Assembly (NCBI GenBank): GCA_902728285.1
Contig: CACVBU010001102.1
Coordinates: 1,754,335-1,818,334, forward strand
Direction of reading: 5' to 3'
DNA from: Clytia hemisphaerica
Taxonomy: Eukaryota > Cnidaria > Hydrozoa > Leptothecata > Clytiidae
DNA length: 64,000 bases
The position numbers and the translations under genes are program-made. Of the stretch, positions 1 through 64,000 are shown one piece after another (positions within the stretch are counted from its first letter, which is position 1; each line of letters starts with the position of its first letter). The notes beneath the pieces were generated by a model that saw nothing but the letters and a program-made list of their open reading frames with translations, was not told the origin of the DNA and ran no database searches.

Positions 1-34
1 ACCTCAAATCTCTTTTCTCTTCTTTTTTCACAAG

Positions 35-438
35 AAAACAAATCTCACAACTTATCATCAATGAAATTAGTTAAAATTGATGAAACTGTTTCATCTAAAA
101 CACAAGAAGTTCGTAACAAACATGTAAGAGCTCGTAATCGTTGGCACTTATTCGCAACAATGACCATGAATCCTAGCATCATCAGATATCGAACCAGATA
201 TTTGGATGTCGATAGCTCTTTGCTACCAGATTATACACATGTGGACGAAAAACTAAACAAAAAAGACAATAATCATCTAAGCCCAATAAATAACAATTTT
301 ACTCCCGGGAAGATTAAAGACTCTAGTGCGAATAACGGTAATGGCGACTTACAGCCGGAAAGACTACGACAGAGACAGGCCAAAAGTGTTATCGGACAAT
401 TAAATCAAGGTTGTGATGAGAATATGGTGTTTTTCTAG
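35..438 (+). CDS. terminal coding exon of an unrecognised gene (5' part off-window)
   Basis: The frame is open from the window edge to the stop at 436-438, and a pyrimidine tract followed by CACAAG at 31-34 looks like a 3' splice site, so this is better read as a last exon than as a gene starting at the ATG at 61. The 125 residues after that ATG are basic and Asn/Ser-rich with a run RARNRWHLFATM near the start, and no membrane segment. This would suit a cytoplasmic C-terminal tail, but I do not recognise the family. A polyadenylation signal follows about 100 bp downstream, supporting a 3' end here. A chance open frame is the alternative. Confidence 0.42.
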
Positions 439-541
439 ATGGATAAAGCTGATTTTTAGCATTGATATCACAGTAATCAATTGTTTTCACGGGGTCCACG
501 GTTAGTCTAGCAAGCTAGACGACTAATTCAAACATAGTAGA

Positions 542-547
542 AATAAA
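542..547 (+). promoter_or_regulatory. candidate polyadenylation signal
   Basis: A canonical AATAAA hexamer lies 104 bp after the stop of the left-edge exon. It is the natural 3' end signal for that gene; the hexamer alone is weak evidence in AT-rich DNA. Confidence 0.4.
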
Positions 548-1161
548 GCAAAAAGTAATAGAGGGAACAATATAAGTTTATACAAACTAAATCCCGTAAC
601 AATAATCGTATTATCATATAACGCCTATACTACTGTAATACACGCATTATAAACGACTCTAGTCTAGTCCACGGCAGGCTAACTTGGCTATCGAAGAGCT
701 GCACGAAACATTGGAAGGACTGGGTTCGAGCCAAGGAACCCTGGCGATCAAGGCTGGGTGAACAAAGGCGAGTGTTGCATTGATAAAGATGTTTCACGGT
801 GGACTGCGATTTTTGTGTAACTGCGTATGTAAGAAATATTTTACTGAGCACGATAAAGTGCTAATTGATATAATTTTTATGAAATTTTATTTTATATTAT
901 TGTTGAACCTCAATTGGCACGTTGTAAGTCCCGCTGGGGCTTCAGCTCCTCTTGAAAAATTGCGTGTGAAAAAATACCCTAGAATTTTCAGTCCCCCTAA
1001 ATTGATTTTGATTTCGTATTCGTCCCCCATTTGAAATTCAGTGTTTAAAAAATGCACTCCAAATCCATCCCTCTTGGTGTTTTAACCTTGGAACAATAGA
1101 AATTTTTATCCTTCTTGTTGGAAAAAGTTTCACCGGTGGTGGATTGCAACGATAAAATTAT
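548..1161. other. intergenic, no gene seen
   Basis: Short open frames here have no recognisable content. From about 930 to 1140 there is a weak resemblance (GTCCCGCTGGGGC, ATCCCTC, CACCGGTGG) to the GGTGGGGA-type repeat family found intact at 3428-3735 and 51010-51300, so this is probably a decayed copy. Confidence 0.4.
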
Positions 1162-2710
1162 GATTAAAATACGCAATCACCCACAACCAGCCACAACCAG
1201 CCGGAAAAAAGGTACAATCAACCAGAAAAAGGTACAACCAGCCAGAAAAAAAGGTAGAACCACCAACTACCACCCAGAAAAAGGTACAACCATCCAAACG
1301 GAACCAACAAAGGCTGTAAAGATATTCTTTGGTATATCTTCAAACTGAATGAATAATATTTTTTTCAATCTCTTGTTAGTTACTTTTTTTTTTCTGCTGC
1401 AAATTATATTGAAACAGACTTTAGGTTGCAATTCCCAACATTATAGCTTTTTCTTTCCCTTTTTTGGGAGCGGCAAACGGATTTGACGGTGTGATGGTAA
1501 TCGAGCACTTTTTGCGTTAGTATCTTGGTATTTGTTGTCCAAAATAGCAAGTTGTACCTCCTCCCAGCACTGCAGTGTCTTTTATTTTTATAAGAATTTA
1601 GATGCTTTAGCTTTTTCTATGGTTTAAACTAAAATCATTTAATTTAGAACGCGCTAAATTAGAAAAATGAGAGTACTTACTTTCTTGGTATATCTTAAAA
1701 AATCCTTCAGTATTTCGGTACGTACGTAACTCTTTTACGCCCCCTCTTTTATAAACTGACAGTTGTGTTGAAAGAGAGATTTCACCTTGAATTTCTTTAT
1801 TGTTTTGTTATTAAGACACCAAGCACATGACTGGCTTCTTTTAAATAATTTCTGGATAACCCTTTGCCCCAAAGGTTGGTGCATGTTAGTAGACTTGGGT
1901 GTTGATTGTGAGAACTTGTTGGTTTTGTTTGACTTTATTTCTGGTCAACTCCAAATCAGAAAGCCCGTCCAGGAGACTTCCACTGCTGGACTTGACGTTC
2001 TGTCTTCCCTAATTAATAGTGGATGTAAGTCTCTCTCTCTTTAGGTTTTGTTGTCCGGCATGTTTTGTTATTACAACCCCCTATTCCCCCTAATTTTCAT
2101 TATTTTATCATTTTATCAATTTAGTCATTTTCAAAAAAAATATATATATTTTTTATCCTTTTACTTTCTTCTGTTAGCCTATTGTTTTTTTGTTAAAAGT
2201 GAACATGAAAAAATAGAAGATTTTTCTTACTTGATCAAAAACTTTACCTTCTGAAACTTTGAACTTCGCTGATATCAAATATATTTTCAGATTGTTTATA
2301 CCTTTCCGGGATCAGAAGCCATTTTTGAAGAATCCAGAAGCCATTTTTGCTCAATGAAAGATATGAAAAACCTGAAAACACTTTTGAATGAGCACAGTTC
2401 ATCTCAACGAGGTATTATACTTGTAGTTGTATTTTTCCCTTCAAGAAAAACGTATTGAAATGTGCAAATTGGCAATTTTTCGGAACAGACTTTAGTTCAA
2501 ATATTAAGGGAAGTAATTTTCGTGGAAATCATTTTTGCGTTGCGAGGATATGAAATGTACTGATTGTACCTTTTTTTGTATGTAATAGTTTAATTCATGT
2601 TGATGAAAAGGTAGCAACAAAGGCTAATAAAAATCAACGAGTGGTTGTGGGTGATGTTACCTTTTCTGGCTGGTTGTGGCTGGTTGTTGCTGATTGCGTA
2701 TTTTAGTATT
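1162..2710. mobile_element. 1.55-kb TIR element with iterated AACCAGCC words and a captured exon
   Basis: The left arm (from 1162) and the reverse complement of the right arm (ending about 2710) both read AAAATACGCAATCA followed by CAACCAGCCACAACCAGCC and GAAAA-GGTA, giving an inverted terminal repeat of about 65 bp with a few mismatches. The word AACCAGCC/ACAACCA is repeated along the left arm to about 1290. No transposase is visible, so the element is non-autonomous. The interior (about 1787-2411) holds exon-like sequence with splice signals that matches a second locus at 4543-4748, implying capture of host DNA. No clean target-site duplication (TSD) was found. Confidence 0.6.
2291..2411 (+). 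pseudogene. captured/duplicated exon, copy 1
   Basis: A 121-bp block bounded by ATATTTTCAG upstream and GTATTA downstream is nearly identical to 4628-4748, including about 85 bp of the preceding intron. In the open frame it reads IVYTFPGSEAIFEESRSHF and continues to SSQR. Three of the differences between the copies are third-position synonymous (TCC/TCA, TCA/TCC, TCA/TCT), so the frame was probably under selection. A possible upstream exon ends at about 2024 before GTAAGT, but its phase does not join cleanly to this exon, arguing for decay. I do not recognise the protein. The block lies inside the inverted-repeat element 1162-2710. Confidence 0.45.
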
Positions 2711-3427
2711 ATCCAATATTTATGACAAGCGAGTATATTAGTCTGGTAACAGCTTACCTTAAGCGATATTATTTAGTTATTTTTATTTATATTTCAATTC
2801 ACCTTGTCAAAACAGAAAAATACAAACTGACAGAACTTACTAATTGTAACTTTATATACTAGAAAAAGAATTCGTCTACTTTTCTTTGGGATTTCCTGGC
2901 AATAATCACTATGGTATTATTCAAGCTTTGACATCAAATTCGTTGTCTAGACATATCTAACTGTTTCTCCAAGGATCCTTCGATAGGGGTTCCTTTATCA
3001 AACTTCAAACAAACCGCAGGAAACTTCAAACAAATTATAAACAGCAGGGACTCAATTTTCAAACAAAATAAATCATTTATTTGGCCTAAGGGAAGTAGGC
3101 TGTCCTTTTATCCGAACTATTGCTCTTTTTGAGGTTTTAGATTTAATTCGATCAACTAATCTGTGTATATTGAAATTTTTGGTCCAAAAAATGATAGCTT
3201 CAATTAATTATTTCAGATTTGGAGTAATAACTTATTACGTATATCGAAATAGTAAAATTACTATTTCGATTAAAGGTTGCACAACCTCTATAAAACTTTA
3301 AACAGAATAATCTATTTAAGATTCTACCCAAGGGAGTTTCTCTACACAGTGATCAACTCTCTACTGGATCATAAATACTAGAAATTTTTTAACCTTTTTA
3401 AAGGTTTCTTGGGGAATATTTTCGCCT
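2711..3427. other. intergenic, no gene seen
   Basis: AT-rich sequence with no credible coding exon or recognised repeat. Two nearby AAACTTCAAACAAA repeats at about 3000-3065 are the only local structure noted. Confidence 0.4.
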
Positions 3428-3735
3428 AAAACACCCCCTTCTCACAAAGCCGGTAGGATGTTTTCAGCCGGTGGGGATAAAAATAACGGACTGAAGCTCG
3501 ATGGGGACTGGTATTCCAATATTTTTTATGGCTGGGATTTAAATTTTTTTGTTTTCAAGTCAGAAAATTCAGTGGGGAGGAGAAAAGTAGCATAATGTTT
3601 TGCAGTGAGGATTGGTTTATGTGATTATTTTCAGCGGGGACAAAAATTAGAGGATAATTTTCCACCGGGGACGATATTTTGGACAATTTTTCCGGTGGGA
3701 AGGGGTTCCACTGGGTCTGTGAGAATGGGGTGTTT
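3428..3735. mobile_element. 308-bp TIR element with iterated GGTGGGGA words
   Basis: The ends AAACACCCCCTTCTCACA and TGTGAGAATGGGGTGTTT are inverted repeats, and the next bases (AGCCGG / CCACTGGG) are partly complementary. Inside, CGGTGGGGA, GCGGGGAC, ACCGGGGAC and AGTGGGGAG recur. Relatives with the same ends (GTCTGTGAG...GGGGTGT) occur near 24896-25065 and at 51010-51300. No coding capacity. Confidence 0.65.
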
Positions 3736-4497
3736 CATCCAATTAAATTTTAGTTTTCCAATAATATTTATCCTGATTGAAGTATAAGTTTTGGCATTCC
3801 TTTATACTTTTATATGAAAAAATAAGGTTTCAACAAATATCATATTTGTTTGAAATGAAAATATTTATGCATTTTTATTTAGATAAGTTTTTAGATGAAG
3901 CGGATCTGCGAAATTGTGTTTTTGAAGCAACATGAACCTGTATAAGAGCGAACGGAAAGAATCCGAAAAATATTCTAGAAAATTATTGCGTAAGGATTTC
4001 TAAGTATATCACGTGATGTCAAATCTGAAGTGATTGTCGTGGGTTTTATTCCACATTTGATGTGGTTATGTTGCTATATACTTTCATAAGATTCTAATAG
4101 AAGTGAAAAGGGAAAAAGAAATTTCAAATATATTATTTATAACAACACTAAAAACAGTATGAAATTTTCATATTAAACTGTTTTTAAAAAGAAACTTTTT
4201 TATTCTGCTATAGGATAATGTGTCGTATTTTATTCAAAAGTACTTAAAATTTCGTGCATCATACAGAGAGATTTGATGAGGAATGAAATTGAAAATTGAA
4301 GAGAATAGAGGTTTGACCTGGCATGATATATTGTTGGTAAATAGCTCTTCAACGGAAGCTTAATTTGAGTTCACTTTTGAAGAAAAACTACTTCCCACTT
4401 ATTACTGATTTTAAGGATAAGAATTTTCATTCAAAAATTGTGTAAAAAAGTATTTTCATATTAATTTTAAGGCAGTAATAAATACACTTAAATGACA
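3736..4497. other. intergenic, no gene seen
   Basis: AT-rich DNA without a supported coding exon, RNA gene or recognised repeat. Confidence 0.4.
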
Positions 4498-4806
4498 AGT
4501 AAGTGTTACATGAATGTTAGACGTTTTATCTTTTATTAAAGAGTATATAGAAGATTTTTCCTACTTGATCAAAAACTTTACCCTCTAAAACTTTGAACTT
4601 TTTCGCTGATTTCAAATGTGTTTTCAGATTGTTTATACCTGTCTGGGAGCAGAAGCCATTTTTGAAGAATCAAGAAGCCATTTTTGCTCCATGAGAGATA
4701 TGAAAAACCTGAAAACACTTTTGAATGAGCTCAGTTCTTCTCAACGAGGTAAGTGTTGTAAGTATTACATGAACGTTAGAAGTTTTATCTTTTATAAAAG
4801 AGTATA
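4498..4806 (+). repeat. relic tandem duplication around an exon-like unit
   Basis: The 50 bp at 4498-4550 (AAGTAAGTGTTACATGAATG and on) are repeated at 4749-4806, directly after the donor of the second exon copy. The segment therefore looks like the tail of a preceding unit followed by a full unit of intron, exon and intron with a period of about 250 bp. Confidence 0.5.
4628..4748 (+). pseudogene. duplicated exon, copy 2
   Basis: A 121-bp exon-like block between GTTTTCAG and GTAAGTG, a near-perfect donor. It reads IVYTCLGAEAIFEESRSHF and continues to LNELSSSQR. No partner exons joining in frame are visible within several kb, so it may be an orphan fragment. It could be the donor locus for the copy inside the element at 1162-2710, or both may derive from a gene elsewhere. 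Confidence 0.42.
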
Positions 4807-4860
4807 TTGATTATTTGGAAAACTTAAAATGTTTAAGCATGTATCGCGAAGATATATAAT

Positions 4861-4989
4861 TTTTGCGCAGATATGTAATTTCTGCGCAAATATGTAATTA
4901 TTTTGCGCAACTATGTAATTTCGAGCTGCGCAGATATGTAATCAAATTTCTGCGCAGATATGTAATCAAATTTCTGCGCAGATATGTAA
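4861..4989 (+). repeat. minisatellite of TGCGCAGATATGTAAT units
   Basis: Six tandem units of TGCGCA(G/A)ATATGTAAT; the last three are separated by CAAATTTC, giving a 23-bp period. The 5' units are more diverged (GCGCAACTATGTAAT). Confidence 0.8.
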
Positions 4990-5405
4990 AACGCGATGTT
5001 TAAAATTAATGGTATCCCCTTGATAGCTTTTACCATTATCTTTTACCTTTTTTGGACTTAAGTATTTTAGCTAATTCCTATCAAATACAAGAAGTAATAT
5101 CTTATATAGGCATCAACTTTATGAGAAAAATATATTTTGAACCATTAATTTTTAGCATTGGATGATTGCATGGTTCTTTCAAAGCAGACACGGAAAAGGG
5201 CCTTAAATGAAAATAATTATTTTTCTTGTAAGCATCATCTTTATAAGAACAATTATGTATAATTTTTCAACGACTAAGTTTTAGCTTTCGGTGATTGGTT
5301 CTTTCAAAGCAAACATGGAATAGCACCTAAAATGGGTGTGACTATTTTTATTATAAGCATCAGCTTTATAAGAATTAAATCGATAACTCTTGATAGACGG
5401 TGATA

Positions 5406-5673
5406 CACGTCTTTTTTTTTCAAGAAACACACTTTTAAGAAACATGAGGCTCAGAATGCCTAAAAACTAAGAAACATCTAAGAAACATGCTGAGGCTGAG
5501 AATGAGAAAATAACATTATTTAATTCGGTTTTTCATAAGAACCTTCCAATCAAGCTTAATTATGTCAAAAAGTTTACAAACATGTAAGAAACATTTAAGG
5601 CTCAAAAGGCCGATTTCTTAAGAAACATTGAGGCTGTTTGGTAAAACTAGTTTCTTAAAAAAAAAAAAACGTG
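5406..5673. mobile_element. TA-flanked CACG element, AAGAAAC subfamily
   Basis: The ends are TA|CACGTCTTTTTTTTT and AAAAAAAACGTG|TA, a short inverted repeat flanked by a TA duplication. AAGAAACA(T/C) occurs about seven times in the interior, and the same word (GTTTCTTA in reverse) abuts the right tip. Words GAGGCTCAGAATG, GAGGCTGAGAATG and AGGCTCAAAAGGCC are interspersed. It is closely related along its length to 41312-41618. No coding capacity. Confidence 0.75.
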
Positions 5674-5685
5674 TAAAAGGGTGGT

Positions 5686-5815
5686 GTCAAAGCCCCGACC
5701 GTGAAAAAAAGTTAGTACAGTGTACTAAAAAGGGTGGTGGTCTAATCTTTTGGAAAAAAATCCAAAAATCAAGTTAGTACCCTATGGTCCAGTACACTGA
5801 CTTGGTACCCCCTGC
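5686..5815. repeat. GTTAGTAC-type repeat fragment
   Basis: GGGTGGTGTC...GTTAGTACAGTGTACTAA...GGGTGGTGG...GTTAGTACC...GGTACCCCC resembles the words in the full element at 56981-57795. Probably a short relative of that family. Confidence 0.5.
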
Positions 5816-6249
5816 TAAAATGTATAACATTCTTCAGAATTTAAAGTTCGAGCGAGAATCACAACTTCAATGATCCCACTCTATTTCATTGGATAATTTA
5901 ATCAAATATAATGGCTTTGCTCGTAGATCGAGCCATCATGAAAGGAAGGGAGTTTTTTTATCATAAATTAGTCCATGTATTGATTGGTAAAGGTAAAGAG
6001 AATTTTAGTTTATTTCACTGTAATGTAAAGAAAAGCAATCCATATCTACAAAATCAATAAAGTTTACATAGGTGGGACTATCTCGAGTCGAGGTTCTATC
6101 GAAGATCTCATTATATTGTACTTTTTTATTAGGTTGTACCGATAAGAAAAATATAATATCCGAATCTTGTGCTTACCTTGCTAGATGGGTTCACTTTAAA
6201 GAATTTGGATACTCTTATTTTTTGAGGTTTCAGCTTAAAGATATTTGTA

Positions 6250-6745
6250 ACATGTTCTCCCTCGTTAACTTTGTAAAAACTACCGTATTTCTTCGAATAA
6301 ACGCCCTGGGTGCCTTTTTAATTAAAAAATTTAAAACCTCCCATTGAGGGGAGTCTTTATCCTCAGAGAAGGAGCGTGTATTCGAAGGAATACGGTAATT
6401 AACGAAAGGTATATACTATTCTACCAAGAGTTGTTTGATTCTCATAAGGTAGTTGCTTATAGGAAAAATTGATATATGCTCATATTGTGCGCCATCCCTT
6501 GTTTACTTTGTAAGAACTAATTACCGAAAGGTATATGACCGTCTATCAAGAGTTATTGTTTTGAATCTTATAAAGTAGTTGCTTATAAGAAAAATAAATA
6601 TGATTATATTATGCACCGTCCCTTGTTTACTCGCAAAAACTAATAACTGAAGGATGTATTACCCTCTATCAAGTGTTATTGCTTTGATTATTATAAAGTA
6701 TACGCCTGCAAGAATAATAGATATACTCACTTTGAAAAAAACTAA
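6250..6745 (+). repeat. 124-bp satellite array
   Basis: Monomers containing CCCTTGTTTACT, AACTAATTACCGAAAGGTAT, TATCAAGAGTTATTG and AAAGTAGTTGCTTATAAGAA repeat, with CCCTTG starts at 6496 and 6620 (period 124). The first and last monomers are degenerate. The same monomer recurs at 63465-63720 with a 134-bp step. A small TIR element (6283-6395) sits inside the first monomer. Confidence 0.8.
6283..6395. mobile_element. 113-bp foldback MITE inserted in a satellite monomer
   Basis: CCGTATTTCTTCGAATAAACGC at the left pairs with GCGTGTATTCGAAGGAATACGG at the right, and the element is flanked by TA on both sides. Removing it restores AAAACTAATTAACGAAAGG, which matches the uninterrupted monomer at about 6511-6530, so the insertion and its TA duplication are directly documented. 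Confidence 0.85.
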
Positions 6746-7921
6746 TAACCAAAAGGTATACATAATCGTTTTTTGGCAAAAATTAGGGGTTAAATTTCAA
6801 AAATTACATAAAAAGTAAATTTGGAACTTATTTTGGATGTGGCAGCAATACAGAAATTCCCTAACAGCAGATTCAAAGTTTTTATTTTCGCGAATTTTGT
6901 AAAAAATTTACTGTATTTACCAAAATTAAATCCTTTGATGTACAAAAATGTATCATGAGCTGAAGGGCCACAGCAGAATATTCACGAATAATAATCTCGA
7001 GATTCAATTCTATCAAAGTTCTTAAAATACAAAACCCGTCCTGGCCAAAAAAAACTGGCCAATCATATCAGACAGTAGAAATAAAAAACAAAAAAGTCTT
7101 GATAGCTTCTAAAAGTAGGGCGTCTAGATTCAGAAACACAATTTTTCCCTCTATCACATATGGTAATATGGGAAAAGATTTTTTATTGTAAAACTTCGAG
7201 AAAAAAAGTCGTGCTGAAATTATAACAATTTATAAATTGTGGAAATGAAGTTATAAAACAAAAACTGATACCGCCCCATATTTTCAGCTTTCTCTTAAAA
7301 TAAACTCACAAAAAAATTTCTCATCTTATTTTAATCCTGCTTTATCACTTTTAATAGTAAGTAATCTTCTATATGGTATATGTGAAAATAATTCAAAAGA
7401 CCTGATTATATATACTTATAGGTTTAAGGATTTATGATATTTTGATTAACATCAGATAGAATTATTGTGAATGATGCTAATGAATATCCAATTGTGTGAG
7501 ATACTTGATTTTCATATGGTGTTTGATAAGGATATAAAGTTCTAGAAGTCATGGAAAATTATGCTAGCTAGTTATAGATATATACTGTTTAAAAATCAAA
7601 GAGTAAATATTACAGAGTTGGAAAGGTTTTTCATTCCTTTTAGGGATGTCATTTATAGGTCCATTTAATTGTTCTTTGAAGATTTTAATGTACTTTCAAC
7701 GTCAACCTAACGTGGCCTTAGAATGATGCCAAAAATTATCGACTTAATTTTTCGTGTATGTATCTGCCAGATTTTTCAAAATTAGCAAAAAAAATAAAGG
7801 TTCAGCTTTCGATTCAAACATACTTGTAACTGTGCTATTATTTTTAAAATATTTGATATCATTTTCTTTTTTCTTTTAACTATAGTTAACAAAATAAAGG
7901 AAACAAAAACACTCTGTCACC
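6746..7921. other. intergenic upstream of the class C receptor
   Basis: AT-rich with no recognised repeat or coding exon. The promoter and 5' UTR of the receptor at 7922 should lie at the right end; no distinctive core promoter motif can be assigned in this base composition. Confidence 0.4.
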
Positions 7922-10540
7922 ATGAAAGACTCAAGAACCTGCTACCTCACAGTCTTCCTTTCGATGATTTATATTGGACAACACCAAGCACATAATCTTG
8001 ATCCAACCACAGTATACTGTGACCCAATGGAAACAATAAAATACCTTTACAAAGACGGTGATTATTTGATAATTAGCTTGGTACCTTTATCATACCCAAG
8101 TTACAAGACAGCTCATCTTATGCTAGCAGAGAGTATTGTTTATTCGGTAGATGAAGCCAACAAACAAATTATGCCTGAAGGAAAATCTTTAGGTTATTAT
8201 ATCTACGATACCGTTGAAGCATATTTATTCGAAACTTTGACAAAGATTCTGTTAAGAGTTATGTTAGACAATGGAATGTTGTATGAATCTCAATTACCAG
8301 TTCATACTTGCAGATGTTTGCCACCATTTGATAAACCTATCATTGGAATAATCGGCTCAGAAACTTCACATTCTACAGACTATATCAGCTCTTTTACATC
8401 GTTTACAAACTTACCAATCATAAGTTATTGGGCAACTAGTATAGAGTTTAATGATCGTGAACTGTATCCAAGAGTCTTTCGAACCATATCAGATGATGGC
8501 CAATTAGCTTTGATACTGGTTGAAGCAATGAAAAAACTTGGAATCAGCTTTGTTAGTATTTTATCCACTGATGAACAATATGGTCGATCTGGGAGACAAG
8601 AGTTATTCAAATATCTGAAGAAGGCTGGAATATGTATTGATATTGATATTCAGATCCAATTACCAATGAAACTGAACTTTCCCAAAGAGATGATATCAAA
8701 TGCTAAGAAAAGAGAAAAAGAACTGGGAGTCAGACAGACGTTTATCATTTTTGCATGGTCTGATATCTCAGCTGCCATTCTCCAAGAAGCTTCAAATCAA
8801 AAGTTCCATAATGCGACTTGGATATTAAGCAGTTTCGATAACGTCGCTATTGGAGATTCGATTGATGCAGAGGTCCTTGATGGAGCAATAACTGCAGTTG
8901 CTGATTCAGGAATCTACTCAGACTTTTATGAGCATTTCTGGGGACATTTATCATCAAATATGCCTCATGTTTTACCAGAATGGACGTATAAATATGAGAA
9001 GAAAATGGGATTAAAGACGGTTATAGAGATGGTTAGTGACATGACTACCAGATACTATCTAGCTGGATATGTTAGAAATGCTGTGTTTGCATATGGGACT
9101 TCAGTTACCAGCTATATGAAAGCCAACGAGAGTAATTGTACTGTTGATGCAGTTAATAATGAAAAGTGTGAATTTGATATTAAAGAGTATTTTGAGAATC
9201 ATTTGAAACATGTCTCATTTAAGGGACTTGAAGATGAGTCTATTGGTTTTAATGAATTCGGTGCTTTGAACTATCCACATTTCAGAGTATATGATATATT
9301 CAGAGATCCACAAACTGTCATCAGATTCAAAGAAGTTGCCAGGACTGATAGAGGAGAGTTGATTTACCCTAATAATGGAACACACTGGATTGCAAAAGAT
9401 ATTTATGATCAATCTGAATTGAGAAGCACTTGCTCCAGTGTATGTGGTGCTGGTGAACAACCTTTCTGGGATATTGGTCCAAATTGTTGTTGGATATGTC
9501 AAAAGTGTAAACCAGGCTTTGCCAAAGAGAGACAAGGACTTGAACAATGTCATCAATGTCAGTCAAACTACTCCAAAGCTGATGGTAAAGAATGTTTAGT
9601 ATTTGAAGATGCTCTAATGAGTGATTTCAAAGAAATGTATATTGTTTTTTTGGTGATTACAGTAACTGGTATATGCTTATCTGTAGGCTTAATATTATTG
9701 ATTATGGCATACAGAACAAGGAGATTTGTACGTGCAATGGATATCAATTTCTCATTATTCCAAATTCACGTTCAACTGGTTTTATTTCTTGTCTCAGTAT
9801 ACGTTGTAGTTGGTGAAACGAATTCTCTACAATGTCATGTTTACTATTTCGTATTAAGCCCTATCTTCACTATGACTTTTTCATTTCTACTTGCTAAATC
9901 AGAGAAACTGATATCAATCTTCAACTCGAAATATCGGTTCTCGAAACGCGATCTATTCATCAATAACTCAAAAACCTATTTCGTGATTTTGATCACTATT
10001 GCAATTGATGTTTTGATCACATCAGTGGTATATTTGCAACATACAGACCAATTGGTACAAACTGACTATAACCCAAAAACATTACGTAAAGAAGTTTATT
10101 GCGTTGGTGGAGATCTAATCTACATCAAGTCTATATATTGCTTCTTGATTCTATTGGTAGCAAGTGTTCAAGCTTTCAGATCAAGGAATTTACCACCACG
10201 TTACAACGAATCTAAATCCTTGTTATTTATCATTGTGGCTTCATTTTTGAGCGTCTTTAGTATGAGTTTTATGATGAGATTCCTAATGAAGAAGAAACCA
10301 TTTGAAGATAAACTATACACAGCTCTTGGGAAATCAATCTCAAATATTTGTATCCTAATCTTCACTTTTTACTTTAAATTTATTGATTATCTGATGCAAC
10401 AAAAGTTTAGAGGTGGAAGTCGAAGAAGAGGTGGAATAAACTTTGATAACTTTTTGAAGACATATACAGAAGACATGGAAAGACGGAAATCAAGAGCAGC
10501 TTTTGAACTGAAATCCGCCTTGAAAGAAATTTCGGGTTGA
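7922..10540 (+). CDS. class C G-protein-coupled receptor, metabotropic-glutamate-like
   Basis: A single-exon gene of 872 residues with start context CACCATGA. Residues 1-24 look like a signal peptide. Residues about 30-495 form the Venus-flytrap ligand domain: GSETSHS (145-151), YWATS (169-173), EQYGRSG (218-224) and SSFDNV (303-308) sit where mGluRs carry the Ser, Thr, Tyr and Asp that grip the amino-acid part of glutamate, so an amino-acid-like ligand is plausible (inference). Residues 504-560 are the nine-cysteine linker (CSSVCGAGEQ, NCCWICQKC, CHQC). Seven membrane segments follow at about 572-823, with LLAKSEKL after TM3 as in the family. The short tail (824-872) is basic. Unlike typical mGluRs, TM6 reads SFMMRF without the usual Trp, and the conserved Pro-Lys after TM7 is missing. 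Ligand and G protein are unknown; it may be a divergent lineage-specific receptor. Confidence 0.93.
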   Translation: MKDSRTCYLTVFLSMIYIGQHQAHNLDPTTVYCDPMETIKYLYKDGDYLIISLVPLSYPSYKTAHLMLAESIVYSVDEANKQIMPEGKSLGYYIYDTVEAYLFETLTKILLRVMLDNGMLYESQLPVHTCRCLPPFDKPIIGIIGSETSHSTDYISSFTSFTNLPIISYWATSIEFNDRELYPRVFRTISDDGQLALILVEAMKKLGISFVSILSTDEQYGRSGRQELFKYLKKAGICIDIDIQIQLPMKLNFPKEMISNAKKREKELGVRQTFIIFAWSDISAAILQEASNQKFHNATWILSSFDNVAIGDSIDAEVLDGAITAVADSGIYSDFYEHFWGHLSSNMPHVLPEWTYKYEKKMGLKTVIEMVSDMTTRYYLAGYVRNAVFAYGTSVTSYMKANESNCTVDAVNNEKCEFDIKEYFENHLKHVSFKGLEDESIGFNEFGALNYPHFRVYDIFRDPQTVIRFKEVARTDRGELIYPNNGTHWIAKDIYDQSELRSTCSSVCGAGEQPFWDIGPNCCWICQKCKPGFAKERQGLEQCHQCQSNYSKADGKECLVFEDALMSDFKEMYIVFLVITVTGICLSVGLILLIMAYRTRRFVRAMDINFSLFQIHVQLVLFLVSVYVVVGETNSLQCHVYYFVLSPIFTMTFSFLLAKSEKLISIFNSKYRFSKRDLFINNSKTYFVILITIAIDVLITSVVYLQHTDQLVQTDYNPKTLRKEVYCVGGDLIYIKSIYCFLILLVASVQAFRSRNLPPRYNESKSLLFIIVASFLSVFSMSFMMRFLMKKKPFEDKLYTALGKSISNICILIFTFYFKFIDYLMQQKFRGGSRRRGGINFDNFLKTYTEDMERRKSRAAFELKSALKEISG

Positions 10541-10685
10541 TATGTCTGTTTATATATAGGGTTTAAATGAGTTCTTGTATTTATGAAAAATATAAAATTA
10601 ATTTTTTAAAGATTTATCTGTATTTCCATATATTCTGCTTCTTGTTATGGAACGAAATGTATGTATAATGCACAGCAGAAAAGTT

Positions 10686-12390
10686 CTCGGGTGAAACAAG
10701 GTATGTCCCAAATATATTTTGCGTGACGGGCACCGCTTCCAATTATTCCTTAACGTTCATATATAGCTCAAAAAAATAATATCAACGAGCGGATTTCGAA
10801 AAGTGCTGGGTCAAAAATTTGCATTAAGCCAATCTCAAGATATCAGTCAAAACATTATTTTGAAGTTATAAAATACATCGAAAAAACACGGTTGGTTCGA
10901 AACGCAGGAGACAGGACACAGGAGACAGGACACAGGACGCAGGTCATACAAACTACAGACCGGAAAATTGTAACACACTCGTAACATATAATGTATAAAA
11001 TGTTTCTAAAAACATTATACGCAATGGAAAATTATATATTATACAAAATACGCTATTTAAAAGATTTTTAAATGACAAGCCATCAATCCTAAATATTGAC
11101 AAAATGACATTTAAATTATGTAAATGATGACGCTAGCACAAAATACAAGGTGTGTACATCAGTTTACAACAAAATGTTTTTTCATGCTCAATAGGATGCT
11201 GATGGTGGAATTAGATATAGATTTATATATTTTGAAAACATTAAATGCTCCATGAGAGCTGTTTTAGAGATATGAAAATAGTGACGTCATTTTTCATCAA
11301 AAATACGAGATAGGGTATGAAAATATTGATATGTATTAATAAAATACGAACCTTTGACGCTATTTTAGTCAATTTTTGTTATCATACCCAAGGTGATGCA
11401 GGAGATATAATGAGATATGATATAGCGATTGTGAAATAGCTATTTTCCTGTTGGGGCTGTTTAAAGATGAGATGAATATTTTTAACACATGTATTTTGTG
11501 TATAACATATATGTCACATGTCAATGACATTGAAAAGATAACTGCTACTATACATGCGTGATTTATGTGTAATATATAATACAAGTATTACAGGTCCGTG
11601 TTATACACGGCACAAAATGCAAAAGCACGTGGCAAGCATGTGGATAGATTTTGACCTTTAAAAAGATTCTAGACCAATAAAGTAGCTTCAGAATGATATT
11701 TCTAACAATTACAAGTGGTTTTCAAACATTTTCTTTGTCTTTTACAGCAATTAAAGCTGACCTGTCGGCACTGACCTGCGTCCTGTGTCCTGCCTCCTGG
11801 GTCCTGTGTCCTGCGTTTCGAACCAACCGGAAAAAACATGTCATAAGTAAGATTCAAATAACGTCATTATTGAAAAACAGCGATATATAACTTCAATTTT
11901 ATTACTGCAATCAACACCAAATTTTGACTGGAGTTGTAAATTAATGATTCTGAAATATTTGTTCAAAAATTTTCAGAAAATTTGAATGACTTCATTTGTT
12001 GTCGGGAAAAATTAAAATACATCAAAAAATGCTGACGTCATCATGAATTTTCAATTTTTTTTTTACATGAAATATTTTAGAATCGTTAATTTACATCTCC
12101 AGTCAAAATTTTGCTTTGATTGTAGTAAGTTAATCGGAATTATCGCCTTTTTTCAATAATGACGTCATTTAAATTGTCTTTTTGACGTGTTTTTTCGATG
12201 TATTTTATAACGTCAAAATTAATTTTTGGCCGATATCTTGAGATTGGCTTGATGTAAATTTTTAACCCAGCACTTTTCGAAATCCTCTCGTTGATACGAT
12301 TCTTTTGAGCTATATATGAAAGTTAATGAATAATGGGAAGCAGTGTGCGTCACGCAAAATATATTTGGGACATGCCTTGTTTCAACCGAG
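10686..12390. mobile_element. 1.7-kb foldback element with GGACACAGGA repeats and a nested hairpin
   Basis: The left arm 10686-10946 starts CTCGGGTGAAACAAGG, and the right side ends CCTTGTTTCAACCGAG. The arms match over most of their length (ATATATTTTGCGTGACG, AGCCAATCTCAAGATATC, TTTCGAAAAGTGCTGGG). The inner end of each arm is a short repeat of GGACACAGGAGACA (10910-10945; reverse at 11772-11815). The right arm is split by a second foldback, about 11850-12180, whose arms contain AACGTCATTATTGAAAA and its complement. No transposase is seen. The spacer 10950-11760 shows nothing recognisable. Confidence 0.75.
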
Positions 12391-12487
12391 TTATTTTTGA
12401 AAAATTATATAACTCTAACAATGTAATTAATACCGTTCAATACAAACTCCTTTTATTCAATAACTAGAGAAGTTTTTATGTTTAGTA

Positions 12488-12744
12488 CACGTTTTTTTTT
12501 ATAAGGAACACGTTTATAAGGAACTCGAGGCTGAAAATGGTCCAAAAAATAAGGAATTGTTAAGGAACTGCTCAGGCTGAGAACAAGAAAACAAGTTTTA
12601 AGGAACAGTAAGAGATGGTTATCCAAACTTAGCAGCTATGTAAATAAGGAACTCAATAAGGAACTTTGAGGCTGAAATTCTCTGTAAAAATAAGGAACTC
12701 AAGGCTCAGAGCAAAGTTAAGGTTCCTTATAAAAAAAAAACGTG
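12488..12744. mobile_element. TA-flanked CACG element, AAGGAAC subfamily
   Basis: TA|CACGTTTTTTTTTATAAGG and CCTTATAAAAAAAAAACGTG|TA are inverted ends. AAGGAAC(T/A) recurs about eight times inside, with GAGGCTGAAAATG and AGGCTGAGAACAAG words as in the element at 5406. The AAGAAAC of that subfamily is replaced by AAGGAAC both at the tips and internally. Confidence 0.75.
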
Positions 12745-12776
12745 TATATATATAAAAAATTAATAACCTTTTCTTA

Positions 12777-13574
12777 GGGTTGGTCTAAAAAGCAGGGTAG
12801 CCAATGGGGTAGCCAATTGGGCTAGGTTATGGGGTACCTCTTTTTGCCTAAACTTTTGAAATCTGAAACCTGTTTAATGTGGAAATAACTATTACAACAT
12901 CTTGTTAATGATTCCATGTAATAAGATTTAAGATTCCTTTCGAACTTCAGCCACAATAGCCTTTTTTCCAAAGGTACTGAACTTTGTTACTTCTCAAGAG
13001 ACCTGGCGCCATTTTGTCTTCCTTCTTGGCTTCGTTTGAAAATTTACAGACCCGAATAAAAAATATATACAAAACAGATTTATAGATTTATATAGATTTT
13101 ATTTATGTTTTTAATTGTTATTTCCGTGAAGCTGTAATTCGATGATAATAGCTTTGGAATCGCCTTTGGGCCATATGATCTCTAATCTTGTCATATCTTA
13201 ACAATCTTTTGTTATTGAATCTATTATTTAATTTAAATCATGTTTAGATGTTTCAAACAATTAATTCCTTTCAAAATTTTTAAATATGGCAGCTTATAAT
13301 AGGTACAAAAGGTCTTTTGAAATAGCTCTATTATAATGAAGCTCTATTTCTTACTCCTCGTGCATTAACACGTGGTAATTTATATCTTTGTTTATCTTTG
13401 GAATCATACATGATCAATCTAAGTATCAATCAGATTCATGCTCCCTGGTCAGTAAAATGTGGTTCTATGCATTCATTTTCGGTATTTCTATTCTGGTCTG
13501 TAAAATATTTAGGTACCCCACAACCTAGCCCAATTGGCTACCCCAATTGGCTACCCTGCTTTTTAGACCAACCC
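12777..13574. mobile_element. 798-bp TIR element with 8-9 bp target duplication
   Basis: Terminal inverted repeats of about 63 bp start GGGTTGGTCTAAAAAGCAGG and are almost identical at the two ends. CTTTTCTTA stands immediately before (12768-12776) and after (13575-13583), a target-site duplication of 8-9 bp as made by hAT or Mutator-like transposases. Within each TIR the word GGGTAGCCAAT is repeated. The interior has no transposase, so it is non-autonomous. Confidence 0.88.
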
Positions 13575-13583
13575 CTTTTCTTA

Positions 13584-14702
13584 CTCTTACAGTTCATTAC
13601 GCACGAGCGAGCGCAGCGAGCGAGTGCGTCCCTTTTTTCAACGGCGGGCGGGCGTGCGAAAAAAAACCGAAATGAACCCGAAAATCAATACTATGCGTGT
13701 TGCATTTTTCAAATCTTCCACTTTTTTGCAACTTTTCGAACGATTCGAACGTTCTACGGACAAACTCACTAAATTAACTTTACATTTACGAATCTGTTTT
13801 TAACTATGGTAAGTCCAACCAAGTATAGGAAATCGGGAAATAGGCGGGAAAGTCACTAATCGGCAAATCGGGTTTCCCCCCGACAACAAGAAAGTAAACA
13901 AAACGTTTTTGTAAACAAAACCAAAAACCTGGAAACTTTTGGACACTTTTGGTTGTTGACGACATTGATTGGTTTGTTGGGTTTGACTTGCTTTGACTAG
14001 AGGATTTGCTTTAAAATTATCAACAACATTAAAAGTACTCCTGTTTTCTATCCTGGTGTTTTTTCTATCTAACAAACTGGCAAATGTCAAGGCAGAATAT
14101 TCAAAAATGGCTAGCTCCAGCATCACTTTTTTGTTGATTAGAGAATTGGTTGTGACTTGCCTGCTTGTATTACAGCTGTCAAAAACAGTTAAACAGAACA
14201 GATATATCTAGGAACTATGATGGTTCAGTTTTGTACCTCATTCTTCAAGTTTTGAAACTGTAGTACCTGTTCACTGATTGCTTTGTTTGAGCGAAGAACT
14301 GGAAGATTTGATTTTCCTAAATTCACGATTCTTCTGGAAATGGCATGGGAACAGTCACAGCTGGTAAAGACTAGAAATATCAGCTTACTCAAGTGGATGG
14401 AAGAAACAAGGGAACAACGGCTTGATGATCTAGTACGATATATTAATCACGTAATACGTGTGTGCAGGTGTGAGTGCTGTATATGCATAGCGTACATTCA
14501 TCATATGCTTGATAAGTTTATATGTTATGATATCTGGATATGATTATTATTGATGTTTGACGGACGGTAACTGACAGCTGGACGGACGACAACTGACAGC
14601 CTGATGGACCATGAAAGTGCATCAAATGGGATTTGTTTGCTTCAATATAAACTTGTTAAATGGATAATTCTTGGATCTTTTTCTTCTCTAAAATCTGTAT
14701 AT
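13584..14702. other. intergenic, no convincing gene
   Basis: It opens with a GC-rich patch (13604-13650) containing CGAGCGAGCGCAGCGAGCGA and GGCGGGCGGGCGTGCG, a word type also seen near 19290 and 47940. ATG followed at once by GTAAGT at 13805 looks like a start next to a splice donor but leads to no exon I can support. Open frames at 13800-14540 show no family features. Confidence 0.35.
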
Positions 14703-15207
14703 TACCGTCTAACTTGGGACGATTGGTCAAAACATGGGACTGTTGACAATCTGGCCTGCACTCCACCAAGTTTATCAATCTTACTTTCTGTCATAACATG
14801 TCACGATAACTTTCACAGATAACGCGCCCTTTTTAACTTTTTTGTTTTCATTCAAAATGACTGGACGCTGATTGGAGAATTAGAGAACGCCCGTCGCCTA
14901 ACCGCTTATCGCCTGATGGGATTAACCAATAACAAGCGTGTAATATGCAGCCCGTGCAAGTGACGTCAAACACTGTCGTTTTGCCACTAATTTGTTCTTC
15001 TTCGTTCCAGACACTGGCATGTATTCCACTACGGATTTTCTTCATATTTTGATTTAAAAGCCTACTTGGTGCGAAAAAGAAATCGTGTATTTTTTGATAC
15101 GCCGTTCATTAACTCAAATCAAATTATTTTGGAGGTGCGGTGAAATGGTGGCCGAATAGCCGTCCTATGTTTTGTCAGATAGTCCCAAGTTAGAGCAGTT
15201 GACGGTA
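14703..15207. mobile_element. 505-bp TIR repeat (TCTAACTTGGGAC ends)
   Basis: The left end TACCGTCTAACTTGGGAC and the right end GTCCCAAGTTAGAGCAGTTG plus ACGGTA are inverted, extended by CAAAACATG / CATGTTTTG-like words. A third copy of the right half (CAACTGCTCTAACTTGGGAC to TTGAGTTAATGAACGGCGT) lies at 29912-30060 in the opposite orientation. No coding content is recognised. Confidence 0.6.
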
Positions 15208-16288
15208 TAAATGATTGTGCTGTGCCAGAAAAAACTCTTCATTGGGCTTCGGTGATTTTTCCAGGGACCAGGGGTATTAAGTGATGGGTATGTCCAAGCC
15301 AAAAATTGAAAATTGACCCTGTGAGAGACAGAATTTTGCACATACCTGACACACCCAATTTACCTTTAAAGTAACAACCATCCCAGTTCTTGAAAAAATA
15401 GCAAAAAACAGTCATACCCAGGCCCAGGGGTCGATTTGTCCAGAGGTAAAATTATGGATTATTTCAACAAAAGAAATAGATTTATATATTTTATAATCTT
15501 TGACTTTTCTGGGTTTTTGAACTTATGAATTTTTTTAGGATATATGGAATTTATGGAAATTTCTAGGACTTGCTAGATTTTAGATTAAGCTTTGTCAATA
15601 AATTTTGAGAAATTTTAGGACTCTTGGGGATTTTTCGGATTTTTCTAAGACCTTTTGGTTTTACAGTCAGTATTTAAACCGGTAATTTTTTTGTTGAGAC
15701 CTTGCTGTTCTCATTTTTTATCTCATTTTTATTTCTATGATTCCTATGAGTTTCAATAAGATAAATCAATAAATACTTTATTTGATTACAATTTTATTGT
15801 TTACCACATGCTTGAGTTACTCATATTTTCTTCCAAAACTCTTAGTTGAGCCTAGGATGTTTTTATTTTTTCTATACCGAAGAATCGTTATGATATTCTT
15901 ATTTTAGATCGAAATTTTAAGATACTTGAGGCTATCTTTGTCCCATTAATTGTATTTGTTGAATTTTTATAATAAAGAAGCATACAATTTTTGCTTATTT
16001 CACCTCAATTGTTATTTTTTTGTAAGAACTGTGTTTAAAGTTGTTTTTATACCCTGGCCATTTGAGCCTCGACTCTCATAAAGTCGTTCTTATAAAGAAA
16101 TATGTCATTCTATCTTGTATTCCATCAGGATTTACCAAGCTCTTCATTAATTAGGTCTTAGAGTAAACATTCTGACATTTGGTGTAGTTAACACGTTTCC
16201 TTTCTATTAAAATTCACCAACATTAACATTTGATGATTTTATAACCAATCAGCCGGTGGAGCTGGGGGGGGGGTCAGTGTATCATATA
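15208..16288. other. intergenic, no gene seen
   Basis: AT-rich sequence. At 16020-16110 GTAAGAACTG...TTTGAGCCTCGACTCTCATAAAG...TTCTTATAAAG resembles a decayed relative of the GAGGCTGA/AAGAAC-type elements. GGTATGTCC/GTCATACCC words at 15285-15430 may be another short inverted repeat. Confidence 0.35.
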
Positions 16289-16290
16289 TA

Positions 16291-16631
16291 CCTTAAAGGA
16301 AGAAATTTTGGCGGAAAGAAAATTTGGCGGATTTGGCGGATTTGACTGAAATCCGCCAAATTAAGTTCCCGCCAAAATTTATTTTTTCCGCCTTCCGCCA
16401 AATTAAATTCCCGTCAAATTAAACATTTTGAAAATATGATCTCTTTTAAGGTGTTTTTGCTATTTTTTCACTGTTTTGACGCCATCTAAAGGTTGAATTT
16501 TTAAGCGACCGCCAAATTAAATTCCCGCCAAATTTAGTTTTTTCGTCCATCCGCCAAATTAAATTCCCTCTGAAAAAACTTTTTTGGCCATCCGCCAAAT
16601 TAAATTCCCGCCAAAATTTCTTCCTTTAAGG
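16291..16631. mobile_element. 341-bp TA-flanked MITE made of TTTGGCGG words
   Basis: TA|CCTTAAAGGAAGAAATTT and AAATTTCTTCCTTTAAGG|TA are perfect inverted ends. The next word, TTTGGCGG, is reiterated throughout: CCGCCAAATTAAATTCCC or close variants occur about seven times in one orientation and GGCGGA several times in the other. No coding capacity. Confidence 0.88.
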
Positions 16632-16633
16632 TA

Positions 16634-17228
16634 GCAGTATGTAATTTGAGGTTGGTCGGTGCTTTCAGGAAAATGTTCAGTGTTTTACTACACAGATATT
16701 ATATAATTTCAATGATTTTTGAAAATAGATTTTAGAGCAATATGTAGAAAAGATTTTCTTAAAAATTCAAAAAGCAGTTTATCTTAAAAATAGAATATTA
16801 ACTTTCTAAAAGATTTTTGGTTTTCAAAAACTTTGTTTTAAGCGTTTTCAAAAATACGTTTCGTGAAAGAGGCTCAATGTCCCAAAATCAAGTTTTTATT
16901 CACCAGAGCAAGGATACTTTAACCTAGTAATCGAAAGCGCCAAAATCGCAAAATTGTGGTATAGCCACTTTTTTGGGATTTCAGCGCTTTTGATAAGGAA
17001 GCGTTTGGATTGTTATGTGTAAGTACGGTAGATAACACCCAACTAACCCTTTATTAAACAAGTTAACAAAAATTGGGCTAGTCTCGGTCCTTTTCTGTTG
17101 TAAATGGGAAAATTTCGCCGGGAATGAGAAATAAGCTTCCTACGGTACTGTTTAAAAACCTTTCGCTTGCGAACACGAGACTTTCGTTTCGTGCGTAACC
17201 CCTTTTACAATTGATTAAACACATTTCC
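16634..17228. other. intergenic, no gene seen
   Basis: Mostly featureless AT-rich sequence. The segment 17150-17207 is, in reverse, similar to 31953-32010 upstream of NCBP1 (ACGAAAGTCTCGTGTT, AGCGAAAGGTT), an unclassified interspersed repeat. Confidence 0.4.
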
Positions 17229-17280
17229 TTATAAGAGGCCCCCCCAGCGGACCCTAGATTCACGCATTCACGCAAAAAAT

Positions 17281-18550
17281 TTTCGCAATTCACGCACTCG
17301 GGTAAGTTTTGGCATGTCTCAAAAACTGAAAATTACCATAATTTTTAGATCGCATTAGTCGATACCGTGAAAAGCACAGCTCAAAATCATATATTTACGC
17401 TGTGCCGACGAATCGAGATTCTATTCAGCGCGCAATCAACGAAGACAAAAGTAACCATGACGACCATCCAAGATCTTGGATGAGGTTCAAAGTTGACATT
17501 TTTATTCCCGTCGTTGAAAAGACAACAAAAAAATATCATCAATGCTTTTTAAAAAGAGTCAGTGATAGAGAATCATAACATAAAGTATGTCTATTATTTC
17601 GATTCAATTGAAAGTGACATTTCCATAATTAATAGTTTAGTAATTACTGTTATACATTTGGGGATCATGTAAAAGATTTCTTTCGAAAGAAACTCACTTC
17701 GATTACACTTGGAGGTTTCTGGGGAATTCGTAAATAGTAAACTGCATACTGATACAGTTTGCTAGACATTAATAAGGTATTATTTACTCTTCATCTTTGA
17801 TTCTTTCTACAATGATTAGATTGACACATGCGCGATAAAATTTCTATTATCGGTCTTCAGAGGTTAATATCCTTCGAAAACTTAACCTCTGATACTCAGG
17901 GTAATTAGTCGACAGAAGATGACCAAACAAATGACTGAACATGAAGGGTACTATGATGAAGTTTCTAACCTGATGTGTAACCTAATTGTTTTTTCACTCA
18001 TTTTCGCGAAAAAGCGCAAAAACTGATTATTACGTCATAATCGATGACGTCATGAAAACTAAAAATTGAATTTCTCAAGAATGGTTTATCCAATTGTCTT
18101 TAAACTTTCACCAAAGATGTATCTCATTAAAGTCGATCATTTAAAAAAATATTTTTTTCGAAATTCTGATTACATTAGCAAAAAATAGGACTTTTAGTTT
18201 TTACTGATTTCTGCTGCCGTCATCAAAATTTCAAAAAAATATTTTTTTCAAATGATCGACTTTAATGAGATACATCCTTGGTGAAAGTTTGAAGACAATT
18301 GGATAAACCATTCTTGAGAAATTCAATTTTTAGTTTTGATGACGTCATCGATTATGACGTAATAATCAGTTTTTGCGCTTTTTCGCGAAAATGAGTGAAA
18401 AAACAATTAGGTTACACATCAGGTTAGAAACTTCATCATAGTACCCTTCATGTTCAGTCATTTGTTTGGTCATCTTCTGTCGACTAATGCGATCTAAAAA
18501 TTATGGTAATTTTAAGACATGCCATAACTTACCCGAGCATTCACGCAAGT
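17281..18550. repeat. long near-perfect inverted repeat (hairpin)
   Basis: Arms 17905-18165 and 18225-18487 are almost exact complements over about 260 bp with a spacer of about 60 bp (for example ACTTTAATGAGATACATC against GATGTATCTCATTAAAGT). Pairing continues outward (CGCATTAGTCGA, CATAATTTTTAGAT, CTCGGGTAAG) once the insertion at 17363-17904 is removed. A transcript would fold into a double-stranded RNA of more than 300 bp. Confidence 0.88.
17363..17904. mobile_element. 542-bp insertion with 8-bp target duplication inside the hairpin arm
   Basis: TTAGTCGA stands at 17355-17362 and again at 17905-17912, and the sequence on either side pairs continuously with the opposite hairpin arm only if 17363-17904 is removed. 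The ends TACCGTGA and TCAGGGTAA are weakly inverted. An 8-bp duplication is typical of hAT-type insertion. No coding content. Confidence 0.72.
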
Positions 18551-19811
18551 TTTTCTCGAAATTCACGCAAACCCGATTTTTTGGGAAATCGGGGAAATTT
18601 TCGGAAAAATCGGGGAAATTGTCAAACATTTCTACAAATTTGGGTGAAAAGCCAGTTTGCTGAGTCTGAATTATCAGAGAAGTCGTTTGTTTTTGTTAAG
18701 TAGTCGAGAGTGGGGCAGACGTTAGAAATTACAATCTACTATAAATGGTAAAATGCCCTCGTATACGAGGCCCCCCAGCGGAACCAAAATAGCAAGGCTG
18801 CTACACTCGAGATATTTTCGACCGGATCTGGTCATGCACTTGAGAAAAACTTAGCTCAGTAGTGATTTTTTCCTGTACACTTGACTATAAGCACATTAGC
18901 TTAAAGCGCTACGTAAGTTTTTAACTTTAATCACATGCCATCACGCAAAATATTTGATTCTTCTAACATGTCACTGTCGTTTAGAAAAGGTGAAACCTCT
19001 CCAGTTAAGGTATCGCGATAGTAAATTTTTGTACAAAAAATATTTTAATCATTATCAAAAATAGGTCAAACAAACTCCAGGGTGACACCATAATGCTTAG
19101 CTAAGGGGTAAGGAGGTGCAACCATGGTTTGCGCAGAGAGGGAATTTTTTGAATTTCTGTCACCTCGCGTTTGGCTAAAAATGCTATCTTTAATACCATT
19201 GAAAAAGAATGTAGTCTAAATTCGTTAAGAGGCGAGGTACGATCGCTTGATAGTTTGCAAAATGAGGTAAAAGGATGAACATTTGTTGCGAGTGAAGCGA
19301 GCAAACAAAAATTTTAAAAAGAATAGTTTTAATCAGGGCTCGCGTCTTGATTTCCTAACGTGTAGGGGCCGAAAACATAGTGACTAAGGGAGGTGCAACC
19401 ATGGTTTGCGCCGACAGGGGAAAATTTCTATTTTCACACTGCTCTGATGTGCTTAAATACGACTCCATTTCAGACTGATTTTGCCAAGAAATGAGGTTCT
19501 CAAAAGTCTGCATCATGGGTATTAAATATTTCTTTGAATTAAAAATTTTTGGTGAGGCCTGACTAAACTATACTTGCACTCGACTTTTGGCGAGTGCCGC
19601 ACTCAAAATCTCGGACAATCGTGCCACGTTCTGCAAACTGGGTGAAAAGGGAAATTCCCCGAGTTCACGTAAAAAACAGGGCAGATTCACGCATTCACGC
19701 AGTTGAAATGGATTTTCACGTTCACGCAAGTTTTTTTAATTCACGCATTCACGCATTCACGCAACCAAAAAAGCCCATTCACGCAAACCGCTGGGGGGGG
19801 GCCTTATAAAA

Positions 19812-20419
19812 TCATAAAGCATTTCAAACGAAATCTTTACCCAAAAGAACTTCTGTTGAAACTTTTTTTGCAATACAAGGTAGTTAGAAAACAATCTATA
19901 AATCAAATTCTTATCTCAGATGACCTGTCACTAATTGAAGTTTTACAGAATTTACCATACGTTATAGCTTTATCACTTTATGACAAATGGGGTCACTGAT
20001 GAACTATTTCAAGAACCTGTTCAAAAAAGTAAAGGTTTGAACATTAGGCTGATATGTCATATACTTAAAATAAAGCCAGAAAGAATGGTCATTCTAGATA
20101 GTCATAATTTTTTTGTTAAATATCAAAGTTGTTTGGAAAGTTGGTGAAGTGGTCAAAGTATAAGCTCTTGTTTACGAAGCTAACTTCTTACCCTGCATAT
20201 TCTAATTTTGAATTGAAATGGGTAGAAAGTTGGTTATCTAAAGTTAATGCATTGTTGCCCTCTTTTGAGTTTAGAGCAATCACTACTTCTTACAATCTTT
20301 TTCAAAAAAATATTTAAAACTGTTTACTAAAAATTAGGATAGGCAGATCTAATAGCCTGGAATGCCTGATGTCACATCATTCCATCATAACTATCGTGCC
20401 CCTAAAAATGTAGATTGTA
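19812..20419. other. intergenic with unassigned open frames
   Basis: Open frames of about 60 codons (to 19999 and 20129-20317) read like low-complexity hydrophobic protein. They may be remnants of an ancient coding sequence but show no family motif. Confidence 0.3.
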
Positions 20420-20485
20420 AAAATGCTATCCTGATTCGCAAAAGGTCTATAACATTAGGCCTTTTGCGAATCAGGATAGCATTTT
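20420..20485. repeat. perfect 26-bp-stem hairpin
   Basis: 20420-20445 (AAAATGCTATCCTGATTCGC and on) is exactly complementary to 20460-20485 with a 14-nt loop. Size and geometry are those of a miRNA-like precursor or a minimal foldback MITE. There is no second copy in the window. No duplication flank is seen. Confidence 0.85.
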
Positions 20486-20489
20486 ATTT

Positions 20490-22973
20490 TCTATTTTGAT
20501 GATAAATAGCCACACCCTAAGCCCCCCTTGTTTGCGCGCGATGCCACAAGCTACACAAGAGTGAGAAACTGCCTCAAAAATAACTAACCCAAACCCTACT
20601 TCACAAAACTAACCTTGAAAAATAATGAATTGTTAATTTTACCGTGGGAATTAGCCTCCGTCTCGGAAGAGGACTGGGCCCGAATTTGCGGACGTTTTCA
20701 CAGTTTCACTTTCGTTTTCGGCTATACGACAGCGTTTTCAAGCAGAAAGCAGAGGAAATCTGTGAAATTAAGGCAGGGAATGCTAACCTATTTTCCCAGT
20801 GTTTCTCAAGATTGGAGCAAGATTATTGTTCTAGAAAGTTCATAAAGGCCTAATAGTTTCAGATTAGTATAATTTCAACGGAAGAAACATTTTACACCAA
20901 AGCTCCTTATTGATATGTGAAGGCTACCAAAAATAGCAATGTCCTCCATCAGAACAACTTTAACATAAGGGACAAGGACAGTCAAGAAGTCTACTTTGTT
21001 GAAAATTTGCACAAAATGCTTAGAGAAAATGGTACTATGGAAGCCCATTCTATACTCCTAAATGATAGTTGAAAGATCAGCAGTTGAGAGGGTTGATTAA
21101 AAAAGAACTCCAAGCACACAATAAAGTATACATGTATATTTGTCCAGAAAGAACTGGCATGTTGTTTGCTTTGTTTTGGTGTTTAAAAATATGTACTTAT
21201 CAGTCCTAAAAAAATATAAATTCGAATATAATGAGGGCAATGAGTCTGGTTAAATGTTACTATATTTACAAGAAAGGATTACTGAAAAAATACTAATGTA
21301 TGTACTACTGATGAACTAGCTAAACTCAAAAACTAAAACTTTACCATAAATTTACATTACGACAATTTAAAATTCTATCTTTAATAGCAACAAAGAAAAA
21401 AACATGGCTCAAAATTTTAAAAACAGAGCTAGTCAGAGCTTCAATTCAGTAGGTATAGAGCTTTCAAAATGTGAAAACAGACACTGCATTGGTTACTACA
21501 AGACAAACTATCCACACGGTTTTTTCGATCCATGAAAAAAATAAAGTATTTATCAAAAAAAGGTTCTCTTTTTTTTTGGTAATCAATTCCAACAAACAAC
21601 AATCAATATAACAGTTTTTTGAAAACCATCCCACAGTGTAAACATTATCAACCAACTAAACCCACACCGCCAAAATTGTAAAAATAAGTCAATATAATTT
21701 CTATCAACAATTTCTCGTAAAATGTTTTTTTTCCAACATTCTGATACCAATCATGGCTGGAGGCATCATTTGTGGAGTGACTGTGTGGCATTTCATTGCC
21801 ATACCAAACATCAACCAAACAAAACTGACGCCAAGCCAAATCTGTCGATTAAAAATTTCCATGAAAATTATAATTGAAACTTATCTCGTAAAATGCTTTT
21901 TTCAACATTCTGGATGTGTTCAAAGTTAGAGGTAACATATGTAGAGCCAAGAAATACATGAAAAGTCATTTTTACCCCATTTGCCATGAGATATATGAGT
22001 CAACAAATCAAACAAAAACCAACAAATCATGTCTCTTCACTTTCATGTCACATCGTGTTTATATGGGGTATCAGAAAGTCAATCCACAAGAAGAGCCATC
22101 TTCCTTTATTATGGAGTGTTCCAAAACTATTGGTAGGTGGTTTGGAAGTAAAGAAACCCACACAGTTTGTTTTATTTTGAAGATTTAACTTGAAAACAAA
22201 CTGCATCTTTCCAGCAGAAACTCTTGTTCCAACCTGCTACATAACATTGGTCAGTCGGGTCTGCTACTAACATGTAATAGTTTTATTATAGCTGAGATTG
22301 AGAATCCGTAGGCAGAACTTGTAACATGTATTATGTGTATTATTATGTCAGTCGACTTGAATCATGATACATTACTCACATTTCACTGGATGCATTTTCG
22401 CTGTGACATTATCCGCAAAATTTTCTGACCGCGTTCTGAGACGGAGGCTAATGTGCTGGTTCTTCTCCCGTTCTTCTTTTGGTCCCTCTTCCCAATGCAT
22501 AGCTGAAAAAGAAGCACTAAAGTAGAAAGATCTTGTCTAAAATCAAACAAGGTTCTATGATTCTGTTGAGTTCAGCAGAAATCTAGTTCAGCAGAAAGAG
22601 AAAATAAAAAGATAGTTTTCAGTTCTCTCAGCTCTCCTTTTCCACCGCTGAGTTGTATGTATTTTTTTCGCGCGCTAAAATATATTCGAGAATCGGGGAA
22701 ATCGGGGAAATATCGGTAAATCGGTGTTTCAGAGTCCCGAAATCGAGAAATCGGAATCGATCAAACAGACTTGGCGGGCAGTCACGACAGAGTGTGGAGC
22801 AGGACCAACAACCAAGACCACCAGGACGAGTGTGTTCAACGTGAGTTTTTAGTTGATTTTGATTTTGATAGGTTTGTTTATTTCTATTCAAAGGTTGGAA
22901 TCTTAAAAAGCAATAATAGTTGATAGTAATTGTCATTTATTTCAGTTTGTAAAGCTCCTTTTGGAATTTGAAA
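20490..22973. other. intergenic, no supported gene
   Basis: Structures noted: GAATTAGCCTCCGTCTC at 20649 is inverted at 22436 (GAGACGGAGGCTAATG), possible ends of a 1.8-kb element; TCTCGTAAAATG followed by TTTTCCAACATTCTG is repeated at 21713 and 21884; 22685-22760 is a cluster of ATCGGGGAAATCGG words, also seen at 18575-18625 and 13826. Open frames of 60-100 codons lack any recognisable domain. Confidence 0.35.
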
Positions 22974-23011
22974 CAGTCAGGATTAACCGGCCGCCCCTAA
23001 ACTAAATACAG

Positions 23012-23464
23012 CCAGCAGACCCCGCGCTCGATAGGATCGATCATCGGAACGGCTCGATGACGGATCGATATGTGATCGATGGATTACTTAACGATCCGGA
23101 TAGGAGATCGATAGAGGATCGATACTCAAGATTTTTTTAAGCTTATGATTAGTTATCGATTATTTATTGATCTATCATCGATCTTTTATCGATCTCGATT
23201 TACGATCGATAACAAATCGATTGACGATCGATGACGAATCGATTAACGATCGATGACGAATCGATTAACGATCGATGACAAATCGATATACTCGATTGAA
23301 ATAGTAGCTCGATAATGGATCAACGAAGGATCGATACTCAAGACTTTTTAATGGCTGAATCTTCCATCGATCTCCTATCCGGATCGTTAAGTAATCCATC
23401 GATCACATATCGATCCGTCATCGAGCCGTTCCAATGATCGATCCTATCGAGCGCGGGGGTCTGG
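23012..23464. mobile_element. 453-bp TIR element built of GATCGAT words
   Basis: Terminal inverted repeats of about 95 bp begin CAGACCCCGCGCTCGATAGG and are almost identical at the two ends. More than 20 GATCGAT/ATCGATC words fill the element. ATACAG precedes (23006-23011) and follows (23465-23470), a possible 6-bp target duplication. No coding capacity. Confidence 0.85.
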
Positions 23465-23506
23465 ATACAGACAATTTAATAACAAATTTACCCAAAATGA
23501 GAAAAT

Positions 23507-26500
23507 GACCCACGGCATGGCCCGAACATGTTCGGGCCTGTTCGGACCATGCTCGGGCCTGTTCGGACCATGCTCGGGCCACAAAAAAGTATTATTGAAG
23601 CGGCCCGAACATTTTGTTCGGACCATGTTCGGGCCATGTATTTACAATTGATACGGATTTGCTTGGGCTAGGGTGGGGCGTCAAATGTCAAAGTCAGAAA
23701 ATTCAACATGTAGTGTTTTTTTATGAAAATTTAACCTATTGTGAGGCATTCTGCACAATTTTTAAGGTCAGAAGTCCAAAATTGGCCGAACCCCCCTGGG
23801 GGTACTGATTCGCACTACAGGCAAAAACTGGAAAAAATGGCATTTTCATTTGTCAAAACTATTTCAAATCTTATTTTTTTCATTTGCTGTACTAAATTTT
23901 ATGAAGAAACAACAAAATAATCATATTGGGTTGAAAATTGTGCCCATTGGAACCCTAAACGAGCCGTTTTAAGCCAATTTTGGGTAGCAAAATGCTTTTT
24001 AAGGCCAATTTTGCAAGTTCATAAACTTTAAACTGATTAATTTACATGTCTGAAATTTTCAGAAATGGAAGTCTTCAATAAAGTCTTTAAGCAAAATGAA
24101 TTTCAAGTTTTTCACTTTTTTCATAAATTCATAATGCAATGGCGTTTCCAAAAATCGCTTTTTAGCAAAAACAAATTATATTTATCAAAAAATAGCATTT
24201 TTTAAGGCAAGCTTCTACAGTTGAGTTGAGTTTAAATGCTGACTGAAATTTTTTTTGTAGTGATAGTATTCTGGAGATACAGTACTCCAGGAAAATCTGG
24301 GAAAATCAAAATCATTTGGGTCTGGGATGTGTCTATGTGTATATTTTTTCATACCCAAATGCCAAACCCAGATGACTTTGATTTTCCTGCAGTATTTCCA
24401 GAACTCTATCACTGCAAGAAAATTCGGGCCCATGTCTATTGTCGTTTTAGAGATTTTTCAGTCCAAATTTGGGTTTTTGCCTGAAAAATGGCTCTTAGCA
24501 GGGATTTTATTTCCAAAATGGCGGACATATGTGACTCCCCAAGCGATTTTAAGTACATGAAAAGCCGATCAGCCCAAAGACCGTACTTTCTTTTACCGGT
24601 CCGTGACCGGCTTTTCAGGCTTCGGCATAAGAAAAAAGATGACGTGCGATCGTCGCACGCCTAGATTAAAATTTTGAGCAATTTAGGCGTGCGATGGCGT
24701 GTGAACGTTTTAAAGTAAAATTAGTTATTTTATCTCTCATTAGAAGGTGAGACAAGGTATAAAAGATACATTTTATATAATTTTAAGAGTTTACATAGAA
24801 GCTTTCTTATATCAAAGATTGAATCAAACAGAAAAAACAGGAAAAAGCGTTTTCATAAGAAATCAGATTAAAAAAGTGTTTCTCTTTGCGATATAAAGTA
24901 AAATCCCCATCCCCACTGAATCTTCTGACTTGAAAACAAAAGAATTGAAATCCCCAGCAATAAAGAGTATGGGATTATTAATCCCTGTCGAGTTTTAGTG
25001 CGTTATTTTTACCCCCACTGGCTGAAAAAATCCCACCGGGTCTGTGAGTAGGGGGTGTCTTTAAAAAGATCGATAGTGATACAGGGGAGAGTTGGTGCAC
25101 ATTGAACAATATTAATTAAATATGCAAAAGTTGTTTATCAAAACACTTTATTAAACAATTACATTCCTCTCTCTTTGAAATTCAAAAGAGAAGATAAATG
25201 TCTATAGACTTGTACTCGTTACTTGTTACTAAAGATAATAAACATGTGCAATGAACCGAACATTTGTTATGACGTAAAAAGCGTGGAAAGATTGAGAAAG
25301 AAACTTTCTTTTTTAAAGAAGTTTTTCTGCACGTGCGATGCATCACACGCCTGAATTGATTTTACATATTTTACTAGTGCGATGAATCGCACGCCTCAGT
25401 GCCTTTGGGGCGTGTGTAAAATAAAGAACAAAGTTGGTAAAATAGAAGAGGGTTAAACAGGGGGTCAAACTGAAGTAGGGGTAACTTATAGTTTCGAAAG
25501 TCACAAGAAATACCGAGAATAAAAAGGAGGTCAAAGAGAGACAGGGGTGCCTTTCTGTTACGAGAGAAATCAAAATTGGAGGAGGTCACGAAGAGGAGGT
25601 CAAATTGAGACAGGGGCATGTGTTTAGTCAGAGAGGAGACGCAATAATTTATAGAAGAAGTCAAACAGAGGCAGGGGTGTCTTTTTTTACAAGGAAAACT
25701 GAGGAAAATAAAATTAGAGGAAGTCGTACTGGGGCAGGGAGTCTTTTCGTTAAAACAAAAGAGTAAAAACAAAATAAATTGTGCACAAAAATAAAGACCA
25801 CAAAGCAAAGACAAGGAACGGTCTTACTTCAGAAATTATGGCTTATAATATAAAAACAGGCTCTTTTTTTGGGTCAGATCTTTTATTACAGTTGTCTAAT
25901 TTTATTAAAAGGTAACATAATTCAGTTCTTTAATTTTATCTTTATGAATGAAAGCAAGAAAGAAAGAAAGAAAGAACTCAAAAAAAGTGTTAAAACAATT
26001 AAACTTTTGGAGATTGTTCGTCAATGAAGCTTCCAAAAAGTTTGTTTTGTTTCTTTCGTTGCCGGCAAACGCATTGACCGGTTATTTTACCGGACTTTAG
26101 CCCGATCGGCTGCGGCTGGCCGTGGCCGCAAAAAACAGAGGCCGCTTAGAAAGCCGCTTTAAAGTGAAACGAGAGTGGCTGATCTATAGCCGATAAAAAA
26201 AGAGGCGAGACCGGTAAAAGTAAAATCTAGGCCGCTAAAAAGCCGCTTTTCTACCGCATTTTGGCCGATCGGTCTGGACCGGTCTTTTCAGGTACTTAAA
26301 ATCGCTTGGGGAGTCACACATACGCATCCCAGACCCAAATGATTTTGATTTTCCTGGAGTATCTCCAAAATACTATCACTGCAAAAAAAAATTCAGTCAG
26401 CATTTAAACTCAGTTTGTAGAAGCTTGCCTTAAAAAATGCTATTTTTTGATAAATATATTTTTTTTTTTGCTAAAAAGCGATTTTTGAAAACGCCATTAC

Positions 26501-27437
26501 GAATTTTTGAAAAAAGTGAAAAACTTGAAATTCATTTTGCTTAAAGACTTTATTGAAGACTTCCATCTCTGAAAATTTCAGACATGTAAATTAATCAGTT
26601 TAAAGTTTATGAACTTGCAAAATTGGCCTTAAAAAGCATTTTGCTACCTAAAATTGGCTTAAAACGGCTCGTTTAGGGTTCCAATAGGCACAATTTTCAA
26701 CCCAATATGATTATTTTGTTGTTTCTTCATAAAATTTAGGCCTGAAAAGTCCAGAAAATGCCATTTTTTCCAATTTTTGCCTGTAGTGCGAATCCGTACC
26801 CCCAGGGGGGTTCGGCCAATTTTGGACTTCTGACCTTAAAAATTGTGCAGAATGCCTCACAATATAGGTTAAATTTTCATTAAAAAAAACACTACATCTT
26901 GAATTTTTTGACTTTGCCCCAAAAATGGCTGTTGACGCCCTACCCTACTTGGGCCATGTTTATCATCATCCATTGTTAAATATTTTCATTAGACAAATTC
27001 AAAGTTCCAAATACCAGTTTGATTCACAAAGTTGTATAACAGTACAAAAAACGATCCAGAAAAATTCTGCTTCGAATAGGAGAAGACCACGAGAAAAGGG
27101 AACGGGATACATAAAGAATAAAAAGAAGACCATATTATGTAAGATTCAAATCATTCTTTTTAATAATTTTCCTAACTTAATTGGAAAATAGATGATTAAC
27201 TTTTATATTTGAACAATATATATTTGAATAAAGATGAAGATTTTTAAATTTGTTTGCTAAAATAAGGAATTTAAAATATATAAATATTGGGTCCTGAAAT
27301 TAATTACACGCGCGATCGTAGCAAGTTTTAAAAAATCTGGCCCGAACATGGTCGGAAACTGCGCGGGCCCGCGCGGGCCATTTTTAAAAAGTATATTAAT
27401 CAAGAGGCCCAAACATGTTCGGGCCATGCCGTGGGTC
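23507..27437. mobile_element. 3.9-kb giant foldback element
   Basis: The outer ends GACCCACGGCATGGCCCGAA and its complement at 27418-27437 open arms of about 1.1 kb (23507-24571 and 26281-27437). These match strongly, for example CCCCCAGGGGGGTTCGGCC, GGTCAGAAGTCCAAAATTGG and CCCCAAGCGATTTTAAGTAC. The outermost 150 bp carry several GGCCCGAACATG/CATGTTCGGGCC words. The core (24572-26280) holds further iterated inverted words, GTGCGATGNATCGCACGCC (24634-25400) and GGCCGCTTAGAAAGCCGC with ACCGGTC (24590 and 26070-26290), plus a tandem repeat. No transposase is seen. Confidence 0.85.
25440..25760. repeat. degenerate ~60-bp tandem repeat
   Basis: About five units carrying GAGGTCAAA-GAGACAGGGGTG follow one another. 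They create a 146-codon open frame on the minus strand (25374-25814) whose repeated PLSQFDLLF-like peptide is explained by the repeat, not by a gene. Confidence 0.65.
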
Positions 27438-27439
27438 GT

Positions 27440-27926
27440 CTTCTAATTGCACGCTTAAAATTCCGAGATTTAAACGCGTAATTGCACGGCTATCAAATTT
27501 TAAGGTTTTTAAAAGTGTTTTTACCTATCAATTTCATGTTCCAAATAATCTTAATCAGTATTATAATCATTGCTTACATTGAGATACATCATTTACAAGC
27601 TATTAGAAAAGAAATGAAAACACTTTTCGTTTGTGCGAGTTCAAAATAGACGATTTTCCTCGAGTTTTCTCGGAAAAAATCTGGAATGCTTGGTCAATTT
27701 TACGCAAAATTTTACGAAGATTCCAATTCAAAAATCAGTTTTTGTCCGTTTGACCATGATTCCATCCATTTTTTAAAAAAGTAAGCCCCACTATATTGCT
27801 CAAGCTTCTTCAAGCAGGGCGGAAAATTAAGCGTGCAATTGCACATGGGTGGACTCGGTCGGACTATGATAAGCGCGCATTTACAAGTTTACGCCTGTGG
27901 ACTGGAAGTTAGCGTGCAATTAGAAG
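27440..27926. mobile_element. 487-bp TIR element with AATTGCACG words
   Basis: CTTCTAATTGCACGCT (27440) and AGCGTGCAATTAGAAG (27911) are perfect 16-bp inverted ends. GTAATTGCACGG, GCGTGCAATTGCAC and ACGCGTAATT recur inside. It directly abuts the giant foldback. No coding content. Confidence 0.7.
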
Positions 27927-27940
27927 GATTTCTCAGACTG

Positions 27941-28477
27941 AAATAGGAACAAATTTCTTGATTTCTAAAATACTCCTATCTTATATAGGCATATTTTTTA
28001 TTCTAAGCTAGGAACATTTTCTTTCTTCTCCAAATTTTTCATTTCAAAACAAAGTCGCATGTTCAAGTTATGACTAATAGATGTAATAGCACAAAGTGGT
28101 TTCTTTTTCCAAAAATCAGCACTTTTGGTGGATGGAAGGGCGGGAAATCTTAGCTTTTGTAAAAAATATCTTAAATAGGAACATTTTAAGGCTCTCTTTA
28201 CTAAAAAGCTGTGTAAATAGACCGTTAATAAGCAGTGGAATCTGCCTGGAAACTTTAAAATGCAATAATTCAATACTGCATTGATGATTCTTTCTGAAAT
28301 TTAGAACACAGTTAGAAAATACCTAAATGAAAACATAGATAATAATTGATACATCCAATTTTTTTAGTTTAAGTGTAAAATAGAAATCTCTAAAATATTC
28401 TAACCTAGAGAATAAAAAATATGCCTTAAGTGCCAGATGAGAGTATTATGTGAAATCAAAAAATTTGTTCCTATTTA
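27941..28477. mobile_element. AATAGGAAC inverted-repeat segment
   Basis: AAATAGGAACAAATTT at 27941 is inverted at 28462-28477, and a longer imperfect pairing includes ATGCC/GGCAT and GAATAAAAAATAT. TAGGAACA(T/A)TTT recurs at 28010 and 28170. The right arm continues into the outer end at 28480-28495, so this may be the inner part of that frame rather than an independent insertion. Confidence 0.6.
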
Positions 28478-28877
28478 GGCGGTTAATCCTGACTGGTAAA
28501 AGGTGTTAGGCCACACAAAACAGGCTAGCTCTAAACTAAAGCTCTCAAACAGTATCTAATAACATGAAAACCAGAATATGATTCTTCAAAGGGAATCAAA
28601 ACTATAAAGTGCACTTACATGTTACAAACATCAATATGTCAGATCTAAATTTTAAAAGTTATCTTTTATCATAAACAAAGCAAATAGTACACTACTCCGA
28701 GTTTCATGCTTACTGCACTTGTCAAATGTACAATAAATAAAATGAATCTGTTTTGAAATTCTCATTTAAAAAGCTAAAAAACGTTAAAAAGTTGAAATAA
28801 TTGGTGCGATAAAAAATTGATGTGCGTATAAAAGGGTAATAAAAGGTAGATAAAAGGAATGCATAAAAATTCTATCA

Positions 28878-29345
28878 TTAGTCCGGTGGGACTGCTTTGA
28901 AGTTTTTCAGTAGAAATTTATTTAAATGACGGCATTTTGATACTAATTCCGAACGTTTATTAATCAGGTCAAGTTCTGACGTTATAATGTGATATTTCTC
29001 TGTCAGGCACAAATTACATCGTTTTGAGTCATTTACATAAGGACGGGAGGGTCAATTATTTCCCAGTTCAATTTAGGAGAGATATCCTTCAATTGGAGGT
29101 CCCACACGTAGTTCGAAAGTTCGGTTGATTTCTTCTTGTCTTCATTCCTGAACGTATGTTTGTGGCCATACCAACGTTGTTTGAAGGAATTGGCAGTTAA
29201 ACCAATCTAGTGTTTGCCTTCCTCGGTATCAACTTTTTTGACGTTACACTTGTAGATAACTTCTTTTTCTAAACAATTTCCGCTCAATGGACACTCTTTC
29301 TTCTTTCTGCAGTTGCACAATTTTTCGTTTTCATTATTTGTATCT
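28878..29345 (-). pseudogene. Penelope-like element fragment: GIY-YIG endonuclease end
   Basis: Read on the minus strand, 29345 to 28878 encodes the C-terminus of a Penelope-like retroelement: the zinc-finger-like CNCRKKKECPLSGNC, then VIYKCNV (the GIY strand), IGLTANSFKQRWYGHKHTF (the YIG strand and catalytic Arg helix), TELSNYVWDLQ with W-E-I-I, and after a frameshift [12 protein letters not shown] and [17 protein letters not shown], ending at a stop (28878-28880). The reverse transcriptase is missing apart from eroded sequence to about 29530. It is dead: the Tyr of the YIG motif is replaced by TAG (complement of 29207-29209), and a frame shift lies near 29040. Family assignment rests on the motif order. 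Confidence 0.85.
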
Positions 29346-30526
29346 ACTTTGTCAGATCTAACAAAATTAATAACGGCACTGTCATCATTGACAATAAAAC
29401 AAAGGATTTTCTGTCAAGAGTCAATTGTAAACATTCCAACAACTGCAAAACGCCCACGCGGGTGAAAAACTTTAATCTGTCAATCATCTTCTCAAGCAAA
29501 GAGTACACAAAGCGATTCTAGCTTTACGATAGTGCTGCACGGATCATCATTGGACAGTATTCAATGATCATTATCCCTTTATTTTCATTCCTAGAACTTT
29601 TGCAAAAAAAAGGTGGCGTTTTTTTGCAAACTTCAAAAAACTGATTTTTGGACTTTGGCTTAAGTGCTTGCGTGCAGCATAGGGTGCAAAGTCCAAATAT
29701 GCATTTCCTATAGTTTTGTATGAAGAGTTAGGTCTATACTGCAAAACATCAATTTGATTTATTATATTTATTTTAACTTAAGTACCGTGACATGATATCG
29801 GGTAACTTGCATCAGTTGAGACTAACATGCATAGCCCTCAAATGAAAGACCGGGCTGGTCATTGAAATACAAAGTTAAATCAAAACAAACCTGATTTACA
29901 AAGTTTGTGTGTTGTACTGTCAACTGCTCTAACTTGGGACTATCTGACAAAACATGGAACAGCAATTCGGCCAGCATTTCACCAAACCTCCAAAGTCATT
30001 TGATTTGAGTTAATGAACGGCGTATTAAAAAAATACTCCATTTCTCTTTCGCACCGAGTAGTAAAGAATAATCCTCTGAAATTAGCAGAATTGGCAGAAA
30101 TAAAAAACTTTTATTATGACATTCCCATGCTAGAGAAGCAAAAAAGTGAAAAAAGTACATGTAAATGAAAAACCTATGATTATCAAATGTGATTTTTGAA
30201 TTCCTCGCCCTTTTTCTGATAAACATTCAAAGTTTTCAGCCAATGTTTTCCTCTGTTTCCAGAAAAACTTGGTCAACAACGATTACAGGCTTTCTTTTAG
30301 TATAAACTGGAACGATGTATCATATATACATCGAAAAAACTGATAGAAAAAAATTAGAAGGGTTTAAAGTTCACAGGAAAATGAAAAATTTGGTTTGACG
30401 TCAACAAAAGTTTCATGACTTCTAGAGTTGCTAGCTACATAAACACGGAAAACAGCAGGCCTTTCATTTTCAATTTCCGAGAGATTTGATTTCTGCAATT
30501 TTTTTTTCCTGACCGACCAACCAATT
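29346..30526. other. intergenic; eroded Penelope sequence and a repeat copy
   Basis: 29346-29530 is probably eroded Penelope linker. 29912-30060 is a copy, in reverse, of the right half of the element at 14703-15207. Nothing else is recognised. Confidence 0.4.
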
Positions 30527-31829
30527 TTTGGACCTACCCCGGTGGGGTAGAGGTCCTATAAATTAACCGATGTCCGTCCGTTCGTCTGTTCGTCCGTCCG
30601 TCTGTTACCAGCTTTTCTCAGGATTGGCTCATTAGTTTTTTTTGATTTTTGGCACCATAATGCAAAATGGTAATGCCCAAAATGTGACGGAGCCCGATTT
30701 TCGAAAAAAATTTATTTCCGGCCGAAAATGCCGGAAATATGCCGGAAAAACCGGTTTTTGGCATTTTCTCAAGATTTCATCATTAGTTTTTTCTGATTTT
30801 TTGCACAAAGATGCGTATTAGCAATTCCCAAAACTTGGCCGAGTCCGATTTTTGAGAAAAAATTTTTTCCGGTCGAAAATGCCGGAAATATGCCGGAAAT
30901 CGCCATTTTTGCAGATTTTCATCGGACTTTTTCCTTATATTTCGTTGTTTTTTCACACAAAAACATTATTAATAGCAATGTCCACCATGAAGCATGGTTC
31001 AATCGTCAATAGAACTGAGTTTTGAAGCCGGAACTTTCTAAAAATCGCCGGTGCAGCCCATTTTCGCCGGAAAAACGGTATTTCTTGATTTTCTCGAGCT
31101 GTACTTTATATTTTTTTATGAAATTTTGCACACTGATGCAAAATGATAATACCTAAATTGTGACGGAGCCCGATTTTGGAAAAAAAAATTTTCCGGCCGA
31201 AAATGCCGGAAATATGCCGGAAAAACAGGTTTTTTGGCATTTTCTCGAGATTTTATCATTAGTTTTTTCTGATTTTTTGCTCAAAGATGCGTATTAACAA
31301 TGCCCAAAACATGGCCGAGTCTGATTTTTGAGAAAAAATTTTTTCCGGCCGAAAATGCCGGAAATATGCCGGAAAAACTGTTTTTTTGGTATTTTCTCGA
31401 GATTTTATCATTAGTTTTTGCTGATTTTTTGCTCAAAGATGCGTATTAACAATGCCCAAATCATTGTCGAGTCCGATTTTTGAGAAAAAGATTTTTCCGG
31501 CCGAAAATGCCGGAAATATGCCGGAAATCGCCGTTTTTGCAGATTTGAATAGGGCTTTTTCCATACACATCTTTGTTTTTTCACTTAAAAAAATTATTGA
31601 TAACAATGCCACCATCAAGCATGATTCAATTGTTAATAAAACTTTTGTAATTCTGCAACCGGAACTTTCTATTTCTTTTTTCCCTAAACCCCTCCCCCCC
31701 CCATCAACAATCAATGATGACATTTAATGCATTTTCGCTAAGCGCTATATTTTCTTAATGATTGTTTTTCTCCTTATTGCTATTTAAGTTTCATCATCAG
31801 GTAGGTCCATTCAGCATGTTGCTTGTTTT
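30527..31829 (+). mobile_element. 1.3-kb interspersed element with ~152-bp internal units (GGACCTACC family)
   Basis: It starts TTTTTGGACCTACC and ends GGTAGGTCCATTCAGCATGT followed by TGCTTGTTTT. The short termini are inverted (GGACCTACC/GGTAGGTCC). The body is a tandem array: GG(C/T)CGAAAATGCCGGAAAT recurs at 30720, 30871, 31195, 31347 and 31499, a period of about 152 bp, with the unit near 31020 diverged. Two further copies with identical start and end signatures lie at 49179-50098 and 62442-63172. A (GTCC)n-like run follows the left end. No protein; the transposon class is undetermined. Confidence 0.75.
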
Positions 31830-31952
31830 GCCTAAAAACAACGCAAACACAAGTTATTTATGATCAATGTTTGCCATATTGATAAAAAAAACAAAAAAAA
31901 CAACAACATTTAAAATTAGCAAAAGCTTTTCCAAGTTATTTGTGATTGTGGT

Positions 31953-32114
31953 CTTACGCACAAAACGAAAGTCTCGTGTTTCCAAGTAAAGCGAAAGGTT
32001 ATATTTTTACACTTTTCTTACACTACTGAGGATATGGCTAAACTTTCTCATTCTCAGGGAAACTTTCAGCTTTCTGCTCTTGTCGGAAACTTGGAAAAAA
32101 TAGCAGAAGGCCAG
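31953..32114 (+). other. NCBP1: probable 5' UTR exon of NCBP1
   Basis: AAGGCCAG|GTATGT at 32107-32120 is a good splice donor, and the next acceptor (TTTCAG, ending 32261) lies 12 bp before the NCBP1 start codon. The upstream limit (transcription start) is not visible; 31953 is only a guess. A short in-frame ATG in this exon at 32034 would be an upstream start that does not join the main frame convincingly. Confidence 0.45.
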
Positions 32115-32272
32115 GTATGTTCCCGGGAATATAAAGTTAAGCCGCCATCCTATATGTCAATAGGATATGGTACAATCTTTTATAATTTATCCAATCACAA
32201 ATTAAGAAAATCATTATGATGATGTTCTTTATTTTTTTAATCCTTTCTTGTGAAATTTCAGGGAAATAAAAA

Positions 32273-35200
32273 ATGTCAGATTATAGAAAGCGGTACAGAG
32301 ACTATGATTCTGATGGTAAGTTAGCACCTCTCAATCTTCGAACTAAGCTCTATATTAATGGTAAAGTTTTTATCAAATCCCTTTGAACTTTATTTACCAC
32401 AGCTAAAAAGTTGAATTATCACTCAGATAAGTTAGCATTTAAAAATATTATTATTTTCTTCTAACATCTACTTTTAGAATTTGTAATTCAAATTCTACTT
32501 GCATTATTTCTTTAGGATCTAGGGACAGGAAACGCCCTCGTTCCAATGCATCTCATAATGTTGATGTAGAGGACAGGTTAGAATCTCTTATCACTCGTGT
32601 TGGTGAAAAGGTAAACACTCTTCAATAATTTGGCTTATATTATGAGTGCCACTATAAAATGCTACAAAGGTTTTTTGAACAAAAAGATTATCATTTAATC
32701 AAGTCATTTTATGTTTAAAAATTGAATTAATAGTAAAAGATTCAATAGTAATAGTAATAAGAATAATAATTGTTGCTTAGCATGTCATAAGATTTGAATG
32801 TATATCAATCAAATTATCTATCATCAATAACAATCTGTTTAACCATTTTTTCGTAAATTCTGAATTTTTCAGAGTTCCTCATCATTGGAGAGTAACTTGG
32901 AAGGTCTTGCAAGTGTTCTTGAAGCAGACATGTCCAGTTACAAACAAAGAGTTCTTCAAATCTTGTGCACATGGTAAGTGTTGTACCTGAAGTTTTGACT
33001 TTATGGCTTGTCTTCACTTCTCAGTTGGTTTCAAAAATTTGGCGGATGCTGGTATTTCTCAGATTTGCCAGAAACACTACAATGTGCTTGATTACCCATG
33101 AGGTTTTACGCTTTTGTTTGGGGACCTTTTTTTGAACTTTTGATTTCAAATAATCGAATAAAATAATCATTCTTGACAGTTATTAAAATTTTTTATTGTT
33201 TTTAACTTTTCAGTGTGACAAATCTACCAGAAAAGGCAACAATTTATTCCACTCTTGTCGGCCTTTTGAATGAAAAGAGCTTTGACTTTGGAGCAGATGT
33301 AAGCTAAGATCCATGATTATTCTGATTTATTATACAAACCAAGCTATTCATCCCTTTGGATATTTTATGTTCCCTCGGTATTCTTTCTTATACATAAGTG
33401 AATGTACAGTGAATGAAATATACAGTAATAAAAGCCGAAATGGATTTTATGGTTTTTTGATATTCTTTTGAAATTCAAAATATACTGACCTCAACACAGG
33501 CACTTTCAAAACTTAAAATAGTGTCAATATTTTACACGGATAGCCTTGCAATCTAGGACTTTTAGACATGTCTTTCATTTGTTTTTATGGGGTTCACCAC
33601 CTACTGGCTTGGTTATAAACTGAACGGAACATTGTAAGGATAATGGGTGCTAATCAGGCAAGAACCCCTGGTTTGAGACGCTGGCATCCTCACAACACAA
33701 CCTTCCCCCTATAAATATGATTAACAAGTTACTTGAATACATTCAAAGAAATTACTTTCTACTTTTCAGTTTCTTGATATGTTGATGTCAAATCTGAAAG
33801 AAGTTATAAGCAATGGGAGATTCGAAAGGGGGAGACTGATGGTAAATTATAATTTTCTTTTCTGCACAATCTTTAAAGAAATAGAAAGCTGTGATTTTCC
33901 AAATATAAAAAAGATAGTGAGTAGAGCTTGTTACATAAAGATAAAAGGAACTGCGTATTTCTTCCCAATATCTTGCTTACGCATTCATCAGTTGATTAGT
34001 TGTTGTTGATAACTATCAAAACAAAATTCTACTTTTATTTAAAAAAGATTTAATATTCAATGCAGCTATGTTCAATATGCACACGTACATCTAACTTTTG
34101 GTGGTAATTTATTTGTCATCATTGATATTGAGCAAGCCTTTGTGTTATTTCTTTATTTTGTAGATTCGTTTTCTTTGTGATTTGATCAATTGTAATTTCC
34201 TTGTGGCGGCCTCGTTGATTTCATTTTTGGAAGGATTTGTAAATGTGGCCTTGGAACAAAACATTCCACAGGTAAAGTAATTTTAATCAAATTAACCAAT
34301 TAACTGTTTTATAGAATAATTTATTGACAATTTTCATAAATCTCAAAGATTAATTTCGACCTTTGCTTGTAGTTTGTCAGGTTTGGCTAGTTTTAGCTTT
34401 GGGGCTGTTGGTTAGCTATCTTATTTTAACAACTACTGCTTGACTTATTAAAGATCAGAAAAACTAATTTATATATTGCATATGAGGTAATTTTTGCATA
34501 ATTTATTTTCCAGGTTCGATCTGACTGGTTCATATTCACAATCTTATCATCACTGCCATGGGTGAGACATTTTTATGGTGGTATTTGTTGTTGATGGGGT
34601 TAATCATTTGGTCTGTACAGTACTTATTCGTCAAATTATGTTCAACATTTCTTAAAATTATGATTTGTCCTTGTATTCACATTGTAGTGTGGAAGGGAGC
34701 TTGCATCCAAAAAACCTAAAGAATTGGATCACCTTCTAGATGAAATTGAAATGTATTTAAGGTGAGAATTGTTATCCTTTTTACATAAGAAGAATAAGAG
34801 TATGGTATGGAATTCATAACCTTAATTGAAAGCACTATTAGTCTAAACAGGGATTTTTCTAAGCACTTCTTTATGTCTGTATACTCAATTCAAAATAGAA
34901 TACTTGTTTGTTGTATGCAATTAAAAATAACAAATCTTCCAGATATTAAAAAATTTCTGGGAGCGTCGCCCTCTGACGGGGATCATAAGATATGTTTTCT
35001 TTTTTTTAGGAGGAGAGACAAACTCCATGTGAAAGCTCTCCGTGTTTGGTCTTCCGATAAACCACATCCTCAAGAAGAGGTGATGAAAGTTTTTAATTAC
35101 GAATAAGATATTACCATCCTTTCATTCCAGGAGATACTCACTACGATAAATCTGTGTTGAATTATTATTAATAAGATACTTCTTGCTACAAATTTTGATG

Positions 35201-38200
35201 TTGTTGGCAAAACATTATTGATTTAAAGGGGAAAAACAGCCTCTACTTTTTGACATTTCAGTTAATAAATCTTATCCTGACTAAGGCCTTAGAAATCTTT
35301 TCAGAGGAGAAACTTCTTTAGACTAAAGGTTGGAGAACAGGCTTGAAAAAAAATCTGGTCCGAAATAATTGGTTTATTTGTTACTATTTAAAGTCTGTTG
35401 AGCAATAATGTTTTAAAAGAGCAGCAAAAATTGCTTAAACAGAGTCTTAGGAAAAATGTCCGGATCAATTAAAGAAAAAGAATGACTTTTTGATCAACCA
35501 ATCCTTCTCCTATAGAGGTCAAGATCAGACCAAAAACCAGCAAGAAGAGATAATATATTTTGTGCTGTATTCTTTTGATCTTCTTTTAGTATCTGGATTG
35601 TTTATGGGAGCAAGTCAAGACAATGAGAGAAGACAGCTGGCAAGAGAAACACATCAGGCGACCATATCAGGCTTTCCACAGTGTTATGTTGAAAGCTCTG
35701 CCGGTATGATTAGTGTTCATTATTTTGTGGATTGTATTTTTTGTCATGTTCAAAACCTTCAAAACCCCACAATTTCTTCTTTACATACAACAGTCAAATG
35801 AATTGAAAAGATTTCCTTGAAATACTGTAAAGAATTTTCATGTTAAACATATTATTATGACCAGAGTATCCAATGTAAATTCTACCTTGTTTCTGTTTGA
35901 ATGATTTCGTTGTTGATTTAATCATGTTCTTATTGAAGCTAATTATGAAATATCTCATTTTATTTTAAGCATCCTATCCCATCATTCAAAATACCAGCTC
36001 ACAATGATATCATCAAATATCCACTCCCTAGTGTTGTCTTTCGTATTTTCGATTACACTGATGCTCCAGAGGTATTTTTTGTTTTTCTCACTTTTTTTAC
36101 AAAGTCTAAGCAAAAGCATCTATATGTTTTTTTTATAAGCATTGCGCTTATAAGCATATCTAGACTCATATTTGGCAAAAATTTAAGCAAATGCTAAACA
36201 TTACTTCGAGCCTTCATTTTCAGAATTTGTTTGTTTTTGGCTGGATTTTCGAAATATCTCTAAATTTTGCTTAGGACAAGCATCCCTCAAAGCACTTTTC
36301 AGCTTTGTAAATCTCTCGATCTAAGCATTTCCGAACCAGCTTTTGGATTTTTGTATGCTTATAAAAAGAAAAAACATTTTTGTTCCTAAAATAGTATTAT
36401 TAATTTTCTGAAATAACGAACTTACTATCGATCATTTTCAATTCATTGTAAAGCTTGATAATCGCTTTTCATTCCTCGATCTCTCTTTAAAGCTCTTAAG
36501 ACTAACTAACAGGGAACATAACATTTTTGAAGTATGGTTATATAAATGGAGCTGAAAATGTTAGTTAAGGAGAGTCTGATCTATCTCTTAGGACAAACCT
36601 ATTCCCGGTGCACATGCTATTGAAAGATACTTGGTCGAAGAAACGATCTGGAGAATAATCAATACGCATTACAAGGATCGGAAAGAATGGTAATGTATTA
36701 TTATATTTTAAACATTAAAAGTTCACTAATTTTGCATGTAGACTTTCTGACTAGGTTCGCTAAATAAGGCTGCTACACTGTTTTTATCCACTTTTTCTTC
36801 AGTTTGATATTTTATTTGTATTAATAAAACTGTTCATTCCATTCTAGCGCTCAACAGCTACTGAACTGCTCTGCCAAAAGTCGCGTGTCAATAGAATATG
36901 TCATCTTAGAGGTGAGTTCTCTTGATGTTCTTTATGTAATAGTTAAATATTTGTGAAATATTTTCATATTATACAAGCAAATGTCTGATAACTGGTTTAT
37001 CGTTGACCAAGAAATGCACTTTTTGTGTTGAAAAGCGCAGGACACTTTTGTAGCAAAGTGACGTTAGATTGCTTCTACCGCTACAATGCAACAACATCTT
37101 TTCGTCCATTTATATTTTGTACATGTAAAATACAAGATATATTGTACTCTTTTTAACCAATCAGATTGAAGATATTTTTTAGATCGCTGATAAAATTATT
37201 TAAAGCATTTCACTCAGTAGTTAGAAGACTTTAGCCTTATGGTGTGCCAGTGTGTTTGCTTTTATTGGCCCCACATGAAACCTATGATGATCACTTACAA
37301 AAAAAAACTGATACTGATAAGTTGATGATGGTTGTTACTGATGGCACCGTTTGTTGTGTGTCAATTTTTGGCATAGATTTATAAAGAAGGGCGTGATGTA
37401 CATAAGCTCTTCCAACTAAAAATAAGTGAATATTGCAAAAAATATTGCTGCTATTGTTTTCGAAAACCCGCGAAGCTTTTGATTGGTCAAGCGCTGATAT
37501 TCTATTGTAATGTCACGTGACTTAGGTAGGATTACCTACTTAACCTCTGCACACTTTTCAGCAAAAACACGATATCTAGCCCTTCGGGCTTTATAAATCT
37601 ATGATTTTTGGTAGGGGCAACTGGAGAAAGTTAATATTCAAAGGTAGATCAATGTGCATATATTTTGATGTCTCGTATTAAAAAAAGCCGAAAGAAAACA
37701 TACTTGTTTCGATGCTATACGCTTATTAACACCTATTAAAATTACACGGGGTTTAGACCCTTCTATTTATTCTTATTTTATTTCAATTTCAGATCATTTT
37801 TGGTGCAATGTTTCGGCTACCAGAACCGGAGCACATTTTTGTCTTTTACGGATCACTTATCATTGAACTTTGTAAACTGAATCAATCCCTCATGCCTGGA
37901 TGTGTATCTTTTCAACTCTTTCAAGTCTTTTATTGTAATTCATTTCCCCAACAGTGCTCTCAACAATTGTGTAAATCATAAACAACCAGGGCGTAATCAT
38001 AAGATTTGGCTTTTTCAGAAATAGTCCGTGCCCCCCCCCCCTGTTGAGGATATCGGATATCCAGGGGGTTAACGATTTTTGTTCCAAAGTGGATATCTAG
38101 GGGGTTCAAATAAATATCTACAAGGGAGCGGATATCCAAGGGGTAAAGTGTCTTTTCAAGTAAAAAATACGATATCCAGGAAGTTGAGTATATTTTTAAG

Positions 38201-41200
38201 AGTGGATATCCAGTTAGTCATCATTAGTCTTTACTAATAAAAAAGTAGGATATCCAGGGGGTTCGATACTTCGAAAAATCAATATCCTCAACAGTGGGGG
38301 TAAAATTCTTTTCTGGAAAAGCCCATTTGAGGAAAAAACAAACAAACAAATCAATCTAGAACTAGCATTCTTTTCCGCTCTTCCAAGTCATCAACTTTTT
38401 TAATCCTTTGACAAGGAAATTCATCACGTGATGCACATTTTAACCAATAAAATTTGATAATTATTTCGAATGAAAATTAACACTACTCGTATAGGTCACT
38501 GAAAGATTATCTAATCCGAACACATACGATCACACCTTTATTTAGTTTGATCACGGTGCTCTGTTGGTGAACAAGTATTTTCATATTATGCTTAATGCAA
38601 GACATTCGTACATTGATATCTAGAACTACTAAGTTTACTGTTGCCAAGCCCTTTGATCTTCATTGTTAGACATATCCTTTACAGCCTTATAACCTGTTTA
38701 GAGATGAAATTATTTTTAAAAACAACTGTTTTAAGTTCTTAGTCAGCCCAGGTGACTCTTCAAATCGGTTCGACGATTTTTTTCCCACTGCTCGTTAATA
38801 CTTTAAGTTTTAATTCCGATTTCGGATTATTATCGGGAAACAGGATTTCGGAATTACTTTGCGCGCGAAAATATTTTTTCTTAGTAAGATAAAATAGGAC
38901 GAGAAAAACACATAACATAAAAAGACGCGTATAATTAATAAGAAAAAAAGAAAAAAGATTCTTTTTTGCGTCATATTCAATAGTTAATTAAAGATACTTT
39001 TGCATTGTAAATAAAGAAAGAGAACTAATTATAGAGAAAGTGAGTATTAAAGAAATTACTTTTCTTTGAATAATGTTAAGTTGTATACTACTTGTAGAAA
39101 TTTTTCTATTTGGGTCTTTTATTTTATTGTCATGACAAGACACCCCTCGAGTGTTTTTTATAATCTGATACATGTTTTTTTTATAAGCAAGTGTATGCCC
39201 CTTGGTCAGGCTCGTGTATGCTTAAGTTCTCAAAGTATCCAGGCATAGTTTATGCTTATTATATGCTTAAGAATTATGCTTATGATTCACCCCGAGCCAA
39301 GTTTTTTAATGAAATTTCAGAAATTTTATAAAAAATTTGCTCAGATTTTGGGAGCAGTGGAATGTAGCTAGCCGTGGAATGTCTTATTTTTTACATGACC
39401 TCTACCAAACCAGTTAAAAATGAAACAAAAACAAATAAAAAATACCTCTTGAAAAATATTTTAGGCTGACATATATGCTCATGTTATGCTTAGGAATTCT
39501 GCAAATCTGAGCCTTCATATGCTTATAAGCGTTATTCTTATAAAATATAAAAAAAAACATGTATCTCTGATATAAACTAGACAGGTTCGAGCTGTGAGTC
39601 CAATTTTGGACTCACATTTTTAACAGTTGAACAAGCGTAGGACTCACTCACTGAATAAAAATGAGTAAACGACTGGACCACAAAAAATCGCGCTTTTTTC
39701 TGAGGCAGTTTGAAAAGAGAAACTAAAACAAGCTTTCATTGGCTAATTCATCAACTGTCATTTTGAGGAGCGAGATTCAAATTCAATACGGCAATGCTAT
39801 TAATTTGTTTCGCCGACTTCTGCTTTGGACGGATCCTACTATGCACCACTACTTTTTCGTCTGAACGTTTCAAGCAAAAAGATACGCTCTTTTAAGCTTT
39901 TCAGATTTTAACAAAGCTAGATCTCTTATTTGTACTTCTAAGCCTTATGGGCTGACTTTCCAGCGCAGCTGGTTTATTCGCCTTTAAATGTTCTCAAGAC
40001 TCTTTTACCAAAAAAACAAGTGTAATTTATCAGCCTTGACTTTCATCAATCCATATAACAGGTGGCACAAACTGTAGAAATTCTTTTCGAACGATTGAAC
40101 ACAATGAATATCACGTGCATAGACAGGTTTGTGGTCTCCAACGTTTTTCTTAATATATCCTTATCGGAGTTTTTTATTTTTCTTAAAAAGTGATGCATTG
40201 TGGGATTGTTTCGGGAGTATTACAATAGAAATCTCTTAGGAATTTCTCGTGTGAATTCTATTGTAATACTCTCGAAACAATTCCACAATGTATCGCTTTT
40301 TTAGAAAACTCAAAAACTCCGATAAGGTCTATTAGTTTAGTCCGTCAATTTTACTAATGTTTTTTTTTGAAGAAAAAAATATGTTAGAAGGTACATCACC
40401 AATTCCCAATGGAAAGAAGATTTATTTAATTATCTTACAATCACAACAAACCCACATGAGTCGGTAACGATTATTCAAATGATATTGATAGTCAGTAGAT
40501 TTGTTGATAGTTAATATTGATATTCATATTCTAGGACTGGCTAGCCGATTTGGATATCTCTCTTTGACTTCAGAAGAAGCAGAGGTTCGAACTGGAAAAA
40601 CCTGCTTTTTTGGCGCTGACGCCTTAGACCAGTCGCCAGTCGGACCTTGCTCCTTTATTTGAAAGCCTTTTAATTGGAGTCCTCTTCTTTTTTTCAGATT
40701 TATAGATTGGTTTTCGTATCATTTGAGTAATTTCTCTTATAAATGGTCGTGGGATGACTGGTAAGGGCTGTGTTTGTTTGTTTGTTTGTTTGCTTTTATT
40801 TTGTGTATGGACTTGTTGGTGGAACTGTTCTGTGATAAATTACGCTAAATTGAAAAGTAGAGTAGAGTCTCCGTAACTCTAATAAGTTTTATGGTCCCTT
40901 CATCTACAATTTTCCACCTTTCAATTCAGGATACCATATGTTGACCATAGTCCCGATGATAACAAAGTTCGATTCATTTCTGAAGTTCTTGGAAAATGTC
41001 AGAGGTATAATTTTTTTTACTGAGAGTAACTTATAAATATCACGATGTCATGTTGAATAATCTTTAAAACACTCCCAGCAGATTCCAGTATCAAAATAAC
41101 GATGAGAAAAACTTTTGCATTTTGCATCAGTGACCCGTGTGTTATTTGCTTTAAATGCTTTAAATGCTGGAGTTTTTCATGATGATTAGGAAAATGTTTT

Positions 41201-44200
41201 ACTTTTGTTCCTCACTCCGTGACCTTTCATTACCCTTATGCTGATTGCTCGTTTACATACTTGATTTTCTTAAAATATTAAGATAAACTTACTTTATAAG
41301 AAGGTTTAGTACACGTTTAGTTTATTTTTTAAGAAACACACTTTTAAGAAACATGAGGCTGAGAATGCCTAAAAACTAAGAAACATCTAAGAAACATCTA
41401 AGAAACATGCTGAGGCTGACAATGAGAAAATAACATTTTTTAATTCACTTTTTTTTAAGAACCTTCCAATCAAATGTTTTTTTTCTATGCATGAATAATA
41501 GGCTGATTATGTCAAAAAGTTTACAAACATTTAAGAAGCATTTAAGGCTCAAAAGGCCGATTTCTTAAGAAACATTGAGACTGCTTGGTAAAACTAGTTT
41601 CTTAAAAAAACAAACGTGTATTCTGTTAAAAGTAGAGTCCGTCTATTCGGGTATTTCTTTAATTAAATTTAAATTTGAAATTATTTATTCAGATCTACCT
41701 ATCAAGATAAACTGGTCAGTACACTTCCGTCAGAAATGCAATCTTTACTTCCAGAGGCTACCCAAGGTTTCTTCAGGTTCGAAGCAGCTGAAAACGGTAC
41801 GTATTTATTTAGTTTTCAACTATATTATTTATATCATCATTGAAACACTTGCGTGCTTATCGACCTCAGTTTGATAGCGAACTACTAAACTGAGGAACAT
41901 CTTGACATACTTTTGGATTTCAATCACGCAGTATAATCTTTGCTTAGTGGATAAGAACTGTAAAGTACTGAATTGAAGATTAGCTGATATCTATTGTTAA
42001 ATATATTTCAATCATAATAAAGGGCTTCTTTTACTTTGCATTTATCTCCATTTCTAACTTCCACAACGTGTTTAATCAAATGATTAAACTAATCAGTCCT
42101 CTTTTTCGAAGGCACTTTGTGGCGTAATAAGGGACGGCGTAAGGGATCGAAATTAAATTAGGACTGGACTAAAAAAGGAAAAAGATTAAGGTTTGGCGTA
42201 AAAGGGGCCGACAAGGTAATTGAAAATTTAACCGTAATTTTTTTGGAATTTTAGAGGAAAGTGGTCATGCAGTTGTGCGTAAATTGATTGATGGCATCAA
42301 GACAAAAAAAGATACGCACGATTTGCTTGGAGTATTATACGAAATACCTGCTTCGGATAAATCCTTCTATGCGACAGACGAAGCTATTGGTAAGTAATAT
42401 TTTTTTGATAAAATCCGTATAATTATCAAGAAAAGTTATCTTTCAATTATATGGCTCTGACATCATCGATTCGTCTAACCTTGATATTCCGTATATTATA
42501 AAAATTGCTTTTGAAGAGCATCGTTTCCTACAAATACAACTTGGATCAGCCCCTAGCCTTTACCAAATTTCCTTTGTGAAAGCGATAACACAAAGTTAAA
42601 AACATTTTCAAAATCAAGATTTTCTATGGGTGGTTTGATACATGGTAGAATCCTTCTAAATATTCTATTCCAGGCGATTTCTAAAACAGGCTAGGCAAAA
42701 CCGAAAAGGTCCATCTAGAGTAAAGTGGTCCTCTTGCAATATTCACTAAGTGTTTCCCAGTCTCGGCTAGGTCCAGAATGGAATTTCCCTTATAACTTCA
42801 ATCAAATATGAAAAATCGTGGTGAGTGATTTTGTCCGGTAAAATTAAATAACCTGATTGAAGTCTTTGCCAATTTATAAAGAACTGCATTCATTTCGATC
42901 GTTTGTAACAACAGTACTTTAATTGTATTTATTTAGGTCCGGCAATCGATAATAACATTGCAGCTTTGAGAATCGAATGTTTTGTGTTGACCATCCTGAG
43001 AGCTGGATTGAAATCCATCAGTCACACATACAGTGCTTTGACCAAGTATGTATCTTTTTTTCTCTAATGAAATCTCGATCATTAAATAGTTATTAATTTG
43101 TGACATAGAATGCCCCCCCCCCTGAGCTTATGGGGGGGGCTAAACCATTTTTGCTTGATTGGGGGCTGTATTTTTCCAAAAATAGGGGGGGGCTGATTGT
43201 TGTGTAATAGAACTGGGGGTAGAGCTGATAGGTTGAAGATATTTTGAATTATGTTAAAAATCTATGCTGTGGGGAAGGTTTTATCCCTCTTGAAAAAAAA
43301 TTATTGAGAATTCGCATACGAAATTCCTTTGATATTTTGCTTTGTGAAGGTGTGGGCTATGTTTATTAGCCCCCCCTGAAAAATACTGGGCGGTGGACCC
43401 CTCTGCGCACTATGATTGTGATTTTTTGAATCGTAGTATTTGTGTTAGTAACGGTTTTAAATTATTTGTGTCAATTTCACCATCAAATCAAAACCTTTCA
43501 ACCATATTATTTATATAAACTAATATGAGAGCGACTAGAGTATATCATGCACTGCTCAAGTGATAAAGTAGCCTTTCACTAAAAAGTTGCATTGGGCTTT
43601 TCCAGAAAAAGATTTACCCTCACTGTTGAGGATATTGATTTTTCGAAGTATCGAACCCCCTGGATATCCACTCTTAAAAATATGCTCAACCCCCTGGATA
43701 TCCTCTCTTATAAAGATGCTTACCCCCGGATATCGTATTTTTTACGTATTTTTTACTTGAAAAGACACTTTACCCCCTGGATATCTGCTCCCTTATAGAT
43801 ATTTAACCCCTGGATATTCACTTTTGAACAAAAATCGTTAACCCCTTGGATATCCGATATCTTCAAACAGGGGGGGGGGTACGGACTATTTCTGGAAAAG
43901 CCCATTTTGAGAAATGTTTTGTCAAAATGACATTTGTGAATAAATTTATCAAGAGCTTTAGGTGAACAATTGAGCGCTCTTTTCCATTGTTTAAAATCAT
44001 GTTTTAAGCCATCATCATTTTGTTTAAAATTGTTTTTTTTTTCTTCAGATTTCACTCGTTATTTACAGAAGTCATCACCACCCGATCTGAACAAATGCAT
44101 TGTCTCAGAGCTGTACGCGAATTTTGGGGACGAAATCCACTGGTATAAACTAAAAGCTGTTTCTATTCTTTTTTCCCCGCCAATACACCTTTTCGACCGT

Positions 44201-47200
44201 AGCCACCAGTTGCCGCGCAGGCATTTTTTTGTCCGCTTTATCCCACTAAAACCGTCCCAGTCCTTTTTTTCGCACCCTATAGACAATAGAAAAATGTGTC
44301 AAAAAAGGATTGAATCGAATTTAGGGGGATAATCAAATAATTAAGTGGCACGCGAATACGGTCCAAAAGGTGTATACTATATATCCTCTAATTCTAAAAT
44401 ACGTTTAGTCTGACAAATCCACTAATGATATTTTAGTTAAGAAAAATATTTTTAATATAATATAAATGGTTTCCAGAGTTACGAAAAATATTACTAGATG
44501 GTTTCCAGCAACTTTAACCTGCTTAGCGCTAACAGTAGAATTGAGGTAGCCATTTGCTTCGAGCTTATAGACCAATTTTGTGTGACGTCATTTTCACCCA
44601 CGATCAGCCATTTACCTAAGAAATGATAGGAAGAATTATATGCAGGATGATTAAGTAACACCTTGATAGTTGAAAATATACAGAATTTTTCCCGTTTGGA
44701 CCTGCACACAGTTTTTAGTTTGTTTTTGTTTCGTGTGCGAAAATTATGTCAGTACATCCAGCGCCTAACTGAATTTTGCCGAATCAATCTATAAAGTTTG
44801 TTCTGGAACGGTCGAAAGCAGCTCTAGAATGAACTTTCCTGGTTTTTCAGATGATGCTTATTGTCATCGACAAAATGGTGAAATTGCAATACATTCAATG
44901 TAGTACTGTCGTCAATTGGATCTTTGCCAAAGAAATGGAAAGCGATTTCATGAAGTAAATATTTTGTTGTCATCTTTGTCTTAGAGCTCATATTAAATCA
45001 GGTTCTGACCCATATCATATTTAGTGTTTTTAAGTTTTCAAGATTTTAGGTGCAGCGTTCTTTAAAGGGCCGTGCTTATTAGTAGCGGTGCTTATTAGCG
45101 CTAGACCCGTGACCTTTATTAGTACAGTTAGGGGTGCCCTCCAAAAAGCAGGGATTTGACCATAAAATTTTCCACAACTTCGACGGAAAGTTTCTCCTTT
45201 GGATTTCCAACGGGTAGCAGGTAAAACTAAAAAAAAAGGATTGCAAGCTCTCAGCAGTGGTTGTAGAAAAGAGATATTTTCCGATCTTATTTTGATAGGT
45301 TTTCCACATGGGAACTGTTACATAACACACTAAAGAAAATGATGAAACACAAAGCTAAAGTAAAGGAAGATTTAGAGGACGCTCACGAAAAGTTGGATGT
45401 TCTTATTGATAAAGCTAAGAAAGAGGTTTGTACTTTTGTAGGTTTGTAATATCTCTTAAAATGAGAAAAATAGGTAAGATACTAATCCTCCTTAGCGTTT
45501 TTTGTAAAACTGTTAAGGCTCTTTAGGTCAGAGTGACTTGTTTTATCCATTCAAAATTTCGAATCCTATTTTAATCGGCCATTTTCCTAAAATTTAGAAT
45601 TTTTTTTCCCAAACTGAGAATAATTATAGTTTTTTTTAATTGGAAATCTCTGGACTTAATATAATACTAGACGGTACCCGGCGTCGCACGCCGGTTAAGC
45701 TGTAGCTGAACGCACTTAAAGTCCTTTGCATGTTGAAGCTGGCTTAAAAAAGCGATCAAATAAAAAAAATAAATCTCTACAACGTTTAACTCTAACCTTC
45801 CCTGGGTGTCTTATCTTTTAACCATATTTGGATCGTGTACTGTCCCCCCGTGACATATTATTTTGTTTAAGTTAAAAGTCATCAGAAAGAGCATCGTTTA
45901 CTGGAGACTGTTCATCTAACGTTTCCAGATCATCTAAAAAGAACGACAAATAACTATTAAAAAGCGACAAAAAGAACGACAAATTTTTAAAGAACGACAA
46001 ATTTCATATTTCGCCGTCCACAACCCCGACCGAAAGTAACTGTACCACCCCTAGAGATTCATTCGTCTTTGATTGTCACGGGAATTAACTGCATATCCTA
46101 CAAAAGCAATTTTGTGGTGTATTTACGAATGAGCCAGACGGACAATTACCTTCATTTGATAAAAGAACAGATACGATGATCGATATCCCTGAAATTTCTC
46201 TAGAAACAATAACAAGACAGATCAAGCAGCTTGACCCCAGCAAATCATTTGGACCAGATGAGATTCATCCGTTGATGCTGAAGGAACTAGTTGACTTCGT
46301 TGCAGAACCGCTGAAGATAATCATGAACAAAACATTAGAAGAGAGCGTATTACCTGAGGACTGGAAGATGGCGCATGTCACGCCAATCTACAAGAACAAG
46401 GGTGCTCACAACCTAGCCATAAACTACCGTCCAGTCAGTTTAACATCTATAGTATGCAAAATGATGGAGTCAGTGTTACGAAAAGCAATCATGGATCATC
46501 TTGTGGAAGAAAATCTTTTATCTGAAAAACAGTACGGTTTTATTGGTAAGCGATCAACAGTCACTCAACTTCTTTACTACATTGACCAATGTTGTGAAAC
46601 GATGGCAGAAGGCAAAGTTGTCGATTGCATCTATTTTGATTTTGCAAAAGCGTTTGACACCGTCCCTCACAGGAGGTTAAAGAAAAAACTGGAATGTTAC
46701 GGAGTAGGTGGAAGTCTACTAAACTGGATAACATCGTTTTTGTCAGATCGCAAGCAGCTGGTCAAAGTCAACTCTGCCAAATCAACAACTAACCCTGTTG
46801 TAAGTGGGATTCCTCAAGGAAGTGTACTTGGACCTCTGCTATTTGTCATTTACATCAATGATTTGCCAGAAAAAGTAGTTTCGGATGCATTTCTCTTTGC
46901 TGATGACACGAAAATAGTGAAGACTATAGATTCGGTTGAAGACTCTATCGCTGTACAAAGAGATATCGATGAAATGGAAAAATGGTCTCAGGATTGGTTA
47001 CTCACGTTCCATCCTGATAAATGTCATGTCTTAACAATAGGTAAATTCGCCAACATCAAGCATGCACACAGATACCAGCTTGGGGGTAATGAACTTGAAC
47101 ATGTTTTTGAAGAAAAAGACCTCGGCATCTTGATCGATTCGGAACTAACTTTCGAGGAGCATATATCCAAACAGGTCAACAAAGCAAATTCAATCCTTGG

Positions 47201-50200
47201 AGTCATCAAAAGAAGTTTTAACGACTTGAGTCCTTCGGCATTTTGTACTCTGTACACCACCTTTGTCAGACCTCACTTGGAATATGCACAATCAGTATGG
47301 CAGCCAAAATTACGTCGTAGTATAAATTTGATTGAAGGTGTTCAAAGACGAGCGACAAGACTGATTCCTCAATATCGTAATCTCCACTACGAAGAACGTT
47401 TTAAAAGACTCAAACTTCCATCTCTTGAGTTCAGAAGGCTTTTCAGTGATATGGTGCAAATATATAAGCATATTCATTTTTACGACCCACAGACAACTCG
47501 GAACAAGTTTGTTAAAAAATCCCGTCCAACCAGATTCCATCATCATGAATTTGTTCCAAACTTTGCTGATGATGGTTTTCGTGGGGCTCAGACGAAATCT
47601 TTCTACTATAGATCGATCCCAACATGGAATGCACTGCCGCGATTTGTCATCGAATCGACCTCAATCAAATCGTTTAAAGAAAGCCTTAACAAAGCGTGGG
47701 AAAAACACCAACTAAGATACTTGACATATTAATATTGTAATTAGAAATCGGTTCGTAGAGGTCCACCTCGGGCCTGTGAGCTTGTATACATCATAATAAT
47801 AATAATAATAATAATGTGGTTGAAAAGAACGGCAAATTTACGTATGCGTATTAGTCTCTATTTGGGTGAGCTGGAAACATTACATGAACTAACTCACTGT
47901 ACCAGTGTCGTTTGAAACGACTCTGCAGGTAGTTATTTTTCTCTCGCTTCGCTCGCGTTAAATATGCTGTCCAGTTTAAATGACAAAGTGGGAAGGTCAA
48001 AAAGAATAGTGCAACTATTTGTTTTTATCAGATCGAGAAAAAAAAAGACAATTCTAAGTTGCTTTTTTAAACCCTTGTCATAACTTTTCGAATTTAAACA
48101 TAAAAAATGACGTACACACTTTTTAACAATAACGACGACTCGAATATTTTTATAAGAAGAAAGAAGTGAACTAATTTTTTCTTATGCTTTATATCGCCCT
48201 TTGAATGTTGTTGTCCACAAACTTTTTGATTTTTATGTCTTGATTTACTTTTGAAATATTATTTTTTATGAAATGAAATTGTTTTGTTTTGAAATGAATT
48301 CGGATGTCATTAATAAATACGATCGTTAAATACATTCGAAAACATTCAAAACAAAAGAAGAGAGAAAAAGGCAAGTCTGGGCAGAAATTAAAATTACTAA
48401 ATGTAGATGGGCCTTAAATTTCAAAACAAGGGCTGAATAAAGTCTAAACCAAGCTCTATCCGATCTTTTGCAAATAGCGCGAATCCAATAGAACAATTTG
48501 TGGAGCAAGAGACTAAAAGTCATAATTTTAAAACACAAACAAAGCGAAAACAAAAGTGGTGACACACAGACGCACAAAGCACCGCTATTAATATATAGAT
48601 GAATTTTTGGAAGAATTTCTGTATGCGACGTTGAGACGGTTTCGGACGGTTTCGAAAGAAAACTATCAAACGCAAATTCATATTCTTACGAACATTTTCT
48701 GCTTTATGTTACGATTGACACTTGGCGGTGTTCGTCTTTTTCTAAGTGTATTTTTAGAACCAGAAGATAGGGACATATCTTTTCGTTCCCATAGGAACAA
48801 CGTCATGAAGAATCCGACGAAGAAGAAAATGACGAATCAAAATACGACATGACGCAAGCTGAAATCGAGCGACGTCAAGAAGAAATCGAAGAGTTGACAG
48901 AGAAAGTCGAAACTGCCAAGAAAGATCAAAAAGAACTTTTCCTTATTGTCTTTCAGGTACCCATAGAGTTTTCATTTTTAAAACTAGATTTTTTTAACTT
49001 TGCCTCGATTAGCTTGTCAACGATGCCTTGTAAAAAAATTTTCTCCAATGTTTCATTCTCCTTTGACCTAGAAAATACGGTTTTTACAAGGCTGTTTAAG
49101 ATTTTTGCTTGTGGTATAAACTTTCAAAAGTCCTGAGTAAAACTTCCACAATTTATAGCCTTATTATTTTCTAAATCCTTTTTGGACCTACCCGGAGGTC
49201 ATTTAATTTGACCGTTGTCCGTTCGTCTGTTACAAGCTTTTCTCGGGATTGGCTCATTAATTTTTTTAATTTTTTGCACAGTGATGCAAAGTGGTGATTC
49301 CCAAAAAGTGACGGAGCCCAATTTTCGAAAAAAAAATGTTTTGGGCAAATTTGGGCCAAAAAGTGCCTAAAAATGGGGTTTTTAGACTTTGTGTAAAATT
49401 GCTTCATTAGTTTTTTCTGATTTTATGCATAAAGATAAAGCGCAAGGTTCTCTAAAAAGTGGCTGAAGCAGTTTTTTTCGGAAAATTTTTTTTGGCCGTA
49501 AAAATCAGATTTTCCTATTTGGGGAAATTCCCCTATGTCATTTTTAGGGAAAAAGAGCATTTCTGGCGATTGGATCGATATTTTATTCTGTTTTTTATTT
49601 CTGTCCGATTTTCAAAAAATAATTTTTTGGGGCAAATTTGGGCCAAAATGTGGCTAAAAATGGGGTTTTCTGGACTTTGTGTCGTAAAAATCGGTTTTTC
49701 TTATTTGGGGACAAAGATAAAAGGCAAGGTTCTATAAAACGTAACTCAAGCCGTTCTTCGGAAAATTCTTTTTGGCCGTTTGGGGAAATTCCCTTTTGTC
49801 ATATTTAGGGAAAATGAGCATTTCTCGAGATTAGATTGGTATTTTTTTCTTATTTTTTGCATAGTGGTATAAAATGGTAGTATTTAATTTCTGATGGAGC
49901 CCGATTTTCGAAAAAATAATTTTTTGAGCAAAAAAGTGCCTAACATGGGTTTTTTGGACTTTTTAGACTAATTTGAGCTGTGATACTCACGATAATCTAT
50001 TCAAGCTGCTCACTACACTTTCTTATTCTCCTGCTATTCGTCCTATTTTTATCTGATTTTGATCACCAGGTAGGTCCATTCAGCATGTTGCTTATTTAAT
50101 TTTAAATCTCTATAAAATGGACTCTTCACGGTTCTTACAACTTTTAATATCCCGCCTTTGAAAAAAGTTTTGCTCAGGATCATGAAGGGTTATCTACACG

Positions 50201-51697
50201 CCAAAAATTTCAAACATTCTGATTATTCATTTAACTGACTGGTGCATTCAACTGTGGGCTTTTCATTATATTTTCTAACTCTCTTTTTTCTCTCCAGCGC
50301 TTCACAATGATCATCTCAGAACATATCGCAGAATGTGAGAAAGAAGGAGTAAAGGTTGCTAATCTATGGTATCGATATACGCTGCAAAGATTACAAGAGA
50401 TATTCCTTTTGGTATGAACATTTTTCTTCTTTTTTTAATTTTTTAGTTTTAGAGTTAATACTACCTTATCGGGGAAAAAATGTGACGAAAGTGACGAAAA
50501 TTTTGAGGGGGTGACGAAATTTTTCCCCCGATATTTTATCATCCGACCAAAACTTTTACGTGATTCTTTTATCCCCGACCAAAACTTTTACCCGATTTTT
50601 TAAACCCCAACTAACATTAAAATCTAATTTTTTTACACCTTTATTAACCGAAAATAGTACTTTAAACGTCGAATTACAAGATCTTTTTTCGAGCTAGTGA
50701 AGAAATGTCGGAGTTTTATTTAGTCGGGGAAAAATTTCGTCACCTAGAGGTATTTTCGTCACTTTCCCCCGACCAAAATTTCCAATTCGTCACTTTTCCC
50801 CGACGAAATTTACAATTTAGTCACTTCCACTCAACTAAAATTGTCCAAATGAGATGGACATTTTTTCCCCGATAAGGTATTCTTAAAAGTCGCTGAAGGG
50901 ATGTCATATTAGTGTTGTGGGTGAATCAAGAAGCTGAAGAACAATTAGACGAACAAAGGTTAAATTCGAGCATAATAATATCGATAGAGAAAAGAGCTGG
51001 CCGGTGAATTACACCCCTGTATCACGGACCCGCTGGGAACCCAGCCCCACTGGATAATCGGGCAAAGATTTCGTCCCCGGTAGGAAATTACCCTGGAATC
51101 TAGCCCAGCTGCGAAATTGACTTATACTTCATCCCCACTCGAAATTAAATGTTTAATAATTGCACTCCAAAACCATCCCCACTTGATTTTTTAACCTTTG
51201 AACGACCATAGAATTTCTATCCCCATTGGGATTTTAATAGGAATTTTTATCGCTACTAAGGAAAAAAAATTCCACCGGGGCTGTGAGACAGGGGTGTCTA
51301 ATTGCTACATTGAAATAGAATAAAACAATGCATTTCTCGAAACCTGCAAATTGTATGCAAACTGATGATTTGATATATCTCGTACGTACATTTGGGCTCT
51401 TCCAGAAAACAAAGCCTCTGTCCAGACAGAGGTATTCAAAAATACATTCTGATCATAGCCTAAGAGGTGAATTTGCAAATGGGATGGAATATCGAAATAT
51501 CCAGGGATATTTTTTTTTTTTAATATTTGATTTTTATTCATTTTTCGGACTGTTTCTCAACAATACAGTTTCTTCATTTTTAGTATCATAACGAAATCGA
51601 TCAATACGCTGACAAGATTGAAAAGTTGATCTTCACTCCAGATATCGCTCCTCACATCTTAGAAGTTTTCAAACGATACAAATCACTACGATCTTGA
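32273..51697 (+). CDS. NCBP1: nuclear cap-binding protein subunit 1 (CBP80)
   Basis: Scaffold subunit of the nuclear cap-binding complex; with CBP20 it holds the m7G cap and links it to splicing, 3' processing and export. I join 26 coding exons, all with GT-AG ends and matching phases: 32273-32315, 32516-32610, 32873-32973, 33214-33298, 33770-33841, 34164-34271, 34514-34561, 34688-34761, 35010-35079, 35590-35703, 35970-36071, 36592-36689, 36848-36911, 37793-37903, 40062-40126, 40698-40760, 40930-41004, 41693-41796, 42255-42389, 42937-43045, 44049-44142, 44851-44954, 45299-45425, 48795-48956, 50298-50411, 51584-51697. The sum is 2451 nt, 816 residues plus stop, close to the usual ~790. Diagnostic stretches: [15 protein letters not shown] and [10 protein letters not shown] (first MIF4G-like domain), [45 protein letters not shown] with [35 protein letters not shown]. 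Exon 24 adds an acidic stretch. Introns carry many repeats but the frame is intact. Confidence 0.96.
36123..36377. mobile_element. CATG-type element, AAGCAT subfamily, NCBP1 intron (36072-36591)
   Basis: ATGTTTTTTTTATAAGCA at the left and TGCTTATAAAAAGAAAAAACAT at the right are inverted. TAAGCA(T/A) words recur about six times inside, with GAGCCTTCATTTTCAGAA, the complement of the GAGGCTGAAAATG word of the related elements. The flanks are degenerate, so the exact ends are approximate. Confidence 0.6.
38006..38325. mobile_element. GGATATCC element, NCBP1 intron (37904-40061)
   Basis: GGGCTTTTCCAGAAA-type ends (here TTGGCTTTTTCAGAAATAG and TTTCTGGAAAAGCCC) enclose a series of GGATATCCAGGGGGTT words. 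It is the same element as 43593-43904 but in the opposite orientation. No coding content. Confidence 0.8.
39171..39561. mobile_element. TA-flanked CATG element, AAGCAT subfamily, same intron
   Basis: TA|CATGTTTTTTTTATAAGC and AAAAAAAAACATG|TA form the ends with a TA duplication. TATGCTTA(A/T) recurs about eight times, with CAGGCTCGTGTATG and CCGAGCC words. It is a third variant of the elements at 5406, 12488 and 41312, with AAGCAT in place of AAGAAAC/AAGGAAC. Confidence 0.72.
40159..40327. mobile_element. 169-bp palindromic MITE, NCBP1 intron (40127-40697)
   Basis: CCTTATCGGAGTTTTT at the left pairs with AAAAACTCCGATAAGG at the right, and the arms (about 75 bp) include TGCATTGTGGGATTGTTTCG and its near-complement. 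The tip CCTTATCGG is shared with the element at 50464-50877. Confidence 0.85.
41312..41618. mobile_element. TA-flanked CACG element, AAGAAAC subfamily, NCBP1 intron (41005-41692)
   Basis: TA|CACGTTTAG...AAACGTG|TA; near-copy of 5406-5673, including AAGAAACATCTAAGAAACAT and GGCTCAAAAGGCCGATTTC. It ends 74 bp before the next NCBP1 exon (41693). Confidence 0.8.
43110..43395. repeat. G/C-run repeat, NCBP1 intron (43046-44048)
   Basis: A cluster of GGGGGGGCT and AGCCCCCCC words (GCCCCCCCCCCTGAGC, TAGGGGGGGGCTGA, TTAGCCCCCCCTGAAAAAT). It looks like a further inverted-word element, but clean ends are not visible. Confidence 0.45.
43593..43904. mobile_element. GGATATCC element, NCBP1 intron (43046-44048), inverted to 38006-38325
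   Basis: GGGCTTTTCCAGAAA at the left and TTTCTGGAAAAGCCC at the right are 15-bp inverted ends. ACCCCCTGGATATCC occurs about six times inside. Comparison with 38006-38325 shows similarity along the full length in reverse orientation. Confidence 0.85.
46005..47823 (+). mobile_element. 5'-truncated CR1/L2-like LINE, NCBP1 intron (45426-48794)
   Basis: The unit runs from a truncated 5' end through a reverse transcriptase frame, a short 3' UTR (47733-47790) and a terminal (AAT)n microsatellite at about 47791-47814. AAAGAACG(A)CAAATTT at 45989-46004 and AAAGAACG(G)CAAATTT at 47824-47839 are a likely 16-bp target duplication with one mismatch; the left flank also contains extra copies of AAAGAACGACAAA, so this is not certain. 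The endonuclease half is missing. Confidence 0.72.
46176..47732 (+). CDS. non-LTR retrotransposon reverse transcriptase (5' truncated)
   Basis: 518 residues from the first ATG; the frame continues upstream without a stop to about 46091 ([19 protein letters not shown]), showing that the ATG is internal. Reverse transcriptase motifs in order: NYRPVSLTS (84-92), FDFAKAFD (154-161, first catalytic Asp), [14 protein letters not shown] (210-223), FADD (241-244, catalytic pair), then the thumb and the C-terminal AQSVWQP and WNALP regions typical of the CR1/L2/Rex/jockey group. The apurinic endonuclease usually upstream is absent. The uninterrupted frame inside a host intron implies a recent insertion. 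It cannot retrotranspose by itself without the endonuclease half. Confidence 0.93.
   Translation: MIDIPEISLETITRQIKQLDPSKSFGPDEIHPLMLKELVDFVAEPLKIIMNKTLEESVLPEDWKMAHVTPIYKNKGAHNLAINYRPVSLTSIVCKMMESVLRKAIMDHLVEENLLSEKQYGFIGKRSTVTQLLYYIDQCCETMAEGKVVDCIYFDFAKAFDTVPHRRLKKKLECYGVGGSLLNWITSFLSDRKQLVKVNSAKSTTNPVVSGIPQGSVLGPLLFVIYINDLPEKVVSDAFLFADDTKIVKTIDSVEDSIAVQRDIDEMEKWSQDWLLTFHPDKCHVLTIGKFANIKHAHRYQLGGNELEHVFEEKDLGILIDSELTFEEHISKQVNKANSILGVIKRSFNDLSPSAFCTLYTTFVRPHLEYAQSVWQPKLRRSINLIEGVQRRATRLIPQYRNLHYEERFKRLKLPSLEFRRLFSDMVQIYKHIHFYDPQTTRNKFVKKSRPTRFHHHEFVPNFADDGFRGAQTKSFYYRSIPTWNALPRFVIESTSIKSFKESLNKAWEKHQLRYLTY
49179..50098 (+). mobile_element. GGACCTACC-family element, NCBP1 intron (48957-50297)
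   Basis: Starts TTTTTGGACCTACC and ends GGTAGGTCCATTCAGCATGT like 30527-31829. The internal units differ: GGCAAATTTGGGCCAAAA and CTAAAAATGGGGTTTT replace the GCCGGAAA words, so the ends are conserved while the core has diverged. Confidence 0.75.
50464..50877. mobile_element. 414-bp TA-flanked MITE with TTCGTCAC/CCCCGAC words, NCBP1 intron (50412-51583)
   Basis: TA|CCTTATCGGGGAAAAAATGT and ACATTTTTTCCCCGATAAGG|TA are perfect inverted ends with a TA duplication. CCCCGACCAAAA, TTCGTCAC and GTGACGAAA recur about a dozen times. The terminal CCTTA resembles the elements at 16291 and 40159. Confidence 0.88.
51010..51300. mobile_element. GGTGGGGA-type TIR element, same intron
   Basis: ACACCCCTGTATCACGGACCC at the left and GGGGCTGTGAGACAGGGGTGT at the right are imperfect inverted ends. 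ATCCCCACT words recur. It belongs with 3428-3735 and the fragment at 24896-25065. Confidence 0.7.
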
Positions 51698-52263
51698 AAG
51701 TTGAAGACATTTTCATTTTAGCGTGTAGTTGCTGAGATCTTGTGTGATTTAACGGCTTAAAAGCTGTCTAGGAAATGTAACTAGGAAATTGTATTCCAGG
51801 AAGATTCTATATGGTGCTTTAAAAGAATTTCAAATACAGGATCATAAGGAAACTGGAACAACACCCGCTCCATTTAGAAAGCTTTATCATGATAATAATT
51901 AGGTCAAATGGAATTTCTAGGATTTCTCATGTTGTTTTTATTTTTTTTATTAACATTATATGAAACATTTTTAGTTTTAGCTATACTAAGAAAACTTTTT
52001 ATTTAATTTGATACATATCTTTCAGTCTACTTTTTTGCGGTATTACGGTATTTTTGACAATTCGTCAGTAATGTGTTCCCTCTTTTTATGGTTGAATTAT
52101 GGGCTGTTCTTTCGGTTCTGTTGTTCTTTTCTTGCACTGCGATAGGTTATTGATGTTATTTTCAGTGATATTTTTCATATTTCTTTCCAGCAACAATAAT
52201 AAGATATTAGTTAACAAAAACAACAAAAAAAGAAATCAACAAAGCATCTGATATTTCTTCACC

Positions 52264-55200
52264 ATGAGTCACCATCACTACCAAGGACAGGGAGGAGCAA
52301 GAAATTCACCCAAGCATTTGAATTCACCATTAACCTCCAAGCAAGTTACACCAAAACAATTCTCTTCCAATGAAATATTCAAACAGCATAACCCGGTTGC
52401 CAATAAAGTGGATATCCCTGGATCAAAATCATTATCTAAACCTCAAGTCTATATGGCAGGTATGCTGGTTATTCTTTAAATGATCTTCGTTGCTGTTGAA
52501 ATCTGAAAGAATTTGCAATCTGTACATTTTGGATACAATGCACTCAGAGGGAAATGAGAGAATTGAAAGTCATTTCTTGTTGGATAGATAATCTTAAGTG
52601 GATTATTGTACGGCTTTATAATTTTCGAAATGAAGATGAAAAATGAATGGAGAAATTAAATCTTGAATTTATACTTTCCTGGAAATTTAAACATCACCGA
52701 TTTCAAGTATGTGATCTGAGTACGTAGACACCTTTGATGCATAATTTGACTGAGTTTCCTTTTCCATTTTCGTTAGGTGAACGTGTAATCTTTGCAGAGT
52801 CGCCTTCAGCACCCGGCATCCCAATCATATATCGACTGGAAGAAGAACGCAAAAGTAACCCAGATAAACTCAATCTGGATCGGTATGTTTCATATTGAAG
52901 TATACCACAGTTGCCGCTCCTTGATTCGATTTTCAAGGGGAATTGTATTTTCATCGAATAAGGGCTAGCGTATCTGATAGTAAAGCGTCGATTAGGAAAA
53001 TTGCTTTTGCGAAAGTGACTTTCCATATTATTGAATAATGAAGCTTATCGAATAGTAAACGTCGAATTTGCGTCAATTCTATCTCATTGTGAATTTATGC
53101 ATTCGAGATAAATCGAGGGGGGCGGTATAAAGCAAAGTTGACATGTCTCCAAATCGCCGTCCACTTTGATCGACGACGGTAAAAACACTAAAATACCGTC
53201 GTTTATTTAGGTGAGCAAAGGCGATATATAGCCGTACATCAACTATCGACTTTATTTTGTATCGATTTCACTTACCGTCGCCCTCGATATCCTCCGACAC
53301 TTGGTATTCTGATTTGAACTAACATTTATTGTTTAGATCTTTGAATATTTTTACATTAGAATTACACAGAATGGGCGGACTGTGTTCCATATTTACATTA
53401 TGATAACATAATATTCTTCTTCTCGTTCAATAGACGGAAACTTAGTGTTTTCCCATTACTTGAAGGCGAAGAAAACCTACGCTTATTGAACCTGCAACAT
53501 AACACAATCACGCGTATCCAACATTTAAGCATGCTTCGTAAACTTATCTTCCTCGACCTGTACGATAATCACATTGACGAAATATCGGGTCTGGCGGCAC
53601 TGAAGTGTTTACGTGTTCTGATGTTGGGTAAGAACAGGATAAGAAAGATTATTAACCTTCATGATTTGAAGTTACTCGATGTGTTGGATTTGCATGGTAA
53701 TAAGGTAAGAAAAAAGTTCTTTACATTACAGTTCTCTAATTCGATTTTCAAGGGACACAGAATCCTCTTCGAGTTAGAGAAATATTCGAATTACACAGGG
53801 TATTTTATACTACTTTCCAGTTGAAGGGATTGCTTTTTTAGTTTCGAATTACAGAGAGATTTGAATAACAGAGGTTCAAATTAGAGAGAGTTGACTGTCT
53901 GACTTTCTTCTTCATTATTTTTCATCGAATAATAAAATAAAATAAAAATCTTGACTTTCTGTTCTAATAATCCAAGGCTAACTGCAAGCTTACAATATCT
54001 GCTGGCTTACTCTGAGTTTAATCTTATGCTAAACTTAAAGATACATTCATTATCTAAGGACAAGTGTATTATAAAACATCAAATCAGCATTATAATCATT
54101 TTAGTAAAAAATTAATTTTTCCGTCTTAATTTTCTAGATCAGTAAAATCGAGAACTTGTCGATGCTACATCAACTGCGTGTATTGAATTTAGCCGGCAAT
54201 GACCTGACGGAAGTTAAAAATTTGAACGGATTGATGTCTTTGTCAGAATTAAACCTACGCAGAAACCAAATTAAAGCTGTTGTAAGTCACTTGTTTTAAC
54301 AACATATTCATGGTATTTACCACTACAATGGCTTGACCAAAAAAACTCTTTTCAAAGCCTTCTCCTAGTTCGAAAACCTCGGACAAAGACAAAACTAACG
54401 ACTAGTCTACCCTTTCAGACGACTGGATGACAGACAAGGATTAGACAATACATTGTAAATTCCAATATTATTTCGTATAGGTCGATAGGATAGATAGTGA
54501 GGGTGATAGGCTAATAAATATGCGAAACGTGATTGGCTAAAGGTTTACTACAGCTTTAGCTTGAAAATTATGATTTTTGGGTCAGACATGAAGCTATTTG
54601 GGTCGGACAATATCCGATGTCCGACCGTTATTTCGAGCCCTGGTGACGTCACAATTTAGCTTACATGATCCTTGAAATTTTGACGTCAAGAAACTTCAAC
54701 AGTAAAAACCAAGGTTTCTACCGAGACCTACTTTCAGCAAAGATGGCGGATTATTTTGCTTCGCCTGCCGTTACTTGGGAAATACAGAGTGAGTCTATCT
54801 AGTGTTTTATATAAGATATCTGTGAGTAGAGAAGTGAACCCTCCGAATTATTTGGAATGGGCCCTACCTGCCCTAGGATAGGGAAATTACCACGCTTACC
54901 AGTCACTGCTAACCCTGCGCTCGCGACACGACGAGTTATTGGTGTATAGATGACGATACTCGAACTACACGGGAGGACATACACCTTCGCAGGTGTTGAA
55001 CCTATGAGTATCGTCACCACACCACATGCAATGCCTGACATACTCCCCCATACTCTTTTATCAGAGTGATGGTACCCAGTTTTTTTGTTTTTTTTTATTA
55101 TTTATTTGATAAAGCAGGTTAAAAAACGCAGACTAAGCTGATGTGGACCTGGTCGAAGGTACATTCACTTGCCAAGTGAATCATAGCACCGAGTGAGAAT

Positions 55201-55911
55201 CGAACCCTGACCTCCCGGACGGGAATCAAGGTTGATAACCACTACACTACTACGCGTATCTTATCTGTGAGTATAACCCACTATATTGACGCGCGATTGT
55301 TTCTTGTGATATAGGTTGGTCTTGATACACTTCCATCATTGCAAAGAATCTTCCTCAGTTACAATGAGATCAAAAGGTATATACTCCTTTCAACTTTTTA
55401 GAATAAGTTCATTTCTAATCCTTTTTTGACTTTGTAACCCTCTGTGATTTACGATTCTTAAAGGATCGTGGAAAAACTGTATACCTGTATACCTGTGGAA
55501 ACCCATTTCCACTTAAAGGGGGTCAGGCTAGAAATTTAAATTCCATTTAGATATACAAATATCCATCAAAAATAACCCATGACTTAAACTAGTTTTGAAC
55601 CTAAAAGTGCTTTCCCGGGGGTAGAGTATTTTAATAGTATTTTTGGGATTCCAAGGGGGGAGGATATATCTAGAAAAGCCAAACGAGATTCCATCTCATA
55701 ACTTCATTCATAAGTAACACCAGATCAACATAATACATTGTTGCCTGTTTTGTGTTTTCATAGCTTTGACGATATCAGTTGTTTGGGCAAATCAACATCA
55801 TTGGTCGACCTAGCATTGGACAACAACCCATTAGCCAACCAGAGCAATTACAAACAGGTCATCCTTCAATCCATTGTCAGTCTGAGACAATTAGATATGA
55901 AGCGGCTAACG
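52264..55911 (+). CDS. LRRC49: leucine-rich repeat protein LRRC49, 5' portion
   Basis: LRRC49 is a non-catalytic subunit of the tubulin polyglutamylase complex, acting at centriolar satellites and ciliary axonemes (known for vertebrates). Six exons join with matching phases: 52264-52459, 52777-52882, 53434-53704, 54138-54281, 55315-55376, 55764-55911, giving 309 residues. Residues 1-95 are a Ser/Gln-rich leader ending PDKLNLDRRKL, a signature of the family. Then come six or more leucine-rich repeats: LRLLNLQHNTITRI, LIFLDLYDNHIDEI, LRVLMLGKNRIRKI, LDVLDLHGNKISKI, LRVLNLAGNDLTEV, LSELNLRRNQIKAV, LQRIFLSYNEI, and the cap with QLDMKRLT. The usual protein is about 690 residues; the C-terminal charged and coiled half is not found before the window ends. 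If the GPCR at 58006 lies in its next intron, that intron exceeds 8 kb. The start has context CACCATGA. Confidence 0.88.
53729..53893. mobile_element. AATTCGA-type MITE, LRRC49 intron (53705-54137)
   Basis: CAGTTCTCTAATTCGA at the left is inverted to CAAATTAGAGAGAGTTGACTG at the right; TTCGA(A)TTA(G/C)A words recur inside. A relative is at 61392-61540. A further resemblance at 52910-53060 is probably a decayed copy. Confidence 0.6.
54829..55261 (-). mobile_element. tRNA-derived SINE, LRRC49 intron (54282-55314)
   Basis: Read on the minus strand, the 5' end contains TAGTGTAGTGGTTATCA (A box) and GGTTCGATTCTC (B box) of an RNA polymerase III promoter in a tRNA-like head of about 70 bp, followed by an unrelated body of about 350 bp. 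A 12-bp direct repeat TATCTGTGAGTA flanks it (54817-54828 and 55262-55273). There is no A-rich tail. The intact duplication implies a fairly young insertion. A (T)n stretch at 55080-55107 is internal. Confidence 0.85.
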
Positions 55912-55948
55912 GTAAGTCTTTGGTTATGATTGAATTTAGCGGCTGTAG

Positions 55949-56214
55949 CCACAGATCTTTCAAAGCCCGGAGGGTTAGCTTTCTCGAGCAAAAAAAAAAG
56001 TGAAGCAAAAATTTGACTTTTTAAATTTCGTGCCTATGGATAGGATCTAGCATTTTAATTATTTTCGGAGCGCGGCAAGCGCTATTTCACATCTCTCAAA
56101 CCAGTGAAATTGCTTGTTGTCACGTGATTTCTTTGGTAGGAAATCCTACCATAACTTGATTCACTTTTCGATAAAGGCCGCGGATCTAGTCCTTCGGACT
56201 TTACAGATCTGTGG
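55949..56214. mobile_element. 266-bp TIR element with 6-bp target duplication
   Basis: CCACAGATCT...AAAGCCCGGAGGG at the left and CCTTCGGACTTTACAGATCT plus GTGG at the right are inverted. CTGTAG flanks both sides (55943-55948, 56215-56220). A related sequence lies at about 37440-37610 in an NCBP1 intron (CACGTGACTTAGGTAGGAT and CCCTTCGGGCTTTATA). It sits 37 bp after the last visible LRRC49 exon. Confidence 0.75.
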
Positions 56215-56220
56215 CTGTAG

Positions 56221-56360
56221 CATGTAGGCAGACCATCCATATATAGGGTGCGCAAGATTGTAAGTTCGATCCCCGTCTGGGTAATACCAAAGATTCTACA
56301 ATTGGACTTATGCTTCTTTGCTTAATGCTCAGCACTTAAAGAGACGAATCGAGGGTAAGT
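56221..56360 (+). mobile_element. degenerate tRNA-like SINE remnant
   Basis: A B-box-like GTTCGATCCCC at about 56260 is followed by CTGGGTAATACCAAAGATTC and a tail with TGCTTAATGCTCAGCACTTA, the arrangement of many invertebrate tRNA-derived SINEs. The A box is eroded and no duplication is visible. Confidence 0.5.
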
Positions 56361-56454
56361 GGAGAAATCTAGGGAAAGAAGTGGCCCCTCCCCTACCTTT
56401 GGATAAACAACACTATTTATGAACGTCAAAAACGGACGAAACAAAAATAACCGA

Positions 56455-56565
56455 ACCCAAGCTGGTACACAACTTTGCTTTAACGTTCGTCTAACGTTAT
56501 ATGGACGTTAGGGACGTTCGATTGACGTCATATGGACGTTGTTATGACTTTGTACCAGCTGGGGT
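56455..56565. mobile_element. 111-bp TIR element with AACGT words
   Basis: ACCCAAGCTGGTACACAA and TTGTACCAGCTGGGGT are inverted ends. Between them AACGTTCGT, AACGTTATATGGACGTTAG, GACGTTCG, GACGTCATATGGACGTT repeat the ACGT core in both orientations. Confidence 0.7.
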
Positions 56566-56980
56566 AACAACAGGTTTCGTAAGCTTTCGTTTTTGATTGG
56601 CTAGTTTGGTGGATATTTGCCGGTCGGTCCCTTCTAAAAAAACGAATACAGTACACTCTTTCGAATTAAATCTTGAGAAAAATAAAATTTACTTCGTAAA
56701 GGAAAAAAAAGCAAGAGTAAACAAAACTCAAGTCGGCAGGGCATTTCAGTTGCCATTTGTTTTATTGACTTGATATTTATTTCGTGCGAATTACATAATT
56801 ACGCGGAATCAGAGCAAAGAACTCATCCAGTATAACAGCGCAAATCTGATGCAAAACTAGACCTTTTTCTATAACTTGAAAATAATATCAGATTTTAAAC
56901 GCAGTTCTACTTGTAATTAAAATTTCCTTTTCTCACATTATTCTGTGTTCTATCAAAGCAATGTGGATTATTTGTATTCA

Positions 56981-57795
56981 GGGGGGGGTCAAGCAGTTAG
57001 TACAAGACATCATGCCGGTTAGTACCGTGGTGGTATACCTACAAAAGTTTCAAAAATCAGTTAGTACTTGATGGTACTAAGTGACTGCTAGGGTGGTGTC
57101 AAGTAAAAAATCTAGGAAAACAGTTAGTACAAATGAATACTAAGTGCTACTTTTTTACCTTTTCTAGAAAAATATTAAAAATAAATACTAAAAGCAATCA
57201 GGGAAATCCCCCTCCATAAGAGAAATCAAAGAACCTAAGACATTTAAGTCTTCCCCTTTGGAGTTTGTTTGGTATTACCCTTTAGTTAAACACTATATCA
57301 GGGGAATTCCCTAACTATAGATTGATAAATAAAAGAAAAAAGTCAGATCGATTTTGAAATTGTAAAAGTTCGTAATCTTGTTCTTTATAAATCATGAAAA
57401 AGTATTTTTTTCTGCCTTGATTGAACGCTACATATTATGTTTATGTTTTTGGTTTACGGTGTTTCATTATTGTATCAATTGAGAAGTACTTCGTTATTTG
57501 AAACTCTTGTACATATATCGCTGTACAGCGTTGTGTTAAAATAAAATTTTTGATTCATTTTAATTCATCATACCAAATCAATAACTGTGTCAAAACAATT
57601 TTGGGAACATGGTTTGACAAAAAGTAAATATCACACTCTCGTTTGATAGGTTTTAAGGGGTGGTCCTTAGTGAATTTCCTTTGAAATCACTTAGTATATT
57701 TCATACTAACTGTCAAAGGGTGGTGGTGTGGCCTCTTTCCTCCAAAGAATCACTTAGTAGGCATGATGTCTTGTACTAACTGCTTGAACCCCCCC
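56981..57795. mobile_element. 815-bp TIR element with AGTTAGTAC words
   Basis: GGGGGGGTCAAGCAGTTAGT followed by ACAAGACATCATGCC is inverted exactly at 57764-57795 apart from the length of the G run. AGTTAGTAC, GTACTAACTG-like words and GGGTGGT recur near both ends. The interior (57180-57640) is plain AT-rich. Relatives: 5686-5815 and 62360-62441. Confidence 0.85.
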
Positions 57796-58005
57796 TGTTG
57801 TATTTTTTATAAAATTATCTCTTTCTCTATAGAAAATTTGATATTTTTCCCAATACAGAGCTAAAAATTACTTTTCTCTTTCTATGAAAAGAGATGATAT
57901 ATTTCTTCATATCATCTAAACGAATTCTTTCGCAGCAAAGTCGTTTCTTCTGTGAACAATACAAGAAAAATAACTTGAAAAAACAGCTAACACATAACTC
58001 ATGAT

Positions 58006-58875
58006 ATGGCGAATCTAGAGTTTGCTTTATCTATCCTTTTTCGCTGTCCACCAATCATTTTACACTCTTTGGGAATCTATTTGATGACGGCTACAACCTT
58101 TACAAAACCATGGCAGAGAATACAAAAACGATATATGATTTGGTTGAGCGTTTCCGAAATCGTGATCTGTATTGGTATAATACTGAATGTTGTAGCTAAA
58201 AGAATACACAGTTTAAAAATTCCTTACACTATTGATATGTACTTGGTGACTTTTTTTGGTTTACAATTTTGTTTTGTCTTGATGAGTATAACCATAGATC
58301 GTTTGTTTTTTGTCTGGTTGAACGTTCGTTATAATTATACTCTTGGGAACAAGATATTTATCGTTGTATTGACTGTTAGTATCTTGGTCCCGATTGGGGC
58401 ATTGATTACGTTGTATTTTTTTAGAAGACAAAAGAATCATGGAACTTCGTTTGAAATATTCACTGCATTGTATCTATGGCCTGTAGTTGATTTACTTATC
58501 TTGATCACCTTTGTTATATGTTACATTATCATGATCAAAATTATTGGTAATCGAAGCAAAAATTTGTTTGGTGTTGAATCAAAACTTTATAGAAAGCGTA
58601 TGAGGAAGGCAATCATGGTACCTAATCTAATCATATGGTCGTACATTATTTGTTTTGCTATCATAGATTCTGTTATATTTGCTTTTGTTGTGAGTAAAAG
58701 TCGATTACCTGTTTACTTACCGTCTCTAACGAATGCTTTGTATGGTATGGGATTGTGCTTAGATGCATTGCTTTACATTTTCTTTACTCCATCCATTTGC
58801 AAAACAATGAAAAGTAAACTTCGTTGTATTAGACGAAGAGATGATTTTAACAGAGAGCTTACTCAATTTTCTTAA
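58006..58875 (+). CDS. short rhodopsin-like (class A) seven-transmembrane receptor
   Basis: A single-exon gene of 289 residues. Seven hydrophobic segments are at about 7-28, 42-63, 76-98, 115-138, 152-178, 203-228 and 241-262. TM3 ends SITIDRLF (94-101), an IDR version of the DRY motif, followed by LNVRYNY in loop 2. TM5-6 has a basic loop with NLFGVESKLYRKRMRKA. TM7 reads LDALLYIFF where most class A receptors have NPxxY. The N-terminus is only a few residues long without glycosylation sites, so the ligand pocket must lie within the bundle. A paralog at 60450 is clearly homologous throughout. I place it as a lineage-specific orphan receptor; ligand unknown. It follows, on the same strand, the last visible LRRC49 exon. 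Confidence 0.85.
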   Translation: MANLEFALSILFRCPPIILHSLGIYLMTATTFTKPWQRIQKRYMIWLSVSEIVICIGIILNVVAKRIHSLKIPYTIDMYLVTFFGLQFCFVLMSITIDRLFFVWLNVRYNYTLGNKIFIVVLTVSILVPIGALITLYFFRRQKNHGTSFEIFTALYLWPVVDLLILITFVICYIIMIKIIGNRSKNLFGVESKLYRKRMRKAIMVPNLIIWSYIICFAIIDSVIFAFVVSKSRLPVYLPSLTNALYGMGLCLDALLYIFFTPSICKTMKSKLRCIRRRDDFNRELTQFS

Positions 58876-59177
58876 AAACGAAAACATAGAACAGACACTG
58901 AAAAGTGCACTTTGAATATACAACAGACAGACGGGTTAGCAATTCGAAGCTGAAATCGAAAGTCAAAAAAGGCGTAAACTTAAAATTTGTACTATTTCGC
59001 ATTTGGTTCAAAATAGAAAGAATTAGATACAATTGTTTTTTCTTTATCTAAATATCTAAAGGGACCCCCTTCTTGGTCTAAAGGCAAACGTTGTCAAATT
59101 TTGCAACGCAGTCGCGTTTAACTGTAAGACCTTGCCGTATATGTTAGTATATTAAGACATAACATCAGTATAACATA
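58876..59177. other. 3' flank of the receptor gene
   Basis: No AATAAA and no coding or repeat feature recognised before the TA-flanked element at 59178. Confidence 0.35.
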
Positions 59178-59977
59178 CCGGGTGCACCAAAAAAAAGTAT
59201 ACAGGTTTGTCGAGATATTGTGAGCTTCAGAATTTAAATTTTTTGTTCATTCTTTTTCTATTGTATAGAGGATGCTCTAACTTGAATTTTGAGCTATTAT
59301 ACATTAAATTTGAAAAAACAGTTCGAAAGTTATTTTTTTTCATGTCGAAATTTCAAAAAATCATTAAAAACAGCAATCACGCTATAAATAAGACAAAATG
59401 ACAAAAAAAACAATTTCATTGTTTCTTTTATTCTTTTTTCTCTTATCTTATATTTTGCCAACAATTTGCCCATCTTATTTGCACGTCATGAACATTTCCA
59501 ACACCATCAAACTCAATGCAGACTCAAGTTCTTTGAACAACTAGTCGAGGAATGGTGATCTATTTTTTCAAAAAATTTCTCACATAGCATAACATCAAAA
59601 CCATGGAGATTTCCAAAAAAAGTTTTCAGCTTTTCCAAAAATATTATCTTACATGGGAATAGCTTGTTTTACCATATTCTTAAATTCCGTGACGAGTTTT
59701 GATGAACACATTTGCATTTTTTGGTATTTTTATGTGTAAACAAGGTAAGTGTCAAGAGAAAAGTTTGCTCGCTGTTTTTGATGGTTTTTTGAAATTTCGA
59801 CATTAAAAAAAGTCAGTTTTTTTTAAATAATTTTTCGAACTACGTTTTTAATGTATAATAGCTCAAAATTCACGTTAGAGCATCCTCTATACAATAAAAA
59901 AAGAATGAACAAAAAAATTAAATCCTGAAGCTCACAATATCTCGACAAAGTTGTATACTTTTTTTTGGTGCACCCGG
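59178..59977. mobile_element. 800-bp mariner-like non-autonomous element
   Basis: TA|CCGGGTGCACCAAAAAAAAG and its complement CTTTTTTTTGGTGCACCCGG|TA (with one length difference in the T run) open inverted arms of about 200 bp: TCGAGATATTGTGAGCTTCA, AGAGGATGCTCTAAC, TTGAAATTTCGACAT. The TA duplication and GGTGCACC-type tip point to the Tc1/mariner group. No transposase frame remains. It lies between the two receptor paralogs. Confidence 0.85.
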
Positions 59978-59979
59978 TA

Positions 59980-60449
59980 TTTTGAACATTCAATTCCTGT
60001 AGAAAGGTTGGAGCACAACGTTGTTTCAACGTTCATTTTTGGCTGACTCAAAAGTCTCTTCCTAGCTCTCTGGCTATGAACTCCGCGAAAACAATCGAGT
60101 CCGGAAATTTCGATAAATAGTTAAGATCCTTGACTTTTTTTCTAAGATTAACCACTTAGTTTTGAACGCATGGAGGGTGGTTTGATAATTAGTGAAAATA
60201 ATACTCTTCCCCAAAGTGAAAGGGAAATCTATGACTTCAAGCTGTTTGTTTACATGGTGTTTTTATTCATTTATTTCGAAATTCCCTTTTTTTAATTAAA
60301 ATTTGATTATTTTATCTTTATTGCATAGTTTCAAAATTTCTTGAATCTTTAGATTGTCGAATAGATGCGTTGACCTCCTAAAAACGCGAATTTGCAATCT
60401 TTTCTTTGATTTCTTTTTGCCACAGAAGAAATTTTATGTTTTTGAAACC
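59980..60449. other. intergenic between element and second receptor
   Basis: No feature recognised; the promoter of the second receptor should be here. Confidence 0.35.
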
Positions 60450-61313
60450 ATGACAGATCTGCAGTTTTACTTGTTTATTCTTTTTCGTATCATACCAATC
60501 ATTTTACATTCTTTGGGAATCTATTTGATATTGAATACAACTTTCGCGAAACCATGGCAGAAAATACAAAAACGATATATGATTTGGTTAAGTGTTTCCG
60601 AAATTATCATGTGTATTTGTATCATGTTATATGCGACTGGCCAACATTATAAGAACATGAAGCTTCCGCTAAATATCGACGTTGTGTTTGTTTTCTATAT
60701 TGGTTTGCAATTTTGTTTTGTCTTAGTGAGTATGACCATAGACCGAGTAGCTTTTGTGTGATTAAACTTGCGTTATAATTATGTATCTGGAGGAAAAATC
60801 TTCATCGTAGTATTCACGTGCAGCCAATTAATCCCGTTTGCAGCTTTGGCAAGTTTTTATTTTTTCACGCAACGGCGAGGATCTGATTTTGACCAGTTTC
60901 AAGCATTGTATCTTTGGCCTGTAGTAGATTTATGTATTTTACTTGTATTCATATCTTGCTACATTATAATGGCCAAAGCGATTGTAAAAAGAAGTAAAAA
61001 CCTTTTTGGTGTAGAGTCAAAATTATATCGCAAGCGCACCAGGAAGGCAATTCTCGTACCGAACCTAATTATTTGGACGTACATTATTTGCTTTGTGTTA
61101 ATGGATGCCATCTACTTTGGATTTGCTGTATCTAGGAATCCCACTCCTCAATGGCTAGACTCTTTATCGAATCTTTTTTATGCCATGGGATATAACCTGG
61201 ACGCTGCACTCTATATATTTCTAATATCGGCAATCCGGACAACATTGAAAAGAAAATTGTGTTGTTGTTTTCAGAGAAGGATCGACCCTAATACAGGCAG
61301 TGGGATGACTTAA
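60450..61313 (+). pseudogene. second class A receptor paralog, broken by one stop codon
   Basis: The frame starting ATGACAGATCTG aligns without gaps of note to the receptor at 58006 (start MTDLQFYLFILFR against MANLEFALSILFR) and spans the same seven segments to a Cys-rich tail (KLCCCFQRR). The only defect is TGA at 60759-60761, codon 104, where the paralog has Trp104 (TGG) just after the IDR motif of TM3. Everything after the stop stays in frame, with conserved LNLRYNY, NLFGVESKLYRKRTRKA and LDAALYIF. It could be a recent pseudogene, a polymorphic null allele, a sequencing error, or a read-through codon. The upstream ATG at 60354 would add 32 residues with no counterpart and is not favoured. 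Confidence 0.85.
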
Positions 61314-61391
61314 TTTAAAACGGTTTTATTGTAAATAGAAAGTTATACATGCTGTGTTAAAAGTTCTCCCGTCACAGACGAATTTCCATTT

Positions 61392-61540
61392 CAGTTGGCT
61401 CACTCTAATTCGATATTCAAAAGGAGTATAATTTTCTTCGAATCAGAGAAAGATTCGAACGATAGACAGGATTTAATTGGATTTTCCAGCTGAGGGAATC
61501 AGGGTAAGATTCTATTAAAATAGGTTCGAATTAGAGTGAG
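61392..61540. mobile_element. AATTCGA-type MITE
   Basis: CAGTTGGCTCACTCTAATTC at the left is answered by GGTTCGAATTAGAGTGAG at the right; TCGAA(T/C)-containing words recur. Same family as 53729-53893. Confidence 0.65.
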
Positions 61541-61856
61541 TATAAGGCTTTTCCGTTACAAAGTTCTGCATAATCCACCAAAATCTCAAGAGTACGTACT
61601 AATTTGCTGTCTAATATTTCATTTTCCGTTGCAGTCGAAAATCCTTGCTTTGACCACTGTACATAACAACTTCGCGGAAAATAAGGACATTACACTTTCA
61701 AAGATTTTTGAAAAAAAAGGCTGATTTTAGCTTTGAACCACATTAAAACCAAAAGCTTGAAATCTCGGAAAAATACAAAAAGCTGAGTCTCAGCAAAATT
61801 CCACTGGTTCTACGAGTAATGATTCTTTGGATAAACCACAGAAAGATGTGCAACAG

Positions 61857-62230
61857 TAAAGGCTTGGGGACACGAGAAGTTTTTTTCGCGCTGGTGCAAT
61901 GCAACATGCTCCACCCCACCAACACAAGAAAAAAAGCGTGTTCCATGGTTTCTTTTTTTGTTTCATGGGACAAAAATTCAGGAAAATACCCGAAAGACAC
62001 GCTGATCTTGTCCCTGCGACAATTGAAATTAATTCAAATCAATTTTGATCCATTGCCCCCAGGGACAAAAGTGAGAGACACACATATGTTATCAAAGGTG
62101 TTGTCGATTTCACTTTTATTGGTAGAAAGAGGAAAAGGGTGGAGACACGAGTAAGCATTTCAGGTTGGTGGGATGGAGCATGTTGCATTGCACCAACACG
62201 AAAAAAAACTTCTCGTGTCCCTAAGCCTTA
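61857..62230. mobile_element. 374-bp TIR element with CACGAGAAG/GTGTTGGTG words
   Basis: The left arm AAGGCTTGGGGACACGAGAA followed by GTTTTTTTCG and TGCAATGCAACATGCTCCA is repeated inverted at the right (TGGAGCATGTTGCATTGCA, CTTCTCGTGTCCCTAAGCCTT); arms are about 70 bp. The open frame 61819-62154 is explained by this element. No transposase. Confidence 0.78.
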
Positions 62231-62359
62231 ATGTAATGAGTCATAATTATATTGAGTCATCTGAGTCATGCAATTATAATCTCGGGCATTATTCTGAAAG
62301 TTTTGGATAAAACTGAAGTTTATATTTGTATCATGTTAAGATCGAAATGAAGACGTATC

Positions 62360-62441
62360 TAACAGGGGGCCAAGCAGTTACTACAAGACACTACGCCTAC
62401 TAACTGCTTTTTCGCAAGAAGTTATAATAACACCACCACCC
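62360..62441. repeat. truncated copy of the AGTTAGTAC element
   Basis: AGGGGGCCAAGCAGTTACTACAAGACACTAC resembles the left end of 56981-57795, then GCCTACTAACTGC and CACCACCACCC. It stops where the element at 62442 begins. Confidence 0.6.
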
Positions 62442-63172
62442 TTTTTGGACCTACCTCCGGGTACCCCGTTTTCATTACACTTTTTCCATATAATTGGTTG
62501 TTTTTTCATTCAAAAACATTACTAATAGCAATGCCCACCATCAAGCATGTTTCAGTTTCAATTTTTAATGAAATTGATTTTTGAAGCTGTAACTATTTAA
62601 AAATCGCCGGAACAACCTATTTTCTCCGCAAAGACAGTATTTCTTGAAATTTTGCACACTGATGCAATATGACAATACCTAAAATGTGACGAAGCCCGAT
62701 TTTCGAAAAACATTTTTTTCCGGCCGAAATATGCCGGAAAAACCGGTTTTTTGACATTTTCTCGAATTTTCATCCTTAGTTTTTTCTGACTTTTTGCAGA
62801 AAGATACGTATTCGCAATGCTCAACACATGACCGAGTTCGATTTTTGAGAAGAATTTTTATTCCGTCCAAAAATGCCGGAAATTTCCGTTTTTGTTGATT
62901 TTCATTGGATTTTTTCGTTTTATTTCTTTGTTTTTTTCAAACATAAACATTATTTATAAGAATATCCATGATTAAGCATGGTTCAATTTTCAATGAAACT
63001 GATTTTGGTACAGGAACTTTCTAAAAATCGCCAGAACAGCCGAGAATCGCCGGATTTCTTGAATATCTCGAGTTGTTCTTGTATTATTCTGCATTTTCAT
63101 ACTATTGTTGTCATTTTTCAATTGTCTTATTACATCAATCTTCAGGTAGGTCCATTCAGCATGTAGCTTGTT
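62442..63172 (+). mobile_element. GGACCTACC-family element, third copy
   Basis: Starts TTTTTGGACCTACC and ends GGTAGGTCCATTCAGCATGT plus AGCTTGTT. The core has the GGCCGAAATATGCCGG words of 30527-31829 but fewer units. Confidence 0.75.
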
Positions 63173-63464
63173 ACACTTAACACAGCTAGTACTAACTGGA
63201 TTTTGAGTCAAATTTACATATACCACCCTTGAAAATGGCTTTTTGACCACCATAAAAGCAAAGCAATAAAATCGGATCAAACAAAATCGAAAATCTTAAA
63301 TGTTTCAATGTTCCATTTTCCATTTTTCGATAGGAAATTACAACAAATAAAACAACTTTTTGAAAATTTGGAAAAAAATTCAACTTCGAAATGTCCTCAC
63401 AAAATTTCATTTTTCACGCAGTTAGTGCCAGAATTTGGCAATTTTTCAGCAAGGGACCACCCTC

Positions 63465-63720
63465 ATTTTGCCTGCCATCCCTTGTTTACTTTTGAAGAAC
63501 TAATTACCGAAAGCTATATCACCGTCTATCAAGAGTTATTGATTTGATTCTTACAAAGTATATGCTTATAAGAAAAATAAATATGCTCATATTGCGCGCC
63601 ATCCAGTGCCATCCCTTGTTTACTTTGTAAAAACTAATTTTTGAAGGGTATACTACCGTCTATCAAGAGTTATTGATTTGATTCTTATAAAGTATATGCT
63701 TATAAGAAAATAAAGAAAAA
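63465..63720 (+). repeat. satellite array, second locus
   Basis: Two monomers with CCATCCCTTGTTTACTTT, ACCGTCTATCAAGAGTTATT and AAAGTATATGCTTATAAGAA; CCCTTG starts at 63479 and 63613. Same monomer as at 6250-6745. Confidence 0.8.
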
Positions 63721-64000
63721 ATCCAAACTGTGAAGCTAAAGACACAAAGATATATGACGTAATCCAAAGAAAACCCGTGAAAATCGTCCGTGGTTATACG
63801 AGCGTGTAATTTGTAAAGTAAATTTAGTGAGTTCGTCCACAGTATCGAGAATTCTAATTATTTGTCCTCGCCGCCACCGCAGAATGCTGATTGTAATACT
63901 TTTGCTAAGGCGAAATTAATAACTAAATTCTCAACATCATGTCAAATTTAAATAAATTTCTTCTTAAACGATTGAATATACAAACTATAATAAAGAGTTG
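63721..64000. other. right edge, no gene seen
   Basis: No supported coding exon, including none of the missing LRRC49 exons, in the last 280 bp. Confidence 0.35.

Follow-up and report, generated by a model that had tools for sequence, protein, structure and literature searches.

Arrays of short internal words and their differences between related families of terminal-inverted-repeat elements in Clytia hemisphaerica

Introduction

Plant CACTA elements (En/Spm and soybean Tgm) combine a conserved tip with many short subterminal motifs of the TNPA type in both orientations, and in soybean two subfamilies in one genome have the same tip and a different motif (PMC2613891). Multiple short sites are bound by the transposase in the hAT elements Ac/Ds and Hermes, whose short nonautonomous members retain the tips and some of the words (PMC3260210, PMC10368747). 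The internally repetitive ends of Galileo/Foldback elements (P superfamily) have been proposed to hold secondary transposase sites, and the repeats described for Galileo are ~210-bp units within long TIRs (PMC3573991).

Here, we describe elements from a 64,000-nucleotide stretch of the Clytia hemisphaerica genome (hereafter, the window). As in CACTA/EnSpm elements, they carry arrays of subterminal motifs; unlike these, the tips read TACACG, TACCTTAA, GGGCTTTTCCAG, CCAGACCCC, CAGGGG and GGGTTGG, none of them a CACTA tip, and the duplications are TA, 3, 6, 7 or 9 bp. Furthermore, many of the elements are a few hundred base pairs long and may be spanned by the array, and several superfamilies occur in one genome with the layout kept across word changes. 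The families read differ from hAT elements in having no 8-bp duplication and often more words per short element. In contrast to the long tandem-repeat TIRs of Foldback/Galileo, the repeats are words of 7-8 bp and the TIRs are short, with arms of 21-44 bp, except in E8 (100 bp); no arm was detected at 20 bp in E2, E3, E4 and E11. Brassica MITEs offer another likeness, since several of their superfamilies are rich in a short transcription factor motif, and the words of E6 fit the E2F consensus. In Brassica, the protein is the host E2F with binding reported (PMC12595863), whereas here the words are putative sites and are private to subfamilies.

Results

The words that an earlier note on this DNA had reported were found at the places claimed and above chance (Table 1). 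For 14 of 15 element copies, exact counts, which take in the TIR copies of the word, were higher than in any of 200 dinucleotide shuffles; the sole failure was E2, where exact GGTGGGGA is present once. A stricter test left the word unchosen. It took the commonest 7-mer with at least two G/C from the outermost 60 bp of each element, or from 45 bp in elements of <260 bp, and counted it solely in the remaining interior; a pass meant that at most 3 of 300 shuffles reached the observed count. This test was passed by 11 of the 15 copies, E1 doing so via TACCTTT and not via AACCAGCC, and was failed by E2, E5, E10 and E13 (6/300 shuffles in E13). It replaced a summed 8-mer prevalence scan, discarded as dominated by AT-rich words and satellites. 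An Rfam search gave no match at gathering scores.

Arrays that fill whole elements, as had been claimed for all, were found solely in short ones (E3, E4, E6, E8, E11 and E12, and E2 with a looser word), and in E1, E5, E7, E9, E10 and E13 the words are concentrated toward the ends. Nor are the elements all unrelated in sequence, the AAGAAAC elements being homologous to the AAGGAAC elements, and the words, said to occur usually in both orientations, can be lopsided, as in E3 and E4 with 6-7 same-strand words versus one inverted. The name "tip word" proved a misnomer. The repeated unit of 7-8 bp sits inward of the tip and recurs without its flanking sequence, and the outermost 14 bp recur internally (up to 2 mismatches) at 2 of 24 ends in the 12 of 15 copies tested, those other than E2, E3b and E11a; one of the two recurring tips, in E7, is accounted for by a second element end. 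The ends used for the shuffle, stricter and tip-recurrence tests deviate by 0-8 bp from the coordinates in Table 1.

Table 1. Word-bearing elements of the window, in window coordinates
Element	Position	Strand	Words and bounds
E1	1165..2705	+	AACCAGCC words, confined to near the ends
E2	3430..3734	+	GTGGGGA/CGGGGAC words, many ~30 bp apart; fails both shuffle tests
E2 relatives	24872-25061 and 51011-51297		
E3a	5404..5675	+	TA at both bounds; TAAGAAAC array, 6 same-strand words and 1 inverted
E3b	41310..41620	+	Second copy of the TAAGAAAC family
E4	12486..12746	+	E3 homologue, equal layout with TAAGGAAC; 7 same-strand words and 1 inverted
E5	12777..13574	+	9-bp duplication CTTTTCTTA at 12768-12776 and 13575-13583; two GGGTAGCCAAT words at each end, internal array absent
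E6	16289..16633	+	TA at both bounds; 12 TTTGGCGG words, one mismatched
E7	17236..19806	+	Apparent composite; ATTCACGCA words; nested inverted-repeat insertion; second left end near 18766
E8	23012..23464	+	6-bp duplication ATACAG at 23006-23011 and 23465-23470; ATCGAT words, frequently 11 bp apart
E9	23496..27448	+	Apparent composite; GGCCCGAACATG-related words near ends; nested inverted-repeat element
E10	27440..27926	+	CTTCTAATTGCACG tip; AATTGCACG words near ends; internal amplification nonsignificant
E11a	38007..38324	+	GGGCTTTTCCAG-type tip; GGATATCC array
E11b	43594..43903	-	Second GGATATCC copy, opposite orientation to E11a
E12	50462..50879	+	TA at both bounds; CCCCGAC and GTGACGAAA words
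E13	56979..57797	+	7-bp duplication TTGTATT at 56972-56978 and 57798-57804; AGTTAGTAC words confined to near both ends

Genome-wide searches, covering the families of E3/E4, E5, E6, E8, E11, E12 and E13, returned 423 tip-pattern matches for E5, 83 for E11, 133 for E13, 201 for E8, 118 for E12 and 10,358 for relatives of E3/E4; reversed-pattern controls gave 0 matches, except 3 for the E3/E4 (TACACG) pattern. For E6, a first look gave 2,187 candidates; the 40 matches that were scored, the window copy among them, are all 339-350 bp long and 96-100% identical. E5, with its 9-bp duplication and numerous tips, shows the TIRs, target-site duplication, lack of coding capacity and many near-identical copies of a MITE, as does E6 with its TA bounds and 40 scored copies, although TA is self-complementary and a duplication is there indistinguishable from the TIR end. 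For the families sampled elsewhere, the architecture belongs to the family and not to single copies. It is also confined to a minority of the TIR elements that were tested: under the stricter test, 0 of 12 other TIR elements of the window passed (two of the 12 are the E2 relatives), and 3 of 15 passed in sampled flanks (L029, L035 and the tandem-repeat-like L007), where L043 and two elements in L033 have arrays that can be recognized on inspection but that the test overlooks. The single architecture posited across duplication types extends to most named families (TA, 3-, 6-, 7- and 9-bp duplications were seen) and not to TIR elements generally.

Related families keep the tip and the layout and carry different words that have switched together. 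In the TACACG superfamily (44 elements sampled, 40 classifiable; L137, L140, L152 and L153, without a classifiable tip word, were excluded before the count), internal words matched the class of their own tip in 181 of 190 cases, against a mean of 55.0 and a maximum of 75 in 2,000 permutations. Four different TAAG words lie on one layout, the successive spacings in the four subfamily consensuses being 15, 31-33, 11, ..., 11-12 (in three of the four) and 33-34, with a last spacing of 30-32 to the inverted end word. Within each pair of subfamilies, one and the same difference recurs at the compared sites: at 7/7 sites where AAAC is not involved (three pairs), and at 6/6 sites in the AAAC pairs, bar one additional T/C at the first site. 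Between subfamilies, words are 71-86% identical versus 57-70% for gapped spacers. On these alignments, the words are little or no better conserved than the spacers; the argument depends on the shared pattern of differences. A further word pair, CAGGACA/CAGGTCA, was left unused after the pattern CGGTTNGT... yielded 2 matches.

The same exclusivity was observed in two other superfamilies. Among TACYTTAA elements, the 29 with a G tip word hold 274 internal TTGGCGG and 0 TTCGCGG, and the 18 with a C tip word hold 161 TTCGCGG and 0 TTGGCGG; the E6 copies were fetched through similarity to E6, and their purity adds little. Counted from one end, the E6 consensus and 7 of 9 C-word elements share sites at 19, 35 and 44 and an inverted site at 64. 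In the GGGCTTTTCCAG superfamily (GGATATCC versus GGAATTCC), GGATATC(C) occurs alone in 12 elements, GGAATTC(C) alone in 11 and both in 0 of 23. Word arrays occur in multicopy families, their layout is kept in two superfamilies and their words differ in concert in three.

It is important to consider that copies within a family are related and that the independent evidence amounts to eight word types in three superfamilies. In a circular-shift test within sets, words varied less than spacers in three of seven (AAC 0/196, AATT 7/192, AAT 10/256) and were no better conserved in the other four (E6, GAAC, CGCGG and GGATATCC), being slightly more variable than the spacers in the GGATATCC set.

No transposase was found in the seven longer elements read (L069, L070, L074, L075, L154, L155 and L159). 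The sole Pfam match among their 10 larger frames was a reverse transcriptase in L069, a long tip pair rejected as an autonomous element because it holds an inserted reverse transcriptase (RVT_1 and an endonuclease domain); the other six were rejected with 9 larger frames and no Pfam match, L159 being an E8 element filled with a minisatellite-like insert. The P-type (PF21787) and DDE_Tnp_4 (PF13359) profiles were picked by duplication size, and their matches were checked visually against the listed tips; among the matches and tips listed, none of either type lay between paired inverted tips. Elements of the P superfamily make 7-8-bp duplications, a size shared by E13 (TTGTATT in the window, GTTTTGC in L154). 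One of the 150 PF21787 matches, C341, is a P-type frame with RNaseH_N and GTP-binding domains, preceded by a frame with a weak THAP match (21.1 bits, under the 23.9 cut-off). One E13 tip lies 7.2 kb upstream, and a second follows ~0.3 kb beyond the last frame; the two have the same orientation and do not form an enclosing pair. By a rough estimate, about as many such matches near an unpaired E13 tip are expected by chance. Since E13-like ends are frequent (three places within the window), C341 is no more than a lead.

Discussion

Among the three causes suggested in the earlier note (transposase binding, host-factor binding or inward copying of the tip), protein binding is favored because the words differ in concert between subfamilies with the same layout. 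Each array is probably a cluster of sites bound by a protein through which the element is recognized, with the sites following changes in that protein's specificity. The likeliest candidates are the family transposase, through its DNA-binding domain, and an accessory protein encoded by an autonomous partner. Cleavage would be directed by the conserved outermost tip, and word sites at fixed distances would recruit and position the protein. A change of specificity in the source lineage would be followed by the word sites, and related families would come to share a tip and a layout and to carry a private word. We infer that the words are bound, that the protein is element encoded and that binding has been selected for mobility. 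Precedents are found in the cooperative binding of Ac transposase to multiple AAACGG copies (PMC3260210) and in the soybean CACTA subfamilies, where the tip is kept and the subterminal motif differs (PMC2613891). Counting against the proposal, no autonomous partner emerged from the longer elements and the transposase matches inspected, and ~70% of Hermes activity is left after mutation of the inner subterminal sites (PMC10368747). A literature search, with most subscription papers outside its reach, found no description of words that switch in concert in animal MITEs.

It is unlikely that the words are host transcription or chromatin factor sites drawing the element to open chromatin or to S-phase. 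TTTGGCGG and TTTCGCGG each fit the E2F consensus, TTTSSCGS, and ATCGAT is the core of the DREF site. A single host factor could serve elements with differing duplications, and amplified E2F sites are described for several superfamilies of Brassica MITEs (Henaff 2014, as cited in PMC12595863). However, although TTGGCGG and TTCGCGG share one genome, the elements sampled carry one or the other and never both, where a single factor tolerating G or C would permit mixtures, and four TAAG words on one layout better fit element-specific proteins. A functionless, mutational origin, in which slippage or unequal exchange multiplies a subterminal unit and word purity results from re-amplification in each lineage, seems rather improbable for the arrays as a whole. 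It accords with the 11-bp minisatellite-like array of E8 (ATCGAT counts of 47, 27 and 19 in L155, L156 and L157) and with the tandem 11-bp CTAAGAAACAT units, three in E3b versus two in E3a, and may hold for E8, E2 and E12. Nevertheless, the spacers of a single element are unlike one another, whereas subfamilies agree in their word positions, and re-amplification should not bring back one irregular layout each time; each subfamily's own word at conserved positions between diverged spacers, in two superfamilies, contradicts this origin.

A replication or repair mechanism copying tip sequence inward would account for words occurring in the TIR and the interior alike. We regard it as very improbable, since the outermost 14 bp seldom recur inside (with the E7 case explained by a second end) and the copied unit would be 7-8 bp without flanks. 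An artifact of chance or low complexity in an AT-rich genome is similarly hard to believe: four elements fail the stricter internal test, but nearly all copies beat every shuffle, and the searched families have tens to thousands of tips against 0 to 3 in reversed controls. For E3/E4, E6, E8, E11 and E12, chance is refuted.

If the arrays are binding sites for element-specific proteins, they bear on the open question of how the specificity of a transposase and the sites that it binds can shift in step while the element survives. One genome here offers matched, many-copy subfamilies (four words on one layout and two further pairs), in which intermediates could show how one word gave way to another and swapped DNA-binding domains could test it. 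The arrays also seed the genome with large numbers of near-identical short sites, and host regulation could be affected. A more speculative and rather doubtful extension holds that the arrays form a separate address code. Several unrelated superfamilies in one animal genome would have converged on combining a cleavage tip with a private array of positioned words, and families would stay apart by switching the word at every site in concert, with tip and layout kept, so that coexisting transposases do not mobilize each other's elements.

Helical phasing of the words was dropped (78 spacings in 13 elements; resultant 0.19 at 10.75 bp and 0.22 at 12 bp). Spacings hinting at a single helix face occur in E8 (11/22 bp), E9 (10-11) and E13 (22, 42 and 63).

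Word arrays in terminal inverted-repeat elements

The earlier observation of a shared architecture was partly confirmed: word arrays are real, yet no general property of terminal inverted-repeat (TIR) elements. Every word that the earlier note had named was located at its place in the window. In the comparison with shuffled controls that it proposed, 14 of 15 copies of the 13 families (E1 to E13) had more exact words than any of 200 dinucleotide shuffles, E2 being the exception, with words chosen post hoc from the sequence and TIR copies included. For these reasons we ran a stricter test, in which the word was not pre-chosen, the outer 60 bp (45 bp in elements under 260 bp) were left out and a pass meant at most 3 of 300 shuffles. 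Eleven of the 15 copies passed, E1 via TACCTTT and not via AACCAGCC; E2, E5, E10 and E13 failed. None of 12 further TIR elements in the window passed (two are E2 relatives), and three of 15 in the flanks of loci fetched elsewhere in the genome did (L029, L035 and L007). Arrays were visible by eye in three failing flank elements, namely L043, whose AT-rich word the filter discards, and two in L033, the second of which fails because its array sits within the outer 60 bp.

The arrays are not confined to individual copies, as the relatives of E3/E4, E5, E6, E8, E11, E12 and E13 form multicopy families in the assembly (417 Mb, 951 contigs). Genome-wide counts, which are of tips (outermost element ends) rather than elements and required exact pattern matches, reached 10,358 for E3/E4 relatives (versus 3 with the reversed pattern), 423 for E5, 201 for E8, 133 for E13, 118 for E12 and 83 strict tips for E11. 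For E6, a first look gave 2,187 candidates; the 40 that were scored, the window copy among them, were 96 to 100% identical over 339 to 350 bp. Duplications measured 9 bp in E5, 7 bp in E13 (window copy and L154), 6 bp in E8 (window copy and all three copies read, L155 to L157) and 3 bp (AAT, ATT or ACT) in 14 of 16 closed E11 copies, two of them with one altered tip base allowed. TA borders the 30 fetched E6 copies with few exceptions and, being its own reverse complement, may be a duplication or the TIR end. Further E13-related, AGTTAGTAC-type fragments lie at window positions 5690-5810 and 62350-63200, and L041:1-1480 holds GTCGACC words in a dense satellite whose inverted segments recur.

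The word had been described as a tip word at or beside the TIR, usually in both orientations and filling whole elements. The outermost 14 bp recurred internally (at most two mismatches; 12 of 15 copies) at only 2 of 24 ends: at the left of E7, where the match belongs to another element end at about 18766, and at the left of E11b, where the sequence taken as the tip begins 3 bp inward of the true end. Therefore, the repeated unit is a subterminal word and the tip is a distinct, non-repeated sequence; median internal pseudo-tip scores at or above the real tip in E4, E6, E8 and E11 make the same point. Words span the whole element in the short E3, E4, E6, E8, E11 and E12 (about 260 to 450 bp) and lie mainly near the ends in E1, E5, E7, E9, E10 and E13. 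Strand bias is common, one strand often carrying most words.

Concerted word differences between related elements

Related elements have a common outer tip and different words, and each mostly uses its own word throughout. From the TACACG superfamily (E3/E4 relatives), 40 elements were sampled among the first 100 listed of the 10,358 tips and lay exclusively on contigs C1, C3 and C8. Four more brought the sample to 44, of which 40 had a tip word that could be classified. Internal words matched the element's own tip-word class in 181 of 190 cases, against 55.0 on average and 75 at most over 2,000 permutations among elements; seven of the 40 carried at least one odd word. The tip reads CACGC in 14/14 AAT elements, and CACGT in 12/13 AAC, 10/10 GAAC and three AAAC elements.

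The consensuses of these four word subfamilies all bear an inverted word 18 to 19 bp from the right end. Across seven slots (one missing in AAAC; sites 117 in GAAC and 115 in AAT omitted), the GAAC/AAC/AAT pairs showed an identical difference pattern at 7/7 slots and the AAAC pairs at 6/6, bar one extra T/C at the first AAAC site. Between subfamilies, words were 71 to 86% identical and gapped-aligned spacers 57 to 70%; thus, the argument is the identical change at every site, not higher word conservation. By eye, a second motif beside the words is also subfamily-specific (GAGGCTGA, AAGGCTT, CATGATG).

Word sites in TACACG subfamily consensuses and circular-shift results for word versus spacer variability
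Set	Word sites	Circular shift	Remark
GAAC	20, 35, 68, 79, 117, 163, 175, 209	70/203	
AAC	18, 33, 64, 75, 158, 169, 202	0/196	words less variable
AAT	19, 34, 67, 78, 115, 172, 183, 217	10/256	words less variable
AAAC	17, 32, 64, 75, 181, 215		
AATT		7/192	words less variable
E6		112/288	
GGATATCC		218/241	words slightly more variable
CGCGG		105/398	Fisher p 0.006

The TACYTTAA superfamily (E6 and C-word relatives) was represented by 51 elements or fragments: 30 E6 copies found by similarity, 20 found by a tip pattern whose tip-word position could not be G, and one from L035. The 29 G-tip-word elements held 274 TTGGCGG, 0 TTCGCGG, 3 TTAGCGG and 1 TTTGCGG internally, and the 18 C-tip-word elements 161 TTCGCGG, 0 TTGGCGG, 2 TTAGCGG and 4 TTTGCGG. 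Two elements without a readable tip contained 11 G words, and six C words plus one T, respectively; another had T at one tip and seven TTCGCGG, and the last an A tip and zero words. The E6 consensus and 7/9 C-word elements share sites at 19, 35 and 44 and an inverted one at 64, measured from one end, and L092, whose tip is of the E6 type, has the C word at 6/7 internal sites. In the GGGCTTTTCCAG superfamily (E11 and relatives; 23 elements or fragments, from 20 of the 83 tips plus three), 12 had GGATATC(C) only, 11 GGAATTC(C) only and none both. Inverted-repeat elements at window 10889-11829 and L033:381-1371 end in tandem CAGGACA and CAGGTCA, respectively, possibly a further word pair; their tip pattern has two genome matches.

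Origin and role of the words

Since copies of a family are related, the permutation figures are a measure of purity and do not count independent events. Independent evidence comes from several homologous sites per element with the same new word, in three superfamilies and eight word types, the layout comparison covering two of the three. Independent point mutation does not readily yield this outcome, and if the word had instead been re-amplified within each lineage, the return of the same irregular layout would not be expected. Within families, words were less variable than spacers in three of seven sets and no less variable in four (E6, GAAC, GGATATCC and CGCGG) by a circular-shift test on 6 to 30 copies each, picked by length from fetched copies, which has low power for young or small families.

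In the reading that we favour, a family-specific protein, most probably an accessory protein or the DNA-binding domain of a transposase, would bind the words; this is the best of the three causes proposed earlier, and with it we infer the binding, the encoder of the protein and selection for mobility. A serious alternative is that the E6 words are host-factor sites, as both E6-type words fit the E2F consensus. In Brassica, MITEs are reported to have amplified E2F sites (cited in PMC12595863), but host-factor binding alone leaves the word purity unexplained. Systems of this general kind are already known; what is new is the concerted word difference among families of very small elements whose layout stays the same. 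The binding of Ac transposase to several AAACGG copies is cooperative, and Ds1 elements retain the tips and a small number of hexamers, which many of them lack (PMC3260210); the BED domains of Hermes bind subterminal repeats at set positions, with ~70% activity in cells left after mutating the inner ones (PMC10368747); Galileo repeats are discussed as secondary binding sites, possibly positively selected (PMC3573991); and two soybean CACTA subfamilies agree in the tip and differ in their subterminal motifs, the authors predicting further examples (PMC2613891).

E8, whose 11-bp array has 47, 27 and 19 ATCGAT in the three copies read, may for the most part be a minisatellite. In L159 (C197:170400-174960), a minisatellite-like insert has enlarged an E8 element to 4.4 kb; both strands of the insert have long, repetitive open frames.

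Search for an autonomous partner

The search for autonomous relatives suggested in the earlier note yielded a lead. P-type and DDE_Tnp_4 transposases, the two types searched, are common in the genome (150 PF21787 and at least 152 PF13359 matches). By eye, none was enclosed by two inverted tips among the matches and tips listed, which is weak evidence because for most families the comparison covers no more than 100 of the tips. The long tip pairs read held no transposase in E5 (4.0 and 5.4 kb), the CGCGG (C-word) family (5.5 and 3.1 kb), E13 (2.4 kb) or E8 (2.8 and 4.4 kb). A Pfam scan of 10 larger frames in long elements found a reverse transcriptase in L069 and nothing else; this 900-aa frame, with endonuclease and reverse transcriptase domains, lies inside an E5 copy.

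The lead, a candidate E13 partner, is a P-type frame within L161 (C341:58400-62400) that has RNaseH_N and GTP-binding domains; the frame before it matches THAP weakly, at a score below the Pfam cut-off. Upstream, 7.2 kb from the RNaseH match, lies an E13 tip. Downstream, ~0.3 kb past the last frame, lies an E13-type tip that bears AGTTAGTAC words; both tips have the same orientation, so the frame is not enclosed.

Other features of the window

An apparently intronless long open frame with class C GPCR domains (ANF receptor, 7tm_3) occupies 7898-10540, and a 547-aa reverse-transcriptase frame (RVT_1) 46089-47732. Similar membrane-protein-like frames form a tandem pair at 57991-58875 and 60345-61313, the latter interrupted by a stop at about 60761, with zero Pfam matches at E 0.001. 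A tandem repeat at 30613-31581 has a 152-bp unit in about 5.9 copies (TRF).
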